A stretch of DNA of 60,809 nt. Origin: Pseudomonadota bacterium. Its GTDB lineage: Bacteria > CALINM01. The notes under the pieces are model-generated. The model saw nothing but the letters and a program-made list of their open reading frames with translations, was not told the DNA's origin and did no database searches. This document shows positions 1-60,809 of the stretch, piece after piece. The position numbers were made by a program, and so were the translations under genes. The first letter of the stretch is position 1, and each line of letters opens with the position of its first letter. The stretch covers positions 1 through 60,809 of the forward strand of contig JAOABK010000010.1 of NCBI GenBank assembly GCA_026418415.1. The letters are read 5' to 3'.

Positions 1-12
1 GAGGTTCGGTTA

Positions 13-681
13 ATGGATCACCAGTTAGATCAGGATATAGAGAGGATAAAAAACCTCATTGTACTTATGGAAGACAATGTAGAAAGAGCCATATTCAATG
101 CCTTTAAATCTTTAATGGAACGAGATGATGCTTTGGCACAAAAGGTATTTGAGTTAGAAAGGGAGATAAACTCATTAGACGTAGAGATCGATGAAGATTG
201 TATAAAGACTATTGCCCTAAGACAGCCTGTAGCAGGGGATTTAAGGTTTATAATAACAGCCATGAAAATAACATCAGATCTGGAAAGAATTGGCGATTTA
301 GCGGTAAACATGGCAGAAAGGGTTATTGAATTAAATGAGGAACCACCGCTAAAGCCCTATATTGATTTACCAAAGGTATTTGAAATAGTCAGGCTTATGG
401 TAAGAGATTCCTTGAGGTCCTTTTTTGAAAAGAATACAGATATAGCCTATAAGGTCATAAAGGAAGATGACAAGGTCGATAAGCTAACAGAACAGATTGG
501 AAATGAACTAACCCTTTTTATGATAAAGGACCCTACAACAATAAACAGAGCCACAAAAATATCATTTCTAACAAAATATTTAGAACGTATAGCTGACCAC
601 GCAGAAAACATTGCAAGGTCAGTAATCTATCTCGTAGAAGGTAAAATCATAAGACATGCCCATCAATCCAAATCCAGTTAG
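13..681 (+). CDS. phoU: Phosphate signalling protein PhoU
   Basis: PhoU is a cytoplasmic helical-bundle protein that links the Pst phosphate transporter to the PhoR kinase and dampens phosphate uptake signalling. The 222-residue length is normal for the family. Both PhoU repeats are visible: each carries the metal-binding signature, seen as DLERIGDLAVNMAE near residue 90 and YLERIADHAENIA near residue 190. The ATG follows a GAGG-like sequence right at the window edge, so upstream pst genes may lie outside the window. A leftward phoB-phoR pair lies about 1.6 kb downstream, which suggests a once tighter pho locus interrupted by the next two entries. Confidence 0.93.
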   Translation: MDHQLDQDIERIKNLIVLMEDNVERAIFNAFKSLMERDDALAQKVFELEREINSLDVEIDEDCIKTIALRQPVAGDLRFIITAMKITSDLERIGDLAVNMAERVIELNEEPPLKPYIDLPKVFEIVRLMVRDSLRSFFEKNTDIAYKVIKEDDKVDKLTEQIGNELTLFMIKDPTTINRATKISFLTKYLERIADHAENIARSVIYLVEGKIIRHAHQSKSS

Positions 682-789
682 TAAGTGAAGGTGGAGAATA
701 AATTATAGGTATGATTATAATAAAATGCTTTCTATCTTTTATTATTGGAGATTCGTTTTAGATTTGAATATTGATTTACAAGAACTCTT

Positions 790-1764
790 TTAAGCTAAGT
801 AATATAAAATAGTTATAATTTTCAAAAATCTGTTTTGTTCTATACTAAAAAAATTATTGTTATATTTAATCTTTAGAATTCCATTAAAAAACAAATTCAA
901 TATATCATAAAGATTAAAAATGAATTTTAGAAAATGTAAAATCATCCATATAAATACATGCCAAAAAAAACCAATAAAACAACAAAAGATAAGTTTTGAA
1001 AAATTAAAATCAGCTTGGCTAATCAAACAACAAAATGTATAAAAAAGGCTGGATATAATAACTCCAATCAAGTTTTCAGAAGTAGATAAATTAAAGTAAG
1101 AGTTGTTTTGATTTCCATTAAATACAATTTTAAATTTACAATTCTCGTTTATAAACTTTTCTAACTTATATAAGTAATATTTCAATATTTTCCATATAAG
1201 AGGGACACTAATTAATAGATAAAATAGTGCCATTTTATTAAAACCCAAAAAACTACTTCCTTCTAATTTCATGGAAAAATAATAAGATGTAACGGTATTT
1301 ATAATAATTAACCAGTGAGATATCCAGTATATAGGTACAAATTGATCAGGAATAAAATATTCAAAATTTAGTTTTATTATTCCTTGCTGGTTTTTATTTT
1401 TGATAAAATTTCCCTCATCTGAGGGATCTTTTATTTTACTATAAAGGTATCCAATATACCTTTTCTCTATTGAAGCTAATTTCGTTTGAACAAATCTATA
1501 TAGGAATGCATGTGATAAAGCGTATTCACAAATTAACCAAAAAATTATATTTCCTGTAAGACAAATAATAAAAAAAATAAATTTATAGTATTTAAAACAC
1601 TCAAAGTTTATTTTATAAATGTTTAAGTATGCAACACCTAAGGTTGATATAGTTACCAGAAAATACCAGATTGCATTACGATAATAATCACTAATTTTGC
1701 TTAAATCAGAAATTAAATTCTTATGATATTCAATAGTAAATGTGTTCTTAGTAGATGGACTCAT
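790..1764 (-). CDS. Hypothetical multi-pass membrane protein (unrecognised)
   Basis: I do not recognise this 324-residue protein. Five or six hydrophobic segments are visible: two near residues 32-50 and 60-82, one or two around residues 145-190, and two near residues 232-252 and 258-285. The rest is rich in Asn, Lys, Ile, Phe and Tyr. The coding sequence is even more AT-rich than its neighbours. No Shine-Dalgarno precedes the ATG. It stands alone between phoU and a 5'-truncated ferredoxin gene, transcribed against both. That position and composition suggest a recently acquired accessory gene, but no transposase, integrase or flanking repeat was seen. Function unknown. Confidence 0.6.
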   Translation of the reverse strand: MSPSTKNTFTIEYHKNLISDLSKISDYYRNAIWYFLVTISTLGVAYLNIYKINFECFKYYKFIFFIICLTGNIIFWLICEYALSHAFLYRFVQTKLASIEKRYIGYLYSKIKDPSDEGNFIKNKNQQGIIKLNFEYFIPDQFVPIYWISHWLIIINTVTSYYFSMKLEGSSFLGFNKMALFYLLISVPLIWKILKYYLYKLEKFINENCKFKIVFNGNQNNSYFNLSTSENLIGVIISSLFYTFCCLISQADFNFSKLIFCCFIGFFWHVFIWMILHFLKFIFNLYDILNLFFNGILKIKYNNNFFSIEQNRFLKIITILYYLA

Positions 1765-1886
1765 TTGTTTGTTGTTAGTTTTAATATATATTTTGAATGT
1801 TTGATCATATTCTTAGCTTTTGGGTTTTTAAATTATATAAATTATATTTTTTATACTTAAGATTGTCAAGTTTGATAAATTTATGA

Positions 1887-2291
1887 AAAATTCGGGTAAA
1901 AATTGGTGTTTTTGGAAGGCATAACTTAGTTATACATCCCAAGTTTGGAACGAGGGTGGTTTTTACTGCCATACTGACAAATATTGATTTGGAGTCAGAT
2001 AAAAAACTTGGATTGGAACTTTGTACCCATTGTGATTTATGCGTAAAAAGTTGTCCTGCAGGTGCACTGAACGAGGAGGGGAAAACAGATGTTATAAAAT
2101 GTATTCGCCACTCTCAGCCCTTTGGCATTGGTGGAAGTATAAAATTTTGGATAAAGTTTATTGATGCTTCAAAGGAAGATCAAAAGAAGATGATAAAAGA
2201 TGTGGAGTTCTGGAAAATGTATCAGGCAGGCTTTATAGGCTTTCAATATTTCTGCTGGAACTGCATGAAATCCTGTCCAGTAGGGTTGTAA
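1887..2291 (+). pseudogene. 5'-truncated QueG-like / 4Fe-4S ferredoxin-type protein remnant
   Basis: This is the C-terminal part of a protein resembling epoxyqueuosine-reductase-like 4Fe-4S proteins. The cluster motif CTHCDLCVKSCP is followed by a C-terminal CWNCMKSCP motif. A GTG at 1956 would allow a 111-residue product. However, family-like sequence (GVFGRHNLVIHPKFGTR) continues upstream in the same frame to about 1905, where there is no ATG, GTG or TTG start, and a stop lies at 1884-1886. Members of this family carry a further N-terminal domain that is missing here. The gene therefore looks broken at its 5' end, possibly by the event that placed the AT-rich membrane gene next to it. A short functional ferredoxin from GTG 1956 cannot be excluded. 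Confidence 0.65.
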
Positions 2292-2324
2292 GTTTAAATG
2301 ACAATCTGTTTATTAAGATTTTAC

Positions 2325-4037
2325 TTATTCATTGGAAACTGGCAAGGTTACTATAAACTTGGCGCCTTTTCCATATTCACTTTCAACAGAAATTTTTCCC
2401 CCATGAAGTTCTACTATATGCTTTACTATTGATAAACCAAGGCCGGTACCACCTAATTGCCTTGATCGCGATTTATCAATAACAAAAAATCTTTGAAAGA
2501 TTCTATCTTGATACTCTTTTGGTATGCCGGGGCCATTATCTTTTATAGAAAAAATAAGACTTTCATATTTTTTTTGTGCTTCTATTTCTATATCGCCATT
2601 TTGAGGTGTAAATTTTATCGCATTAGAGATTAAATTAATTAGTGCCTGAAAAATTAGAAAACTGTCCCCATAGTATTTCAGATTTTCTTCCAATTTAGTT
2701 TGAACTTTTATATTTTTATTTAAAATTTCGGTATTAAAGATGTCTAAGGCACTTAAAATTATGCCGGCAAAATCGAAGGTTTCTTTTTCTATAGGTACTT
2801 TTGCATCTAATCTTGATAAAAGTAATACATCAGAAACCAGATTTGATAGCCTATCTATATGTCTCTTTAATATCTTTACAATTGGTTTTTTGCTTTCTTC
2901 TATTTCCTCTTCTAAAGTTTCAATATATCCTTTAAGTACTGTAATTGGTGTTTTGAGCTCATGGGAAACGTTAGCAGTAAAGTCAGCCTTCATTTTCTCT
3001 GTCTTTTTTATCTCAGTGATATCTATGAAAGATAATAATATTAGAGTGTGATTCTGGTACGATACTTTATTGCCAAAAATTGAGAAAAATTTTTCCTTCC
3101 ATTGTATTTCAATATTAACATTAGTAAATTCTTTGTCTAACAATTTTATTGCATTATAAAAATTTTCATCTCTAATAAGGTTTGCAAGTTGTTCAACGTT
3201 TCTTACATTAGGGAAAGACTCTCTAAAAAATCTATTCTCTACTAACATCTCTTTATTTTCATGGGCTATAACTACTGGGAAAGGGAGATTTTCTAATATG
3301 TTTGATAAAAGCTCTTTCTGGCTCTTTATATCTTCTGTCAATGTTTTTATTGAGTATGCTAAAATTTTTACATTTTTAGCGATTGGATAAAGTACGTCAT
3401 TTCTTTCTATATTGATTGAAGCATCAAAATCACCTTTACTAATTTGTGCAATTGCTGATTGAAGAGAATCCATTTTCTTGGCAAAGTTTCTGAAATAAAA
3501 GAAAGCAAGACTAAAGATTATAAGAAATAGTCCAGAAGAAGTGATAACAAAACTATTCTTATAGGGTCTTATAAAGTGGAATAAATCAGAAATCTCACCA
3601 GAGGTTCTAAAAATATAAGTTTTATTATTTAAAGTTATTTTTTTTGAATAGTAAAGCATTTTTGTTCCAAGAGTGTTACTAAGCCTTATAGAAGTTCCTT
3701 CGCCGTCTTTCAAACTTTTTGCGACCTCTTCTCTATTCAGATGGTTTTCCATTGTTTTAGGGTCTGAATGGGAATCAAAAATAATCTCACCACTATCTTT
3801 GATTATAGTTATTCTTATGCTGTTAATCTGAGCGAGGTCTTTAAGTAAATTATGTTTTTCTTTATCCTCGATAGAGCCGATTATGTTTATTATTCGTTTA
3901 GTGATATCTTTAAGTCTATTTAATGATGATTTTAAATATATTTTTTCAATAAAAAATGAGGATATAAAAATTGCAAATATTATTCCTATGAAAAATAGTA
4001 TGTATACTTTTAAGAAATGCTTATATATATTTTTCAT
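2325..4037 (-). CDS. phoR: PhoR-like sensor histidine kinase
   Basis: This is a membrane sensor kinase of 570 residues that would phosphorylate the PhoB-like regulator encoded just upstream. Visible parts: TM1 about residues 11-30, a periplasmic domain to about 160, TM2 about 162-182, a HAMP linker, and a PAS-like region about 243-340. The HisKA motif FTANVSHELKTP has phospho-acceptor H359. ATPase boxes follow: N472 in LINLISNAIKFTP, D500 in IKDNGPGIP and the GGTGLGLSIVKH glycine box. The start overlaps the phoB stop by 4 bases, so the two are translationally coupled. The PhoR name rests on the architecture and on phoU nearby; a ResE- or PhoQ-like role is the alternative. Confidence 0.85.
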   Translation of the reverse strand: MKNIYKHFLKVYILFFIGIIFAIFISSFFIEKIYLKSSLNRLKDITKRIINIIGSIEDKEKHNLLKDLAQINSIRITIIKDSGEIIFDSHSDPKTMENHLNREEVAKSLKDGEGTSIRLSNTLGTKMLYYSKKITLNNKTYIFRTSGEISDLFHFIRPYKNSFVITSSGLFLIIFSLAFFYFRNFAKKMDSLQSAIAQISKGDFDASINIERNDVLYPIAKNVKILAYSIKTLTEDIKSQKELLSNILENLPFPVVIAHENKEMLVENRFFRESFPNVRNVEQLANLIRDENFYNAIKLLDKEFTNVNIEIQWKEKFFSIFGNKVSYQNHTLILLSFIDITEIKKTEKMKADFTANVSHELKTPITVLKGYIETLEEEIEESKKPIVKILKRHIDRLSNLVSDVLLLSRLDAKVPIEKETFDFAGIILSALDIFNTEILNKNIKVQTKLEENLKYYGDSFLIFQALINLISNAIKFTPQNGDIEIEAQKKYESLIFSIKDNGPGIPKEYQDRIFQRFFVIDKSRSRQLGGTGLGLSIVKHIVELHGGKISVESEYGKGAKFIVTLPVSNE

Positions 4038-4714
4038 TCTTCTGTATCAAAAACATAGCCAATACCACGCACTGTTTTTAAGTACTTGCCGTAAGGACCT
4101 AACTTATCTCTAAGTCTTTTGATATGTACATCAATAGTTCTATCGACGACAAATTTTTCATTGCCCCATAATTTGTCTAATAGTTCTTCACGGGTGAAAA
4201 CTTTTCCTCTATTTTCTATAAGAGCTTTTAGTATATAAAATTCTGTTTTTGTAACATCTACCTTTGAGTTGTCAATATATAAACTAAAGCTATCTAAATC
4301 GAGGGTTATACCTTTAAGGTTAATTGTTTTTGAAGAATTAGAAGATGGTTTAGTTCTTCTTAATACCGCCTTTACTCTTGCCACTAACTCTCTTACACTA
4401 AAAGGCTTTGTTATATAATCATCTGCTCCTAATTCTAATCCAAGTACTTTATCTCCTTCCATATCTCTTGCTGTTAATATTATTACTGGAATATTTGATT
4501 TTTCAGGTGTATTCTTGATAAGTCTTAAAATCTCAAGACCATTCATGCCTGGAAGCATGAGATCAAGAATTAGGAGTTCGAAATTTTCTTTCTTAAATTT
4601 ATTTACAAATTCCTCGGGGGTCAAAAAATATTCAGCAAAAAAACCTTCTCTTTCAAGGTTATGTTTAATTAGTGTGGCTATATCCTCTTCGTCTTCTAAT
4701 ATAAAAATTTTCAT
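4034..4714 (-). CDS. phoB: PhoB-like OmpR-family response regulator
   Basis: This is a two-domain transcription factor of 226 residues. The receiver domain shows acidic residues E7/D8/E9, phospho-acceptor D51 in LLILDLMLPGMNG, T81 and K103 (ITKPFS). A winged-helix DNA-binding domain fills residues about 130-224 and ends in the usual TVRGIGYVFD hairpin. It would be phosphorylated by the kinase encoded downstream. It overlaps both neighbours by 4 bases, forming a lapA-phoB-phoR operon. A role in phosphate starvation is inferred from family and from nearby phoU. I could not see a convincing Pho box in front of the operon. Confidence 0.87.
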   Translation of the reverse strand: MKIFILEDEEDIATLIKHNLEREGFFAEYFLTPEEFVNKFKKENFELLILDLMLPGMNGLEILRLIKNTPEKSNIPVIILTARDMEGDKVLGLELGADDYITKPFSVRELVARVKAVLRRTKPSSNSSKTINLKGITLDLDSFSLYIDNSKVDVTKTEFYILKALIENRGKVFTREELLDKLWGNEKFVVDRTIDVHIKRLRDKLGPYGKYLKTVRGIGYVFDTEE

Positions 4715-4968
4715 AAGGGGTTATTGAGGTCTTTTGCTTGACTGCTTAGTTTTTGTTTTAGGTCTGAAATAGTAAGATTTTTTCTGATTAATGTAGGTAT
4801 AACGTATAAAAAGCCACTTAAGACGCCTAAGAGATAGCAAAGAATTATTACAAGAGCAAGAGAACCATCAAAGGTCTTATTAAAAAGAGTCACAGTTACA
4901 ATAGTGGAATTTTGAATAGCAAATACAACAACGATTATTGATATTAGCAATAATATTATAAGCTTCAC
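4711..4968 (-). CDS. lapA: LapA-domain (DUF1049) small membrane protein
   Basis: This 85-residue protein has two hydrophobic segments (residues about 2-20 and 35-60). The motif FAIQNSTIVTVTLFN after TM1 is typical of the LapA/DUF1049 family, whose E. coli member helps assemble LPS-regulating complexes. The C-terminus is a short charged helix. It is the first gene of the operon with phoB and phoR and overlaps phoB by 4 bases, an unusual partner for a phosphate two-component system. The start is GTG with no Shine-Dalgarno, and the predicted transcription start falls on the start codon itself. Confidence 0.75.
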   Translation of the reverse strand: MKLIILLLISIIVVVFAIQNSTIVTVTLFNKTFDGSLALVIILCYLLGVLSGFLYVIPTLIRKNLTISDLKQKLSSQAKDLNNPL

Positions 4969-4974
4969 AAAAAA

Positions 4975-5003
4975 ATTTTAACAGCAAAGGTTAATATTGT
5001 CAA
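4975..5003 (-). promoter_or_regulatory. Sigma-70 promoter of lapA-phoB-phoR; predicts a leaderless mRNA
   Basis: Reading leftward, TTGACA (4998-5003) and TAAAAT (4975-4980) are separated by exactly 17 bases. Six bases lie between the -10 element and the GTG start at 4968, so +1 should be the G of GTG. No ribosome-binding site exists upstream. Confidence 0.7.
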
Positions 5004-5031
5004 TAAACAAGAAACTTTTTAATAGGAATTA

Positions 5032-5060
5032 TTGACAAAGAGTAAATTCTAAAATACTAT
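5032..5060 (+). promoter_or_regulatory. Sigma-70 promoter of the pilus/secretion operon
   Basis: TTGACA (5032-5037) and TACTAT (5055-5060) are 17 bases apart. Transcription should begin near 5067 and give a leader of about 70 bases with a GGGAGGG ribosome site before the ATG at 5139. It is back-to-back with the lapA promoter. Confidence 0.65.
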
Positions 5061-5138
5061 TTAATTAAAAAAAATTTAATCAAGCCTAAAGTTTTTATTT
5101 TTTTGTACGATAAAATAAAAAAAGCAAGGGAGGGTATT

Positions 5139-5678
5139 ATGAGAATCAGGGAAGAAAAAGGATTTACTTTGATCGAAGTGATTGTAGTTGCTGCAATTAT
5201 TGCAGTCCTGGCAGGTATCATTGTACCATTAGTTTTCAAAGAGGTTGATGAGTCTAAAATTAGCAAGGCAAAGGCAGATTTAAAAACTATCCAAACCGCC
5301 ATTATGATGTTCTATAAGGATAATCAAAAATGGCCTAAATATGAAAATGATGGTGGAACATTGGTTGAGAGTGTGACACTGCTTAGAACGGATGGTGGTC
5401 TTCCCAATGATATTGATGCTTATTTTGATACCACTCTTATAAAAATGTTAAAGAATCACTTAATCGAGAATGGTGTAGGATATGATTCAAGATGGAAAGG
5501 CCCCTACATAAATGAGGCTAATCCAGATCCTTGGGGAAATTCTTATATAATTGATGTTGCTTCTTTGGGAACTCCTAATCCAGTATGGATTTTATCAGCG
5601 GGACCAAATGGCAAAGTAGAGACTCCTAGAAATGCCCAGTCCGTGCAAGGTGATGATATTGGTATTCGTTTACAGTAA
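5139..5678 (+). CDS. gspG: GspG-like major pseudopilin
   Basis: This is a 179-residue pseudopilin that would polymerise into a periplasmic filament after leader cleavage. The leader MRIREEKG is followed by FTLIEV, with the conserved Glu at position +5 of the mature protein, and then a hydrophobic N-terminal helix. The C-terminal half has PDPWGNSY and a SAGPNGKVETP...GDDIG region, matching the calcium-binding end of GspG. I chose the ATG at 5139 because GGGAGGG lies just upstream; the in-frame TTG at 5103 has no ribosome site and would lengthen the leader. It is the first gene of an eight-gene operon, 2 bases ahead of the ATPase gene. No prepilin peptidase gene is present in the window. Confidence 0.85.
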   Translation: MRIREEKGFTLIEVIVVAAIIAVLAGIIVPLVFKEVDESKISKAKADLKTIQTAIMMFYKDNQKWPKYENDGGTLVESVTLLRTDGGLPNDIDAYFDTTLIKMLKNHLIENGVGYDSRWKGPYINEANPDPWGNSYIIDVASLGTPNPVWILSAGPNGKVETPRNAQSVQGDDIGIRLQ

Positions 5679-5680
5679 AG

Positions 5681-7132
5681 ATGGCAAGAAAAAGGATTGG
5701 TGAGCTGCTTTTAGAAGCAGGTCTCATAACTAAAGAGCAGTTAGAGATAGCTTTAAAAGAACAAAAAAGAACTGGAGAGTTGCTTGGTTCGATATTATAT
5801 TCTTTAGGTTTCATATCACTAAAGGACTTGTACCAAGCACTCTCAGTTTCTCATGTAGATGCAGAAGAAAAAAAAGATTTCGATGTAGTGTCTGATATCC
5901 CAGAAGACATAGAACATTTAGTTAAACAAAGTCGAGAGAGTCTTTCTGGTGATAGGGCATTAAAACATGATGTACAGGCAACTTTACCACCTTTAATAAG
6001 ACTTGTTGAAAGAATAATTAATAATGGGATTGTAAAAGGAGCGACTGATGTGCATGTTGGGCCTGATATGAAAGGTGTTAGAGTAAGGTATAGGATTGAT
6101 GGACAGCTTCAGCATGGTATGCATCTTCCTATGGATTTATTGGGTCCTATTATTTCAAGAATTAAGATCATGGGTGGAATGAATATCGCTGAAACAAGAG
6201 TCCCTCAAGATGGTGGTACCGAGTTTATATATAGAGACAGGAAGCTTGATTTAAGAATTTCAACTTATCCAGTTTTAGGTGGAGAGAATGCAGTATTAAG
6301 AATTCTTGATAAGAGTCAAGTAAAAATTGGTTTAGAAAATTTAGGTTTTTTCCCAGATGATGCACAGTGGTTAGCAAAGATAGTTAGAGCACCTTATGGT
6401 ATGGTTATTGTTACAGGACCTACTGGTTCTGGAAAAACAACCACTTTATACTCATGTCTTTCCATTGTTAATTCAGTTAGCAAGAATATTTTTACAATTG
6501 AAGATCCAATTGAGTATCAGATGCCACTTGTTAGGCAATCTCAAGTGAATGTTAAAGCGGGTCTAACTTTTGCAACTGGTCTTAGGTCTATATTGAGGCA
6601 GGATCCAGATATAATTCTTGTTGGTGAGATAAGGGATATTGAAACTGCAGAATTAGCCTTAAGAGCTGCATTAACAGGACATCTTGTGTTTACAACATTG
6701 CATACGAATGATGCTATATCAAGTACACTAAGGTTAGTCGATATGGGTATAGAGCCATTTATTATTTCATCAACTTTAAATGCCATAGTTGCTCAAAGGT
6801 TGGTTAGGGTTCTATGTGAATACTGTAAAATGCCAATTTCAAAGGATAATCCTATTTATGAAAGGTTAGAAACAAATAAAACTCTATATACATCAAATGG
6901 TTGTACTCATTGTAATGAAACTGGGTATAAGGGAAGAACGGTAATTTATGAAATATTAGAAATAGATGATGAGATTAGAAAGTTAATAAATAAAAAAGCA
7001 GATCTAAACGAAATTAGAGAATATGCCTTTTCAAAGGGTTTTAAAGAGATGTTTAGTATCGGGTTAGAGAAGGTAAAACAAGGAATAACAACTTATGAAG
7101 AAGTTGCGAGTGTAACAAGAGCGGGTAACTGA
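5681..7132 (+). CDS. pilB: PilB/GspE-family assembly ATPase
   Basis: This is the cytoplasmic hexameric ATPase that powers pilin or pseudopilin assembly. The N-terminal region (residues about 5-55) is a MshEN/GspE-N-like fold with repeated GELLLEAGLIT / GSILYSLGFIS segments. The NTPase core has Walker A GPTGSGKT (residues 246-253), Walker B ILVGEIRD near 316, and the HIS-box THLTLHT-type region (TTLHTND). A zinc-binding CEYC...CTHC pair follows near residues 385-415. At 483 residues it is shorter than typical PilB (about 560), because the N-terminal part is reduced. Its stop overlaps the platform-protein start by one base. Confidence 0.92.
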   Translation: MARKRIGELLLEAGLITKEQLEIALKEQKRTGELLGSILYSLGFISLKDLYQALSVSHVDAEEKKDFDVVSDIPEDIEHLVKQSRESLSGDRALKHDVQATLPPLIRLVERIINNGIVKGATDVHVGPDMKGVRVRYRIDGQLQHGMHLPMDLLGPIISRIKIMGGMNIAETRVPQDGGTEFIYRDRKLDLRISTYPVLGGENAVLRILDKSQVKIGLENLGFFPDDAQWLAKIVRAPYGMVIVTGPTGSGKTTTLYSCLSIVNSVSKNIFTIEDPIEYQMPLVRQSQVNVKAGLTFATGLRSILRQDPDIILVGEIRDIETAELALRAALTGHLVFTTLHTNDAISSTLRLVDMGIEPFIISSTLNAIVAQRLVRVLCEYCKMPISKDNPIYERLETNKTLYTSNGCTHCNETGYKGRTVIYEILEIDDEIRKLINKKADLNEIREYAFSKGFKEMFSIGLEKVKQGITTYEEVASVTRAGN

Positions 7133-8331
7133 TGGCAAAGTATAGGTATAAAGCTGTTGATAAAACATCTTCTACTTTTGAAGGGGTGATTACTGCAAAA
7201 AATGAGAATGAAATTCAAAATGTTTTAAGAGAACAGGGATTATTATTAGTCGATATTAAAAAAGTTAATAATATTGATTTTTTTGGCATCAAAAGAATTA
7301 GATTAGAACATCTTTTTGAGTTTACTTATTACTTACAACTTTTCTTTACATCAGGACTATCATTAGTTACTGGTTTGCTAAGTCTTTCGAATCAAAAAAA
7401 TAAATATATCTCTTATATGTCAGAAATTGTTTATAAAGATGTATGTTCAGGGTTGTCACTTTCTTCTTCAATGGAAAAACATAAGGAAATTTTTCCAGAA
7501 TTTTATATGCAGATGATAAAGGCTGGTGAGAAGGCTGGAAATTTGGATAAAGTTTTTAATGATTTAATGGATTATATAAACTGGCAAATTGATTTAAAAA
7601 AAACTATTAGAAATGCACTCTTCTATCCAATTATGATTTTAACAGCGGTAATGGGCTTAATAGCTGTTCTTTTTGTGTTTGTGGTACCAAAACTTCAAAA
7701 GGTTCTTATATCTCTGAATGTTGAATTGCCACTTCCTACGAAGATAGTTATGGGTTTAGGAACATTTTTTAAAAGTTATTTTCTAATTTTCTGTATTATA
7801 TTGTTTTTTTTGTTTGTCTTACTAAAGGGCTTTTCGAAAACAAAAGAAGGCAAATTTATAATTGATGCAATTTTAGTTAAAATCCCTTTGATTTCTGAAT
7901 TTGTAAAGAAGATTAATTATTCAAGGTATTTCAAAACAGTTTCAACTCTATTTTCATCAGGTTTAAATGTAGAGCAAACATTTAATACTTCAGCAAGTGT
8001 GGTAACTAATTCCTTTATTTCTGAAAAAATGCATGAGATAACAGATAGTATTTTAAGAGGAGAGACAATCTCTAAAGCTATGATGAGAACAGGCATTTTC
8101 CCCGATTTTGTTTTGCAAATGGTTTCGGTAGGTGAAAAAACAGGGAATTTTGAAGATGTATCTAAAAAAATTTCAGAAGTGTTCGATAAGGAAGTTAAGG
8201 ATAGCGTGAAAAAAATTTTTGCTTTTATTGAACCAATAATAATTATGTTGCTTGGTGTTGTAGTCTTAATGGTAATGTTATCAGTGTTTTTGCCAATTTA
8301 TAAAATGTTAGGTGGAATAAGGGGAAGATGA
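7132..8331 (+). CDS. pilC: PilC/GspF-family inner-membrane platform protein
   Basis: This polytopic protein (399 residues) couples the assembly ATPase to filament extrusion. It shows the family layout: N-terminal YRYKAVDKT start, a first helical T2SSF domain, TM segments around residues 165-190 and 212-235, a second T2SSF repeat (with GEKTGNFEDVSKKIS mirroring GEKAGNLDKVFNDLM), and a final TM around 365-390. It overlaps the ATPase gene by one base and the next pseudopilin gene by four, so translation is coupled. Confidence 0.92.
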   Translation: MAKYRYKAVDKTSSTFEGVITAKNENEIQNVLREQGLLLVDIKKVNNIDFFGIKRIRLEHLFEFTYYLQLFFTSGLSLVTGLLSLSNQKNKYISYMSEIVYKDVCSGLSLSSSMEKHKEIFPEFYMQMIKAGEKAGNLDKVFNDLMDYINWQIDLKKTIRNALFYPIMILTAVMGLIAVLFVFVVPKLQKVLISLNVELPLPTKIVMGLGTFFKSYFLIFCIILFFLFVLLKGFSKTKEGKFIIDAILVKIPLISEFVKKINYSRYFKTVSTLFSSGLNVEQTFNTSASVVTNSFISEKMHEITDSILRGETISKAMMRTGIFPDFVLQMVSVGEKTGNFEDVSKKISEVFDKEVKDSVKKIFAFIEPIIIMLLGVVVLMVMLSVFLPIYKMLGGIRGR

Positions 8332-9134
8332 GAGATAGATGTGGTTTTACTTTGATAGAACTTGTTATTGTTATAGCTATTATTTCAATTCTTTCGGGTA
8401 TTATGGTACCTTTGGTGTTCAAATATTGGGATACAGAGAATAGGGAAATTACTAAAGAAAGGATGAATTTATTGAAGATGGCAATGGTAGGTGATTCAAG
8501 ACTGGTTCAAAGCGGTGTTAGAACTTCTTTTGGATATGTGGGGGAGTATGGTCAGTTACCGACAGATTTGAGCGAGTTAGTTAGTTTTGGAACACTTGAT
8601 TTACACAATGAAAATTATAAAAAAGATGCCTGGGGGAACAATTTTATCTATACATATGTTTATAATGATAGTGGTAAAATAAGCTCCGCTAAAATAATAA
8701 GTACAGGTTCAGATAGTAAATTAGGCACATCGGATGATTTAGAGATAGTTATTGATGAAAAAGAAGTTTTTCCAACAAATAATGTATTAAGTAAAATCGA
8801 TATTTTTTTGAATGCTCCTCCTCAAAACACTTTAACTTATTTTTTAAAGGTTACAGCTGAAACTAAATCTGGAATTACAAGTTGTTGTAAACCAATAAAT
8901 ATTTTAGGTAGTTCTGGTAACAATGCAACTCATTATACGAGCGATCTTCAATGTGTTTTCGATGAATACTTGCCTATTGGAGTTTCTGTTTTCTCTCTTG
9001 AGGCATATAGTGACAATGATTGTAGGTATAGAATTCCACAACAAGCATCAGAGCAAAGTTTTGTTGTTGTTGGAGATAGAATTGGTAATATAACTATTAG
9101 TCAGAAAATTTATATTCACTGGGAGATTTTGTGA
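8328..9134 (+). CDS. Second pseudopilin, GspG-like, with C-terminal extension
   Basis: This 268-residue protein starts MRDRCG/FTLIELVIVIAII, a very short prepilin leader with the conserved Glu5. A GspG-like KDAWGNNFIYTY motif (near residues 100-112) and a calcium-site-like STGSDSKLGTSDDLE segment follow. About 110 further residues contain four Cys (C186, C187, C209, C232), possibly forming disulfides in the periplasm. It may be a minor pseudopilin or tip protein. It overlaps the platform gene and the next gene by 4 bases each. Confidence 0.78.
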   Translation: MRDRCGFTLIELVIVIAIISILSGIMVPLVFKYWDTENREITKERMNLLKMAMVGDSRLVQSGVRTSFGYVGEYGQLPTDLSELVSFGTLDLHNENYKKDAWGNNFIYTYVYNDSGKISSAKIISTGSDSKLGTSDDLEIVIDEKEVFPTNNVLSKIDIFLNAPPQNTLTYFLKVTAETKSGITSCCKPINILGSSGNNATHYTSDLQCVFDEYLPIGVSVFSLEAYSDNDCRYRIPQQASEQSFVVVGDRIGNITISQKIYIHWEIL

Positions 9135-10555
9135 GAGAATATTATTTTGACTTGAGAAGTGGTGATTTAAAAATTATAGTCATTGATAATAAAGATATCA
9201 TCTATTCAACTTATTTAGAGAATATATTTCTTCAAGACAGAGAAGAAATCAAAAAAATCTTTAAAGAAATTAGAGAAAATACCGGACATTATCCAAGTTT
9301 GATAAATTTGATACTTCCCGATGAAGAATTTACATTAATGGAAGTTCTAATTCCGAAAATATCAGATGAAGATACAATTAAATTAATAAGAAAGAGGCTT
9401 GAGAGTGAATTAAATACAAAGGATTTAAGTTTTTATCATAGTTTTTTGAGAGAGGAGGAAAATGGCAGGTTATTTTTGGTTCAGGCGATAAAGGCTGATA
9501 GATTGAAATATTATGAAAGTTTATTTAAAAGTTTTAAAACAAAGATTTGTCGAGTTGTTAGTGGTTTAGTCTTAAACTTTGCTATTACAGAGAGATTAAC
9601 CTTAAAGGAAGAAAAACCGAAGATAATTGTAGAAATTGAAAAGGGATCAATATATATATTTTTAGCTTCGAAGGGTAATATTTTAAAATACCAACAATTT
9701 TCTATACCTAAAATTAATCTGGATGAGAAAACTGACTTAGAAATAACAAAAGATAGACTTATTAAGAAGCAGATATATTTAATCACAGATTACTTATATA
9801 ATTTTAATCTTAATGTTAATCAGGAAATGCCCGAATCAATCGCGGATTCTTTTATAATTTATGGGTCTGCTTTATATGTATATGAAGGGCTTGATCTTGC
9901 TTTTTATGATGCCCTAAATCAAAATATTCAAATCTATCAAGAAAAGATTGGACTGGAAAAAAGTTTAGGAATTTATATTACCTTGTATTTATATTCTGAA
10001 TTTAACAAGGAAGAGTTTTTTAACTTTATAATCAAAAGACAATATAAAGATATTCTTATTAATGTCTTGGAGTCAAAGGCAGTTGCATATACTCTGATTA
10101 TTTGTTTCGTATTGTTAGTTGCCTTTTTTGAATATCAAAATTTTTTGTATAAAAGGGAATTATCAAATAAGAAGAATGAACTTGAAGCATTCAATAGCAA
10201 ACTTAAAATTATTGATGAAGAAAAAGAAACGCTAATAAGAATTAAGCAGGGAAGAGTGCCGATGTATAATGTTTTAAAGGAGCTTGGCAATAGCTTACCA
10301 GATAATATTTTTCTTGAAAAACTTGTATACACGAGAAGCGAGGCACAAAAAAAGAACCTCTTGGAGTTAACCTACAATATTCCTTGGGGGAAAGATCTTT
10401 CTGATAAAAGGGTGATAACTCACATAAGAGATATTTTCAATAGATTAAGTGGGATTAAAGTTTATGGTGAGCCAAGCTTGTCTAATAAAACGATAGAAAA
10501 GAAAAATTATTTAGTTATAAAAATAAATTATGAGTTGGAAGGCTATGTCAAATAA
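9131..10555 (+). CDS. PilM-PilN-like (GspL-like) fused assembly protein
   Basis: The 474-residue product has an N-terminal cytoplasmic part (residues 1-310) with an actin-like, PilM/GspL-type feel, including a run of beta-alpha segments and the EVLIPKISDEDTIKLI stretch. One TM helix lies at about residues 316-336, followed by a coiled-coil-like segment and a PilN-like periplasmic ferredoxin-like domain. The combination resembles GspL, or PilM fused to PilN. The start is GTG, overlapping the pseudopilin stop by 4 bases. Identification rests mainly on topology and on its place before PilO-, PilP- and secretin-like genes. Confidence 0.68.
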   Translation: MREYYFDLRSGDLKIIVIDNKDIIYSTYLENIFLQDREEIKKIFKEIRENTGHYPSLINLILPDEEFTLMEVLIPKISDEDTIKLIRKRLESELNTKDLSFYHSFLREEENGRLFLVQAIKADRLKYYESLFKSFKTKICRVVSGLVLNFAITERLTLKEEKPKIIVEIEKGSIYIFLASKGNILKYQQFSIPKINLDEKTDLEITKDRLIKKQIYLITDYLYNFNLNVNQEMPESIADSFIIYGSALYVYEGLDLAFYDALNQNIQIYQEKIGLEKSLGIYITLYLYSEFNKEEFFNFIIKRQYKDILINVLESKAVAYTLIICFVLLVAFFEYQNFLYKRELSNKKNELEAFNSKLKIIDEEKETLIRIKQGRVPMYNVLKELGNSLPDNIFLEKLVYTRSEAQKKNLLELTYNIPWGKDLSDKRVITHIRDIFNRLSGIKVYGEPSLSNKTIEKKNYLVIKINYELEGYVK

Positions 10556-11012
10556 AGGCAAATTAATTTTCATTATTTTAATTACAATTTTTGTTTACAT
10601 ATATTTTAGAATGGGAACTATTTCAAATTTAAAAAATAATTTAGATGGAATAGACCGAAAAATAAAAGAAGCGAGTTTTAAAGTTAAAGAATTTGAAAAT
10701 ATGAATAAAGAATTTATATATATAGATGCGGTTAGTTTTATTGAGAAAGTAATTGAAATTTCTAAGCAGGAGAAGATTGAAAATATTAATATAACAAATA
10801 AGACAAGGGGGATAGGAGAAAGGAAAGATAAAAATGTTTATAAGAATACAATCTTTATTAACATTGAAGATGATTATAGAAAGACAGCAGAGTTTATAAG
10901 AGAGTTATTTAATCTAAATTACAACTTTACCATAAGTAAAATAGAAATGATGTCGTCTAATAAATTAGTAAAGACTGTCATTACTGTAGAACTTTTATTA
11001 AAGGGAAACTAA
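10545..11012 (+). CDS. PilO/GspM-like inner-membrane assembly protein
   Basis: This is a bitopic protein of about 155 residues: a short cytoplasmic tail, one TM helix right after the N-terminus (residues about 6-22), a coiled-coil-like region and a small mixed alpha/beta periplasmic domain. That is the PilO/GspM layout, and the gene sits between the PilMN-like fusion and the PilP-like gene. Two in-frame ATGs are possible, 10530 and 10545. I prefer 10545, which has GGAAGG just upstream, though the spacing is short. Either way it overlaps the preceding gene. Sequence identity to named families is not obvious. Confidence 0.62.
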   Translation: MSNKGKLIFIILITIFVYIYFRMGTISNLKNNLDGIDRKIKEASFKVKEFENMNKEFIYIDAVSFIEKVIEISKQEKIENINITNKTRGIGERKDKNVYKNTIFINIEDDYRKTAEFIRELFNLNYNFTISKIEMMSSNKLVKTVITVELLLKGN

Positions 11013-11013
11013 G

Positions 11014-11436
11014 ATGTTAAAGAAATTTTTAATTATTATTATTTTTGTCTTAGTTGCTACAATTTTTATTTATTTTTTAAATTTTTACTTAAAGAAAAAT
11101 ATCAAGAATACGAATTTATATGGTAAGGTTGTTAGTAAAACAAATAACATAAATTCTCAATTTGTTAAGATTGAAAGAGATAGAGCAAACTGGAAAAGAA
11201 ACCCCTTTTCACATAAAAATAACGAAAGGACTGGAATAATACAAACGACAGTTTTAGAAGAAGAAATAAACATAAATGTAGAGGCGATAGTTACAGGTCA
11301 TAAAAACTATGCTATTGTTAATGGAAAGATTATTAGAGTAGGTGATAAAATTGGGGGATACAAAGTTGAATCAATTCAAAAACATAAAATAATATTTTCA
11401 AAAAATGGAAATAAGAAAGAGGTATATATCTATTAG
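11014..11436 (+). CDS. PilP/GspC-like periplasmic connector
   Basis: This 140-residue protein has an N-terminal TM anchor (residues about 4-24), a low-complexity linker and a compact C-terminal beta domain (residues about 90-140). That domain carries a NYAIVNGKIIRVGDKIGGYKV-type pattern, seen in PilP and in the homology region of GspC. Such proteins bridge the inner-membrane PilMNO/GspLM complex to the secretin. AAGGG precedes the ATG. It lies one base after the PilO-like stop. Confidence 0.62.
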   Translation: MLKKFLIIIIFVLVATIFIYFLNFYLKKNIKNTNLYGKVVSKTNNINSQFVKIERDRANWKRNPFSHKNNERTGIIQTTVLEEEININVEAIVTGHKNYAIVNGKIIRVGDKIGGYKVESIQKHKIIFSKNGNKKEVYIY

Positions 11437-11446
11437 GAGGTTTTTT

Positions 11447-13075
11447 GTGAAAGGGAAATTTATTTTATTATTCTTTCTAATATCACTGTGGGGATGTAGT
11501 GTTTCAAGGATTGCAAATATTGAAGATACAATGGTTTTAAAGGTTGAAAAGCCTCTTCCTGAGGACAATTTAATTGATAAGAGTAATGATAAGGAAATAA
11601 TAAAGAAAGTGGACCTGCCGGAGAAAAAATATTCCCTAAGTGTAAAAGATAAAGATATAAGAGAAATATTATTACTTCTTTCTAAAGAGACAGGAATAAC
11701 TATTGTCCCTAATAAAGATGTTGAGGGTAAAATAACAATTGACATTAGTGAAAAACCCCTTGATTTCATACTAAATGCAATAACAAAGCCTCTTGGTTAC
11801 TCTTACTTTTTTGAAGATGGATTAATAAGGGTTGGTAAACAGGAATTAGTTACTAAAATCTTTTATCTTAATTACATAAAGGATAAAAGAACATCAACGA
11901 GTTCTATGAATGCTGCTATCTCTTCAGGCAGCAGTAGTTCAGGGGTTGCATCTTCAACAATTAGTTTAAATGTATCTACTGGAGGTTCTACTGGCAGTGG
12001 TTCAGGTGGATCATCAACAAGCCAACAGGGGAGTGTAAATGTAACGACTTCCGGTACAACAGATTTTTGGAGTGAAGTAATAAAAGGATTAGAGGTTATC
12101 GTTTTTGGTGAAGCCCATACTTCAGGAGAAAGATCAGATAAAGGTTATAGCAGGGCAGATAAATTCGGGAGGAAATTAATAATAAATGAATTGGCTGGTA
12201 TTGTTTATGTTACTGATTATAATGATAATATTGTAAAAATAGAAAAGTTTTTAAATGAATTAGAGAGATCTGTAAAGCGTCAGGTATTGATACAGGCGCA
12301 TATTATTGAGGTCTCTTTAAATGACTCATTTTCTTATGGAATAGACTGGAGTTTATTATTAGGATCTGGTATTGGAGATAGTGGGCAACTACTTAGGCTT
12401 TCCCAATCTCTTGTCCCAACTGTTCCTTCAAAAGTATTTCAGGCAGATTTAACAAAAAACAAATTTAGTGCTCTTTTAGACGCTATGAAAGAACAGGGAC
12501 AGGTAAATATACTTTCAAGTCCTAAAATATCAACCTTGAACAATCAAAGAGCAGTTATAAAACTTACGACAAAAGAAGTTTCTTGGATAACTAATACGAC
12601 CTTCAATGCAGAAGGTAAGTTGCTTCTAAAATATACAACTCCTCAAGTAGATGAAGTTGGCATTTTTCTTGATGTAACACCTCAAATATCAGGAGATGGA
12701 AAAATTACAATGCAAATACATCCAAGCATATCAGAGAAAACAAAAGTATCTGTATCTCCAGATGGAAGCAGTACAAAACCTATAATAGATACAAGAGAAG
12801 TTGATACCCTGATCGATGTGATGAATGGACAGACAATTGTAATTGCCGGTTTAATTGTGGACAAAATTATAGAAACTACAAGAAGTGTTCCATTCCTTTC
12901 AGAACTACCAATTGTTGGAAACTTTTTTAAATATGTTAATCAAGAGAAGAAAAAATCGGAGTTAGTAATAATGTTGACTCCCTATATACTTGATTCAAGC
13001 AATATTGAAGTTATCAACCAACAAGAACAGGAAAGAATAAAAAAAATTGGTAGGCCCTTTCAAAAAATGCCGTAA
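11447..13075 (+). CDS. Secretin lipoprotein (PilQ/MshL/GspD family)
   Basis: This forms the outer-membrane gate for the pilus or secretion system. I chose GTG 11447 because AGGAGG (11435-11440) lies six bases before it. That start gives a lipoprotein signal with lipobox LWGC (Cys17) and removes overlap with the previous gene; the in-frame ATG at 11405 has no ribosome site. Visible parts: an N-domain (residues about 60-140), a Ser/Gly/Thr-rich linker (about 155-205), then the secretin barrel with VLIQAHIIEVSLND, ILSSPKISTLNNQ and VPFLSELPIVGNFF. It is 542 residues long. The linker and lipobox resemble MshL more than PilQ. It is the last gene of the operon. Confidence 0.9.
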   Translation: MKGKFILLFFLISLWGCSVSRIANIEDTMVLKVEKPLPEDNLIDKSNDKEIIKKVDLPEKKYSLSVKDKDIREILLLLSKETGITIVPNKDVEGKITIDISEKPLDFILNAITKPLGYSYFFEDGLIRVGKQELVTKIFYLNYIKDKRTSTSSMNAAISSGSSSSGVASSTISLNVSTGGSTGSGSGGSSTSQQGSVNVTTSGTTDFWSEVIKGLEVIVFGEAHTSGERSDKGYSRADKFGRKLIINELAGIVYVTDYNDNIVKIEKFLNELERSVKRQVLIQAHIIEVSLNDSFSYGIDWSLLLGSGIGDSGQLLRLSQSLVPTVPSKVFQADLTKNKFSALLDAMKEQGQVNILSSPKISTLNNQRAVIKLTTKEVSWITNTTFNAEGKLLLKYTTPQVDEVGIFLDVTPQISGDGKITMQIHPSISEKTKVSVSPDGSSTKPIIDTREVDTLIDVMNGQTIVIAGLIVDKIIETTRSVPFLSELPIVGNFFKYVNQEKKKSELVIMLTPYILDSSNIEVINQQEQERIKKIGRPFQKMP

Positions 13076-13107
13076 TAAATTTGATATTTTTTTCTGACTG
13101 TGAAGTT

Positions 13108-13116
13108 TGGTATAAT
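13108..13116 (+). promoter_or_regulatory. Extended -10 promoter for the SGNH hydrolase gene
   Basis: TG-g-TATAAT is a perfect extended -10. No clear -35 hexamer is visible. The predicted start near 13123 lies downstream of the in-frame codon at 13081, so translation must begin later, at 13165. The leader contains AAGGAGGAG at 13143-13150. Confidence 0.6.
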
Positions 13117-13164
13117 ACCATCAATTTTAAAACCAAATTTATAAGGAGGAGTTGTATTTTCTTT

Positions 13165-13761
13165 ATGTTGGAACGTGTAAAAGAGAAATTGAGAAAGGGA
13201 GAAAAAATTGTTTTCGTAGCCTTTGGAGATTCTATTACAGAGGGGTATGGAGTAGAAGAAGGGTGGCCTGAAAAGCTCGTTAAAGAGCTTAAAAGCAAAT
13301 ATCCTAATTCTGAAATAGAATTGATTAATAAGGGCAAAGCAGGTGATACCATCGAGGAGTCATTATGTAGGTTTGAGGCAGATGTATTGTCCTATGAGCC
13401 TGATCTTGTTACTATAAATTTTGGCATAAATGACGCAATGAACGGGGTTAATCTCAGTGATTTTGAAAAACAATTAAAAGAATTAATACAAACGATTAAA
13501 AATAAGACAAATAGCGATATAATCGTAATTTCATCGGAAGTTTTAGAAGATGAAACTGCAGATGCAACTGCAAGAAAATATTATGACAAACTTCAGAAGG
13601 TAAGCAGAGAAGAAAAGGTGGCTTTTGTGGATATTCATAGAATTTGGCAACAAAAACTTAGATCTGGTGTCGATTTATCCTCATTACTTATACCTGGATT
13701 AGACCATCCAAATGAAGAGGGGTATAAGATTTTCGCAAAGGCTATTTCCGAGTTATTTTAA
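13165..13761 (+). CDS. SGNH/GDSL-family hydrolase
   Basis: This is a serine esterase or lipase-like enzyme of 198 residues. Block I reads FGDSITEGYG with the nucleophile Ser, block III FGINDAMNG with the oxyanion Asn, and block V GLDHPNEEGY with the catalytic Asp/His. The start at 13165 is placed by the promoter at 13108-13116. AAGGAGG lies somewhat far upstream (about 14 bases). Without a signal peptide it is probably cytoplasmic. The substrate cannot be told from sequence; TesA-like thioesterase/lysophospholipase activity is typical of the family. Confidence 0.82.
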   Translation: MLERVKEKLRKGEKIVFVAFGDSITEGYGVEEGWPEKLVKELKSKYPNSEIELINKGKAGDTIEESLCRFEADVLSYEPDLVTINFGINDAMNGVNLSDFEKQLKELIQTIKNKTNSDIIVISSEVLEDETADATARKYYDKLQKVSREEKVAFVDIHRIWQQKLRSGVDLSSLLIPGLDHPNEEGYKIFAKAISELF

Positions 13762-13769
13762 ACTTTTTG

Positions 13770-14255
13770 ATGTCACAAGAAATAAAGAATAAAGCATTTG
13801 TAGTCGATACAATGCTTGGCAGGCTTGCTAAATGGTTAAGAATGTTTGGATTCGATGTCCTCTATAATCCCAACTTTGATGATGAAACAATAATTTATAT
13901 TGGACGAAAAGAAAATAGAATAATTATAACAAAAGATAAGAGATTATCAGATAGTATAGCAAAAGCAGGTCTAAAATATATATTTATTGAAGATAATGAT
14001 TATCGTTCTCAATTAAAAAAAATAATAAACTTGCTAAATATAAAGATAGAGGATATCTCATTGTTTAGCAGGTGTGTGAGATGTAATTCAATATTAAAAG
14101 ACGTAAAGAAAGAAGAAGTTGAAGGACTTGTTCCAGAATTTATTTTCCATACCAAAATGACTTTTAGTAACTGTGAGACTTGCGGAAAGATATACTGGAG
14201 TGGAAGCCATTTAAATAGAATTGAAAATTTAGTCAAAGACCTTTTTAAAAAATAA
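13770..14255 (+). CDS. Mut7-C RNase domain protein
   Basis: This 161-residue protein matches the Mut7-C family: a PIN-like fold starting FVVDTMLGRLAKWLRMFGFDV, with acidic residues (D in VVDTML, then TKDKRLSD), followed by a C-terminal zinc ribbon with CVRC (near residue 108) and CETCG (near 136). The family is predicted to be a ribonuclease; the biological substrate is unknown. The gene begins 8 bases after the hydrolase gene and its stop codon overlaps the terminator stem. A TTG three bases earlier is an alternative start. Confidence 0.8.
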   Translation: MSQEIKNKAFVVDTMLGRLAKWLRMFGFDVLYNPNFDDETIIYIGRKENRIIITKDKRLSDSIAKAGLKYIFIEDNDYRSQLKKIINLLNIKIEDISLFSRCVRCNSILKDVKKEEVEGLVPEFIFHTKMTFSNCETCGKIYWSGSHLNRIENLVKDLFKK

Positions 14256-14277
14256 AACCCGGGAAAACCCGGGTTTT
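14254..14277. terminator. Bidirectional Rho-independent terminator
   Basis: A perfect 10-bp stem (AAAACCCGGG / CCCGGGTTTT) encloses an AAAA loop. A T-rich tract follows on the + strand (ATTTTTTATTT), and an A-rich tract on the other side serves the - strand. It separates the convergent Mut7-C and cytochrome genes. Confidence 0.9.
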
Positions 14278-14282
14278 ATTTT

Positions 14283-14792
14283 TTATTTCTTCTTAGGTGC
14301 AGTCGCTGGAGCTGATGCTGGTGCTGCCTCTGCTCTTACAGCAGGAGCCTGTGCGGGATGACAATAGGCACAGAACTTACCTAAATCTTTACCACCCTTT
14401 GTATCAAGTATAAGATACTTATAGTTTGGATTGGAAGGATGGGGATCGTGACAGCTTGTGCATGTGAATATGCCTTCTGCACTTAAATTTGTTGGTGGTA
14501 CTTTTGCCTTTTTAGGTGTTACGCCTACTGGATGGGTCTTATGCATTTCCACGGGCATAATTCCTACATTTTTGTTGTGGCAGCCAAGACAGAAAGCGTC
14601 AACACCTTTTACTGGTTCACCAGTAAGATATTTTTCTCCTGTGGCGGCAACTGCAGCAAGTTTAGGAGCCTTAGCCTGATGAACGCTGTGACACTCAATA
14701 CAATTTTCATCATGAGGTCCGAATGCATATCCATTGTTCGCAATAATAAACATTAAAGCTACAAAAGAAAGAATAATAAGTTTTTTCATCAT
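14283..14792 (-). CDS. Secreted tetraheme cytochrome c
   Basis: This 169-residue protein has a signal peptide (residues 1-23, ending GYA) and four CxxCH heme sites: C31-H35, C68-H72, C111-H115 and C141-H145. Extra His residues (H27, H38, H84, H87, H118) could supply distal ligands. The C-terminus is an Ala/Pro-rich tail ending in three Lys. It should act as a periplasmic electron carrier; the spacing does not match classic cytochrome c3. The gene is monocistronic with GGGGAGGTG before two adjacent ATGs. A TTGACA -35 (reverse complement at 14846-14851) is visible, but the -10 is weak. Confidence 0.9.
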   Translation of the reverse strand: MMKKLIILSFVALMFIIANNGYAFGPHDENCIECHSVHQAKAPKLAAVAATGEKYLTGEPVKGVDAFCLGCHNKNVGIMPVEMHKTHPVGVTPKKAKVPPTNLSAEGIFTCTSCHDPHPSNPNYKYLILDTKGGKDLGKFCAYCHPAQAPAVRAEAAPASAPATAPKKK

Positions 14793-14864
14793 TTCACCTC
14801 CCCTATGTTTTTAATTTTTTTTAAGTTAATTATTCTTAAGAATTTTGTCAATAAAAATTTGAGG

Positions 14865-14893
14865 TTGACTTGTCTTTATCAATTTGATTTTAT
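14865..14893 (+). promoter_or_regulatory. Candidate sigma-70 promoter of fabH
   Basis: TTGACT (14865-14870) is followed 17 bases later by TTTTAT (14888-14893) within a longer TA run, so the exact -10 is uncertain. The leader before the ATG at 14909 would be under 15 bases, with only a weak GGG as ribosome site. Confidence 0.4.
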
Positions 14894-14908
14894 ATATATT
14901 GGGCTGAT

Positions 14909-15895
14909 ATGAGGAGAGTTGCTATTGTTGGAACGGGATCCTATGTTCCAAACAAAAGGCTTACTAATTTTGACTTAGAAAAAATCATTGATACAACAGA
15001 TGAATGGATTTATACAAGAACTGGCATTAAAGAACGAAGAATTGCTGATAAAAATGAAGCAACTTCAGATCTTTGTAAAATAGCCTGTGAAAGGGCTTTA
15101 AAAACAGCAGGAATTAAGCCAAATAAAATCGATTTAATAATACTTGCGACAATAACGCCAGATACCCATTGTCCTTCTGGCGCCAATTGGTTAGAGGCAA
15201 AATTAGGTTGCGAACATGCGGTATCCTTTGATATCACCGCTGCTTGCACAGGTTTTATATTTGCACTCCATGTAGCTGAAAAACTAATTTTTTCTGGGGC
15301 TTATAAAAATGTTCTCGTTGTTGCTGGCGAAGTAATGTCTCGCGTTGTAAATTGGGAGGATAGAGAGAGTTGTATTTTATGGGGTGATGGCGCTGGCGCT
15401 GTTGTGCTTACTGAGTCAAACATAGGCGCTGAATTAAGGTCAACCCATGTTCATACCGAAGGCAAAAGTGGTGGAACACTTCTTATGCCCGGTGGAGGTT
15501 CAAAAACAACACCTATATCCCACGAATCAGTTCATATGAAACTTCATTATCTTAGGATGATAGAGGCAAATAAATCTTTTAAAGTAGCGGTTACCAAGTT
15601 TGTAGAAGCTGTAAAAGAGGCAGTTGAGTTTAATGGTTATGATATAAAGGATATAGACTGGATAATTCCCCATCAAGCCAATAAGAGGATTCTTCAAGCA
15701 ATGGCTGAAAAACTTGATTTTCCTCTTGAGAGGGTTTATTTGACTATTGAAAAATATGGCAATATATCTTCAGCAAGTGTTGCAATTGCTTTAGATGAAG
15801 CAGTAAGAAGTGGTAGTGTGAAGAGAGATGATATTGTTGTGTTAACTGCTTTTGGTGGTGGACTTACATGGGGAAGTGCTCTAATTAGGTGGTAA
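14909..15895 (+). CDS. fabH: Beta-ketoacyl-ACP synthase III
   Basis: FabH condenses acetyl-CoA with malonyl-ACP to start fatty acid synthesis. The full catalytic triad is present: C113 in DITAACTGF, H255 in WIIPHQANKR and N285 in EKYGNISSAS. The N-terminus VGTGSYVPNKRLTN and the TRTGIKERRIA segment are typical. Length (328) is normal. It stands alone, not in a fab cluster. It converges directly on the acyl-CoA dehydrogenase gene with no spacer, which makes coordinated lipid roles plausible but unproven. Confidence 0.95.
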   Translation: MRRVAIVGTGSYVPNKRLTNFDLEKIIDTTDEWIYTRTGIKERRIADKNEATSDLCKIACERALKTAGIKPNKIDLIILATITPDTHCPSGANWLEAKLGCEHAVSFDITAACTGFIFALHVAEKLIFSGAYKNVLVVAGEVMSRVVNWEDRESCILWGDGAGAVVLTESNIGAELRSTHVHTEGKSGGTLLMPGGGSKTTPISHESVHMKLHYLRMIEANKSFKVAVTKFVEAVKEAVEFNGYDIKDIDWIIPHQANKRILQAMAEKLDFPLERVYLTIEKYGNISSASVAIALDEAVRSGSVKRDDIVVLTAFGGGLTWGSALIRW

Positions 15896-17080
15896 TTACT
15901 CTTCTAATAAATGATTTTTTAAGTCTTTCATTATATTCATTATAACATAACGCTGAATTTGGTTCGTTCCTTCATATATTTGTGTTACCTTAGCATCTCT
16001 CATATATCTTTCTAAAATAAAATCTCTCATATATCCATAACCACCTAATATTTGAACAGCACTACTTGTAACTTCAGTTGCTGTTTCTGAGGCAAACATT
16101 TTACTCATTGCAGAATACATTGTTGCTTTCTTGGAAAACCTTAGTTTTCCTTCTTTAGTTTCTTTATCGATCAGCCTTGCCGCTTTATAAACAAGAAGTC
16201 TTGCAGCCTCAATTTTAGTTATCATATCTGCTAACATGAAACCTACTCCTTCATGATGAAGAATGGGTTTTCCAAATTGGATTCTTTTTTGAGAATATTT
16301 CAAAGCATAGTCAAAAGCACCACCTGCAATGCCTACTGCCTGTGCTCCAATCATAGGACGTGTTCTATCAAGTGTTGAAAGGGCAATAAGAAAGCCCATC
16401 CCTTCCTTCCCTATTCTTAGACTTTCATCGACAAATACATCTTTCATAAAAAATTCAGTTGTTATTGATCCACGAAGCCCCATTTTATCTCTAATTACAC
16501 CCATCCTTAATCCCTTTGATTTTTTCGGGACTAAAAAACAGGTTATCTTTTCATTCCCTTCCTCTTTTATCTTGGCAAAGGTTACAAAATAATCTGCTAC
16601 ATTGCCGTTGCTGACAAAGCACTTGGTTCCATTAAGAATGTATCCGCCATCAACTTTTTTTGCACTACTTCTAATGCTTTGGGCATCAGAGCCAGATTTG
16701 GGTTCTGTTAGAGCGAAGGCAAGCATAATATCACCTGTCCCAATCTTTGGGAGGAAACGTTCTTTTTGTTCTTCACTTCCAGCAATTTTAATTACTTGAG
16801 AGGCAGTTTCTTGTACCTGAAGTATAAGTGATGAAGAAGCACAAAATTTTGATATTTCTTCCATTATTATACAAAGGTAGACAAAACCTAACTCAAGACC
16901 TCCATATTTTTTTGGGATATTAATCTTAAAAATATCGATCTTTTTAAATTCTTCAAGAATGTCATAGGGGAATTCGCCATTTTGATCAATTTTTTTTGCA
17001 CGAGGTTGGACAATTTTTTTTGCAAATTCCCTTATTTTGTTTTGAAAGGCTATCTCTTCTGAAGTTAAAAAAAGAGGCAT
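15896..17080 (-). CDS. Acyl-CoA dehydrogenase
   Basis: This FAD enzyme of 394 residues oxidises an acyl-CoA to the 2-enoyl-CoA. It has the family fold: an N-terminal helical domain, a middle beta domain with AFALTEPKSGSDAQS, and a C-terminal domain with GAQAVGIAGGAFD and ILGGYGYMRDF. The catalytic Glu is E370 in YEGTNQIQR, placing it with short-chain/butyryl-CoA-type dehydrogenases. AGGAGGT precedes the ATG. Its stop abuts the fabH stop exactly (15895/15896). No ETF genes are nearby, so the substrate cannot be assigned. Confidence 0.93.
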   Translation of the reverse strand: MPLFLTSEEIAFQNKIREFAKKIVQPRAKKIDQNGEFPYDILEEFKKIDIFKINIPKKYGGLELGFVYLCIIMEEISKFCASSSLILQVQETASQVIKIAGSEEQKERFLPKIGTGDIMLAFALTEPKSGSDAQSIRSSAKKVDGGYILNGTKCFVSNGNVADYFVTFAKIKEEGNEKITCFLVPKKSKGLRMGVIRDKMGLRGSITTEFFMKDVFVDESLRIGKEGMGFLIALSTLDRTRPMIGAQAVGIAGGAFDYALKYSQKRIQFGKPILHHEGVGFMLADMITKIEAARLLVYKAARLIDKETKEGKLRFSKKATMYSAMSKMFASETATEVTSSAVQILGGYGYMRDFILERYMRDAKVTQIYEGTNQIQRYVIMNIMKDLKNHLLEE

Positions 17081-17156
17081 AAACTACCTCCTTTTTAAGA
17101 AACTATTTCAAAGCATATAATGTTATCTTAAAAAATACAATAAAAAATTCGTTTTA

Positions 17157-17185
17157 TTGAAAAAAAAAGGCATTTCCTTTATAAT
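17157..17185 (+). promoter_or_regulatory. Sigma-70 promoter of queA
   Basis: TTGAAA (17157-17162) and TATAAT (17180-17185) are 17 bases apart. The predicted start near 17192 leaves a leader of only about 4 bases before the ATG at 17196. An apparent upstream TTG start codon for queA is actually the -35 element. Confidence 0.75.
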
Positions 17186-17195
17186 TTTCTTTTCT

Positions 17196-18212
17196 ATGAA
17201 GATTTCTGAATTTAATTATTTTTTACCTGAAGAATTAATTGCTCAAAAGCCTGCAGACAAAAGAAGTGAGTCAAAACTTTTAGTGCTTTATGAGTCTGGT
17301 AAAATCTTACACAAATCTTTTAGGGATATTATAGATTTTTTTGAAAAGGATGATGTTATTGTATTGAATGATACACGTGTTTTTAAAGCGAGAGTTTATG
17401 GGCATAAAAGAACTGGAGGTAAGGTAGAGCTTCTTTTTTACAAGGACCACTTTTCTGGCAAGTATTATGCATTAGTAGGGGGTAGGGTTGGAGAAAGTTC
17501 AATAGTCCTAATAAATGGGTATGAAATTAAAATATTCAAGGACAAGGAAAACTTATATCTTGTTGATGAACCAGCTGAACTTGTCGAATTAATAATGGAG
17601 CGTTATGGAGAAATACCGTTACCACCTTATATAAAAAGGCCAGTTGGTAAAGATGATGAAGAGAGATACCAGACAGTTTTTAGTAGAAAACATGGTGCAG
17701 TTGCAGCACCAACTGCTTCACTTCACTTTGATATCGAATTGTTAAATAAGCTTAAAAATAAAGGAGTTAACTTAGTATATGTTACTCTTCACGTAGGACC
17801 AGGTACATTTTTACCAATAAAGACGGAAAGTGTTGAAGAACATAAAATGATGCCAGAATACTGTGAAATACCTTCTGAAACTGCTGAAGTAATTAATAAA
17901 GCTGTTTGTTCGAAAAGAAATGTATTGTTTTGTGGAACTACTGTTGTAAGAGCAATAGAATGGGCTTCTGAAGATAAAGAAGTAAAGCCAAAAAGGGGTT
18001 ATGCTGATTTGTATATCTATCCTGGTTATAATTTTAAGGTAGTTAGAAATATGCTTACAAACTTTCACTTGCCTAACTCGACTCCCCTTGTTCTTGTGTG
18101 TGCTCTTGTGGGCAAAGATTTAATATTAAAAGCTTACAATGAAGCTATAGAGAGGAAATATAGATTTTACAGTTATGGTGATGCGATGTTGATTTGGAAG
18201 GGTAGTTATTAA
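17196..18212 (+). CDS. queA: S-adenosylmethionine:tRNA ribosyltransferase-isomerase
   Basis: QueA transfers the ribosyl part of SAM to preQ1-modified tRNA, making epoxyqueuosine. The canonical N-terminus MKISEFNYFLPEELIAQ, the VLNDTRVFKARV motif, GAVAAPTASLHFD and the C-terminal TNFHLPNSTPLVLV are all present. The 338-residue length from ATG 17196 is normal. The in-frame TTG at 17157 would add 13 residues and coincides with the promoter -35 box, so it is rejected. There is no Shine-Dalgarno. It is followed directly by tgt, the previous step of the queuosine pathway. Confidence 0.95.
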   Translation: MKISEFNYFLPEELIAQKPADKRSESKLLVLYESGKILHKSFRDIIDFFEKDDVIVLNDTRVFKARVYGHKRTGGKVELLFYKDHFSGKYYALVGGRVGESSIVLINGYEIKIFKDKENLYLVDEPAELVELIMERYGEIPLPPYIKRPVGKDDEERYQTVFSRKHGAVAAPTASLHFDIELLNKLKNKGVNLVYVTLHVGPGTFLPIKTESVEEHKMMPEYCEIPSETAEVINKAVCSKRNVLFCGTTVVRAIEWASEDKEVKPKRGYADLYIYPGYNFKVVRNMLTNFHLPNSTPLVLVCALVGKDLILKAYNEAIERKYRFYSYGDAMLIWKGSY

Positions 18213-19656
<1,444 letters not shown>

Positions 19657-19680
19657 ACAACTTTAATTTGGAGTTGAGTA

Positions 19681-21279
19681 ATGAAAAAATTTGATTGGCG
19701 CTTTTCGTTGATATTAATATTAGTATTTTGCTCTATATATATTTTAGTTCCCACATTTATTAAAAACTTGCCAAAGGAAGTAAAAAAATTTTTTCTTGTA
19801 GAACCTGTAAAGTTAGGGCTCGATTTACAGGGTGGCATTCATGTATTGTTAGAGGTTGACACTAAAAAGGCATATGAAGCAGATCTTTTGGGTAAAGTTT
19901 CACAAATCAAAGATGCTTTTACTAAAAAGAATCTTTTGTTTGAATCTGTAAAAGTAGAAAATCAGGGAATAGTAATAACAACTCCCTTCAAAGAAAAATG
20001 GGAGGAGATGGAAAGGATTCTTACTAAGGAACTTTTTACAAAAGTTGATATCACAAAACTCAAAGAAGATGGGGTATCAGTCTCATATAGGATTGAGTTT
20101 GATGCAAAAATTAAGGAACAAATCGAACAGTCAGCAGTTAAGCAAGCTTTGGAAACCATAAGAAACAGAATCGACCAATTTGGTGTAACAGAGCCAATAA
20201 TTCATACTCAAGGTAAAGACAATATAGTTGTTGAGTTGCCTGGCATAAAAGAACCAAAAAGGGCGATTGAACTGATGGGAAAAACTGCGATGCTTGAGTT
20301 CAAACTTGTAAGGGATGACATAACACCAGATATGATAACAAAGGGAAATATTCCACCTGAAGTTGAGCTAATACCAGAAAGAAGGGTAAATAGAGAAACA
20401 GGCGAGGTGCAACAATATACGATTGCAGTAAATAGAGAACCGCTTATAACTGGAAGATTACTTCAAGACGCAGCAGTAAGAATTAATAACCAGTTTAATC
20501 AGCCCTATGTTTGGATGAAATTTAATGCAGAAGGTGCAAGGGTCTTTGAAAGGGTAACTGGTGAAAATGTAGGAAAAAGAATGGCAGTTATCCTTGATGG
20601 TGTATCCTATTCCTCACCAGTAATAAGAGATAGAATTGGTGGTGGTGAAGCAGTTATTGAGGGGAATTTTGACCATAAAGAAGCAACGGATTTGGCTATT
20701 GTTTTAAGGGCTGGTTCACTCCCTGCACCAGTCAAGGTAATTCAGAACATTACTGTAGGTCCTACATTAGGTATGGATTCTATTAAGAAAGGTTTTATTT
20801 CAGCGGTTGTGGCTTTTATAGCGGTTTTGATCTTTATGGTTTTTTATTATAAAAAAGCTGGATTTATCGCTATATCAGTGCTAATACTAAATCTTCTGTA
20901 CCTTTTAGCAGTTGTTGCAGCAATGAGGGCAACTCTTACATTACCTGGTATAGCAGGTATAATTCTTATGATCGGTATGGGAGTAGATTCAAATGTTCTT
21001 ATATTTGAAAGGATCAAGGAAGAGTTTAGGATAGGTAAAACAATCAGAGGAGCAGTAGAGTCAGGATTTAAAAATGCCTTTTGGACAATAGTTGACTCTC
21101 ACATAACAACACTCATCACTGCTGCAATTTTGTTTCAGTTTGGAACAGGTCCTATAAAAGGATTTGCTGTCACACTAACTATTGGTATTGCTATTAACTT
21201 ATTTACAGTTCTTGTTGGGACAAAAACAGTTTATGATTATTTGATATGGAATAAGAAAATAACCAGCTTAAGTATTTAG
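19681..21279 (+). CDS. secD: Protein translocase subunit SecD
   Basis: SecD uses the proton-motive force to pull proteins out of SecYEG. It has an N-terminal TM, a large periplasmic region with the LGLDLQGGIHVLLEV start and the ELPGIKEP motif, and six TM helices in total with the GIAGIILMIGMGVDSNVLIFERIKEE signature. The 532-residue length is typical. It is 7 bases upstream of secF. Confidence 0.96.
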   Translation: MKKFDWRFSLILILVFCSIYILVPTFIKNLPKEVKKFFLVEPVKLGLDLQGGIHVLLEVDTKKAYEADLLGKVSQIKDAFTKKNLLFESVKVENQGIVITTPFKEKWEEMERILTKELFTKVDITKLKEDGVSVSYRIEFDAKIKEQIEQSAVKQALETIRNRIDQFGVTEPIIHTQGKDNIVVELPGIKEPKRAIELMGKTAMLEFKLVRDDITPDMITKGNIPPEVELIPERRVNRETGEVQQYTIAVNREPLITGRLLQDAAVRINNQFNQPYVWMKFNAEGARVFERVTGENVGKRMAVILDGVSYSSPVIRDRIGGGEAVIEGNFDHKEATDLAIVLRAGSLPAPVKVIQNITVGPTLGMDSIKKGFISAVVAFIAVLIFMVFYYKKAGFIAISVLILNLLYLLAVVAAMRATLTLPGIAGIILMIGMGVDSNVLIFERIKEEFRIGKTIRGAVESGFKNAFWTIVDSHITTLITAAILFQFGTGPIKGFAVTLTIGIAINLFTVLVGTKTVYDYLIWNKKITSLSI

Positions 21280-21286
21280 GAGAAAA

Positions 21287-22189
21287 ATGATGGAAATTAG
21301 AAAGTTTAATATTGATTTTTTCAAGGCTCTTACTCCTGCAATTATAATTTCATCTATACTTGTTTGCTTGGGAATATATAGTATTATAATGATGTTTAAT
21401 GGTAAGGGTATAGGGATTGATTTTAGCGGTGGTAATGCTATCACTGTTAAGTTCTCGAAAAAGCTATCTATTGAAGAAATAAGACAGATCGCTTCAAAGA
21501 CAGGAATAAATTTTGATATCGCCCACCTACCCGAAGAAAACAAGGCAATTTTTAAAACAAAGCTTGTTGAGGTGAATGGTAAAAAAGTATCTGATATATT
21601 AGATGACACCCTTAATACTTCTATATCTAAAGATGGTTATGTTGTTGAAGGCATTGTAGAGATTGGTCCAAGGGTAAGTAGTGATCTAAAAAAAGACGCA
21701 ACTATAGCATTTATACTTTCAGCAATTGGCATTATTTTCTATTTGGCATGGAGATTTGAGAAGAAATTTGGTATCGCTGCAGCAATAGCAACTTACCATG
21801 ATGTAGTTGCAATTGTGGGTATTATGTACCTTATGGGATATGAAATGGACCTTTTAATTTTGACAGCATTGCTTACAATCGCAGGATATTCTTTAACAGA
21901 TACTGTTGTAGTTTTTGATAGAATTAGGGAAAACTTAAGAAAAAAAGTCTCCACTAACCTAAAAGAGGTACTAAACAAAAGTATAAATGAAACAATGAGT
22001 AGAACTATTATTACTTCCTTGACAACTTTGTTCTCATCGGTTGCTTTGCTAATCTTTGGTGGAGAGGTTTTAAGAAGCTTTGCAATAGCGATAACCTTAG
22101 GAATCATTATCGGTACCTATTCTTCAATTTTCATTGCAAGTCCTCTTCTTTTGGCATTGAAACTCAACCCTAAGAAAATAAAGAAATAG
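21287..22189 (+). CDS. secF: Protein translocase subunit SecF
   Basis: SecF partners SecD. The 300-residue chain has TM1 (residues about 14-34), the GKGIGIDFSGGNAITVKF motif, a short periplasmic domain and five further TMs with YSLTDTVVVFDRIREN. AGGAG overlapping the secD stop is the ribosome site. Two adjacent ATGs (21287, 21290) are equally possible starts. Confidence 0.95.
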   Translation: MMEIRKFNIDFFKALTPAIIISSILVCLGIYSIIMMFNGKGIGIDFSGGNAITVKFSKKLSIEEIRQIASKTGINFDIAHLPEENKAIFKTKLVEVNGKKVSDILDDTLNTSISKDGYVVEGIVEIGPRVSSDLKKDATIAFILSAIGIIFYLAWRFEKKFGIAAAIATYHDVVAIVGIMYLMGYEMDLLILTALLTIAGYSLTDTVVVFDRIRENLRKKVSTNLKEVLNKSINETMSRTIITSLTTLFSSVALLIFGGEVLRSFAIAITLGIIIGTYSSIFIASPLLLALKLNPKKIKK

Positions 22190-22197
22190 AGGTAAAA

Positions 22198-22998
22198 ATG
22201 AGGAACGTAGCAATAGTTGGTTTAGGAAATATGGGACAAGCCCTTCTAAAAGGGTTAATTGATAGTAAGATTGTTGAGAGAAAAGATATATCAGGTATAG
22301 AAAAGGATAAGACAAAGGCTGACATAGTTGCAGAAAATTTTAAAGTAAAGGTATATGATAACTTTGAGGTTTTGAAAAATTCTCAAGTTATAATTATTGC
22401 GGTTAAGCCACAAAACATTGATGAGGTACTTGAAAAAGCAAAGAAATTTACAGAGAAAAAATTAGTTATTAGCATAGTGGCGGGAATTAAAATAGATTAT
22501 ATAAAAAAATATCTAAAGAATTCAAAAATAGTAAGATGCATGCCAAACACACCGGCTCTCGTATTAAGGGGAATCACCGGGGTTTACTGTGATATAGTTG
22601 TGAATGAAGAAGAAAAGACAAATGTAAGAAAAATATTAAGCGCCTTTGGAGAGGTTATCTTTTTTGAAAATGAAGATGATATTGATAAGGTAACAGCAAT
22701 CTCTGGTAGTGGACCAGCCTATGTTTTTTATTTTATTGAATCACTTATTAATGCAGGTGTTTATATTGGTCTTTCGAGGGAAAGTTCTTATAAATTAGTG
22801 AAAGAGACAATAGAAGGCAGTCTTAAGCTACTTTCTCAGACGTCAAAAGAACCATCACAATTAATTTCTATGGTTACGTCTCCCGCTGGTACTACTATAA
22901 ATGCTTTGAAGGTTTTTGAGAGGGAAGGATTAAAAGGTATAATAATGGATGCTGTTATGACTGCCTATAAGAGGTCAAAGGAATTAGGAAAAGAATAA
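22198..22998 (+). CDS. proC: Pyrroline-5-carboxylate reductase
   Basis: ProC makes proline from pyrroline-5-carboxylate with NAD(P)H. Residues 6-12 give the Rossmann GLGNMGQ motif. The conserved RCMPNTPALVLRGITG, AISGSGPAYVFYFIE and VTSPAGTTINAL segments are present. The 266-residue length is normal. It starts 8 bases after secF and leads into the yggT-divIVA-yggU block, an arrangement common in diderms of the deltaproteobacterial type. Confidence 0.95.
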   Translation: MRNVAIVGLGNMGQALLKGLIDSKIVERKDISGIEKDKTKADIVAENFKVKVYDNFEVLKNSQVIIIAVKPQNIDEVLEKAKKFTEKKLVISIVAGIKIDYIKKYLKNSKIVRCMPNTPALVLRGITGVYCDIVVNEEEKTNVRKILSAFGEVIFFENEDDIDKVTAISGSGPAYVFYFIESLINAGVYIGLSRESSYKLVKETIEGSLKLLSQTSKEPSQLISMVTSPAGTTINALKVFEREGLKGIIMDAVMTAYKRSKELGKE

Positions 22999-23032
22999 TG
23001 AACATTTGTTTTTTAAGGATTAGGTGTTCACT

Positions 23033-23344
23033 ATGTTTATAGTGTCAAATTTGCTTATCGCAATTGGTGAGATAATTAAGTATGTACTAACGATTTATAA
23101 TATCATTCTGATTATACGTGTTTTTATTTCTTGGGTTAGCGCAAGTCCGTATAATCCAATAGTTAGAATAGTTTATGTTTTAACTGAGCCTGTTTTAAAA
23201 CCGGTTAGAAGAATAATACCTCCAATAAATGTTGGTATGGTTTACCTTGATTTAAGCCCCTTAATAGTTTTTTTTGTTCTCCACTTTCTAAATAGCTTTC
23301 TTGTAAGAACAATTTATGATTTAGCTTTAAGGATAAGAGGTTAG
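23033..23344 (+). CDS. yggT: YggT-family membrane protein
   Basis: YggT proteins are small inner-membrane proteins linked by context to cell division and osmotic adaptation. Two TM regions are visible (residues about 6-32 and 70-95), with RVFISWVSASPYNP and EPVLKPVRRIIPP between them, the family hallmark. The start is either GTG 23024 or ATG 23033; I chose ATG, which has TAGGTG about seven bases upstream. It is 3 bases ahead of divIVA. Confidence 0.9.
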   Translation: MFIVSNLLIAIGEIIKYVLTIYNIILIIRVFISWVSASPYNPIVRIVYVLTEPVLKPVRRIIPPINVGMVYLDLSPLIVFFVLHFLNSFLVRTIYDLALRIRG

Positions 23345-23347
23345 CTT

Positions 23348-23806
23348 ATGAAGATAACGCCTGCTGACATCTTAAATCAAAAGTTTGGAATTACCTTTCG
23401 TGGCTATGATAAACAAGAAGTAGATGCCTTTCTTGATGTAATTGCAAAGGACTTAGAAGATCTACTCAGGGAAAATAGTTATCTTAAGGAAGAAATAGAA
23501 AGGATTAACACAGAGCTTACAAGATTAAAGGAGATGGAAGAGACAATTAAAGAGACAATTATTTCTGCTCAAAAGATGGCGGAATCCTTTAGGGAACAAG
23601 CTAAATTAGAAAGTGAAAATATATTGAATGCTGCAAGATTACAGGCTGAAAAAATATGTTTTGATGCTGCGAAGCAAGCTTCTGAAACAAAAACAGAAAT
23701 TTTAAAACATCAGGCAAGATTAATAGAAATAAAAGAGATTGTAAAAAGTATTTTTGAAGGATTTCTTGAAAATCTTGATAGAGTTATCAAAAGTTATGAA
23801 AAATGA
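23348..23806 (+). CDS. divIVA: DivIVA-domain protein
   Basis: This 152-residue coiled-coil protein begins with the DivIVA lipid-binding module: ITPADILNQKFGITFRGYDKQEVDAFLD. The rest is predicted coiled coil. In Gram-positives DivIVA marks curved or polar membrane; shorter versions occur in deltaproteobacteria, where the role is poorly known. It lies between yggT and yggU, and its end overlaps yggU by 11 bases. Confidence 0.9.
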   Translation: MKITPADILNQKFGITFRGYDKQEVDAFLDVIAKDLEDLLRENSYLKEEIERINTELTRLKEMEETIKETIISAQKMAESFREQAKLESENILNAARLQAEKICFDAAKQASETKTEILKHQARLIEIKEIVKSIFEGFLENLDRVIKSYEK

Positions 23807-24038
23807 TCATGCTAATATTTTGCTAAAGGTTAAAGTTAAACCCAACTCAAAGAAAAATGAAGTTCTAAAGAGGGAAGATCATTTTATAGTGAGTGTTGCA
23901 GTACCTCCTGTTGAAGGTAAGGCAAATGAGAAAGTAATTGAACTACTCTCAGAATATTTAGGGGAACCCAAGAGTAGTTTTAAGATCTTGCATGGTTTAA
24001 CTTCAAGGAATAAAATAATTGAATTAAAAGGAAGTTGA
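23796..24038 (+). CDS. yggU: YggU/DUF167 family protein
   Basis: This 80-residue protein has the family signature LKVKVKPNSKKNEV followed by VAVPPVEGKANEKVIELLSEYLG and LTSRNKIIEL. Structure and context are conserved, but the biochemical role is unknown. I chose ATG 23796 since homology starts there; an in-frame ATG at 23754 lies deep inside divIVA. Confidence 0.88.
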   Translation: MKNDHANILLKVKVKPNSKKNEVLKREDHFIVSVAVPPVEGKANEKVIELLSEYLGEPKSSFKILHGLTSRNKIIELKGS

Positions 24039-24752
24039 ATGAAAATAAGATTTTCTTTAATGATCATATGTGTAATTTTTTTGATTAGTTGTTCTGTTAA
24101 GCAACAGGCTCCAACCCCCGAAGCTTTATATAAAGAAGCGGTTGAGGCCTCAAAAAGCAAAGACTATCTTACATCTATCGAATCATATAAAAAGGTAAAA
24201 GAACTTTTTCCAGAGCATCCTCTTTCTCAGATAGCTCAGTTGGAGATAGCGGAAACATATTTCAACTCTGAGCAATATGATGAGGCAGTAATGGCTTATG
24301 ATGAGTTTGTTAAATTATATCCAGGTAATATAAATGTTCCGTATGCAAGATTTAAAGAAGCTCTTTGTTATTTCAATCAGATGTCTAATGCTGATAGGGA
24401 CCAGAGCATGACAAGAAAAGCTGTTGAAAAATTAGAAAAGTTTATTAAGGATTTTTCGGACACGCCCTATGCAGTTAAAGCGCATAATTACTTAAAGTTA
24501 GCTAGGAAAAGATTAGCAGAACAAGAGATTTTTATTGCAAATTTTTATATGAAATCTGGCCGGTATAGGGCAGCGGAAAGACGCTATATGCATGTTTTAA
24601 AGTTTTTTGCAGATGTAGAAATTCAAGAAAGTGCACTTATTGGACTTTATAATCTGTATAAAATTACGGGAGAAACAACCAAGGCACAGGAGATTAAGAA
24701 TACTTTAGAGTTTTTTTTCCCTAATAGTGTGCTTAAAAAAAACATAAGTTAA
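24039..24752 (+). CDS. bamD: BamD-like outer-membrane assembly lipoprotein
   Basis: BamD is an essential lipoprotein of the BAM complex that inserts outer-membrane beta-barrels. The signal ends in lipobox LISC (Cys18-19 region). Tetratricopeptide repeats follow: ALYKEAVEASKSKDYLTSIESY, QLEIAETYFNSEQYDEAVMAY and ANFYMKSGRYRAAERRY. The 237-residue length is typical. The start follows the yggU stop directly, and the TPR gene comes 10 bases later. Confidence 0.88.
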   Translation: MKIRFSLMIICVIFLISCSVKQQAPTPEALYKEAVEASKSKDYLTSIESYKKVKELFPEHPLSQIAQLEIAETYFNSEQYDEAVMAYDEFVKLYPGNINVPYARFKEALCYFNQMSNADRDQSMTRKAVEKLEKFIKDFSDTPYAVKAHNYLKLARKRLAEQEIFIANFYMKSGRYRAAERRYMHVLKFFADVEIQESALIGLYNLYKITGETTKAQEIKNTLEFFFPNSVLKKNIS

Positions 24753-24762
24753 GGGGAATCTT

Positions 24763-25461
24763 ATGGGTTACATGGAGTTATATGAAAAAGGCTTAGAAGC
24801 CTTTTCAAGAAAGGACTATGATACCGCAGAGAACTGTTTTGAAGAGCTCTTAATGGAGGGATATAATTTCCCAGATGTCTTAAATAAATTGGCTTTTTGT
24901 AAAAGCATAAAGGGAGATTTAGAGTCTGCTTCAGAGCTGTTAAAAAAGGCATTAGAATTAAATCCAAGATATTCAGAAGCTGCGATAAATCTTATCTATG
25001 TTTTGAATGAGCTTGGAAGGTATGAAGAGGCAAGGAAAGTTCAGGAAAAGATAAAAAATGCTACCATGAAACATCATGAAAAGGTTGTCGATCCCTTTGT
25101 AATAGGTAAAATTGCAAATTTACACGCTGAAATAGGTGAAAGATATGCAGAAATTGGGTTATATGAAGATGCAATTGCTGAGTATAAAAAAGCTATTAAG
25201 CTTAGACCCACCTTCGTTGACTTAAGAACAAGGCTTGCAGTCTTATTGAGAGAACAGGGAGAAATTGAAGAAGCCATTGAACATTTAACACAATGTCTCC
25301 TTGAGAAAAAAGATTATATCCCAGCACTGATACAGCTTGGGTTAACTTATTATGTTATGGGAGAGTATGAGTTAGCAAAAAAACAGTGGAATAGGGTTTT
25401 GGCTAACGATCCTAATAATTCAGTTGCAAAATTGTATATTAACATGTTAAAAAAACATTAA
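24763..25461 (+). CDS. Tetratricopeptide-repeat protein
   Basis: This 232-residue soluble protein is almost wholly TPRs: repeats start near residues 3, 37, 71, 120, 154 and 188, with the usual G/A-Y-A-P pattern, for example LNPRYSEAAINLIYVLNELGRYEEA. No signal peptide or TM is visible, so it is likely a cytoplasmic scaffold. AAGGGGA precedes the ATG. It sits after bamD and before the MTHFR gene. No specific partner can be named. Confidence 0.85.
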   Translation: MGYMELYEKGLEAFSRKDYDTAENCFEELLMEGYNFPDVLNKLAFCKSIKGDLESASELLKKALELNPRYSEAAINLIYVLNELGRYEEARKVQEKIKNATMKHHEKVVDPFVIGKIANLHAEIGERYAEIGLYEDAIAEYKKAIKLRPTFVDLRTRLAVLLREQGEIEEAIEHLTQCLLEKKDYIPALIQLGLTYYVMGEYELAKKQWNRVLANDPNNSVAKLYINMLKKH

Positions 25462-25493
25462 AGAATAAATGATCCTATGGGGGGAGAAAAAAT

Positions 25494-27059
25494 ATGGAAA
25501 ACAAATTTAAACAGTCCTTGCTGGACAAATCAATTTTTTCTGTAACTTGGGAAATTGTTCCCGGAAGGGGTGCTAAGGAAAAAGCTCAGGAAACAGTCTT
25601 TGCAAATGCTGAAGCAGCGGTAAAAAGTGGTAAAATTCATGCCCTTACAATCACTGATAACCCTGGTGGCAATCCCGCTATTCTTGCTGACTACTTGGGA
25701 ATGGAAATTGTAAAAATGGGCATTGAGCCCCTTGTTCATTTCACCTGCAAAGATAAAAACAGAAATCAGATTGAGAGTCAACTTTATGCTTTAGCCCGTG
25801 CAAATGTAAGGAATTTACTTGTAATGACAGGAGATTATCCAGTTTCTGGTTATACAGGGCGAGCCAAGCCTGTTTTTGATTTAGACCCAGTTCATACTCT
25901 AAGATTAATAACAGATATGAATAATGGCCTTGAATTTGAGGCAATGGGTAAGACACATAAATTACAGGCTACTGATTTTTTTGCAGGGTGCGCAGTTTCT
26001 CCATTTAAAAGGGATGAATCAGAGCAAATGGTACAATATTATAAATTAAAAAAGAAGGTTGAAGCGGGTGCTAGCTTTATAATTCCTCAGCTTGGTTATG
26101 ATATTAGGAAATTTCATGAATTGATCCAGTTTGTTAGAGAAAATGGTTGGAATATACCAGTAATTGGTAACGTCTACATATTGCCATATGGTGCAGCAAA
26201 GTTGATGTATGAGAATAAAGTTCCAGGTTGTGTTGTTACAAAAGAACTTCTTTCGGTTCTTGAAAAGGAAAAAGATGCACCAGATAAAGGGAAGCAGGCA
26301 AGGCTTGATAGAGCAGCAAAGATGTATGGATTCTTTAAAGGTATGGGATATGATGGTGTTCATATAGGAGGTCATGGGGTTAAGTTAGAAGAAGTTGAGT
26401 ATATTATTGATAAAGGAGAAGAGTTTGCTAAGAACTGGATGGACTACGTCCATGAATTTCAATTTCCTATGCCCAATGGGTTTTATTACTATGAAAAAGA
26501 TGAGAAGACTGGATTGAATACTAAAACCCCAACGAACAGAAAGAATAGACCTCTCGATACAAATGTGCCAGCAATTTATAGCTTCAATAGATTTATGCAT
26601 GAAGTTATGTTTGAACCGGGTAAGGGACTCTTTGGTATGATGAGGGGTATTGTTAAATCAATAGATGGTAGCTCAATGGAACATGCCTTTACTAGATTTG
26701 AGCACCTAATTAAAGTCTTACTTTTTGACTGCGAAAACTGTGGTGATTGTGCCCTTTTTGAACTTGCCTTTTTATGCCCCATGAGCCAGTGTCCAAAGAA
26801 ACAGAGAAACGGCGCTTGTGGTGGATCATTCGAAGGATGGTGTGAAGTATATCCCAATAAGAAAAAATGTATTTATGTAAGAGCCTATTCAAGATTAAAG
26901 AAATACGGTGAAGAAGAGACATTGAGAGATATATATGTTCCACCCGCTAACTGGGATTTTTATCATACCGCATCATGGATAAACTTTTTCCTTGGAAGGG
27001 ATCATGTGGGAAGAAGGCTTGGTGTGCCCTATGTTCCACCTAAAAAATCATCAAAATAA
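25494..27059 (+). CDS. metF: Methylenetetrahydrofolate reductase with Cys-rich C-terminal domain
   Basis: The N-terminal part (residues about 10-300) is a MetF TIM barrel: FSVTWEIVPGRG, ALTITDNPGGNPA, NLLVMTGDYP and IPQLGYDIRKF. It reduces methylene-THF to methyl-THF. The C-terminal part (about 370-500) is the MTHFR-C type domain with many Cys (CENCGDC, CPMSQCPKKQRNGACGG, CEVYPNKKKC). That domain resembles MetV and may bind Fe-S or zinc. In acetogens the two parts are separate proteins; here they form one chain of 521 residues. The fusion fits a role in Wood-Ljungdahl C1 flow. GGGGGGAG precedes the ATG, and a strong terminator follows. Confidence 0.9.
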   Translation: MENKFKQSLLDKSIFSVTWEIVPGRGAKEKAQETVFANAEAAVKSGKIHALTITDNPGGNPAILADYLGMEIVKMGIEPLVHFTCKDKNRNQIESQLYALARANVRNLLVMTGDYPVSGYTGRAKPVFDLDPVHTLRLITDMNNGLEFEAMGKTHKLQATDFFAGCAVSPFKRDESEQMVQYYKLKKKVEAGASFIIPQLGYDIRKFHELIQFVRENGWNIPVIGNVYILPYGAAKLMYENKVPGCVVTKELLSVLEKEKDAPDKGKQARLDRAAKMYGFFKGMGYDGVHIGGHGVKLEEVEYIIDKGEEFAKNWMDYVHEFQFPMPNGFYYYEKDEKTGLNTKTPTNRKNRPLDTNVPAIYSFNRFMHEVMFEPGKGLFGMMRGIVKSIDGSSMEHAFTRFEHLIKVLLFDCENCGDCALFELAFLCPMSQCPKKQRNGACGGSFEGWCEVYPNKKKCIYVRAYSRLKKYGEEETLRDIYVPPANWDFYHTASWINFFLGRDHVGRRLGVPYVPPKKSSK

Positions 27060-27079
27060 TCTAATAATACTTAAAGGGA

Positions 27080-27110
27080 AAGAGGCTCCCCAACTGGGAG
27101 CCTCTTTTTT
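27080..27110 (+). terminator. Rho-independent terminator after metF
   Basis: The 10-bp perfect stem AGAGGCTCCC / GGGAGCCTCT has a CAACT loop and ends in six T. It closes the run of genes ending with metF, only 10 bases before the epimerase start. Confidence 0.93.
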
Positions 27111-27119
27111 AGGAGCCAA

Positions 27120-28094
27120 ATGATGAAGATACTTGTTACTGGTGGTGCGGGGTTTATAGGTAGTCATGTTGTTGATGGATATATCAAAAAAGGTTATGAA
27201 GTTGTAATAATTGATAATTTATCCTCAGGGAAATGGGAAAATATTAATAAAAAAGCTAAATTTTACCTTCTTGATATAAGAAATTTAAGTGAATTAAGTA
27301 AAGTATTTGACAGAGAAAAATTTGATATAGTGAATCATCATGCAGCCCAGATAAGTGTACCCTATAGTGTAGAAAATCCCCTTGAAGATGCTCAGATTAA
27401 TGTTTGTGGATTTATTAATATCCTTGAGTTGTCAGTAAAGCATAAAGTAAAAAAGGTTATTTTCATATCCAGTGGTGGTGCTATATATGGTGAAGCTGAT
27501 GAGTATCCAACCACAGAAAATTATGAGCCCAAACCCCTATCACCATATGCAATAACAAAGCTCGTTTCAGAAAAATATCTTTATTATTATAATCATAGAT
27601 ATGGCGTTGATTATACTGTTTTGAGATATGCGAATGTTTATGGCCCAAGACAGATTCCTCATGGAGAAGCAGGGGTTGTAAGCATTTTTATGACAAAGCT
27701 TTTAAATGGTGAAAAATGCATAATATATGCATATAAAGATGAGCCCGAGGGGATGAAAAGGGACTATATATACGTTAAGGATGTTGTAAGTGCTAATATT
27801 GCTGTTATTGATAAAGGGTCAAAGGAGGCATTCAATATTGGTACAGGGATACCTACTTCAACTGAAACATTGTATTTAAAAGTTTTTGAAAATATGAAAG
27901 GAATTGCTAAAATCCCAGATAAGCTTAAGAAGCCATTGAAAGATAAAGAAAGACCAGGGGATATAAGAAGGAGCTGTCTAAATATAGAAAAAGCAAAGAA
28001 AATTCTAAATTGGAGCCCCATGTATAATTTAGATCAGGGAATTAAAGAGACAGCACTTTGGCATATTAAAAACTATGAGGGTAAAGGTAAATGA
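27120..28094 (+). CDS. NAD-dependent sugar epimerase/dehydratase (GalE-like)
   Basis: This extended SDR enzyme of 324 residues has the N-terminal VTGGAGFIGSH Rossmann motif, the catalytic Ser in ISSGGAIYGE, and the YAITK (YxxxK) pair. The segment VLRYANVYGPRQ and a C-terminal GTGIPTSTETL region match UDP-glucose/UDP-GlcNAc 4-epimerases. The product is likely a nucleotide sugar for surface polysaccharide. Which sugar is used is not decidable. AGGAG precedes two adjacent ATGs (27120, 27123). It overlaps argH by 4 bases. Confidence 0.87.
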   Translation: MMKILVTGGAGFIGSHVVDGYIKKGYEVVIIDNLSSGKWENINKKAKFYLLDIRNLSELSKVFDREKFDIVNHHAAQISVPYSVENPLEDAQINVCGFINILELSVKHKVKKVIFISSGGAIYGEADEYPTTENYEPKPLSPYAITKLVSEKYLYYYNHRYGVDYTVLRYANVYGPRQIPHGEAGVVSIFMTKLLNGEKCIIYAYKDEPEGMKRDYIYVKDVVSANIAVIDKGSKEAFNIGTGIPTSTETLYLKVFENMKGIAKIPDKLKKPLKDKERPGDIRRSCLNIEKAKKILNWSPMYNLDQGIKETALWHIKNYEGKGK

Positions 28095-29470
28095 AAAAGC
28101 CTTGGTCTGGCAGATTCTCAAAGAAAACAAATAAGCTTGTTGAATCTTTCACTGAATCCATATCCTTTGATAAAAGACTTTATGAGGATGATATTGAGGG
28201 TAGCATCGCTCATGTCACAATGTTAAAGAAACAAAAGATTCTTACAGAAAAGGAAGCCAATTTAATAATAAAGGGGCTTGGAGAGATAAAAAGTGAGATA
28301 GAGAAAGGAGAATTTGAGTTTAAAGAAGAGTTTGAAGACATTCACATGGCTATTGAGGCGAGGCTAAAAGAGAAAATAGGAGATATTGCAGGGAAGCTTC
28401 ACACAGCAAGGAGTAGAAATGATCAAGTTGCACTTGATATTAGGCTTTATGTAAAAAGAAAGGTTATAGAAATCTATAATTTATTGGAATCATTACAAAA
28501 AGTTTTTATAGAAAAAGCAGAAAAGTATAAAGATTGCATTTCTCCAGCCTATACTCATTTGCAAAGGGCACAGCCAGTTTTTTTAGGACATTACTTGTTA
28601 GCCTTTGTTGAGATGTGGGAGCGGGATAAATCGAGATTAATAGACTGTTATAAAAGAATGGATTATTCACCTCTGGGCTCATGTGCACTTGCTGGAACAA
28701 CCTTTCCCCTTGATAGAGAATTTGTAGCAAAAAAATTAGGTTTTTCTGGCGTCACGACAAACAGTATGGATGCAGTATCTGACAGAGATTTTGCAATAGA
28801 ATTGCTCTCAATATTATCCATTATAATGATGCATCTTTCTCGATTATCTGAAGATATGATTTTGTGGAATACCTATGAATTTTCTTTTGTAATACTTCCA
28901 GATGATTTTTGTACAGGTAGTAGTATAATGCCTCAAAAGAAAAATCCAGATGTTTTAGAGTTGGTAAGGGGTAAGACTGGTAGGGTTTATGGAAGTTTAA
29001 TTGCCCTATTAACTATTATGAAAGGCCTTCCTCTTACATATAACAGGGATATGCAAGAAGATAAAGAGCAGATTTTTAATGGTATAGATACGGTAATAAA
29101 ATCCCTTGAGATATTGGTACCAATTTTTGAAAGGACTGAGTTTAATGTTAAAAAACTTATGGATGAGAGTAAAAAAGGGTTTATTTTAGCAACTGAAATA
29201 GCTGATTATTTGGCAAAAAAAGGGGTTCCCTTTCGCACAGCCCATGAGATAACAGGGAAAATTGTTGCCTATTGCGAGAAGAACAATAAAGATTTATATG
29301 ATTTATCTTTAGGAGAGTTTAAAAGATTCTACCCCGAGTTTGACAGAGACATACTCGATGCAATTAGCATAGAAAAAGCAGTGGGTGCAAAAAATGTTGT
29401 TGGTGGTACTGGTAAAAAGTCTATACAAAATCAAATAAAAATGTGGAAAAAAAGGCTTAAACTTGAGTAG
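28091..29470 (+). CDS. argH: Argininosuccinate lyase
   Basis: ArgH cleaves argininosuccinate to arginine and fumarate. The signature GSSIMPQKKNPD is intact, with the catalytic Ser, and LHTARSRNDQVALDIRLYVK and TYTHLQ-type (AYTHLQRAQP) motifs are present. The N-terminus MKKPWSGRFSKKTNKLVESFTES and the 459-residue length are typical. No other arg gene is nearby. A lipoprotein gene overlaps its end. Confidence 0.96.
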   Translation: MKKPWSGRFSKKTNKLVESFTESISFDKRLYEDDIEGSIAHVTMLKKQKILTEKEANLIIKGLGEIKSEIEKGEFEFKEEFEDIHMAIEARLKEKIGDIAGKLHTARSRNDQVALDIRLYVKRKVIEIYNLLESLQKVFIEKAEKYKDCISPAYTHLQRAQPVFLGHYLLAFVEMWERDKSRLIDCYKRMDYSPLGSCALAGTTFPLDREFVAKKLGFSGVTTNSMDAVSDRDFAIELLSILSIIMMHLSRLSEDMILWNTYEFSFVILPDDFCTGSSIMPQKKNPDVLELVRGKTGRVYGSLIALLTIMKGLPLTYNRDMQEDKEQIFNGIDTVIKSLEILVPIFERTEFNVKKLMDESKKGFILATEIADYLAKKGVPFRTAHEITGKIVAYCEKNNKDLYDLSLGEFKRFYPEFDRDILDAISIEKAVGAKNVVGGTGKKSIQNQIKMWKKRLKLE

Positions 29471-30113
29471 AAAGGCGATTTTTTTTCTGATAATTTGCTT
29501 TTTTTTGGGTTTCCATGGCTGTGGTAAAAAGGGACCACTTAGACCTCCTATTGTAAGCCTTCCTGGGGTTAAGGAAGCATCTTTTTTACCATCCGAAGAT
29601 AGAATTTTGATTAATGCCATAATGGATAGGGAGATCGATTTTTTTAAGATTGAGCGAATAGAACTTGATACTAATAAAAAGCCTTTACAACAAAAGTTAA
29701 TTTATGAAGGGATAGAAAATAAAGTCTCATTTATCGATAAAAATCTTGATAGAGAGAAAAATTATCAATATAAAATTACCCCCTATCTTAAAAACAGAAA
29801 ACAAGGTAAGATCTATATCTCAAATCCCATCAGTATTAAAGTTATTATGCCACCCTATAACCTGAAAGGCGAAATTTTAGAAACAAAGGGTACAGTTTCC
29901 CTCTATTTTGAAGGGGAGCATTGTGAGTCTTTTAATATTTATAGATACAAAAGCGGTGATAAGAAGCCTTTTAAACCATTTGCAAATGTAGATAAAACCT
30001 TTTTTGTCGATGAAATGCCACTATATGGTGTAGAACTAATATATGAAGTCTCTTGCGTAGTAAAAGGTCAGGAAAGCATTAATAACCCAACTTTTAAAGT
30101 AATAATAAAGTGA
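29463..30113 (+). CDS. LptM-like lipoprotein with C-terminal extension
   Basis: This 216-residue protein starts with a lipoprotein signal (lipobox FHGC) followed at once by GKKGPLRPP, the LptM/YifL signature. In E. coli, LptM is a very short lipoprotein that stabilises the LptDE complex. Here the motif is followed by about 180 residues with two apparent beta-sandwich (fibronectin III-like) repeats, e.g. FIDKNLDREKNYQYKITPY. The start is TTG 29463, inside the end of argH, and no later start would keep the signal. An argH-lipoprotein pair is known in deltaproteobacteria. It may be outer-membrane anchored. Confidence 0.75.
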   Translation: MSRKAIFFLIICFFLGFHGCGKKGPLRPPIVSLPGVKEASFLPSEDRILINAIMDREIDFFKIERIELDTNKKPLQQKLIYEGIENKVSFIDKNLDREKNYQYKITPYLKNRKQGKIYISNPISIKVIMPPYNLKGEILETKGTVSLYFEGEHCESFNIYRYKSGDKKPFKPFANVDKTFFVDEMPLYGVELIYEVSCVVKGQESINNPTFKVIIK

Positions 30114-30121
30114 GGTTATCT

Positions 30122-30658
30122 ATGCATGAGGTGAGGATTAATAATACAAAACTAATATTAAAAATAGGTGATATTACAGAAGAAGAGGTAGATGCCATAG
30201 TAAATGCTGCAAATCCTACACTTTTAGGCGGTGGGGGTGTAGATGGTGCAATACATGCAAAAGGTGGTCCTAAGATTTTAGAAGAATGTAAGAAGATAGG
30301 TGGGTGCAAGCCTGGCGAAGCAGTAATTACGACTGGTGGTAATCTTAAAGCAAAGTATGTTATTCATACGGTAGGACCTATATGGCATGGTGGAAGCAAT
30401 GGGGAAGAAGAAATTCTAAAAAGAGCTTATATAAATAGCCTTAAGATTGCTAAGCATAATAAAGTTAAAACAATATCATTTCCTTCAATAAGTACTGGTG
30501 CCTATGGATATCCAGTTGAATTGGCAAGTAAGGTTGCCCTCTCTTCAATTATTGATTTTATAAAAGGGGATGATTTTTTTGAAGAAGTGAGGATGGTACT
30601 CTTTAAAGAAAAAGATTATCATGTCTATTTAAGGGCCCTTGAAAGCCTGTCTAAATAA
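30122..30658 (+). CDS. Macro-domain protein (ADP-ribose / O-acetyl-ADP-ribose deacylase-like)
   Basis: This is a single macro domain of 178 residues: GDITEEEVDAIVNAANPTLLGGGGVDGAIH, YVIHTVGPIWHGG and SFPSISTGAYGYPVE. These are the ligand-binding loops of MacroD/YmdB enzymes, which remove ADP-ribose from proteins or hydrolyse O-acetyl-ADP-ribose. I chose ATG 30122 with GTGAGG as ribosome site; the GTG at 30110 is less likely. It follows the lipoprotein gene closely. Confidence 0.9.
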   Translation: MHEVRINNTKLILKIGDITEEEVDAIVNAANPTLLGGGGVDGAIHAKGGPKILEECKKIGGCKPGEAVITTGGNLKAKYVIHTVGPIWHGGSNGEEEILKRAYINSLKIAKHNKVKTISFPSISTGAYGYPVELASKVALSSIIDFIKGDDFFEEVRMVLFKEKDYHVYLRALESLSK

Positions 30659-30664
30659 CTATAT

Positions 30665-30693
30665 TTGCTTTTTTATGAACATTTATTCATAAT
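30665..30693 (+). promoter_or_regulatory. Promoter of the VKOR-thioredoxin gene; predicts a leaderless mRNA
   Basis: TTGCTT (30665-30670), a 17-base spacer and CATAAT (30688-30693). Six bases separate the -10 from the ATG at 30700, and no Shine-Dalgarno is present. Confidence 0.55.
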
Positions 30694-30699
30694 TTAAGT

Positions 30700-31593
30700 A
30701 TGAATCGGAGAATAGATCTTTTAAATAAGCTCTTTGTGTTTTTTTCTGTTGCAGGTATTTTACTTATTTCAGTCGAGCTAATTTTGAACTTCTTTGGTAA
30801 AAAACTATGTGAGACCGAAGGTTGCGAGCTTGTAGCTAAACAGGTTAGATATGGTGATTGGGTTATACTAATACTTGGCATATTCACCTTTTTTGCTTTA
30901 TTGATAACCTTTATTCTTTATTTGAAAAAAAATAAAGAAGGTAAAGGGGAAAAAGCAAATTTTTACAATTCCCTATGCTCCTATATTTTAATTATTTCCC
31001 TTGCGAGTGAAGGCTTTTTTACAGGTTATCAAGCCTTTCGCCTTTTTGTGCCCTGTTATTTTTGTTTGATAGTATTTACTTTAATAGTTATATTAAGTTT
31101 ACTAAAGCTAATGATGGGAGCGAAGGAGATGGTTGCGGGTTTTGGTGCATTTTTTGGTGTTTTCATGCTCTTCTACCTTGTTTTACCAGTAGATACAATA
31201 GGTAAATTGCCAGAAGAAAAACTCGTTATATTTTATAGTGAGAATTGTAAACACTGTAAGGAATTAATGAAAGAGTTAGAAGAAAAAAAGATTGAAATCC
31301 CTCATATACTTATAGATGACAACCCAAACTTCTTAAAAAACGTGGGTATAGATAAGGTGCCTGTTCTTTTTATTAATTTACCTGGCGAAAAGAGGTTTCT
31401 TGTAGGTTTAACAAATATAAGGGCCTATCTTTTCCCAGAATTAGAGAAAAGGGATGAAAAGAAAGCGAGTACAGAGAAAAATAAAATTAAAAAATCTCAA
31501 GAGCCCAAATCCATACTTGATTTAGCTCCAACTTCTCCTTTTTTGAAGCCACCTGAAGGGGCTTGTGATGAGACGAAAGAAGACTGTGATTAA
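30700..31593 (+). CDS. VKOR-like membrane protein fused to a thioredoxin-like domain
   Basis: The first 165 residues hold about five TM helices. A CETEGC pair (C37, C42) sits after TM1 and CYFC (C119, C122) at the start of TM4, the redox layout of bacterial vitamin K epoxide reductase homologues. A thioredoxin-like domain follows (about 173-245) with CKHC (C183, C186) and a cis-Pro-like VPVLF. The C-terminal tail is charged and ends [11 protein letters not shown]. Such fusions oxidise exported proteins using quinone. The assignment rests on Cys placement and topology, as overall similarity is weak. The next gene, 17 bases on, encodes a secreted hydrolase. Confidence 0.72.
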
Positions 31594-31610
31594 CTTATAA
31601 GGAGGTCAGT

Positions 31611-32414
31611 ATGAAAAAGATTTTAGCCTTTTTTTTTCTATTCTATCTAATTGGAATTGGCTATTGTAAAACAGAGCTATTGTGGTATGGGCATTCAGGT
31701 TTTAGTATAAAAACACCCTCTGGTAAGATATTGCTTATTGATCCCTGGATTACTAATCCAGCAAATAAAGAAGGTCAAAAACAATTAGAAGAGCTAAAAC
31801 AGGTTGACTTAATCTTACTCACCCATGCCCATGGTGATCATATAGGAAATACAGTGGAAATTGCAAAGAAAACAGGAGCAAAACTTGTCGCAACCTTTGA
31901 TTTAGGCAAGGCAATGGTCAATTATGCAGGTTTTCCAGAAAAGCAGTTTGGTTATGATACTACAGGTAATTTTGGAGGGGAAATAATTCTGTTAAATGGT
32001 GAGGTTAAGGTTTTATTTGTTCCTGCTCTTCATAGTTCAGCTTTAGAGACTACAGGGTCTCCGAAAGGGCTAATTTATGGTGGTAATCCTGGTGGCTTTT
32101 TAATTACCATAAAAAATGGTCCAGTAATTTATCACACAGGTGATACCGATTTGTTTGAGGATATGAAATTAATTGGACAACTTTATAAGGTAGATATAAT
32201 GCTTGCTTGTATTGGAGATAAATTTACTATGGGACCTAAAAGAGCAAGTATTGCGGTTAAATATGTAAATCCAAAGATAGTTATTCCAATGCATTTTGGG
32301 ACTTTTCCAGTTCTTACTGGGACTGTCGAAGAGTTTGAAAAAAGTTTAGCAGAAGAAAAGGTTGCCACAAGGTTAAGAAAATTAAAAATTGGAGAAGTAA
32401 TGGTTATTGAATAA
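31611..32414 (+). CDS. Secreted metallo-beta-lactamase-fold hydrolase (UPF0173-like)
   Basis: This 267-residue protein has a signal peptide (residues 1-19) and a MBL-fold zinc motif [10 protein letters not shown], a second His (ALHSSALE), DTDLF (Asp ligand) and PMHFGTFP (late His). It matches the family of small metal-dependent hydrolases annotated UPF0173, normally cytoplasmic; here an export signal is present. The substrate is unknown. AAGGAGG precedes the ATG. It follows the VKOR-like gene, which may be relevant to export. Confidence 0.82.
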
Positions 32415-32423
32415 GGAAATAAA

Positions 32424-32999
32424 TTATTTGTTAAAGGCTATTTTGTAACTTTCCAGTTCTTTCATAATATTGTTATAACAATCTGGACATATACCATGTG
32501 ATATATGTGGAAGAACTGGTTTATTGAAAATTTTAAGGTATTTCACTGCTTTAGCTGTTTCCATCCAGGTTGTTTCATCTACCTTAATAGTTTTACAATA
32601 ACTGCACATTTTTAGAAAATTTCCTTCTCTTTTCACTATTTTTTTTAAAATGCTAACAGGTTTTCTTTTAACTTCTTTTTTTATTAGACTTTGAAACTCT
32701 ATTTTACCATTATCCAAAGGGATAATGGTTAGATCTAAAAATCTTTTTGTATCCGGACCGTCACACATTATTGGAATTGTTATTTCCTTTTTGAGTAATC
32801 TAACATGGTCTATAATTAGTTTGTATATGTGTTTAGTTTCAAAGTCTTTTATATACCGCCATAGGGGATTACCAAGTATATTTGTGGATTTATTATCCGG
32901 TAATCCATCATTTTCTAAAGCAAATTTATCCCAAGCCCCTTCGATACTGTAGATAATATCATCATTGTTAATCCTATATATGATTAAATTGTCATCCAT
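32424..32999 (-). CDS. PAS-like protein with C-terminal CxxC...CPxC module
   Basis: This 191-residue soluble protein has a PAS-like N-terminal part (residues about 1-115) that resembles a small ligand-sensing domain. The C-terminal module carries C132, C135, a Trp at 145, H168, C171 and C174, in the pattern CSYCK...W...SHGICPDC. The same module ends the protein encoded divergently at 33096. It probably binds a metal such as zinc, though heme or an Fe-S cluster is possible. No output domain is present. The start has an extended -10 six bases upstream and no Shine-Dalgarno. Confidence 0.7.
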   Translation of the reverse strand: MDDNLIIYRINNDDIIYSIEGAWDKFALENDGLPDNKSTNILGNPLWRYIKDFETKHIYKLIIDHVRLLKKEITIPIMCDGPDTKRFLDLTIIPLDNGKIEFQSLIKKEVKRKPVSILKKIVKREGNFLKMCSYCKTIKVDETTWMETAKAVKYLKIFNKPVLPHISHGICPDCYNNIMKELESYKIAFNK

Positions 33000-33005
33000 A
33001 GTTTA

Positions 33006-33014
33006 AGGATAACA
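33006..33014 (-). promoter_or_regulatory. Extended -10 promoter of the PAS/Cys-module gene; leaderless
   Basis: Reading leftward, TG-t-TATCCT is an extended -10 with six bases to the ATG at 32999. No ribosome site or clear -35 is visible. Confidence 0.5.
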
Positions 33015-33080
33015 TAAATTTTTCAAAAATGAACTTTTAAATAAAGATTAACTTAACCTCTTTAATAGAAAATTGAAAAA

Positions 33081-33089
33081 TGCTAAAAT
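33081..33089 (+). promoter_or_regulatory. Extended -10 promoter of the sensor gene at 33096; leaderless
   Basis: TG-c-TAAAAT is an extended -10; six bases separate it from the ATG at 33096. No Shine-Dalgarno is present. Confidence 0.55.
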
Positions 33090-33095
33090 CAAGCC

Positions 33096-34820
33096 ATGAA
33101 ATTTTTAAAGTTTTTAATCTTTTTAGCACTTTATGTTTTTTTGACTGAAGAAAATCTTCTTTCCTTTCAAGATAAAAGGAAAATTCTTATTATCCATTCC
33201 TATCACTCAGGTTATGAATGGACGGATGGTATACAAAAGGGATTGTTGGATGTTCTAAGTAAAAACAATATTGAATTATTTTTTGAATTTATGGATTTAA
33301 ATAGGCAAAAGAAAACTGAAGAATATCTGAGCAAATTAGAAGAGTTTTATAAACTTAAATATGGAAATCAAAAAATAGATCTGCTTATTTTGGTTGATGA
33401 TGATGCTCTTGAATTTGTGCTTAAAAGAAGAGATAGGCTTTTCAATAATATCCCTATAGTTTTTTGCGGGATTAATGATTTTAAACCCGATATTATAAGG
33501 GGGCATAAAAATATAACAGGGGTAAATGAGGAAAAATCAATCAAAGAGACAATAAAATTAGCATTAAAAATATCTGGCAATCCAAAAAAGGTTTATGTTA
33601 TTGCAGGTGATAGATTATCGGAGAGAAGAAATTTAGAGCAGTTTAAGAGTGAGGCTAAGACATTATTAAAAGGAGTTGAGGTCAGTTACTTAAATACTTT
33701 AGAATTTGAGGAAATATTAAAACAGGTATCTTCCTTAGACAAGAAAGACCTTATATTTTATTTATCCTACCTTAGGTCTCCTCTCGGCAAGAGTTACACA
33801 AATGAAGAAAACTTAAAAAAGTTGAATGAAGCTACCCAGGCTATGATTTTCACAGTATCAGATCACATGGTTAAGAATGGAGTTATTGGTGGCAAGGTGA
33901 CGTATTCTTATGCCCAAGGAGAAACAGCGGGAAGACTTGCATTAAAGATCCTTTCTGGAACCAGACCCGATGATATACCCGTAGAAATGAAAAGTCCCAA
34001 TAGGTATCTTTTTGATGGACAGGCGCTTTTAAAACATAATATACCCTTAGCAATTTTGCCTCAGGATTCAATTATAATTAATAAATCAGTAGAAAGTATT
34101 TTTAGTGATTACAAAAGGGATATAGAAAAGGGTTTTTTTGGTTATGATTTATTTAAAAATCATGGAACAGTAATGCTTATAATAGATCCAAAGACTGGAA
34201 CAATTATAGATGCTAATGATAGAGCGAAGTTTTTTTATGGTTATCAGCAACTAATTGGTATGAAAATACAGGAAATAAACACACTGACTGAGGATCAAGT
34301 CAAAGAAGAGATGAGAAAGGCAAAGGAGCTTAAAAGAAATTATTTCAATTTTAGGCATAGGCTTGCAAACGGTGAAATAAGAGATGTAGAGGTGTATTCC
34401 TATCCAATAAGATTAAAAGATATGCCTTTATTGTTTTCAATAATTTTTGATGTTACTGACAAACTTTTAGCTGAGAAAAAGAATAAAGAAGAAGAAAAGA
34501 AAATTCTATATACATTTATCGCCCTTTCAGTAATTTCTATAGCCTTTCTTATTATGTTACTAATTTATTTATTGAAAAGAAGGTTGTATGAAAAGGAGCT
34601 TCTCGATAAAAATAAGAAACTTGAGGAAGCCCAATCGGAAATAAAAACTTTAAAGGGGATCATTCCTATTTGTATGTATTGTAAAAAGATAAGAGATGAT
34701 GCGGGTTACTGGAATCAATTAGAAAAATATATAACTGAACATACAGATGCACTTTTTAGCCATGCCCTATGTCCCGATTGTGCTGATAAATTTTTAAAAG
34801 ATTTCATGGATAAAAAATAA
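33096..34820 (+). CDS. Membrane sensor: periplasmic-binding-like + PAS + TM + Cys module
   Basis: This 574-residue protein has a signal-like N-terminus and an ABC-substrate-binding-like domain (residues about 28-325) of the PF04392 type, starting ILIIHSYHSGYEWTDGIQKG. A PAS-like domain follows (about 355-455), then a TM helix (about 470-493), a short coiled coil and the Cys module: C526, C529, H556, C559, C562 (ICMYCKKIRDDAGYW...SHALCPDC). There is no kinase, GGDEF, EAL, HTH or MCP output. The PAS lies before the TM and so may be extracytoplasmic. It may signal through partner binding by the Cys module. The Cys module is shared with the divergent gene. Confidence 0.75.
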   Translation: MKFLKFLIFLALYVFLTEENLLSFQDKRKILIIHSYHSGYEWTDGIQKGLLDVLSKNNIELFFEFMDLNRQKKTEEYLSKLEEFYKLKYGNQKIDLLILVDDDALEFVLKRRDRLFNNIPIVFCGINDFKPDIIRGHKNITGVNEEKSIKETIKLALKISGNPKKVYVIAGDRLSERRNLEQFKSEAKTLLKGVEVSYLNTLEFEEILKQVSSLDKKDLIFYLSYLRSPLGKSYTNEENLKKLNEATQAMIFTVSDHMVKNGVIGGKVTYSYAQGETAGRLALKILSGTRPDDIPVEMKSPNRYLFDGQALLKHNIPLAILPQDSIIINKSVESIFSDYKRDIEKGFFGYDLFKNHGTVMLIIDPKTGTIIDANDRAKFFYGYQQLIGMKIQEINTLTEDQVKEEMRKAKELKRNYFNFRHRLANGEIRDVEVYSYPIRLKDMPLLFSIIFDVTDKLLAEKKNKEEEKKILYTFIALSVISIAFLIMLLIYLLKRRLYEKELLDKNKKLEEAQSEIKTLKGIIPICMYCKKIRDDAGYWNQLEKYITEHTDALFSHALCPDCADKFLKDFMDKK

Positions 34821-34877
34821 GAAATCTTTTTGCTACTCTCTAATGTGACAAATGATGTTTTGGTGATTGATTTAATA

Positions 34878-34905
34878 ATGGCATGGGTTTTGAAACCCAT
34901 GCCAT
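34878..34905. terminator. Inverted repeat, likely bidirectional terminator
   Basis: A perfect 13-bp stem, ATGGCATGGGTTT / AAACCCATGCCAT, is separated by TG. It lies between convergent genes. Neither side has a long T tract, so termination may be partial. Confidence 0.6.
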
Positions 34906-34916
34906 ATGTTAGGAAG

Positions 34917-35201
34917 TTATTTCTTTGCTGGTGCTGGAGCAGGAGCTGCTTCTTTCTTCTCTTCTTTCTTTTCTTCCTTTACTTCTTTTTTCTCTTCAGC
35001 TTTTTTTGTTTTTTTGGTTTTCTTTGATTTTTTCTCTTCTTTCTTTTCTTCCTTCATTTCTTTCTTCTCAGGAGCTGGAGCTGCTGCTGGAGCTGCTTCC
35101 TTCTTCTCAGCTGGTTTAGCTGCTGGTGCCTGAGCGAAAGCAAAGCTTGAGAAAACAACCATTAACATTGCTGCAAGAATTGCTGTGAATGCCTTTTTCA
35201 T
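34917..35201 (-). CDS. Small secreted Ala/Lys/Glu-rich protein
   Basis: This 94-residue product has a clear signal peptide (cleavage after AFA at residue 23). The mature part is entirely low complexity: APA-rich ends around a core of KKEEKK/TKK repeats, highly charged and likely disordered. AGGAGGTGA precedes the ATG. A sigma-54 promoter lies 40-55 bases upstream, and an NtrC-type regulator gene lies just behind on the same strand. I do not recognise a family. It might act as a periplasmic buffer or metal or acid stress protein, but this is inference from context only. Confidence 0.75.
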   Translation of the reverse strand: MKKAFTAILAAMLMVVFSSFAFAQAPAAKPAEKKEAAPAAAPAPEKKEMKEEKKEEKKSKKTKKTKKAEEKKEVKEEKKEEKKEAAPAPAPAKK

Positions 35202-35240
35202 CTAAATCACCTCCTTCGGTTTTTATTCCGATTAGTTATT

Positions 35241-35256
35241 AGCAAACAAAATGCCA
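35241..35256 (-). promoter_or_regulatory. Sigma-54 promoter (-24/-12) of the small secreted protein gene
   Basis: Reading leftward, TGGCAT-N5-TTGCT matches the consensus TGGCAC-N5-TTGCW with exact GG/GC spacing. The expected start is near 35231, giving a leader of about 30 bases with AGGAGGTGA before the ATG at 35201. Confidence 0.75.
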
Positions 35257-35298
35257 GAATATAAGTTGTTGAAATAAAACAAAATTTTTAAAAAAGGG

Positions 35299-35324
35299 GT
35301 TAAACAATGCACCAAAACGTTAAA
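35299..35324. promoter_or_regulatory. Candidate upstream activator site
   Basis: Two GTTAAA hexamers start 20 bases apart (35299, 35319), about two helical turns, some 70-90 bases upstream of the predicted sigma-54 start. This distance suits an enhancer-binding protein. The repeat is short and could be chance in AT-rich DNA. Confidence 0.25.
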
Positions 35325-35333
35325 TATTTTACC

Positions 35334-36716
35334 TTATGGTATATCATTAGGTTTTTTTATACCATATTTTCCAAGCCTATACTGGAGAGTTCTGTATGTT
35401 ATTCCCAATATTTTGGAAGCTTTGCTCATATTCCACCCCGTTTTGTTCATAGCATCTATTATCAAATCCCTCTCTATTTCATCTAAAGATTTTCTTTCTT
35501 TGGTTATTTTTATTTCCCTATCATCTACATTAGGGGGGGGTATAAAAGTAGTTTGAATAATACTTGATATCACATGCTCATCTATAACTTCGTTGTCAGA
35601 GAGTATTACAGCTTTCTGCACAACTGATTCAAGCTCCCTTATATTGCCAGGCCAGTTATAATCTAATAGAAGTTTAATTGCGCCAGAGGTAAAAAACTTA
35701 TTGTCCACATGTGCTAAATGTTTATATTTATCTAAGAAATAGTTTGCCAGTATTGGTATATCGCTACTTCTTTCTCTTAAAGCTGGAAGCTTGATGGAAA
35801 AGATATTTAATCTGTAAAACAGATCAGCTCTGAATTTGCCATCTTTTATTCTTCCCTCTAAATCTACATTTGAAGCAGAAATTATTCTTACATCAACATG
35901 TATAGGATTTGTTGAACCGAGGGGATATATTTCTTTGTTTTGTAAAAATCTTAATAACTTTACTTGTGTCTGTAATGGTACTTCTGAGATTTCATCAAGA
36001 AAGATTGTGCCACCAGATGCTGCCTCAAAAATGCCTTTCTTCCTTCCCATAGCACCTGTGAATGCACCAGGTAAATACCCAAAAAGCTCACTTTCAATAA
36101 GATTCTCTGGCAGAGCAGCACAATTAACTGGAATGAAAGGATTATTTTTTCTGGGGCTTATATTGTGTATTGCTCTTGCTACCATTTCTTTACCTGTGCC
36201 ACTCTCTCCAGTTATAAGAACTGTTGCATCTAAAGGTGCGATTTTTAAGATTAGTTTTATCACATTTTTAAAAGATGGATGTTCTCCTATCATTCCTTCG
36301 AAAGCTTCTTTTGAAGAAATTCTTGAAACTAAAAATTTTCTTTCCTTTAATAGGTTTGTTCTCTCAATAGCTTTTCTGGTAACTAATACAACCTGTTCTT
36401 TTTTTAGAGGTTTAGTAATATAGTCAAAAGCACCATGCTTGATTGCATAAACTGCAGAATCAATGCTACCGTGTCCTGTGATTATTACAACTGATGTTTC
36501 TGGAGAGATTTGGGTTGCTTCCTTTAGAAGTTGAATTCCATCCATTTTTGGAAGTTTTAGGTCCGTAATTAATACATCAATCTCCTCATTTTGAAGAATT
36601 TTTAAAGCTTCTTCAGCTGTTGCAGAGGTTAGTGTATTATAAGACTCTTTTTGTAAAATATAACTTAATAACTCCCTTTGGTTTTTTTCATCATCAACAA
36701 TTAGAATCTTATTCAT
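35334..36716 (-). CDS. NtrC-family sigma-54-dependent response regulator
   Basis: The 460-residue regulator has a receiver domain (D9, D52 phospho-site in LITDLKLPKMDG, K102), an AAA+ domain with Walker A GESGTGKE (170-177), the GAFTGA loop that contacts sigma-54 (217-222) and Walker B GGTIFLDE, and a Fis-type HTH at the end (NMSKASKILGITYRTLQYRL). It should be phosphorylated by the kinase that overlaps its start by 4 bases. The sigma-54 promoter 100 bases beyond its end is the obvious candidate target. Confidence 0.94.
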   Translation of the reverse strand: MNKILIVDDEKNQRELLSYILQKESYNTLTSATAEEALKILQNEEIDVLITDLKLPKMDGIQLLKEATQISPETSVVIITGHGSIDSAVYAIKHGAFDYITKPLKKEQVVLVTRKAIERTNLLKERKFLVSRISSKEAFEGMIGEHPSFKNVIKLILKIAPLDATVLITGESGTGKEMVARAIHNISPRKNNPFIPVNCAALPENLIESELFGYLPGAFTGAMGRKKGIFEAASGGTIFLDEISEVPLQTQVKLLRFLQNKEIYPLGSTNPIHVDVRIISASNVDLEGRIKDGKFRADLFYRLNIFSIKLPALRERSSDIPILANYFLDKYKHLAHVDNKFFTSGAIKLLLDYNWPGNIRELESVVQKAVILSDNEVIDEHVISSIIQTTFIPPPNVDDREIKITKERKSLDEIERDLIIDAMNKTGWNMSKASKILGITYRTLQYRLGKYGIKKPNDIP

Positions 36717-38134
36717 ATATTTGCTGGAATTGTAATAATAAATTCTGCTCCCTTTTTATATTCTTTATTCAACCAAATGTCTCCACCATGTTCAAGAAGA
36801 ATCTTTTTTGTGAAAGCTAATCCAAGCCCCATCCCTGTATCTTTAGATGAAAAATAGGGTTCAAAGATTTTGTCAGATATAATATCTGGTATTCCCGCTC
36901 CAGAATCTTTAAAACTTATATAAATTTTATCATGTTTTTTACTTGTATTAACTATAATTAAACCATTACTTTTTATAGAATCTATTGAATTTAAAAAGAG
37001 GTTAATAAAACATCCCGCTAATTTTTCTTTATCGCCGAGAATATTTATGTCTTTATCAATGTTCATTTCAATGTTTATGTTTAAATCCTCCACCTTTGGT
37101 TTAATAATATTCTCAATATCTTTAAAAAGTTGAAATAAATTTAAATATTCCATATTTAGTTTTAAAGGTTTGCCGTATTCTAAAAAATGAATCACCATAT
37201 TATTTATTCTATCTATTTCTTTACCAACGGATTCTAATAATTCTATCGTTTTACTTTCTATTTTTGTTTCTTTTAATTCATCTTTAACTTGGTCAATTGC
37301 CAAGTTAATGAAATTCAAAGGATTTTTTATCTCATGTGCTATGGCTGAAGATAATTGTCCGATTTGATATATGTGCTCCATTTCTTTTATTTTATTTTCT
37401 AAATTTTTTCTTTCCTTAAGTTTTTCTATCATTTGATTAAAATTTATAACCAGTTCTTTAATTTCTGGGCCTAAAGAGATATCTACATTAATAGGGGAAA
37501 GGTCACCCTTCGATACCCTTTGAGTAGCTTCAACTATCATATGGACAGGCTTTGTATATTTATCTGCCAGGTATATTATTATTAAAGTACCTAAACTAAA
37601 AATAATTAGAGTCATAAAAAGTCTTAAATAAAAGTTTCTTTTTTGGACCTCTGTAAGGTTTTCCATATGCATTACAATGTTTATGTATCCATAATGTTCA
37701 TCACCTATAATAATTGGAACATTAATTGTCTTCATATATTCTTCTTTGGTTTTTACACCTAATTCAGCTTTTATGAGAAAATCAGAATCTTTGATGCTTT
37801 TGGCTATAAGTCCTACCTTTTTGGGATTTGTACTCGCTATGATTTCTTTACTCTCCGATAAAATTGATATTTCGTTGATCCCCTTTTTCTTTAATCTCAT
37901 AATTAGGTCTTTAAGAATTTCTGGATTTTTCTGTTCTTCACTGGTTAATTTTTCAACGCTTATTTGAATTGCTTTTGTAAGCTCGTCTATGTTTTCTTCC
38001 ATTTCTTGTATCAATCTTTTTTGTGCGTTTTGACTAATAATAAAGAGAGCGATTGAAGAGAGAATGAAAAGAGAGGTCATTGTAAGTATTAGTTTAGTCT
38101 TTAACCCCATCTTACCGATTAAAAATTTAATCAT
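36713..38134 (-). CDS. NtrB/ZraS-like sensor histidine kinase
   Basis: The 473-residue kinase has TM1 (residues about 15-34), a periplasmic Cache-like sensor (about 40-165), TM2 (about 168-190), a HAMP domain (about 190-245), H267 in SSAIAHEIKNPLN, an N-box FINLFLNSID, DSGAGIP and GMGLGLAFTKKI. The HEIKNPL box type pairs with NtrC-class regulators. The signal is unknown. The start codon has a -10-like TAAAAT six bases upstream and no Shine-Dalgarno. It begins the leftward kinase-regulator-small protein set, and its promoter is divergent from the dcw cluster. Confidence 0.92.
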   Translation of the reverse strand: MIKFLIGKMGLKTKLILTMTSLFILSSIALFIISQNAQKRLIQEMEENIDELTKAIQISVEKLTSEEQKNPEILKDLIMRLKKKGINEISILSESKEIIASTNPKKVGLIAKSIKDSDFLIKAELGVKTKEEYMKTINVPIIIGDEHYGYINIVMHMENLTEVQKRNFYLRLFMTLIIFSLGTLIIIYLADKYTKPVHMIVEATQRVSKGDLSPINVDISLGPEIKELVINFNQMIEKLKERKNLENKIKEMEHIYQIGQLSSAIAHEIKNPLNFINLAIDQVKDELKETKIESKTIELLESVGKEIDRINNMVIHFLEYGKPLKLNMEYLNLFQLFKDIENIIKPKVEDLNINIEMNIDKDINILGDKEKLAGCFINLFLNSIDSIKSNGLIIVNTSKKHDKIYISFKDSGAGIPDIISDKIFEPYFSSKDTGMGLGLAFTKKILLEHGGDIWLNKEYKKGAEFIITIPANI

Positions 38135-38140
38135 TCTATT

Positions 38141-38146
38141 ATTTTA
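38141..38146 (-). promoter_or_regulatory. -10 element of the NtrB-like kinase gene; leaderless
   Basis: Reading leftward, TAAAAT ends six bases before the ATG at 38134. The -35 is poor and no ribosome site is present, so this rests on the spacing pattern shared with other genes here. Confidence 0.4.
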
Positions 38147-38187
38147 AACTTTTTTTTCAAAAAAAATCTAAAAATTAATTATTTTTC

Positions 38188-38215
38188 TTGACAAATTTTA
38201 TGAAGAGGATAATAT
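38188..38215 (+). promoter_or_regulatory. Sigma-70 promoter of the dcw cluster
   Basis: TTGACA (38188-38193) and TAATAT (38210-38215) are separated by 16 bases. The start would be near 38222, inside the MraZ boxes. Confidence 0.75.
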
Positions 38216-38251
38216 TGGTAAAAAGTGGTATAAAATGGTAAAAAGGTGGTA
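38216..38251 (+). promoter_or_regulatory. MraZ operator: four TGGTA boxes
   Basis: TGGTA occurs at 38216, 38226, 38236 and 38247, with 10, 10 and 11 base periods. MraZ binds short TGG-type direct repeats at one-turn spacing upstream of its own gene. These boxes cover the predicted transcription start, and the last one lies in the AAGGTGG ribosome site, so bound MraZ should block transcription. Confidence 0.8.
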
Positions 38252-38255
38252 AAAA

Positions 38256-38705
38256 TTGTTTTTAGGTAGGTATGAGCATACCATAGATGAAAAGGGCAGG
38301 ATTAGCATACCTGCTAAGTTTAGGGAAATTTTGAAGGTTAAATATGATGAAAGATTAGTAATAACAACTATGGATGGGTGCCTATATGCTTATCCCCATC
38401 AGGAGTGGAAAGAAATTGAAGAAAAAGCATCAAATTTCGATGTGATAAAACCAGAAGATAGACAGTTTATGAGGATATTTTTCTCAGGTGCTATGGAATG
38501 TATTGTCGATAAATTAGGAAGAATTGTTTTGCCACCAACTCATAGGGAGTATGCAGGTATTGTAAAGGATGTTATTTTTGCTGGTATGTTAAAAAGAATT
38601 GAAATATGGTCAAAAGAAAGGTTTGAAGAGAGGATAATAAAGCCTTCTCTAGATGCTTCCATATCTACAGCAATTAGCGAGATGGCGAGCAGACTGGGAA
38701 TATGA
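38256..38705 (+). CDS. mraZ: Transcriptional regulator MraZ
   Basis: MraZ is a ring-shaped AbrB-fold repressor of the dcw cluster. Two copies of the fold are visible: GRYEHTIDEKGRISIPAKFRE and the second with DKLGRIVLPPTHREYAGI. The 149-residue length is normal. The start is TTG 38256, six bases after AAGGTGG. A TTG fits, as homology begins exactly there (MFLGRYEHTID). It overlaps rsmH by 4 bases. Confidence 0.95.
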   Translation: MFLGRYEHTIDEKGRISIPAKFREILKVKYDERLVITTMDGCLYAYPHQEWKEIEEKASNFDVIKPEDRQFMRIFFSGAMECIVDKLGRIVLPPTHREYAGIVKDVIFAGMLKRIEIWSKERFEERIIKPSLDASISTAISEMASRLGI

Positions 38706-39577
38706 GTTCTGTTCATGTTCCTGTTCTTGTAAGTGAGTTGCTTAACTTTATTAATTTTGAAGAGGGGGTCATAGTAGATTGCACATTTGGTGGAGGAGGA
38801 CACTCAAAGGCGATCTTAGACAAATTCCCAAGGGTCTCAGTTATTGGAATTGATCAGGATGAAGATGCAATAAAAAGGGGATTAGAGTTAAAAAAAATAT
38901 ATAACGAGAGAATTAAATTGCATACTAAAAATTTTAGAAATATAGAGGAAGTTTTAGAAGAAGAAGGCTTAGAAAAAGTAAATTTCTTTATGCTCGATCT
39001 GGGGGTTTCGAGTGATTTGTTATTTGATGAGAGTAGAGGATTCAGTTTTATAAAGAGCGGGCCTCTTGATATGAGAATGGACAAAAATATTAATATAACT
39101 GCAAGCTTTGTTGTTAATACTTATCCAAAGGAAAGGTTAGCTGATTTATTCTATAAATTTGGGGAAGAGAGATTTTCAAGGAAAATTGCAAAGGCAATAG
39201 TTGATTATAGGGAAAGTAAAAAAATTGAAACCACAGAGGAACTCGCAAATATTATAAAAAAATGTATAAGAAAAAGGCAAAAAATCCATCCAGCAACAAG
39301 AGTTTTTCAGGCATTAAGAGTTTATATTAATGACGAAATCGGTGCACTCGAAGAGTTTTTAGAAAAATCTTTAAATTTTCTCTCTCCATCTGGAAGGATA
39401 GCGGTAATTTCCTTTCATTCTCTTGAAGATAGAGTGGTTAAAAATTTTTTCAAGAAAAAAGAGAAAGAGGGATTTTTAAAAATAATCACTAAAAAACCAA
39501 TAACCCCTTCTAAAAGAGAGATGAGAGTTAATCCTCGATCCAGGAGTGCAAAACTTAGGGTGGGAGAAAAAATATAA
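38702..39577 (+). CDS. rsmH: 16S rRNA m4C1402 methyltransferase RsmH (MraW)
   Basis: RsmH N4-methylates C1402 of 16S rRNA with SAM. Key motifs: HVPVLVSELL start, DCTFGGGGHSKAIL SAM loop, DLGVSSDLLFDESRGFSF and SFHSLEDRVVKNFFK. The 291-residue length is a little short of the typical 310 but no motif is missing. It ends sharing one base with the ftsL start. Confidence 0.96.
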   Translation: MSSVHVPVLVSELLNFINFEEGVIVDCTFGGGGHSKAILDKFPRVSVIGIDQDEDAIKRGLELKKIYNERIKLHTKNFRNIEEVLEEEGLEKVNFFMLDLGVSSDLLFDESRGFSFIKSGPLDMRMDKNINITASFVVNTYPKERLADLFYKFGEERFSRKIAKAIVDYRESKKIETTEELANIIKKCIRKRQKIHPATRVFQALRVYINDEIGALEEFLEKSLNFLSPSGRIAVISFHSLEDRVVKNFFKKKEKEGFLKIITKKPITPSKREMRVNPRSRSAKLRVGEKI

Positions 39578-39918
39578 TGATTAAAATAGGAGCAAAGGGT
39601 TCTACTTATACTTGGAAAAGTATTTTTTCAAAAATAGATAAAAGCAGTATTGATAGGGTTCATATAAGCAATAAATCATTTATATTCTTTTTCCTGTGCC
39701 TTCTAATTTCAATGTTTTTGAAGATATACATAAGCAACCTTGTAGTGATAGAGGCAAAAAATGTAGATGCACTTAAATATAGGTTAAAAATAACTGAGAG
39801 CGAGCTGAAAAAAATTAAAAAAGATTTAGCTAAATATAGTGAAAAAGATATTCTCCTTGATTATTCCAAGAATTTAAATAATGAAGAAAAAATTGATCTG
39901 GTGGTAGTAAAGGAATGA
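39577..39918 (+). CDS. ftsL: FtsL-like cell-division protein
   Basis: This 113-residue bitopic protein has one TM helix (about residues 33-55), a basic N-terminal tail and a periplasmic heptad coiled coil (VDALKYRLKITESELKKIKKDLAKY). The position between rsmH and ftsI is the ftsL slot. Sequence conservation is naturally low in this family, so the call leans on position and topology. It overlaps both neighbours. Confidence 0.8.
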   Translation: MIKIGAKGSTYTWKSIFSKIDKSSIDRVHISNKSFIFFFLCLLISMFLKIYISNLVVIEAKNVDALKYRLKITESELKKIKKDLAKYSEKDILLDYSKNLNNEEKIDLVVVKE

Positions 39919-41909
39919 CAAAAAAGGGATGTCATGAGAGAAGATTTAATTTCAGAAAATTTAAGATACTGTTATTATGTTTGATTATAACTGGCCTTTT
40001 TTTAACAGTGATTGTAAGACTTTATGTAATTCAGATAGGCAAAAGAGATTTTTATCTATCAAAACTACATGGACAATATGGAAGGGTTTTCAACAATTCT
40101 GCTAGTTTTCGTGGAGAGATTTACGATAGGAATGGTGTAGAATTAGCTACGAGTATTCTATCATTTTCCGTATATGTGTATAAAAATAAAATCAATGATA
40201 TTAATCATTTTGCAAGTAATATGTCTGAAGTTTTAGGTATTAAAAAAGAGGAAATCATCTCAACAATTAATCAAACCCAAGCAAAAGGGCTCTTTATTGC
40301 AAAAAAAATTGAAGATTTGACCATAAAAAATAAGCTTTTATCGCTGAAAAAGCAAGATAGGAAGGGAGTCTCTGATGCCTTTGAAGTGGTTGAGGAGAGT
40401 AAAAGATACTATCCTTATAAAGAACTTGCATCACATGTTATTGGTTTTGTAAATGATGACAATGAAGGTTTGGAGGGGATAGAATATTTTTACGATAAAA
40501 AAATAAAGGGTGTTGCTACTAAAGTAAGCTATGGGACTGATATACCAGAGGGTTTTTTTATAAAAGGTAAACCGGTAAAAGAGGGTAATAGCATTGAGTT
40601 GAGCATTGATAAGGATGTTCAATCTGTTGCGGAAGAAGAATTAAAAAAGGGAATTCTTAAGACAAAGGCAAAAAGTGGCTTTGTCATTGTTATGGATCCC
40701 CATTCTGGAGAAATCTTAGCAATGAGTTCCTATCCCCAATATGATCCCAATAACTATTCAGCCTATTCTCCCTGGGAAAGAAGGAATAGAGCGGTTATTG
40801 ACCTTTTTGAGCCCGGTTCAGTAATGAAGGTATTTGTTATTTCAGCGGGGATTGAGGAGAGATTGATAAATCCACAAACTAAAGTTTATTGTGAAAATGG
40901 AATTTATAGGGTACATGATAGAAAATTCAAAGAAGCTCACCATAAGAGATATGGCACTCTTTCTATAGAAGAGGTGCTTAAGTACTCAAGCAATATTGGC
41001 TCAATAAAAGTAGGAGAGCTCCTTGGTAAGAAAAAGCTATATGAATACCTAACTGACTTTGGATTTGGTGCAAAAACCGATGTTGGTTTTCCTGGTGAAG
41101 TTAGAGGGATTGTTCCTAAACCTAAAGAGTTAACACCAGTTAGACTTTCAACAGTTTCTTTTGGCCAAGGTATTTCTGTTACCCCCTTGCAACTTATAAG
41201 GGGGTTTTCAGCAGTTATTAATGGTGGATATCTTGTAAAACCAATATTAATTAAAAGGATTCTTGATGAAGATAATAATACAATATGGACAAATCAAAAG
41301 GAAATAATTAAAAGGGTTGTAAGTGAAAACACCTCGAAGATTTTAAGAGAGATGCTAAGAAAGGCTGTCATAGAGGGTACTGGAAAAGAAGCAGAGGTTG
41401 AAGGATTAGAGGTTATTGGCAAAACTGGTACTGCACAAAAGCCAGGGAAGAGGGGGTATTTGGATGAGTATTATGCATCTTTTATAGGTGCCTTTCCTAA
41501 AGATAATCCCAAATATGCCATTTTCGTTGGTGTAGATGCTCCTAAAGGTATAGCTTATGGTGGTTATGTTGCCGCTCCTATATTTAGAGAGATAGCTAAA
41601 AAGATTATTGAACTTCAGGGAGGAGAAAAGAGAATTGTGGTAATGGAAAACGTAGTTTATAATAAGAACGTTGAAAAAGAGCATCCTGATTCTAAAAGTA
41701 AAATTGAGGTATCTGCACTTAATTATAAAGCTGATGAAAATAAATCTATACCAGACTTTAAAGGTCTTGCCCTCAGGGAGGCTATTAGAGTAGCCAATCT
41801 AAAAAAGATAGATATTGAAATACATGGTAGTGGTATTGTTTATGCCCAAGACCCTCTACCTGATTCAACGCTTTTTAATGAGAAGAAAGTTGTTTTATAT
41901 CTTAAATAG
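39915..41909 (+). CDS. ftsI: Division-specific transpeptidase FtsI / PBP3 with PASTA domain
   Basis: This 664-residue class B penicillin-binding protein cross-links septal peptidoglycan. Domains: TM near residues 17-38, the dimerisation domain (RGEIYDRNGVELATS), then the transpeptidase with SVMK (active S302), SSN (358-360) and KTGTAQK near 500. A PASTA domain ends the chain (SIPDFKGLALREAIRVANL). A PASTA tail is absent in E. coli FtsI but common in other phyla. It starts 4 bases inside the ftsL end and leads to murE. Confidence 0.95.
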   Translation: MTKKGCHERRFNFRKFKILLLCLIITGLFLTVIVRLYVIQIGKRDFYLSKLHGQYGRVFNNSASFRGEIYDRNGVELATSILSFSVYVYKNKINDINHFASNMSEVLGIKKEEIISTINQTQAKGLFIAKKIEDLTIKNKLLSLKKQDRKGVSDAFEVVEESKRYYPYKELASHVIGFVNDDNEGLEGIEYFYDKKIKGVATKVSYGTDIPEGFFIKGKPVKEGNSIELSIDKDVQSVAEEELKKGILKTKAKSGFVIVMDPHSGEILAMSSYPQYDPNNYSAYSPWERRNRAVIDLFEPGSVMKVFVISAGIEERLINPQTKVYCENGIYRVHDRKFKEAHHKRYGTLSIEEVLKYSSNIGSIKVGELLGKKKLYEYLTDFGFGAKTDVGFPGEVRGIVPKPKELTPVRLSTVSFGQGISVTPLQLIRGFSAVINGGYLVKPILIKRILDEDNNTIWTNQKEIIKRVVSENTSKILREMLRKAVIEGTGKEAEVEGLEVIGKTGTAQKPGKRGYLDEYYASFIGAFPKDNPKYAIFVGVDAPKGIAYGGYVAAPIFREIAKKIIELQGGEKRIVVMENVVYNKNVEKEHPDSKSKIEVSALNYKADENKSIPDFKGLALREAIRVANLKKIDIEIHGSGIVYAQDPLPDSTLFNEKKVVLYLK

Positions 41910-41917
41910 GTAGATCT

Positions 41918-43393
41918 ATGAAAATAGAGCAACTATTAAAAAAAATATCACCACTTGAAATAAAAGGAGAGCTACCTGTTTTTTATAACGCTATTACCGA
42001 TGATAGTAGAAATGTTAATGAAAATGATATATTTTTTGCAATAAAAGGTGTATATAAAGATGGGCATGATTTTATAAAGGATATAAAGGTTAAATTTGTT
42101 GCAGTTGTTGAAAGATACATAGAAGAAGTTGATGTGCCACAAATACTTGTTAAATCAACCAAAAAGGCTTTTTTCAATGCTTTGGAATTAAAATATGGTT
42201 TAAATTTAGATAAAATGCCTTTTGTGGCAGTTACAGGGACCAATGGCAAAACTACTTTTACATACCTTATGGAGTCTATATTAAAGTCTGCGGGTAAAAA
42301 TCCTGGTATTATTGGTACAGTTAATTATAGATGTGGTTCTTTAGTTAAAAATGCAACCCACACAACACCTGACATGAAAACCCTTTTTAAAATTTTTGAT
42401 GAGTTTAAAAAGAATAATTGCGATATTGTTGTAATGGAAGTCTCTTCTCATGCATTAAAACAGAACAGAATTGGAGAATTAAAATTTGATGTTGCTTTGT
42501 TTACAAATTTAACGCCCGAGCATCTGGATTTTCATCACGACATGGAAGATTATTACTGCTCTAAGAAAATTCTATTTGAAAAACATCTTAAAAGAGATGG
42601 TTTGGGAATTGTTAATATGGACGATAATTATGGCAAACGGCTTCATATGGAGCTATCTGATAAGAGAAATATAAAAGGTTTCTCATTTAACATTAAGACA
42701 GATTACACATGTGCGTTATTAAGAATGGATCTAAAAGGAATAGAATTAGGGATATGGTCAAAGGAGTTTAGTGACATAATTTCTTCAAATCTAAAAGGAA
42801 GATTTAATGCCTATAATCTTTGTGGAGCTTATATTTCTGCTAAAAATTTGGGTATAGAAAGTGAAATAATAAAAGAGGGATTAAAGGGAGTAAGGGCAAT
42901 ACCTGGCAGGTTAGAAGAAATTCCTAATGATTGTGGGATATCAGTTTTTGTGGATTACGCTCATACACCTGATGCGCTTGAAAATGTATTATCTACAATT
43001 AGGGAGTTTGCAAAAAGTAGAGTTATAACTGTTTTTGGATGTGGAGGGGATAGGGATAAAACCAAAAGGGCACCGATGGGAAAAGTGGCTTCAAGGTATT
43101 CTGATATAATTATTGTTACTTCAGATAATCCAAGAAGTGAGAATCCAGAGGATATTATTGAAGATATAAAAAAGGGTATTGATTTTTCAAAAAAGGTAAT
43201 AATTCAACCTGATAGGGAAAAGGCGATAAAAGATGCCATATATTCAGCAAGAAAAGGTGATATTATTCTCATCGCTGGTAAAGGGCATGAAAATTACCAA
43301 ATTTTTAAAGATAAAACCATTTACTTTTCAGATCAGGAAGTAGCAAAGAAAATACTGGAGATAAGGCAGTGTTTGGCACAGCAGGAGAAGTAA
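41918..43393 (+). CDS. murE: UDP-MurNAc-tripeptide ligase (meso-DAP-adding)
   Basis: MurE adds the third peptide-stem residue. The ATP site is VTGTNGKTT, followed by HTTPDM, VFVDYAHTPDALENVL and a SDNPRSENPE segment. The DNPR motif points to meso-diaminopimelate as the substrate, which fits a diderm host. The 491-residue length is normal. Its end overlaps murF by 25 bases. Confidence 0.96.
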   Translation: MKIEQLLKKISPLEIKGELPVFYNAITDDSRNVNENDIFFAIKGVYKDGHDFIKDIKVKFVAVVERYIEEVDVPQILVKSTKKAFFNALELKYGLNLDKMPFVAVTGTNGKTTFTYLMESILKSAGKNPGIIGTVNYRCGSLVKNATHTTPDMKTLFKIFDEFKKNNCDIVVMEVSSHALKQNRIGELKFDVALFTNLTPEHLDFHHDMEDYYCSKKILFEKHLKRDGLGIVNMDDNYGKRLHMELSDKRNIKGFSFNIKTDYTCALLRMDLKGIELGIWSKEFSDIISSNLKGRFNAYNLCGAYISAKNLGIESEIIKEGLKGVRAIPGRLEEIPNDCGISVFVDYAHTPDALENVLSTIREFAKSRVITVFGCGGDRDKTKRAPMGKVASRYSDIIIVTSDNPRSENPEDIIEDIKKGIDFSKKVIIQPDREKAIKDAIYSARKGDIILIAGKGHENYQIFKDKTIYFSDQEVAKKILEIRQCLAQQEK

Positions 43394-44727
43394 AACAAGT
43401 TTTGTCGGGAGTTATTCAGGGAGATGAAAAGGTCTTGTTTGATGGGATTTCCATAGATTCAAGAACTATAAAAAAGGGAGAGATCTTTATAGCCATTAAA
43501 GGAGAAAGGTTTGATGGACATCTATTTGTTGAAGAGGCAATAAAAAAAGGTGCTGTCGGTGTAATAGCAAATAGAGACTTTAAAGGATCCGTAAAGGATG
43601 GTCATTTTTTCATTTATGTTGAAGACACAAAAAAAGCGTTGGGAAAAATTGCAAACTATTGGAGAAAAAAAGTAAACCCTAAGGTAATTGCAATTACTGG
43701 AAGTTGTGGAAAGACATCAACTAAGGAGATAATACATTCACTTCTATCAAGAAAATATAGTGCTTTAAAAAATCATGCAAATTTAAATAATTACTATGGT
43801 GTAAGTTTAACATTACTCAAGTTGAGAAATGAAGAGTTTGCAGTCGTGGAAACAGGAATCAATCACAAAGGGGAAATGAAAGATTTAGCAGAGATTATTT
43901 TGCCCAATGGATCTCTCGCCACAAACATTGCGCCTGTTCATCTTGAGGGAATACCAAGTTTGAAAGAAATCTTTCTTGAAAAAAGTATTTTACTTAATTA
44001 TGCAAAAGAAGTAGTTTTTATTAATAGTGATGATAAATATCTTTGTAATTATTCAAAAAAGGGAGTAGAGATTATTAAATTTGGCAAGAAAGGCGATATT
44101 AGTTACAAAAATGTAAAAATCTTAAATGAAAGAGAGATGTCCTTTTCACTTTTTGATGACTCACATATTAAAAGAGAGATTTTTTTCCCCTATCCAGGAA
44201 TTAATCTACCTGTAAATGTTGCTGGTGCTGTGGCAGTGGCAAGGTATTTTGGTATTGACTGGGAAAATATAGTTGATGCTTTAAAAAATGTCTCTCTTCC
44301 AAAAATGAGAATGGAAACTAAAAAAATAGAGGATAGAACAGTTATTATTGATGCTTATAATTCAAATCCCTATGCCGTTAAAAATGCAGTTGGGACTTTC
44401 AACAGGTTTAAATTTAAGAAAAAGGCTTTGATATTAGGTGATATGAGGGAGCTTGGAAAATGGAGTGGTTATTATCATGCAATGCTTGGAAAGTATCTGT
44501 TAAATTTTGATTTTAACGAGATCTATCTTGTGGGTCAGGAAATAAAAAAAACATTTGAGATACTGAAAAAACATGGGAAAAAAAATGTCTATTACTTTGA
44601 GCATGTAGAAGATTTAAAGACAAAAATTAAAAATATAATAAGAAAAAATGATGCCTTGTTATTGAAAGGTTCAAGATCTATAGCTTTAGAAAGATTATTG
44701 GAAGAGGAATTAGGTCATGCTGTATAA
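43369..44727 (+). CDS. murF: UDP-MurNAc-tripeptide-D-Ala-D-Ala ligase
   Basis: MurF adds the D-Ala-D-Ala dipeptide. The N-terminal domain carries GISIDSRTIKKGEIFIAIKGERFDGHLF, the ATP loop is TGSCGKTSTKEI, and IIDAYNSNPYAVKNAV and ILGDMRELG are the late motifs. The start is GTG 43369 inside murE. The 452-residue length is typical. It overlaps mraY by 11 bases. Confidence 0.96.
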   Translation: MFGTAGEVKQVLSGVIQGDEKVLFDGISIDSRTIKKGEIFIAIKGERFDGHLFVEEAIKKGAVGVIANRDFKGSVKDGHFFIYVEDTKKALGKIANYWRKKVNPKVIAITGSCGKTSTKEIIHSLLSRKYSALKNHANLNNYYGVSLTLLKLRNEEFAVVETGINHKGEMKDLAEIILPNGSLATNIAPVHLEGIPSLKEIFLEKSILLNYAKEVVFINSDDKYLCNYSKKGVEIIKFGKKGDISYKNVKILNEREMSFSLFDDSHIKREIFFPYPGINLPVNVAGAVAVARYFGIDWENIVDALKNVSLPKMRMETKKIEDRTVIIDAYNSNPYAVKNAVGTFNRFKFKKKALILGDMRELGKWSGYYHAMLGKYLLNFDFNEIYLVGQEIKKTFEILKKHGKKNVYYFEHVEDLKTKIKNIIRKNDALLLKGSRSIALERLLEEELGHAV

Positions 44728-45799
44728 TCTTTTATACCCTTTAAAAAGTTATTTTCCCCCATTAAATGTTTTAAGGTATATAACTTTTAGAGCTATTTGG
44801 GCAATAATAACAGCATTCATCATATGTCTAATTATTGGCCCTAAAATAATTAAGTGGCTTGAGAAAAATCAAGTAAAACAAATCATCCGAGAAGATGGAC
44901 CAGAAACCCATTTTAAGAAAAAAGGTACACCTACTATGGGTGGGATATTAATTCTTATATCTCTTTCTTTATCCACGATTCTTTGGAGTGATATGACTAA
45001 TAAATATGTTTATATAACCCTTTTTGCAACACTTTCTTTAGGGCTTTTAGGGTTTATAGATGATTATACGAAAGTTAAAGATAGGTCATCTAAGGGTATT
45101 TCAGGAAAGACAAAGATATTAGTACAAATATTCATAGGATTTATAGTTGGATACTTTATTTATGTTGACCCCAATTTTAAAGCTGGTTTTGCAGTTCCCT
45201 TTTTTAAATTCGTTGAGAAATATTGGTCCCTCGGTTTTATGATGATACCTTTCGTTATACTCGTCATTATGGCCAGTTCCAATGCTGTTAACTTAACAGA
45301 TGGTTTAGATGGACTTGCTATTGGTCCTGTTATGACAACTGCGGGAGTATATATGATTTTCGCCTATTCTGCTGGGAATGCAAAAATTGCTAATTATCTT
45401 CAAATACCTTATGTGCCAGGCGTGGGAGAATTAGCAGTTTTTTGTGCCAGTATTATTGGAGCAAGCTTAGGGTTTCTGTGGTTTAATGCCTATCCTGCGC
45501 TTGTTTTTATGGGAGATACTGGATCACTTGCTTTAGGTGGTGCTATAGCGATAGTTGCACTTCTATCGAAACATCCTTTTTTGCTAATCCTTGCGGGTGG
45601 AGTTTTTGTAGCAGAGGCTCTTTCAGTTATTATACAGGTTATATCTTATAAACTAACTGGTAAAAGGGTTTTTAGAATGGCTCCTATTCACCATCATTTT
45701 GAGAAAAAGGGGGAATATGAAACAAGAATAGTAATAAGGTTCTGGATTATCTCAGTTGTTTTGGCCTTACTTACCATTGCAACGTTAAAATTGAGGTGA
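44717..45799 (+). CDS. mraY: Phospho-MurNAc-pentapeptide transferase
   Basis: MraY makes lipid I at the inner membrane. Ten hydrophobic helices are expected over 360 residues. The motifs GTPTMGGILIL, GFIDDYTKVKDRSSKGI, NLTDGLDGLAIG and PIHHHFEKKG (the HHH motif) are intact. It overlaps murF and is 4 bases before murD. Confidence 0.96.
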   Translation: MLYNLLYPLKSYFPPLNVLRYITFRAIWAIITAFIICLIIGPKIIKWLEKNQVKQIIREDGPETHFKKKGTPTMGGILILISLSLSTILWSDMTNKYVYITLFATLSLGLLGFIDDYTKVKDRSSKGISGKTKILVQIFIGFIVGYFIYVDPNFKAGFAVPFFKFVEKYWSLGFMMIPFVILVIMASSNAVNLTDGLDGLAIGPVMTTAGVYMIFAYSAGNAKIANYLQIPYVPGVGELAVFCASIIGASLGFLWFNAYPALVFMGDTGSLALGGAIAIVALLSKHPFLLILAGGVFVAEALSVIIQVISYKLTGKRVFRMAPIHHHFEKKGEYETRIVIRFWIISVVLALLTIATLKLR

Positions 45800-45803
45800 A
45801 ATC

Positions 45804-47174
45804 ATGAAACTAAAAGATAAAAAAGTTCTTGTAGTTGGTCTCGGGAAAAGTGGTCTTTCAAGTGCTCTTTTTCTAAAAAGGCATGGGGCTAATGTAGTTG
45901 TAAATGATATAAAGGATGAGGTAAATTTCCAGAGGGAGAAGGAATTATTAAGGGAAAAGGGCATAGATTATGTCTTTGGGAGGCATCCTGAAGAGATTTT
46001 TTTAAGTCAGGATTTAATAGTTGTAAGCCCCGGTGTTCCAACAAATATAGAGCCCTTTTCGAAAGCTTCAGATAAAGGTATAGAGATTATTGGCGAGTTG
46101 GAATTAGCATATAGATTTATATCAACACCTATAATAGCAATTACGGGCACAAATGGAAAAACCACAACTACAACTTTATTAGGTGAAATATTAAAAAAAG
46201 CTGGCATCAAGGTCTTTGTAGGTGGAAATATCGGTACCCCCTTAATTGAATACGCTGATGATGATTCTGCTGATCTCGTAGTTCTTGAGGTTTCAAGTTT
46301 TCAGTTAGAAACTATAAGTCATTTTCATCCTTACGGTGGTATTGTTTTAAACATAACACCAGATCATCTTGATAGATACAATTCGATGGAAGAATATGCA
46401 GAAACAAAAATGCGACTTTTTGAAAGACAGGAAACTTTTGACTTTGCCGTTTTAAATGCCGATGATGAATGGATAATGAGATATAAACCAGCAATACTTT
46501 CCGATATTTTTCTCTTTTCAACTAAAAAGGAGATTAGTAAGGGGGCATATTTTAAAAATGGAAAGATATATATAAATCATCCAGCACTTAAAGAGCAGGT
46601 TGAAATCGATGAAAGAGAGATAAAACTAAAGGGAATTCATAATATGGAAAATGTTATGGCCTGTGCTATTTCTGCAATAGAAGTGGGGGTTAATATAGAT
46701 ACGATAAAAGAGGTTCTTGCAAATTTTGAGGGATTGCATCATAGGGTTGAGTTTGTAGAGGAGATAAATGGTGTTTCTTTCTATAATGATTCTAAGGGAA
46801 CAAATGTGGGAGCGGTTGAGAGAGCTCTCGCAGGTTTTGATAAACCTGTGATATTAATTTTAGGTGGTAGAGATAAGGGTGGGGGATATAGCTTTTTAAT
46901 AGATCAAATTAAAAGAATTGTTAAACATGTTGTGGCTATTGGTGAAGCTAAAGATAATATTTATAATGATTTACATAAATATGTAACCGTTGAAAGGGTA
47001 AATTCCTTTGAAGAAGCGGTTTACAAAGCTTATAAGAGAGCAGAAAAGGGCGATATAGTTCTTCTATCTCCTGCATGTTCGAGTTTCGATATGTTTAGCA
47101 GTTATACAGAAAGGGGAGAGAGATTTGTGCAGTTAGTCAAAAAAATAAAGGCTGAGATTGATGGAAAGAATTGA
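45804..47174 (+). CDS. murD: UDP-MurNAc-L-alanine:D-glutamate ligase
   Basis: MurD adds D-Glu. It has an N-terminal Rossmann VVGLGKSGLS, the ATP loop ITGTNGKTTTTTLLGE, NITPDHLDRY, EGLHHRVEFVEEINGVSFYNDSKGTN, ILGGRDKGGGY and LSPACSSFDMF. The 456-residue length is normal. It overlaps the ftsW start by 14 bases. Confidence 0.97.
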   Translation: MKLKDKKVLVVGLGKSGLSSALFLKRHGANVVVNDIKDEVNFQREKELLREKGIDYVFGRHPEEIFLSQDLIVVSPGVPTNIEPFSKASDKGIEIIGELELAYRFISTPIIAITGTNGKTTTTTLLGEILKKAGIKVFVGGNIGTPLIEYADDDSADLVVLEVSSFQLETISHFHPYGGIVLNITPDHLDRYNSMEEYAETKMRLFERQETFDFAVLNADDEWIMRYKPAILSDIFLFSTKKEISKGAYFKNGKIYINHPALKEQVEIDEREIKLKGIHNMENVMACAISAIEVGVNIDTIKEVLANFEGLHHRVEFVEEINGVSFYNDSKGTNVGAVERALAGFDKPVILILGGRDKGGGYSFLIDQIKRIVKHVVAIGEAKDNIYNDLHKYVTVERVNSFEEAVYKAYKRAEKGDIVLLSPACSSFDMFSSYTERGERFVQLVKKIKAEIDGKN

Positions 47175-48255
47175 TAAGTATTTACTTATACCCTTTTTAT
47201 TTCTTATTTTAATCGGTTGCATAATGGTCTTTTCTGCCAGTGTAAGCATCCAATCAAGTAATACAGGAATGGTTTCTCTTTTCATAAAACATCTAATTAC
47301 AATAGGGATAGGCTCTTTTTTCCTTTTGGTCTGTTATTTTTTACCCCTTGAATATTGGCAAAAGATTATTTATTACCTCCTGATAATAATAGTAATATGC
47401 TTGGTACTTGTTCTAATTCCCGGCGTTAGTAATGAAATAAAAGGAGCCAAAAGATGGCTTAAGTTTCCCTTTGGTTTTAGTTTTCAACCCTCCTTTTTTT
47501 GCAAATGGTTATTAATAATTTACATGGCTACTTCTTTAAGTAAAAAAACTCCAGAGAAGATAAAAAGTTTTAAGAAAGGCATGTTACCATACCTTATAAT
47601 TCTCTTTGTTCTTGGTTTACTCTTTCTCTTTGAACCAGACTTTGGTGGTTTTGCTGTAATGGTTTTAATTAGTTTTGTTATGATGCTTCTTGCTGGAACA
47701 AGGTTAATATACTGGATTGCTATGGGAGCTATAATCTCTCCCTTTTTTGTTTATATGGTTATGACAAAAACATATAGACTTCAAAGGCTTCTTGCTTTTG
47801 TGGATGTCTGGAAGTATGCCCAAAGTTATTCTTACCAGATAGTGCAGTCTTTACTTTCTTTCGCTGCTGGAGGTATTACTGGAAAGGGTCCAGGCAATGG
47901 TACTCAAAAACTAATGTTTCTTCCTGAAGCTCATACAGACTTTATATTCTCTGTTATTGGTGAAGAATTGGGCTTTTTAGGAACCCTTTCTGTTGTTATA
48001 GCATTTATTGTAATTACTGTAAGGGGTTTTTATATAGCTTACAAATTAAGTGATAATAGTTATCTTTGTTTTTTAGCCTCGGGGCTAACAATCTTTATAT
48101 CTTTAGAGGCAGTGTTCAACATGCTTGTAGCACTATCAATGGCGCCACCTAAGGGACTTCCACTACCCTTTATCAGTTATGGTGGTACTGCTATGCTTGT
48201 GTATCTATCTTCAATGGGAATGCTTTTAAATTTAAGCAGGAGAGTAAAGTGTTAG
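47161..48255 (+). CDS. ftsW: Lipid II polymerase / division protein FtsW
   Basis: FtsW is the SEDS-family glycosyltransferase that works with FtsI in the septum. Ten TM helices fit the 364 residues. Visible motifs: IMVFSASV, the GAKRWLKFPFGFSFQPSFFCKW segment, FLFEPDFGG, LPEAHTDFIFSVIGEELG and PPKGLPLPFISYGGTAM. ATG 47161 is chosen over the TTG just before it. Confidence 0.96.
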   Translation: MERIDKYLLIPFLFLILIGCIMVFSASVSIQSSNTGMVSLFIKHLITIGIGSFFLLVCYFLPLEYWQKIIYYLLIIIVICLVLVLIPGVSNEIKGAKRWLKFPFGFSFQPSFFCKWLLIIYMATSLSKKTPEKIKSFKKGMLPYLIILFVLGLLFLFEPDFGGFAVMVLISFVMMLLAGTRLIYWIAMGAIISPFFVYMVMTKTYRLQRLLAFVDVWKYAQSYSYQIVQSLLSFAAGGITGKGPGNGTQKLMFLPEAHTDFIFSVIGEELGFLGTLSVVIAFIVITVRGFYIAYKLSDNSYLCFLASGLTIFISLEAVFNMLVALSMAPPKGLPLPFISYGGTAMLVYLSSMGMLLNLSRRVKC

Positions 48256-49325
48256 TTATAGTTACTGGTGGCGGAACTGGGGGACATGCAATTCCAGCAA
48301 TGATATTGATAAAGGAATTTTTAAGGAGAAATTGTGATGTTTTATATGTTGGAAGTGAAGGTGGTGTGGAAACTAAAATAATTGTTGGGTTGTGTGAAAC
48401 AGTCTTCCTGAAAGTAGGTGGTGTAAAGGGAAAAAGTTTTTTAAGTGCCTTGAAAGGGCTTTTTTTGATTTTTATCTCCTTTTTAAAAATGTTAATTGTT
48501 TTTTTAAAAAGAAGACCATCTTTTATAATAGGTGTTGGCGGGTTTGTTAGTGTAGCTTCTCTTATGGCGGGTTTATTTCTAAGAATACCCTTCTATCTTC
48601 AAGAGCAAAATGCTGTTCCTGGAACTGCGACAAAATTCTTTGCCCCCTTTGCTAAAAGGATATTTCTTGGTTTTGAAGATATTACAAGTAGTCTTCCATC
48701 AAAAAAGTCTGTGATAACAGGAAATCCTATAAGAGAAGACTTTTTAATCCCATTCAATTATAAAACCTTTACAGAAAATGAAAAGATGAAGATATTTATT
48801 TTAGGGGGTAGTAGAGGTTCAAAATTTATCAATCAACTTATTATTGAAACATTACCTTTATTAAACAGTGAAAAATTTTTCTTTATCCATCAAACAGGAA
48901 AGGATGATAAAGAAAGAATAAGAAGGATTTACGAGGAGTATGGTTTTGAAGGAGAGGTTTTTGATTTTTCCTCAAATATTTCTGGTTTTTATAGGCAATC
49001 TCATTTTATAATATCAAGAGCTGGAGCAATGACTGTAACAGAAATAATGTATTTAAAAATACCAGCTCTTTTTATACCCTATCCTTATGCAATTTATGAT
49101 CATCAAGCTAAAAATGCTGAATTTGCTAAGAAGATAGGATGTGCAATGATTTACAGGGAGAATGAGGTTAATAGTAATATTTTAAAAGAAATATTAAATG
49201 ACTTATATGTTAACCCTCAAAAATTAAGAGAAATGTCAAAAAGAGCCGAAAACTTTAAACTTAATAATCCAGCAAAAAAGATTATTGATACTATATGGGA
49301 GGACCTGTGTATAAAGGCGATCTAA
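48249..49325 (+). CDS. murG: UDP-GlcNAc:lipid I GlcNAc transferase
   Basis: MurG converts lipid I to lipid II. The N-terminal glycine loop VTGGGTGGHAIPA, the GVGGFVS loop, the QEQNAVPGTATKFF segment, ILGGSRGS, ISRAGAMTVTEI and PYPYAIYDHQAKNAEF are all present. The start is GTG 48249, overlapping the ftsW end by 7 bases. The 358-residue length is typical. Confidence 0.96.
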   Translation: MLVIVTGGGTGGHAIPAMILIKEFLRRNCDVLYVGSEGGVETKIIVGLCETVFLKVGGVKGKSFLSALKGLFLIFISFLKMLIVFLKRRPSFIIGVGGFVSVASLMAGLFLRIPFYLQEQNAVPGTATKFFAPFAKRIFLGFEDITSSLPSKKSVITGNPIREDFLIPFNYKTFTENEKMKIFILGGSRGSKFINQLIIETLPLLNSEKFFFIHQTGKDDKERIRRIYEEYGFEGEVFDFSSNISGFYRQSHFIISRAGAMTVTEIMYLKIPALFIPYPYAIYDHQAKNAEFAKKIGCAMIYRENEVNSNILKEILNDLYVNPQKLREMSKRAENFKLNNPAKKIIDTIWEDLCIKAI

Positions 49326-50680
49326 AGATTCATTTTGTTGGAATTGGTGGAATTGGAATGAGTGGGATTGCTGAGGTACTAAATAATCTTGGCTATAAAG
49401 TTTCTGGATCTGATATAAAGGAGACTGATACTACGAAAAGATTAGAAGGCTTGGGCATTAAAGTCTATTATGGTCATAAACCTGAAAACATAAGGGATAC
49501 TGAGGTGCTCGTAGTATCCAGTGCTATTAAAAAGGATAATCCAGAACTATTAGAAGCAAAAAGGTTAGGAATACCAGTTATATTAAGGGCAGAGATGCTT
49601 GCAGAACTTATGAGGATGAAGTATAGCATTCTCATTGCTGGAACCCATGGAAAAACAACTACCTCATCTTTAATAGCCCATATGATGCATAATGGAGGGA
49701 TGGATCCAACTCTTATAGTAGGGGGTAAACTGAATAACTTTGGCACAAATGCTAAGTTAGGGCAGGGTACTTTTGTAGTTGCTGAAGCAGATGAAAGTGA
49801 TGGAAGTTTTCTTTTGCTTTCTCCTACCATTGCTGTTGTTACAAACATAGAAAGAGAACATATGGACCACTATGGTACTTATGAAAATTTAGAAAGGGCA
49901 TTTATTGATTTTTTAAACAAAGTGCCGTTTTATGGATTAAATATAGTATGTCTTGATAATGCTGGTGTACAGAAAATAATACCTAAACTTAATAGAAGGG
50001 TTATAACTTATGGATTAAGTCATCAAGCAGATTTAAGAGCTGAAAATATTATTAATAAAGAAAGGGAAAGCGAGTTTGATGTTATATACTTTGGCGAGTC
50101 TTTAGGTAGGTTCAAGATAAGCATCCCGGGCAAACACAATGTTTTAAACTCCCTTGCTTCAATAGCAGTGGGGCTTGAACTGGGTATGGATATAGAAAAA
50201 ATGAAAGAGTCCTTTATCACCTTTAGGGGGATTCAAAGGAGATTTCAAATTAAGGGAGAAGAAAAAGGAATAGTTGTGGTTGATGATTATGGACATCATC
50301 CTACGGAAATCAAAGCGACTCTTGATACTGCAAGAAATTTTTGGAAAGGTAGAGTTATTGCTTTATTTCAGCCCCATAGATACACAAGAACACAAGATTT
50401 ATTCGAAGAGTTTCTTACATCCTTTTATGACGCTGATGTAGTTCTTGTAATGGATATTTATTCAGCATCAGAAGATGAGATACCCGGTGTAAGTGGTTTA
50501 GCTCTTGCTGAGGGCATTAGAGCATTTGGTCATAAAAACTCCTTTTATGTGGGTGATAAAGACACTGCTCTTAACTTCTTGAGGAATTTTATTAAAGAAG
50601 GAGACCTTCTAATTACTCTTGGTGCAGGGGATGTTTATAAAGTGGGAGAAAAACTACTTGAGGAACTTAAAAATGCTTGA
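49307..50680 (+). CDS. murC: UDP-MurNAc-L-alanine ligase
   Basis: MurC adds L-Ala, the first peptide-stem residue. Motifs: HFVGIGGIGMSGIAEVLNNLGY, the ATP loop AGTHGKTTTSS, EADESDGSFL, NIEREHMDHYG, VVDDYGHHPTEIKA and FQPHRYTRT. I chose GTG 49307, since GGGAGG (49297-49302) precedes it and the resulting N-terminus MYKGDLKIHFVG matches the family; the ATG at 49295 lies before the ribosome site. The start sits inside murG. Confidence 0.96.
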   Translation: MYKGDLKIHFVGIGGIGMSGIAEVLNNLGYKVSGSDIKETDTTKRLEGLGIKVYYGHKPENIRDTEVLVVSSAIKKDNPELLEAKRLGIPVILRAEMLAELMRMKYSILIAGTHGKTTTSSLIAHMMHNGGMDPTLIVGGKLNNFGTNAKLGQGTFVVAEADESDGSFLLLSPTIAVVTNIEREHMDHYGTYENLERAFIDFLNKVPFYGLNIVCLDNAGVQKIIPKLNRRVITYGLSHQADLRAENIINKERESEFDVIYFGESLGRFKISIPGKHNVLNSLASIAVGLELGMDIEKMKESFITFRGIQRRFQIKGEEKGIVVVDDYGHHPTEIKATLDTARNFWKGRVIALFQPHRYTRTQDLFEEFLTSFYDADVVLVMDIYSASEDEIPGVSGLALAEGIRAFGHKNSFYVGDKDTALNFLRNFIKEGDLLITLGAGDVYKVGEKLLEELKNA

Positions 50681-51602
50681 AATAGATGGTTTTGAGGGGC
50701 AAGTATTAGAGAATGAACCTCTTTCTAACCATTGTACATGGAAAATAGGTGGGACTGCTAAATATATAGTTTTTCCTAATGATGAAAAAGAGTTAGAACT
50801 GATTCTGGACTTTGCAATAAAGAATAACATTCTTTGGTATGTTATAGGCAATGGGAGTAACATTTTATTTCCCGATGAGGGGATTGATGGTATTGTAATT
50901 AAGATGAACAGGGGATTTAAGAATAAATGTTGCATATCCTATAAGAATAGAGAAGATGTTGTAGTATACCTAAGTGCTGGTCTTTTAGTTTCAGAGGCAT
51001 TGTCTTTTTTGATAAAAATGGAGCTTGAAGGGTTAGAGTTTATATCTGGAATTCCTGGTTGCATTGGTGGTTTATTGAAGATGAATGCGGGAGCTTTTGG
51101 AAAGGAGATAGGTAATTTTGTTGAATGGGTAAATATTTATAATCCCTGTGCAGGAACAATAACCTTAAAAAAAGAAGATTTAAAGTTTTCCTATAGAAAA
51201 CTTGAGCTATCAGAGGATTTTGTAATTTTGGGCGGAGCCTTTTTGCTTAAAAAAGGAGATAAGGAAAAAATTAAGAGTAAAATAGAGGAATATCAAAAAA
51301 TTAGAAAGGAAAGACAACCTCTTGGGTTAGCATCCTGTGGTTCTGTTTTTAAAAATCCTAAAGAGGGGCCTGCTGGCAAGATAATAGAAGAACTTGGACT
51401 TAAAGGATTTCAGGTAGGTGGTGCAAGAATATCTGATATTCATGCAAATTTTATAGTAAATACTGGAAATGCTACTGCTAAGGATGTTTTAACTTTGATA
51501 GAACTCATAAAGCAAAAGGTCTGGTTAAAAAGAGGCATAAATCTTGAAGAGGAAGTTGTTAAAATTGGCATAAAAAAATCAATCAAGGCAAGGGTAATAT
51601 GA
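50673..51602 (+). CDS. murB: UDP-N-acetylenolpyruvoylglucosamine reductase
   Basis: MurB reduces enolpyruvyl-UDP-GlcNAc using FAD and NADPH. NHCTWKIGGTAKYIVFP, GNGSNILFPDEGIDG, GIPGCIGGLLKMNAGAFGKEI, the CGSVFKNP segment (catalytic Ser) and HANFIVN are present. ATG 50673 (MLEIDGFEG) is chosen, with TGAGGA about 8 bases upstream; an in-frame ATG at 50619 lies too deep in murC. It overlaps ddl by 4 bases. Confidence 0.95.
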   Translation: MLEIDGFEGQVLENEPLSNHCTWKIGGTAKYIVFPNDEKELELILDFAIKNNILWYVIGNGSNILFPDEGIDGIVIKMNRGFKNKCCISYKNREDVVVYLSAGLLVSEALSFLIKMELEGLEFISGIPGCIGGLLKMNAGAFGKEIGNFVEWVNIYNPCAGTITLKKEDLKFSYRKLELSEDFVILGGAFLLKKGDKEKIKSKIEEYQKIRKERQPLGLASCGSVFKNPKEGPAGKIIEELGLKGFQVGGARISDIHANFIVNTGNATAKDVLTLIELIKQKVWLKRGINLEEEVVKIGIKKSIKARVI

Positions 51603-52498
51603 AGGTAGGTGTAATTTTTGGTGGGTTGTCTAAGGAGAGGGAAATATCCATAAAAACAGGTAAAGCTATAGCCAATGCTTTAAAAGAGTTGGGGTATAAA
51701 GTTGTAGAGTTAGAAGTTAGAGAAAATATAGTCAGGGATATCTTGGATTCAAACATTGATGTTGCATTTATAGCCCTTCACGGAAGATTAGGAGAGGATG
51801 GAACTGTTCAGGGGCTTTTAGAACTATTAAGAATCCCCTATACTGGTTCTTCATGTACAGCCTCTGCAATCGGTATGGATAAGATAATTACAAAGAAAAT
51901 ATGGATAACAGAAGGAATTAGGACCCCAGCCTTTCAAGTAATAGAAAATCCAGAGGACAAGAGGACTATTGACTTTCCACTTGTTGTAAAACCACCCTGT
52001 GAAGGATCCACAATTGGCGTAAGTATAGTTAAATCTGAGTTAGAATATTTAAATGCTATAAAAGAGGCTTTTAGTTTAGGTAGTAAGGTTCTATTAGAAA
52101 AATATATAGATGGCACCGAATACACAGTCTCAGTTCTTGATGGTGAGGCTTACACGCCTATTGAAATTAGACCTGTAAGTGGTTTTTATGATTACACTTC
52201 AAAATACACAAAGGGGGCAACAGAATATATCATCCCACCTAACTGTTCAAAAGATTTAATAAAAATAATGATGGAATCTGCTGTTAAGGCTTATAATGCT
52301 ATTGGTTGTAGTGGGGCTGCAAGAGTTGATTTCATTGTGGACAATAAAGAGGGTATACCCTATGCTTTAGAGATAAACACAATTCCAGGCATGACAGAGA
52401 CAAGCTTACTTCCTAAGGCAATGGCTTATCATGGCATAGATTTTAAAAGCCTTGTAGATAGAATGTTAAAGTCAGCTAAATTACATATAAAGGTTTAG
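51599..52498 (+). CDS. ddl: D-alanine-D-alanine ligase
   Basis: Ddl is an ATP-grasp enzyme that makes D-Ala-D-Ala for MurF. It begins GVIFGGLSKEREISIKTG, with IALHGRLGEDGTVQGLLELLRIPYTGS, VVKPPCEGSTIGVS, RVDFIVDNKEG and LEINTIPGMTETSLLPKAMAYHGI. The Y/P motif at GIPYTGS and the 299-residue length fit the DdlB class. The gene lies 8 bases before ftsQ. Confidence 0.96.
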   Translation: MKVGVIFGGLSKEREISIKTGKAIANALKELGYKVVELEVRENIVRDILDSNIDVAFIALHGRLGEDGTVQGLLELLRIPYTGSSCTASAIGMDKIITKKIWITEGIRTPAFQVIENPEDKRTIDFPLVVKPPCEGSTIGVSIVKSELEYLNAIKEAFSLGSKVLLEKYIDGTEYTVSVLDGEAYTPIEIRPVSGFYDYTSKYTKGATEYIIPPNCSKDLIKIMMESAVKAYNAIGCSGAARVDFIVDNKEGIPYALEINTIPGMTETSLLPKAMAYHGIDFKSLVDRMLKSAKLHIKV

Positions 52499-52506
52499 AT
52501 AGAAAT

Positions 52507-53355
52507 ATGGCAAGACGTGTCTCTATAAACGAGAGAATTATTCAAACGAAAAAGAAAAAGAAGGGAAGAAAACTTTTCCTTTTAACACTTATTTTAGTTT
52601 TTCTTATTAGTGCTGGTACAATGACCGCAATCCAATTGGTAAAATTTTTAGGTCCAGTTTTTACTAAAGGGGTTATAGAATTTAGCGATAGATTTTTTAA
52701 AATTAGAGAGATAGCAATTGTTGGGGCAGGGGAGTATGGAGAAAGAGAAATAAGAGAATTCATAACGCCTATGGTTAAGGTAAATCCAAATTTATTAACT
52801 TTTCCACTTTCACAAATTAGGGTTTTTCTTGCAACAAGACCTTATCTTAGCATTGCTGAATTAAGGAAAGAATTACCAGGGCGACTTGTAATAGCTGTTA
52901 AGGAAAAGAAAACCGTTGCAATTCTTATAAAAGATGGTTTTTTTCATATTGATGAAAATGGCAATATAATAAGACCGATGTATAATGGAGAAAATATAGA
53001 TGTCCCAGTTATAACGGTGGAAGAAAGCTTGGGTGCTGAAGATCTTACAGATTATTTAAAAACAATAGCTTTAATAATAAATTTGGATAATAAATCTGCA
53101 CCAAATTTAGCATTTTCGGAGCTTAGAATAACAAAGAATGGTATAATTGCAAGAAGTTTAGAGTTAAAAAATGATAATAACACTATCCCGCCAATTTATT
53201 TCCCTATGGACTATGCAGAAAAAAAACTATTACAAATTAAGAAACTTTGGCCCGAGCTGGTGAAGAAAAAAAATCAAATTGATTATATTGATAATAGGTT
53301 TAAAAAGGGAATTGTGGTAAAATTAAAGACCACAGAGGAGCATTACGATGGCTAA
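52507..53355 (+). CDS. ftsQ: Cell-division protein FtsQ
   Basis: FtsQ is a bitopic protein linking FtsB/L to the divisome. A very basic N-terminal tail (KKKKKGRK) leads to a TM helix (about 22-45), then a POTRA domain (FKIREIAIVGAGEYGEREIREF) and the FtsQ beta domain to residue 282. Sequence identity in this family is low, so position between ddl and ftsA supports the call. It overlaps ftsA by 8 bases. Confidence 0.92.
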   Translation: MARRVSINERIIQTKKKKKGRKLFLLTLILVFLISAGTMTAIQLVKFLGPVFTKGVIEFSDRFFKIREIAIVGAGEYGEREIREFITPMVKVNPNLLTFPLSQIRVFLATRPYLSIAELRKELPGRLVIAVKEKKTVAILIKDGFFHIDENGNIIRPMYNGENIDVPVITVEESLGAEDLTDYLKTIALIINLDNKSAPNLAFSELRITKNGIIARSLELKNDNNTIPPIYFPMDYAEKKLLQIKKLWPELVKKKNQIDYIDNRFKKGIVVKLKTTEEHYDG

Positions 53356-54595
53356 GGAAAAAACTGAGAGAACAATTGTTGGACTTGACATTGGCACCAC
53401 AAAGGTTTGTGCTACAGTTGGTTTATTCACCGAAAATGGGCTTGAAATTATTGGCGTAGGTATTGTTCCTTCAAAAGGTATAAGAAAAGGAGTCGTTATT
53501 AACATAGATGAAACTGTGGATTCCATAAAAAGGGCAGTTGCTGAAGCTGAAGGTATGGCAGGTTTTAAAATTAAATCAGCCTATGTAGGTATCGCAGGCG
53601 GTCATATTAAAAGTTATAACAGTACTGGTGTTATTGCAATCAAAAATAGAAAGGTTACAGAAGAGGATAAGAGAAGAGTTATTGAGGCGGCACAGGCGCT
53701 TCATATACCCCTTGATAGCGAGGTGCTACATGTACTTCCCCAAGAGTATATAATTGATTCTCAGGATGGTATTAAAGAGCCTCTCGGGATGAGTGGGGTT
53801 AGGTTAGAAGTTAAAGTGCATATAGTTACTGGTTCTGTTTCAGCAGTGCAAAATATAATTCAATGTTGTCAAAAAGCAAATATCGAGGTTGCTAATATAG
53901 TTCTTGAGCAGATAGCAGCAAGTGAAGCTGTTCTAACAGAAGATGAAAAAGATTTAGGCGTAGCTTTAATTGATTTAGGCGGTGGAACCACAGACCTTGC
54001 AGTTTTTCATAGCGGGAGCATAAAGTATACATCAGTATTGGCTTTAGGTGGTAATCATGTGACAAATGATATTGCTATTGGACTCAGGACTCCTACAACA
54101 GAAGCTGAGCGTTTGAAAATTAAATATGGTTGTTCGCTTGTGTCTATGGTTGATAAAGAAGAAATGATTGAAGTTCCAGCAGTGGGAGTAAAAAAGAGTA
54201 AACTTGTACCTGCAACAACCCTTGCAAATATCATAGAACCACGCATGGAAGAAATATTCACATTGGTCAATAGGGAAATAATTAAAGCCGAGATGGAAAA
54301 CTATATAACTTCAGGAATAGTTTTAACTGGCGGTGGGGCATTAATAAGGGGTGCAGCGGAGTTAGCAGAAAATGTTTTTGGTCTACCAGTTAGAATAGGA
54401 GTGCCAAAGGTGAGGGGTGTAGTAGATGTGGTGAGCTCACCCCAACTATCTACTGCAGTAGGACTTGTACTTCATGGAAGTAAGGATTATTATAAAAGGG
54501 CTAATCCGAGAGGTGCATCTGGTGATGGAGATAAGTGGAGTTTCGGTAAGATATGGAACAGGATGAAAGAAGTTTTAGTGGACTTTTTTGAATAA
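53348..54595 (+). CDS. ftsA: Cell-division protein FtsA
   Basis: FtsA is the actin-like protein that tethers FtsZ to the membrane. Motifs: [15 protein letters not shown] (phosphate 1), the 1C subdomain from about residue 80, [14 protein letters not shown] (phosphate 2) and [11 protein letters not shown] (adenosine). A C-terminal helix ([16 protein letters not shown]) gives the amphipathic membrane anchor. The 415-residue length is normal. Confidence 0.97.
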
Positions 54596-54609
54596 AAGGG
54601 GGTGGAAAT

Positions 54610-55680
54610 ATGTTTGAAATGCAAAGAGAAGAGGTTTTCCAGGCGAAAATAAAGATTATTGGTGTCGGTGGAGGTGGTGGAAATGCGGTTAATAACATGG
54701 TATCAATGGGAATTGAAGGTGTAGAATTCTGGGCAGCTAATACTGATGCACAGAATTTGGCTAAGAATCTTGCTGATTTCAAGCTAAAGTTAGGATATAG
54801 CAACAAAGGGTTAGGTGCTGGTGGAGATCCAGAAAGAGGACGTGAAGCGGCACTTGAAAGTGCTGAAGAAATTAAAAATGCCTTAAATGGTGCTGATATG
54901 GTATTTATTGCAGCGGGTATGGGTGGAGGTACAGGAACTGGTGCAGCTCCTGTTATAGCAAAAATTGCAAGGGAATTAGGTGCATTGACAGTTGGAGTTG
55001 TTACAAAACCCTTTGATTTTGAAGGTAAACATAGAAAGATGAAAGCTGAAAAGGGAATTGAAGAGTTAAAGAAAAATGTAGATTCTTTAATTACAATTCC
55101 CAATAACCGACTTCTTGCTCTTGTTGATAAAAACACCCCCTTTGTACAGGCTTTTAAAATTGCTGATGATGTACTATATCAGGCAGTTAAAGGCATTTCC
55201 GATTTAATAACAGTCAACGGCTTAATAAATATAGATTTTGCAGATGTTAGAGCAATAATGCAGTCAACAGGTGTTGCATTAATAGGAATCGGTATGGCAT
55301 CTGGTGAAGGAAGAGCAAGAGAGGCGGCAGAGAAAGCAATTTCCAATCCCCTCTTAGAGGAAATGAGTCTTCATGGATCAAGAGGTTTATTATTAAATAT
55401 TTCAGGTGGTTATAATCTCACTCTTAATGAAGTTTATGAAGCAGCGGAAATAATTAGAGAGACAGCCCATGAAGACGCTAATATTAGGTTTGGGGCTATA
55501 ATCGATGAAAGTTTGGAGGATACAATAAGAGTTACTGTGGTGGCTACCGGTTTTAGTGAAGAGGTTAAAATGAGAGATTCTTTAGAGTTAAAAGGTAGAC
55601 CTAAAAGGCACATTAAAGATAATGAACCAAGCGAGGAAGAGTTGGAAATACCAGCTTTTATAAGATATCAAGTTGACTAA
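54610..55680 (+). CDS. ftsZ: Cell-division GTPase FtsZ
   Basis: FtsZ is the tubulin-like protein of the division ring. The nucleotide region [15 protein letters not shown], the tubulin signature [16 protein letters not shown], and TVVATGF are intact. The C-terminal peptide ends [10 protein letters not shown], the tail that binds FtsA and ZipA. The 356-residue length reflects a very short linker. The GGGGGTGGAAAT region before the ATG supplies a ribosome site. It closes the dcw cluster. Confidence 0.97.
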
Positions 55681-55686
55681 ATTTTT

Positions 55687-57285
55687 ATGTCCAATATTTA
55701 TGAAAGAAGGAAGGAGGTAATAAGAAAGGAAAAAGGGATAAAAAGTAGAAGAGGGAGAAAAAACGTAGTCCTATTTTATCCTAATACTTATTCTATTGGT
55801 ATTAGCACTCTTTCACTTCATAGAATATCAGAAATTATTCAGGAATTTGGTGAGATTGGATTTATAAGATATTTTCTCGAGGACGAAGAGGGGGAAAAAA
55901 GAATATTTCCCCTTGATGATCTTCTTGACCTTTCAGATATATCTGCAATTGCTTTTTTCCTATCCTATGAGAATGATTATTTTAATGTTATAAAAGCATT
56001 GAGATTACTTGGTATTTCTCCATTTTCTAAAGAGAGAAGAGATTTACCAATAATTATTGGAGGCGGTGTAGCAGTTACTGATAATCCAGAGCCATTAGCT
56101 GAGATTTTTGATGCTCTATTTATTGGAGAAGCAGAAGATAGTTTCAGAGAATTTCTTAAGTTACTATTAGAAAAAAATAGCAAAGAGTCACTGCTCAGGG
56201 ATTTAGAAAATATTGATGATATTTATCTTCCTGATAAAACAAGTTTTGAATACGATGAAGAAGGTTATATAAGAAACATTACTGGAAGAAGGGTTAAAAG
56301 GGGAGTTTACGAAAATTTCAACCAGGATTTTTCAAAATCAGTTTTTTTAACAGAAATTGGAGAATTTGGAGATACATTTTTAATTGAATTAACAAGAGGA
56401 TGTCCATCTAAATGTAAATTTTGCATATCAAGAAGTTTATATTCTCCTCTTAGATTCGCCAATTTTGATAAAGTAAAGGAAATTATTGAAGAACAAAGGG
56501 ACATTAAAAAATTTGGTCTTTTAGGGGCATCTGTTTCATTTCATCCGTACATAAAACAAATAATGGAGTTTTTATTAGAAAGAGGCAAAGAATTTTCTTT
56601 GTCCTCATTAAGAGCGGATTTGCTTGATTATGATTTTATATCCATTCTTAAAAAAGGGGGTATAAAAACAATTACAATAGCACCTGAATCTGGAAGTGAA
56701 AGATTAAGAAAACTTATAAACAAAGGGATAAATCTTGAGGATATCGAGAAGGCCATTGATAACTCATTGAAAGTTGATATAGAAAATTTAAAATTATACT
56801 TTATGATAGGTCTTCCCTTTGAGACTTGGGAAGATATAGATGATATAGTTAAAGTTTCAAGTCTTATAAGACATTTGGAAAATAAAAATAAAAAGAGGTT
56901 TAAAAAAGTAAGTTTCAGTATAAGCACTTTTGTGCCAAAACCTTTTACTCCCCTGCAATGGGCACCTTTTTCTGATATTAAAGAAACGAATGAAAAAATT
57001 AAGTATTTAAGAAAAAAGTTAACCAGTAAAGGGGTTAATGTGATCTATGATCTTCCAAAATGGGCAAGAATACAGACAATTTTAAGTAGAGGCGATAGGA
57101 AGATTACTCCTATTTTATTTAAAGGAAGTGATGATAGACAGCTTTTTACAGTAAATATTAATCCCTCCTTTTATGCAGAAAGGGAGAGAGGAGTTGATGA
57201 AATATTCCCATGGGAAGTTGTTGATTCTGGAATTGAAAGGCAAAATCTTTTATCTCAGTGGTTGGAATATAAAAAAGAGTCTTAA
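55687..57285 (+). CDS. B12-binding-type radical SAM protein
   Basis: This 532-residue protein has a cobalamin-binding-like Rossmann domain in the first 160 residues (FYPNTYSIGISTLSLH, LPIIIGGGVAVTDNPEPLAEIFDALFIGEAE) and a radical SAM core with C239, C243 and C246 (CPSKCKFC). The His for B12 base-off binding (DxHxxG) is not seen, so cobalamin binding is uncertain. The combination matches the class annotated as TIGR03960-type or B12-binding radical SAM proteins of unknown reaction. It starts 6 bases after ftsZ, and may be co-transcribed with the dcw cluster. Confidence 0.85.
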   Translation: MSNIYERRKEVIRKEKGIKSRRGRKNVVLFYPNTYSIGISTLSLHRISEIIQEFGEIGFIRYFLEDEEGEKRIFPLDDLLDLSDISAIAFFLSYENDYFNVIKALRLLGISPFSKERRDLPIIIGGGVAVTDNPEPLAEIFDALFIGEAEDSFREFLKLLLEKNSKESLLRDLENIDDIYLPDKTSFEYDEEGYIRNITGRRVKRGVYENFNQDFSKSVFLTEIGEFGDTFLIELTRGCPSKCKFCISRSLYSPLRFANFDKVKEIIEEQRDIKKFGLLGASVSFHPYIKQIMEFLLERGKEFSLSSLRADLLDYDFISILKKGGIKTITIAPESGSERLRKLINKGINLEDIEKAIDNSLKVDIENLKLYFMIGLPFETWEDIDDIVKVSSLIRHLENKNKKRFKKVSFSISTFVPKPFTPLQWAPFSDIKETNEKIKYLRKKLTSKGVNVIYDLPKWARIQTILSRGDRKITPILFKGSDDRQLFTVNINPSFYAERERGVDEIFPWEVVDSGIERQNLLSQWLEYKKES

Positions 57286-57288
57286 TTA

Positions 57289-58530
57289 CTACCTCGGCTT
57301 TTTTAGAAGCATTGAAAGAATAATGGCCAATCCTGCTAATATTGCAGACATATAAAAACTTGATGAAAAACTCCCCGTTTTTTGGGCCATTATTCCCGCT
57401 ATTGCTGGTCCTGTTATTTGTCCTAATCCAAAAATAAAAGTTATAAAGCCAAAAGCTTTTGCTGAGCTCTGAGGACCTACATAATCTCCTACTGCTGCTG
57501 CCATTATAGTAGGGATACTCCAGGCAACAAATCCATAAAAGAAAATAGATAGATACAAAAATATGCCAGGGAGTTTGGTTGCAACAAGTAAGTAGGAGAG
57601 ACACTGAAAGGTAAATACAATAATTAATCCGGTCTTTCTACCAAATTTATCAGAAATAATACCAAAAACTGGACCTGAAAAGAGACTTAGTAGTCCCACC
57701 CATGACCAAAATGTTCCTGCAACGCTCTCAGAGAATCCCCTTTCTTTAACGAGTGTTGTAACAATAAATGTTGCGTATATTACATAAGTATAGCCAAAAA
57801 GAAAATAAATAATGCCTAAGTGATAGATAATTTTATTTCTATAAATGCTTTGAGAATCCCCCTTTTTATCAGATATTAGGTTATGGTTTTGTTTCTCACT
57901 TTCGTGTCCCAGTGGCTCCAACCCCATATCTGAGGGTCTATTTCTAAGAACTATTAAACATAGAAATGCAATAATTATCACAATTGCTCCTAAAAAGAAC
58001 CAACTAAAACGCCATCCTTCACTACCTCTAATTTGGTTAACATAAGGTATAAATAAACCTGAAAATATTATGGCGAAGCCACTTCCAATAGTCATTAATC
58101 CAGCGCCTTTACCTCTATTTTTTTTTGTAAACCATGAAGAAACAAGGCTCATCATCGAAACATTTGCTCCACCACTTCCAAGCCCAGTTATCCAGTATAA
58201 AATTAATAAAACCAAAAAAGCGTTTGAAAAACTAAGCAATAACATGCTTATACCTACTATGAGTAATGAAAAGAATATAAAAATTCTTTGCCCGAGCTTT
58301 GAAACTATAAAACCGCTGAAAAATACAGAGATTAAATATCCTATAAAATTGCCAGTGCTTATAAATCCCATTTGAGAATAGTTAAGATTAAGTGTTTTGG
58401 CCATAGAAGGAAGAAGCATGCCAAGAGCAAAACGTCCCAAACCTAAACAGGCAATAATACAAAAGGTTCCAGTTACTGCTATTACCCATGCATAATGTAT
58501 GGGTAATTTTCTGACTTTTAAGTCATTCAT
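57289..58530 (-). CDS. Major facilitator superfamily transporter
   Basis: The 413-residue protein has 12 hydrophobic helices and the OxlT/YbfB-type features: HYAWVIAVTGTFCIIACLGLGRFALGMLLP at the N-terminus, GFIVSKLGQRIFIFFSL (loop 2-3), and the second-half GIISDKFGRKTGLIIV motif. It probably exports or imports small organic anions, substrate unknown. Its promoter has an extended -10 with six bases to the ATG. The gene converges on the radical SAM gene with a 3-base gap and no terminator. Confidence 0.9.
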   Translation of the reverse strand: MNDLKVRKLPIHYAWVIAVTGTFCIIACLGLGRFALGMLLPSMAKTLNLNYSQMGFISTGNFIGYLISVFFSGFIVSKLGQRIFIFFSLLIVGISMLLLSFSNAFLVLLILYWITGLGSGGANVSMMSLVSSWFTKKNRGKGAGLMTIGSGFAIIFSGLFIPYVNQIRGSEGWRFSWFFLGAIVIIIAFLCLIVLRNRPSDMGLEPLGHESEKQNHNLISDKKGDSQSIYRNKIIYHLGIIYFLFGYTYVIYATFIVTTLVKERGFSESVAGTFWSWVGLLSLFSGPVFGIISDKFGRKTGLIIVFTFQCLSYLLVATKLPGIFLYLSIFFYGFVAWSIPTIMAAAVGDYVGPQSSAKAFGFITFIFGLGQITGPAIAGIMAQKTGSFSSSFYMSAILAGLAIILSMLLKKPR

Positions 58531-58536
58531 TTATTA

Positions 58537-58564
58537 AATATAACATTGTTTTAAAAAAAATCAA
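58537..58564 (-). promoter_or_regulatory. Promoter of the MFS gene; predicts a leaderless mRNA
   Basis: Reading leftward: TTGATT, a 16-base spacer, and TG-t-TATATT (-10 at 58537-58542), then six bases to the ATG at 58530. No ribosome site is present. Confidence 0.6.
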
Positions 58565-58593
58565 ATAAAATTGAGGGTGTATGCAAATTTTTG

Positions 58594-58602
58594 TGTTAAA
58601 AT
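58594..58602 (+). promoter_or_regulatory. Extended -10 promoter of mtaB; near-leaderless
   Basis: TG-t-TAAAAT is an extended -10 element; 8 bases separate it from ATG 58611, so the leader would be 0-2 bases. No Shine-Dalgarno is present. Confidence 0.5.
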
Positions 58603-58610
58603 ATTAAAAT

Positions 58611-59855
58611 ATGTTGAAAAAAGTTTTTGTTACCTTTTCTGGCTGTAAGGTTAATCAATTTGAAAGAGGTTTACTATTAGAATACTTTCTCAAGGAAGGG
58701 TTTTATGTTACTGAAAAAATTGACGAAGCAGATTATATAGTATTCAATACCTGCGCAGTTACTGAGAAAGCAGAATCTGGATGCAAGCAATTAATTAGAA
58801 GGTTTAATAAGTTGAATCCCGAAGCAAAAATTATATTAACTGGTTGCTATGCTGAAAAAGAGAGAGATAATCTTTTGAGGTTTAAAGGTGTATACAAAGT
58901 TTATTCAAATGAGGAAAAACTCAATATCCCAGCTTATTTGTTAAATAAGGGGGTTAAAATTTTAAATGCCCTTGATTTTGAGTATAAAAGAACCTTTAAG
59001 GATAGATCGAGAGCATTTTTAAAGATACAGGATGGCTGTGATTCATATTGTAGCTACTGCATTGTTCCCCTTTTAAGAGGAAAGCCTGTGAGCATGCCTC
59101 TCGAGAGGGTTTTAAAAAATTTAGATAATTTATTGGAAGAGAATGAAGTAGTTCTTACTGGCATTCATTTAAGCAAATGGGGGAAGGACTTCAACAAATC
59201 TTTGGATGACCTAATGCTTTCTATAAGCATGAGAAACTATCCATTCAGGATAAGATTGTCTTCTCTTGAGTGTAATGAGCTTTCAGAAAATCTCTTGAAA
59301 ATATTAAGAGATATGAAAAATTTTTGTCATCACTTCCATATACCATTACAGAGTGGTTGTAACAAAATATTAAAACTTATGAAACGTCAATATGATACAA
59401 GCTTTTTTGAAAGAAAAATAGAACAGATAAGAAAGTATTTTTCCAATGCCTGCATAGGAGTTGACATTATTGTGGGCTTTCCAGAGGAAAATCAAAATGA
59501 TTTTATGGAGACCTTTGGTTTTGTTAATAATTTACCAATTGATTATTTGCACATTTTTACATACTCACCCCGTGAAGGGACAGAATCCTATAATTTACCG
59601 AATAGAGTAGAGAGAGAAATTACCAAAGAACGATATAATAAATTAAAGGATATTGATAATGCTAAAAGAAAAGCATTAATAAAAAGATTTGAGAACAAAG
59701 AAGTTTTATGTATACCCGATAAGAAAATTAATGAAAATTATTACAGAGTACTCTCACGAGAATATTTAAAATTGTTTATAAAAGACAAAATACCACAAAA
59801 AGAATTTAGAGCAAAAATTATAAATATCGAGACTATGGAAGCAATGATTGTTTAA
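58611..59855 (+). CDS. mtaB: MtaB-like tRNA methylthiotransferase (MiaB family)
   Basis: This radical SAM enzyme adds a methylthio group to t6A37 in tRNA. The N-terminal UPF0004 domain has C12, C48 and C79 (second 4Fe-4S cluster). The radical SAM cluster is C143, C147, C150 (GCDSYCSYC). The TRAM-like end is reduced. The motif VFNTCAVTEKAE points to the MtaB/YqeV clade rather than MiaB or RimO. The 414-residue length fits. Confidence 0.92.
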   Translation: MLKKVFVTFSGCKVNQFERGLLLEYFLKEGFYVTEKIDEADYIVFNTCAVTEKAESGCKQLIRRFNKLNPEAKIILTGCYAEKERDNLLRFKGVYKVYSNEEKLNIPAYLLNKGVKILNALDFEYKRTFKDRSRAFLKIQDGCDSYCSYCIVPLLRGKPVSMPLERVLKNLDNLLEENEVVLTGIHLSKWGKDFNKSLDDLMLSISMRNYPFRIRLSSLECNELSENLLKILRDMKNFCHHFHIPLQSGCNKILKLMKRQYDTSFFERKIEQIRKYFSNACIGVDIIVGFPEENQNDFMETFGFVNNLPIDYLHIFTYSPREGTESYNLPNRVEREITKERYNKLKDIDNAKRKALIKRFENKEVLCIPDKKINENYYRVLSREYLKLFIKDKIPQKEFRAKIINIETMEAMIV

Positions 59856-59864
59856 TAACGAATA

Positions 59865-60482
59865 CTATTTAACCAACTTTGCATCTTCAATGATAACCTT
59901 AAAATAGTATCCAGCACCAAGATCTTTATTTGTTTCTAAAGTTCCTTCCATAGTAACAATATCACCAACATTCACATTTTCATTAGTAGTAACAACAATA
60001 TCAGTTTTTTCATTGTTTGGATCTGAAAGATGTAGCCAATTTTTGTTCATTATGTTTGGTGTAAATTTAGTGATCTTCCCTTTAAAAGAGATCGTTTTTC
60101 CCTTTAAGTCAGAGGAATGTTCAATAACTTTACTTACATTGAAAATTCCTGGGATCTTATTTGTTGTTGTTGCGTTTTTCCCATTTTTTGATTCTATAAT
60201 TGTAGCCTTGGTCGCAAAAATAATTTCAGGGAAGGTTCTTTTTAGAGAAGTACTTCTAAAATCCTTCATTATTATCCCTTCAGATGTTTCTATGGTGTCA
60301 TCAACTTTAACATCCAATTTAGGTATTGCTATCCATACATCTTTAGAGTTTTCATTAATCTTGACATAGGTATAATTTTCTACTTGAAATGTCTCAAGGA
60401 CTTTACCTTTATGGTTACTTTGAGCAAATAAATTAGTAGTGCTATAAAATAATAATGATAAGATTAATAAAAGTTGTTTCAT
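59865..60482 (-). CDS. Secreted protein with two OB-fold-like domains (NrfJ-like)
   Basis: This 205-residue protein has a signal peptide (about residues 1-20, ending LFAQ). Two similar beta-rich parts follow: residues 22-100 with GKVLETFQVENYTYVKI...DVWIAIP, as in small NrfJ-type proteins, and 110-205 with KGKTISFKGKITKFTPNIMNKNWLHLSD. The pattern of the second is that of an OB-fold nucleic-acid-binding-like domain seen in exported proteins of unknown role. AGGAGCT precedes the ATG. Function unknown. Confidence 0.7.
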   Translation of the reverse strand: MKQLLLILSLLFYSTTNLFAQSNHKGKVLETFQVENYTYVKINENSKDVWIAIPKLDVKVDDTIETSEGIIMKDFRSTSLKRTFPEIIFATKATIIESKNGKNATTTNKIPGIFNVSKVIEHSSDLKGKTISFKGKITKFTPNIMNKNWLHLSDPNNEKTDIVVTTNENVNVGDIVTMEGTLETNKDLGAGYYFKVIIEDAKLVK

Positions 60483-60673
60483 TTTGAGCTCCTAAATTTA
60501 TTTCTTTTTCTATTCTACTCCCTTATCTGTTAAAAAGATATTAAAAAAAAATCAAAAATTTAAAAAAAGGGACTAAAATCGAGAAAAAATTAAATAGTGT
60601 TAATATAAAAAATTTAAATTTTTTCTTTTCTTTCAATAAATTACTATTTTAAAAATATGTTTTGTTTTTTTTC

Positions 60674-60702
60674 TTGCATTTTTTTTTAAAATGTGCTTTA
60701 CT
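60674..60702 (+). promoter_or_regulatory. Candidate promoter of the final gene
   Basis: TTGCAT, a 17-base spacer and TTTACT. It is AT-rich DNA and the match is modest. A small inverted repeat TTTAC-N6-GTAAA (60697-60712) overlaps it and could be an operator. The rest of the 249-base gap (60483-60731) shows nothing else. Confidence 0.35.
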
Positions 60703-60731
60703 TTAACGTAAACTGTAAAGGGAGGTGAAGT

Positions 60732-60809
60732 ATGGCGCAATTAAATTTGCCAAAAAAAGTAGTTTTAGGAGACATTACTGTAAGGGATGGATTTCAGCAT
60801 GAAGAAAAG
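60732..60809 (+). CDS. HMG-CoA lyase-like / pyruvate carboxyltransferase-domain enzyme, N-terminus only
   Basis: Only 26 codons lie in the window, ending at its right edge. The start MAQLNLPKK leads into VVLGDITVRDGFQHEEK, the first strand and catalytic RDG motif of the HMGL-like TIM-barrel family (HMG-CoA lyase, homocitrate/isopropylmalate synthase, carboxyltransferase subunits). RDGFQHE is closer to HMG-CoA lyase than to synthases. GGAGGTGAAG is a strong ribosome site. The exact reaction cannot be set from this fragment. Confidence 0.75.
   Translation, partial: MAQLNLPKKVVLGDITVRDGFQHEEK

Follow-up and report, generated by a model that had tools for sequence, protein, structure and literature searches.

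A survey of 953 bacterial genomes found leaderless genes of the "TA-led" type in 207 of them (Zheng et al., 2011; PMC3160421). In Deinococcus-Thermus a TANNNT motif located approximately 6-7 bp before the open reading frame (ORF) drives leaderless mRNA, as supported by reporters and transcription data (PMC12340547). GeneMarkS-2 predicts leaderless transcription in 21.6% of bacterial species and for up to 40% of transcripts, according to the figures cited in PMC9581028; as presented there it is a prediction class only. The "new phylum CALINM01", to which this genome belongs, has been reported from an alkaline hot-spring enrichment, with a share of 2% (PMC12730654). The lineage was not spotted in the group table of the Zheng et al. 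survey, and our literature search found no earlier report of leaderless initiation in the phylum.

Our data suggest that, in this genome, ordinary sigma-70-type promoters lie directly before coding sequences and very probably yield mRNAs with no leader or a minimal one (0-4 nt). The case is assigned here to the known -10-adjacent leaderless genes of bacteria. As in the genomes surveyed by Zheng et al. (2011), a Pribnow-like box stands directly before the start codon and such genes occur alongside Shine-Dalgarno (SD)-led ones, but the share of genes concerned (approximately 4-8%) is well below the Deinococcus-Thermus average in that survey (39.4%) and close to that of Firmicutes (4.2%). It is likewise smaller than the approximately 30% of ORFs described for Deinococcus-Thermus by PMC12340547, and the present case differs further in that it concerns a low-GC genome and is a prediction from sequence.

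Genomes and Gene Classes

The window (the whole stretch of DNA under analysis, 60,809 nucleotides; GC 32.6%) is one stretch (C11) of the source genome G000 (2.03 Mb, 161 contigs), which was compared with two further genomes of the phylum, G001 (same genus) and G002 (same family). For the genome-wide test 1.59 of the 2.03 Mb of G000 was stitched from stretches, and 1501 genes were called with our own coding-potential caller, which places starts without the use of upstream signals and does not give curated calls. Three classes were formed: 5'-proximal genes, either divergent or following a same-strand gene at a distance of 100 bases or more (378 genes); genes following one at 31-99 bases (177 genes); and operon-internal genes (30 bases or less, or overlapping; 900 genes). 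The gap is the number of bases between the -10 hexamer and the start codon.

Start-Adjacent Promoters in the Window

The initial annotation had singled out six genes in the window (lapA and those starting at 30700, 32999, 33096, 38134 and 58530) with a -10-like hexamer six bases before the start codon, together with mtaB (gap 8) and queA (gap 10) as near matches; all six sites are present in the sequence as read, and both near matches are correct (Table 1). The promoter of lapA reads as near-consensus (TTGACA-17-TAAAAT-6-GTG), and the fabH-like gene at 14909 is an additional site which had been overlooked. TANNNT occurs at exactly gap 6 in 4 of the 12 no-SD promoter-proximal genes of the window (binomial P ~0.0015, a post hoc value since the window was chosen for the feature). 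The VKOR-thioredoxin gene has a same-strand neighbor only 41 bases upstream, rendering its promoter-proximal status less certain, yet genes in its distance class (31-99 bases) show the same peak (see below). The PAS/Cys gene is without a Pfam match and without an ortholog with a readable start in G001 and G002. The 10-base gap of queA, between TATAAT and ATG, is entirely pyrimidine in the window.

Table 1. Start-adjacent promoter elements in the window, with gaps at orthologs in two relatives (coordinates in the -10 column are those of the hexamer).
Gene	Coordinates	Strand	-35	Spacer	-10	Gap	Start codon	Gap in G001	Gap in G002
lapA (85 aa, LapA_dom)	4711..5003	-	TTGACA 5003-4998	17	TAAAAT 4980-4975	6	GTG 4968-4966	6	6
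fabH-like (ACP synthase III domains)	14872..15895	+	TTGTCT 14872-14877	17	TATATT 14895-14900	8	ATG 14909	5	
queA	17157..18212	+	TTGAAA 17157-17162	17	TATAAT 17180-17185	10	ATG 17196	10	10
VKOR-thioredoxin	30688..31593	+			CATAAT 30688-30693	6	ATG 30700	6	
PAS/Cys	32424..33014	-			TG-t-TATCCT 33011-33006	6	ATG 32999		
Sensor (ABC_sub_bind + PAS)	33081..34820	+			TG-c-TAAAAT 33084-33089	6	ATG 33096		10
NtrB-like histidine kinase	36713..38146	-			TAAAAT 38146-38141	6	ATG 38134	7	6
MFS transporter	57289..58545	-			TG-t-TATATT 58542-58537	6	ATG 58530	6	6
mtaB (UPF0004 + radical SAM)	58594..59855	+			TG-t-TAAAAT 58597-58602	8	ATG 58611	10	

Genome-Wide Spacing and Promoter Marks

Among the 225 5'-proximal genes of G000 lacking an SD, TANNNT was found at gaps 6, 7 and 8 in 34, 31 and 26 cases, compared to approximately 10 per gap elsewhere. 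The sum (91 vs 30.5 expected; Poisson P 7.7e-19), set beside that for no-SD genes inside operons (32 vs 23.3 expected), brings together three features of the -10-adjacent leaderless class, i.e., a start-adjacent -10, no SD and a transcript-leading position. Exact TATAAT at these gaps was found 18 times (1.4 expected; P 3e-14). Strong hexamers at gaps 4 to 11 numbered 4, 0, 22, 21, 13, 13, 10 and 2, a series that rises abruptly at 6 and trails off to 10. The -10 had initially been placed exactly six bases before the start codon, which holds for all six genes named; since the genome-wide peak spans gaps 6-8 with a tail to 10, this exactness is a small-sample accident.

The same peak was seen where a same-strand neighbor lies 31-99 bases upstream (45 at gaps 6-8 vs approximately 12 expected), and at distances of 100 bases or more from such a neighbor it was modest (P 0.008). 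The composition-corrected, genome-wide excess that had been proposed as a check is strong, yet there is none in SD-led 5'-proximal genes, which are depleted at gaps 6-8 (TANNNT 5 vs 21.8 expected) and carry their -10-like hexamers around gaps 29-31 instead, or in a small Escherichia coli control (200 kb, 43 genes, same method; 2 vs 2.2 expected). In operon-internal no-SD genes TATAAT at gaps 6-8 was found 7 times (1.2 expected), which points either to internal promoters or to flaws in the operon classes. The peak was weak in G001, for which the 205 kb analyzed held only 32 qualifying genes and was underpowered. Divergent intergenic regions were shorter at leaderless-type genes (median 106 vs 138 bases, P 0.02), a difference that is suggestive only.

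The gap 6-8 hexamers belong to real promoters, as judged by marks that played no part in selecting them. Compared to TANNNT located 45-69 bases upstream, they were enriched in a -35 TTG at spacer 17 (18/89 vs 17/424, P 1.6e-6) and in the extended TG (21/89 vs 32/424, P 4e-5), and a match of at least 5/6 to TATAAT was found in 54/89 (vs 129/424). A C at -1 of the start codon was present in 23/89 gap 6-8 genes and 28/285 other 5'-proximal genes (P 2.5e-4).

A -10 weight matrix puts the excess over gaps 6-10 among no-SD 5'-proximal genes at approximately 64 genes (bootstrap 50-79), a rough 4.3% of 1475; with TANNNT and the 31-99-base class added it rises to approximately 111 genes, again a rough figure, which corresponds to 7.5% of all genes and to one in five of the 555 transcript-leading genes. 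Leaderless or nearly leaderless genes would thus make up roughly 4-8% of all genes and about one fifth of the transcript-leading ones, so the earlier description of leaderless translation as common is fair for the latter but concerns a minority overall. The accompanying statement that genes inside operons have ribosome sites holds as a tendency: an SD is present in 66% of operon-internal and 40% of 5'-proximal genes. The translation parts looked for are ordinary, with IF3, S1-domain and sigma-70 genes present in all three genomes and an intact anti-SD (CCTCCTT) in the 16S of G002, the only one of the three in which the search found a 16S gene.

Proposed Mode of Initiation and Alternatives

What is observed is the spacing with its excess, the accompanying promoter marks and, at several genes, the conservation of this spacing; we infer from these where transcription starts, how the ribosome engages and that the mode is used in the cell. 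Sigma-70 RNA polymerase would initiate 7-9 bases past the -10 element, and at gaps 6-8 transcription would then begin on the initial nucleotide of the start codon, giving a leaderless mRNA, while gaps 9-10 would give a leader of 1-4 nt or a start at the codon. Transcription start positions 6, 7, 8 and 9 after the -10 account for about 3, 70, 23 and 4% of cases in E. coli (PMC5730371), a distribution that predicts a sharp onset at gap 6. The 70S ribosome would initiate at the 5'-terminal AUG or GUG without SD pairing, and it is mainly 70S ribosomes that are known to bind leaderless mRNAs, at their 5'-terminal AUG (PMC9031893). SD-led initiation would operate in parallel. A point against this scheme is that gaps 9-10 would require an unusually distant transcription start or a short leader.

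These longer gaps, with 13 and 10 strong hexamers, together with queA, whose gap of 10 recurs in all three genomes, are what a model of short real leaders can draw on, in which transcription begins ahead of the codon and weak, non-SD, unstructured leaders of approximately 1-10 nt replace a strict 5'-terminal AUG. We regard this as improbable, as the onset at gap 6 is abrupt, with zero strong hexamers at gap 5, and the enrichment of C at -1 fits a pyrimidine-purine start on the codon itself. Less probable still is an origin of the hexamers by chance in AT-rich upstream DNA, or through selection for a start region that is AT-rich and unstructured. TANNNT is frequent everywhere in a genome of 32.6% GC, but only about one third of the gap 6-8 count is reached in dinucleotide-preserving shuffles or at the flanking gaps, and the peak is position-specific, does not occur in SD-led genes and is accompanied by a -35 at spacer 17; chance AT-richness was rejected on the position-specific excess over both references. 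Miscalled start codons, with true starts downstream behind an SD and hence ordinary leaders, were similarly rejected as highly implausible: start positions were indeed set without experimental data, but only 4/89 genes, no larger a share than among other genes, had an in-frame start with an SD in the next 30 codons, a downstream start would not put an in-frame ATG 6-8 bases past a -10, and the lapA, MFS, VKOR and queA proteins align from residue 1 in the relatives.

Conservation of Spacing in Relatives

The preferred reading, start-adjacent promoters giving leaderless or nearly leaderless mRNAs, can also be set against the orthologs, although spacing comparisons are few. From the aligned upstream regions, spacing appears conserved at lapA, the MFS gene, VKOR, the NtrB-like kinase and queA and variable at the sensor, fabH and mtaB (Table 1). 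The lapA promoter takes the form TTGACT-16-TAGAAT-6-ATG in G001 and TTGACA-17-TAGAAT-6-ATG in G002, the MFS gene has TG-t-TATATT-6-ATG in both relatives with differing gap sequences, and VKOR retains CATAAT-6-ATG in G001. The NtrB-like protein has an 80% identical match in G001 (contig number 28), and its start codon has moved in G002. The hexamer is TATAAT both at fabH in G001 and at the sensor in G002. Outside the window, ortholog gaps agree at C161:60834 (6/6) and C77:8738 (8/8). Comparative backing is thinnest for the PAS/Cys gene and the sensor.

At lapA, MFS, NtrB, VKOR and queA the gap sequence changes between genomes, while its length is constant or shifted by one, which is the pattern expected under selection on spacing. 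It is conceivable, if rather doubtful, that a stable set of leaderless genes exists in this near-unsampled phylum in which the -10-to-AUG distance is itself selected, with the conserved gap of 10 at queA providing a 0-4 nt leader for start-site control.

The mtaB gene looks SD-led in G002 (G002:C87), where its gene context is different, and is of leaderless type in the window and in G001; it may have changed its mode of initiation with its position in the operon.

Significance and Further Features of the Window

If read correctly, these promoters add a lineage represented here by three genomes to the users of leaderless initiation, a mode whose ancestral status is debated and on which the addition bears. 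Gene finders that expect an SD may misplace starts in CALINM01, and the -10-to-start spacing would allow transcription starts to be predicted from sequence only; we found no report of an isolate of this lineage.

Two further features of the window were observed. Positions 1-689, 1903-2119 and 2137-2292 are 98-99% identical to G002 (C140, C148), which is of a different genus and to which other matches are mostly at approximately 65-74%. These pieces hold a PhoU gene (13-681) and a 4Fe-4S gene (1956-2291), and this end of the contig could be a chimera, a contaminant or a recent acquisition by transfer. Within 38200-38705, a row of GTGGTAAAAA-like repeats at intervals of approximately 10 bases lies upstream of mraZ (PF02381, TTG start) and recurs in G001 and G002; these are possible MraZ operator boxes ahead of mraW.
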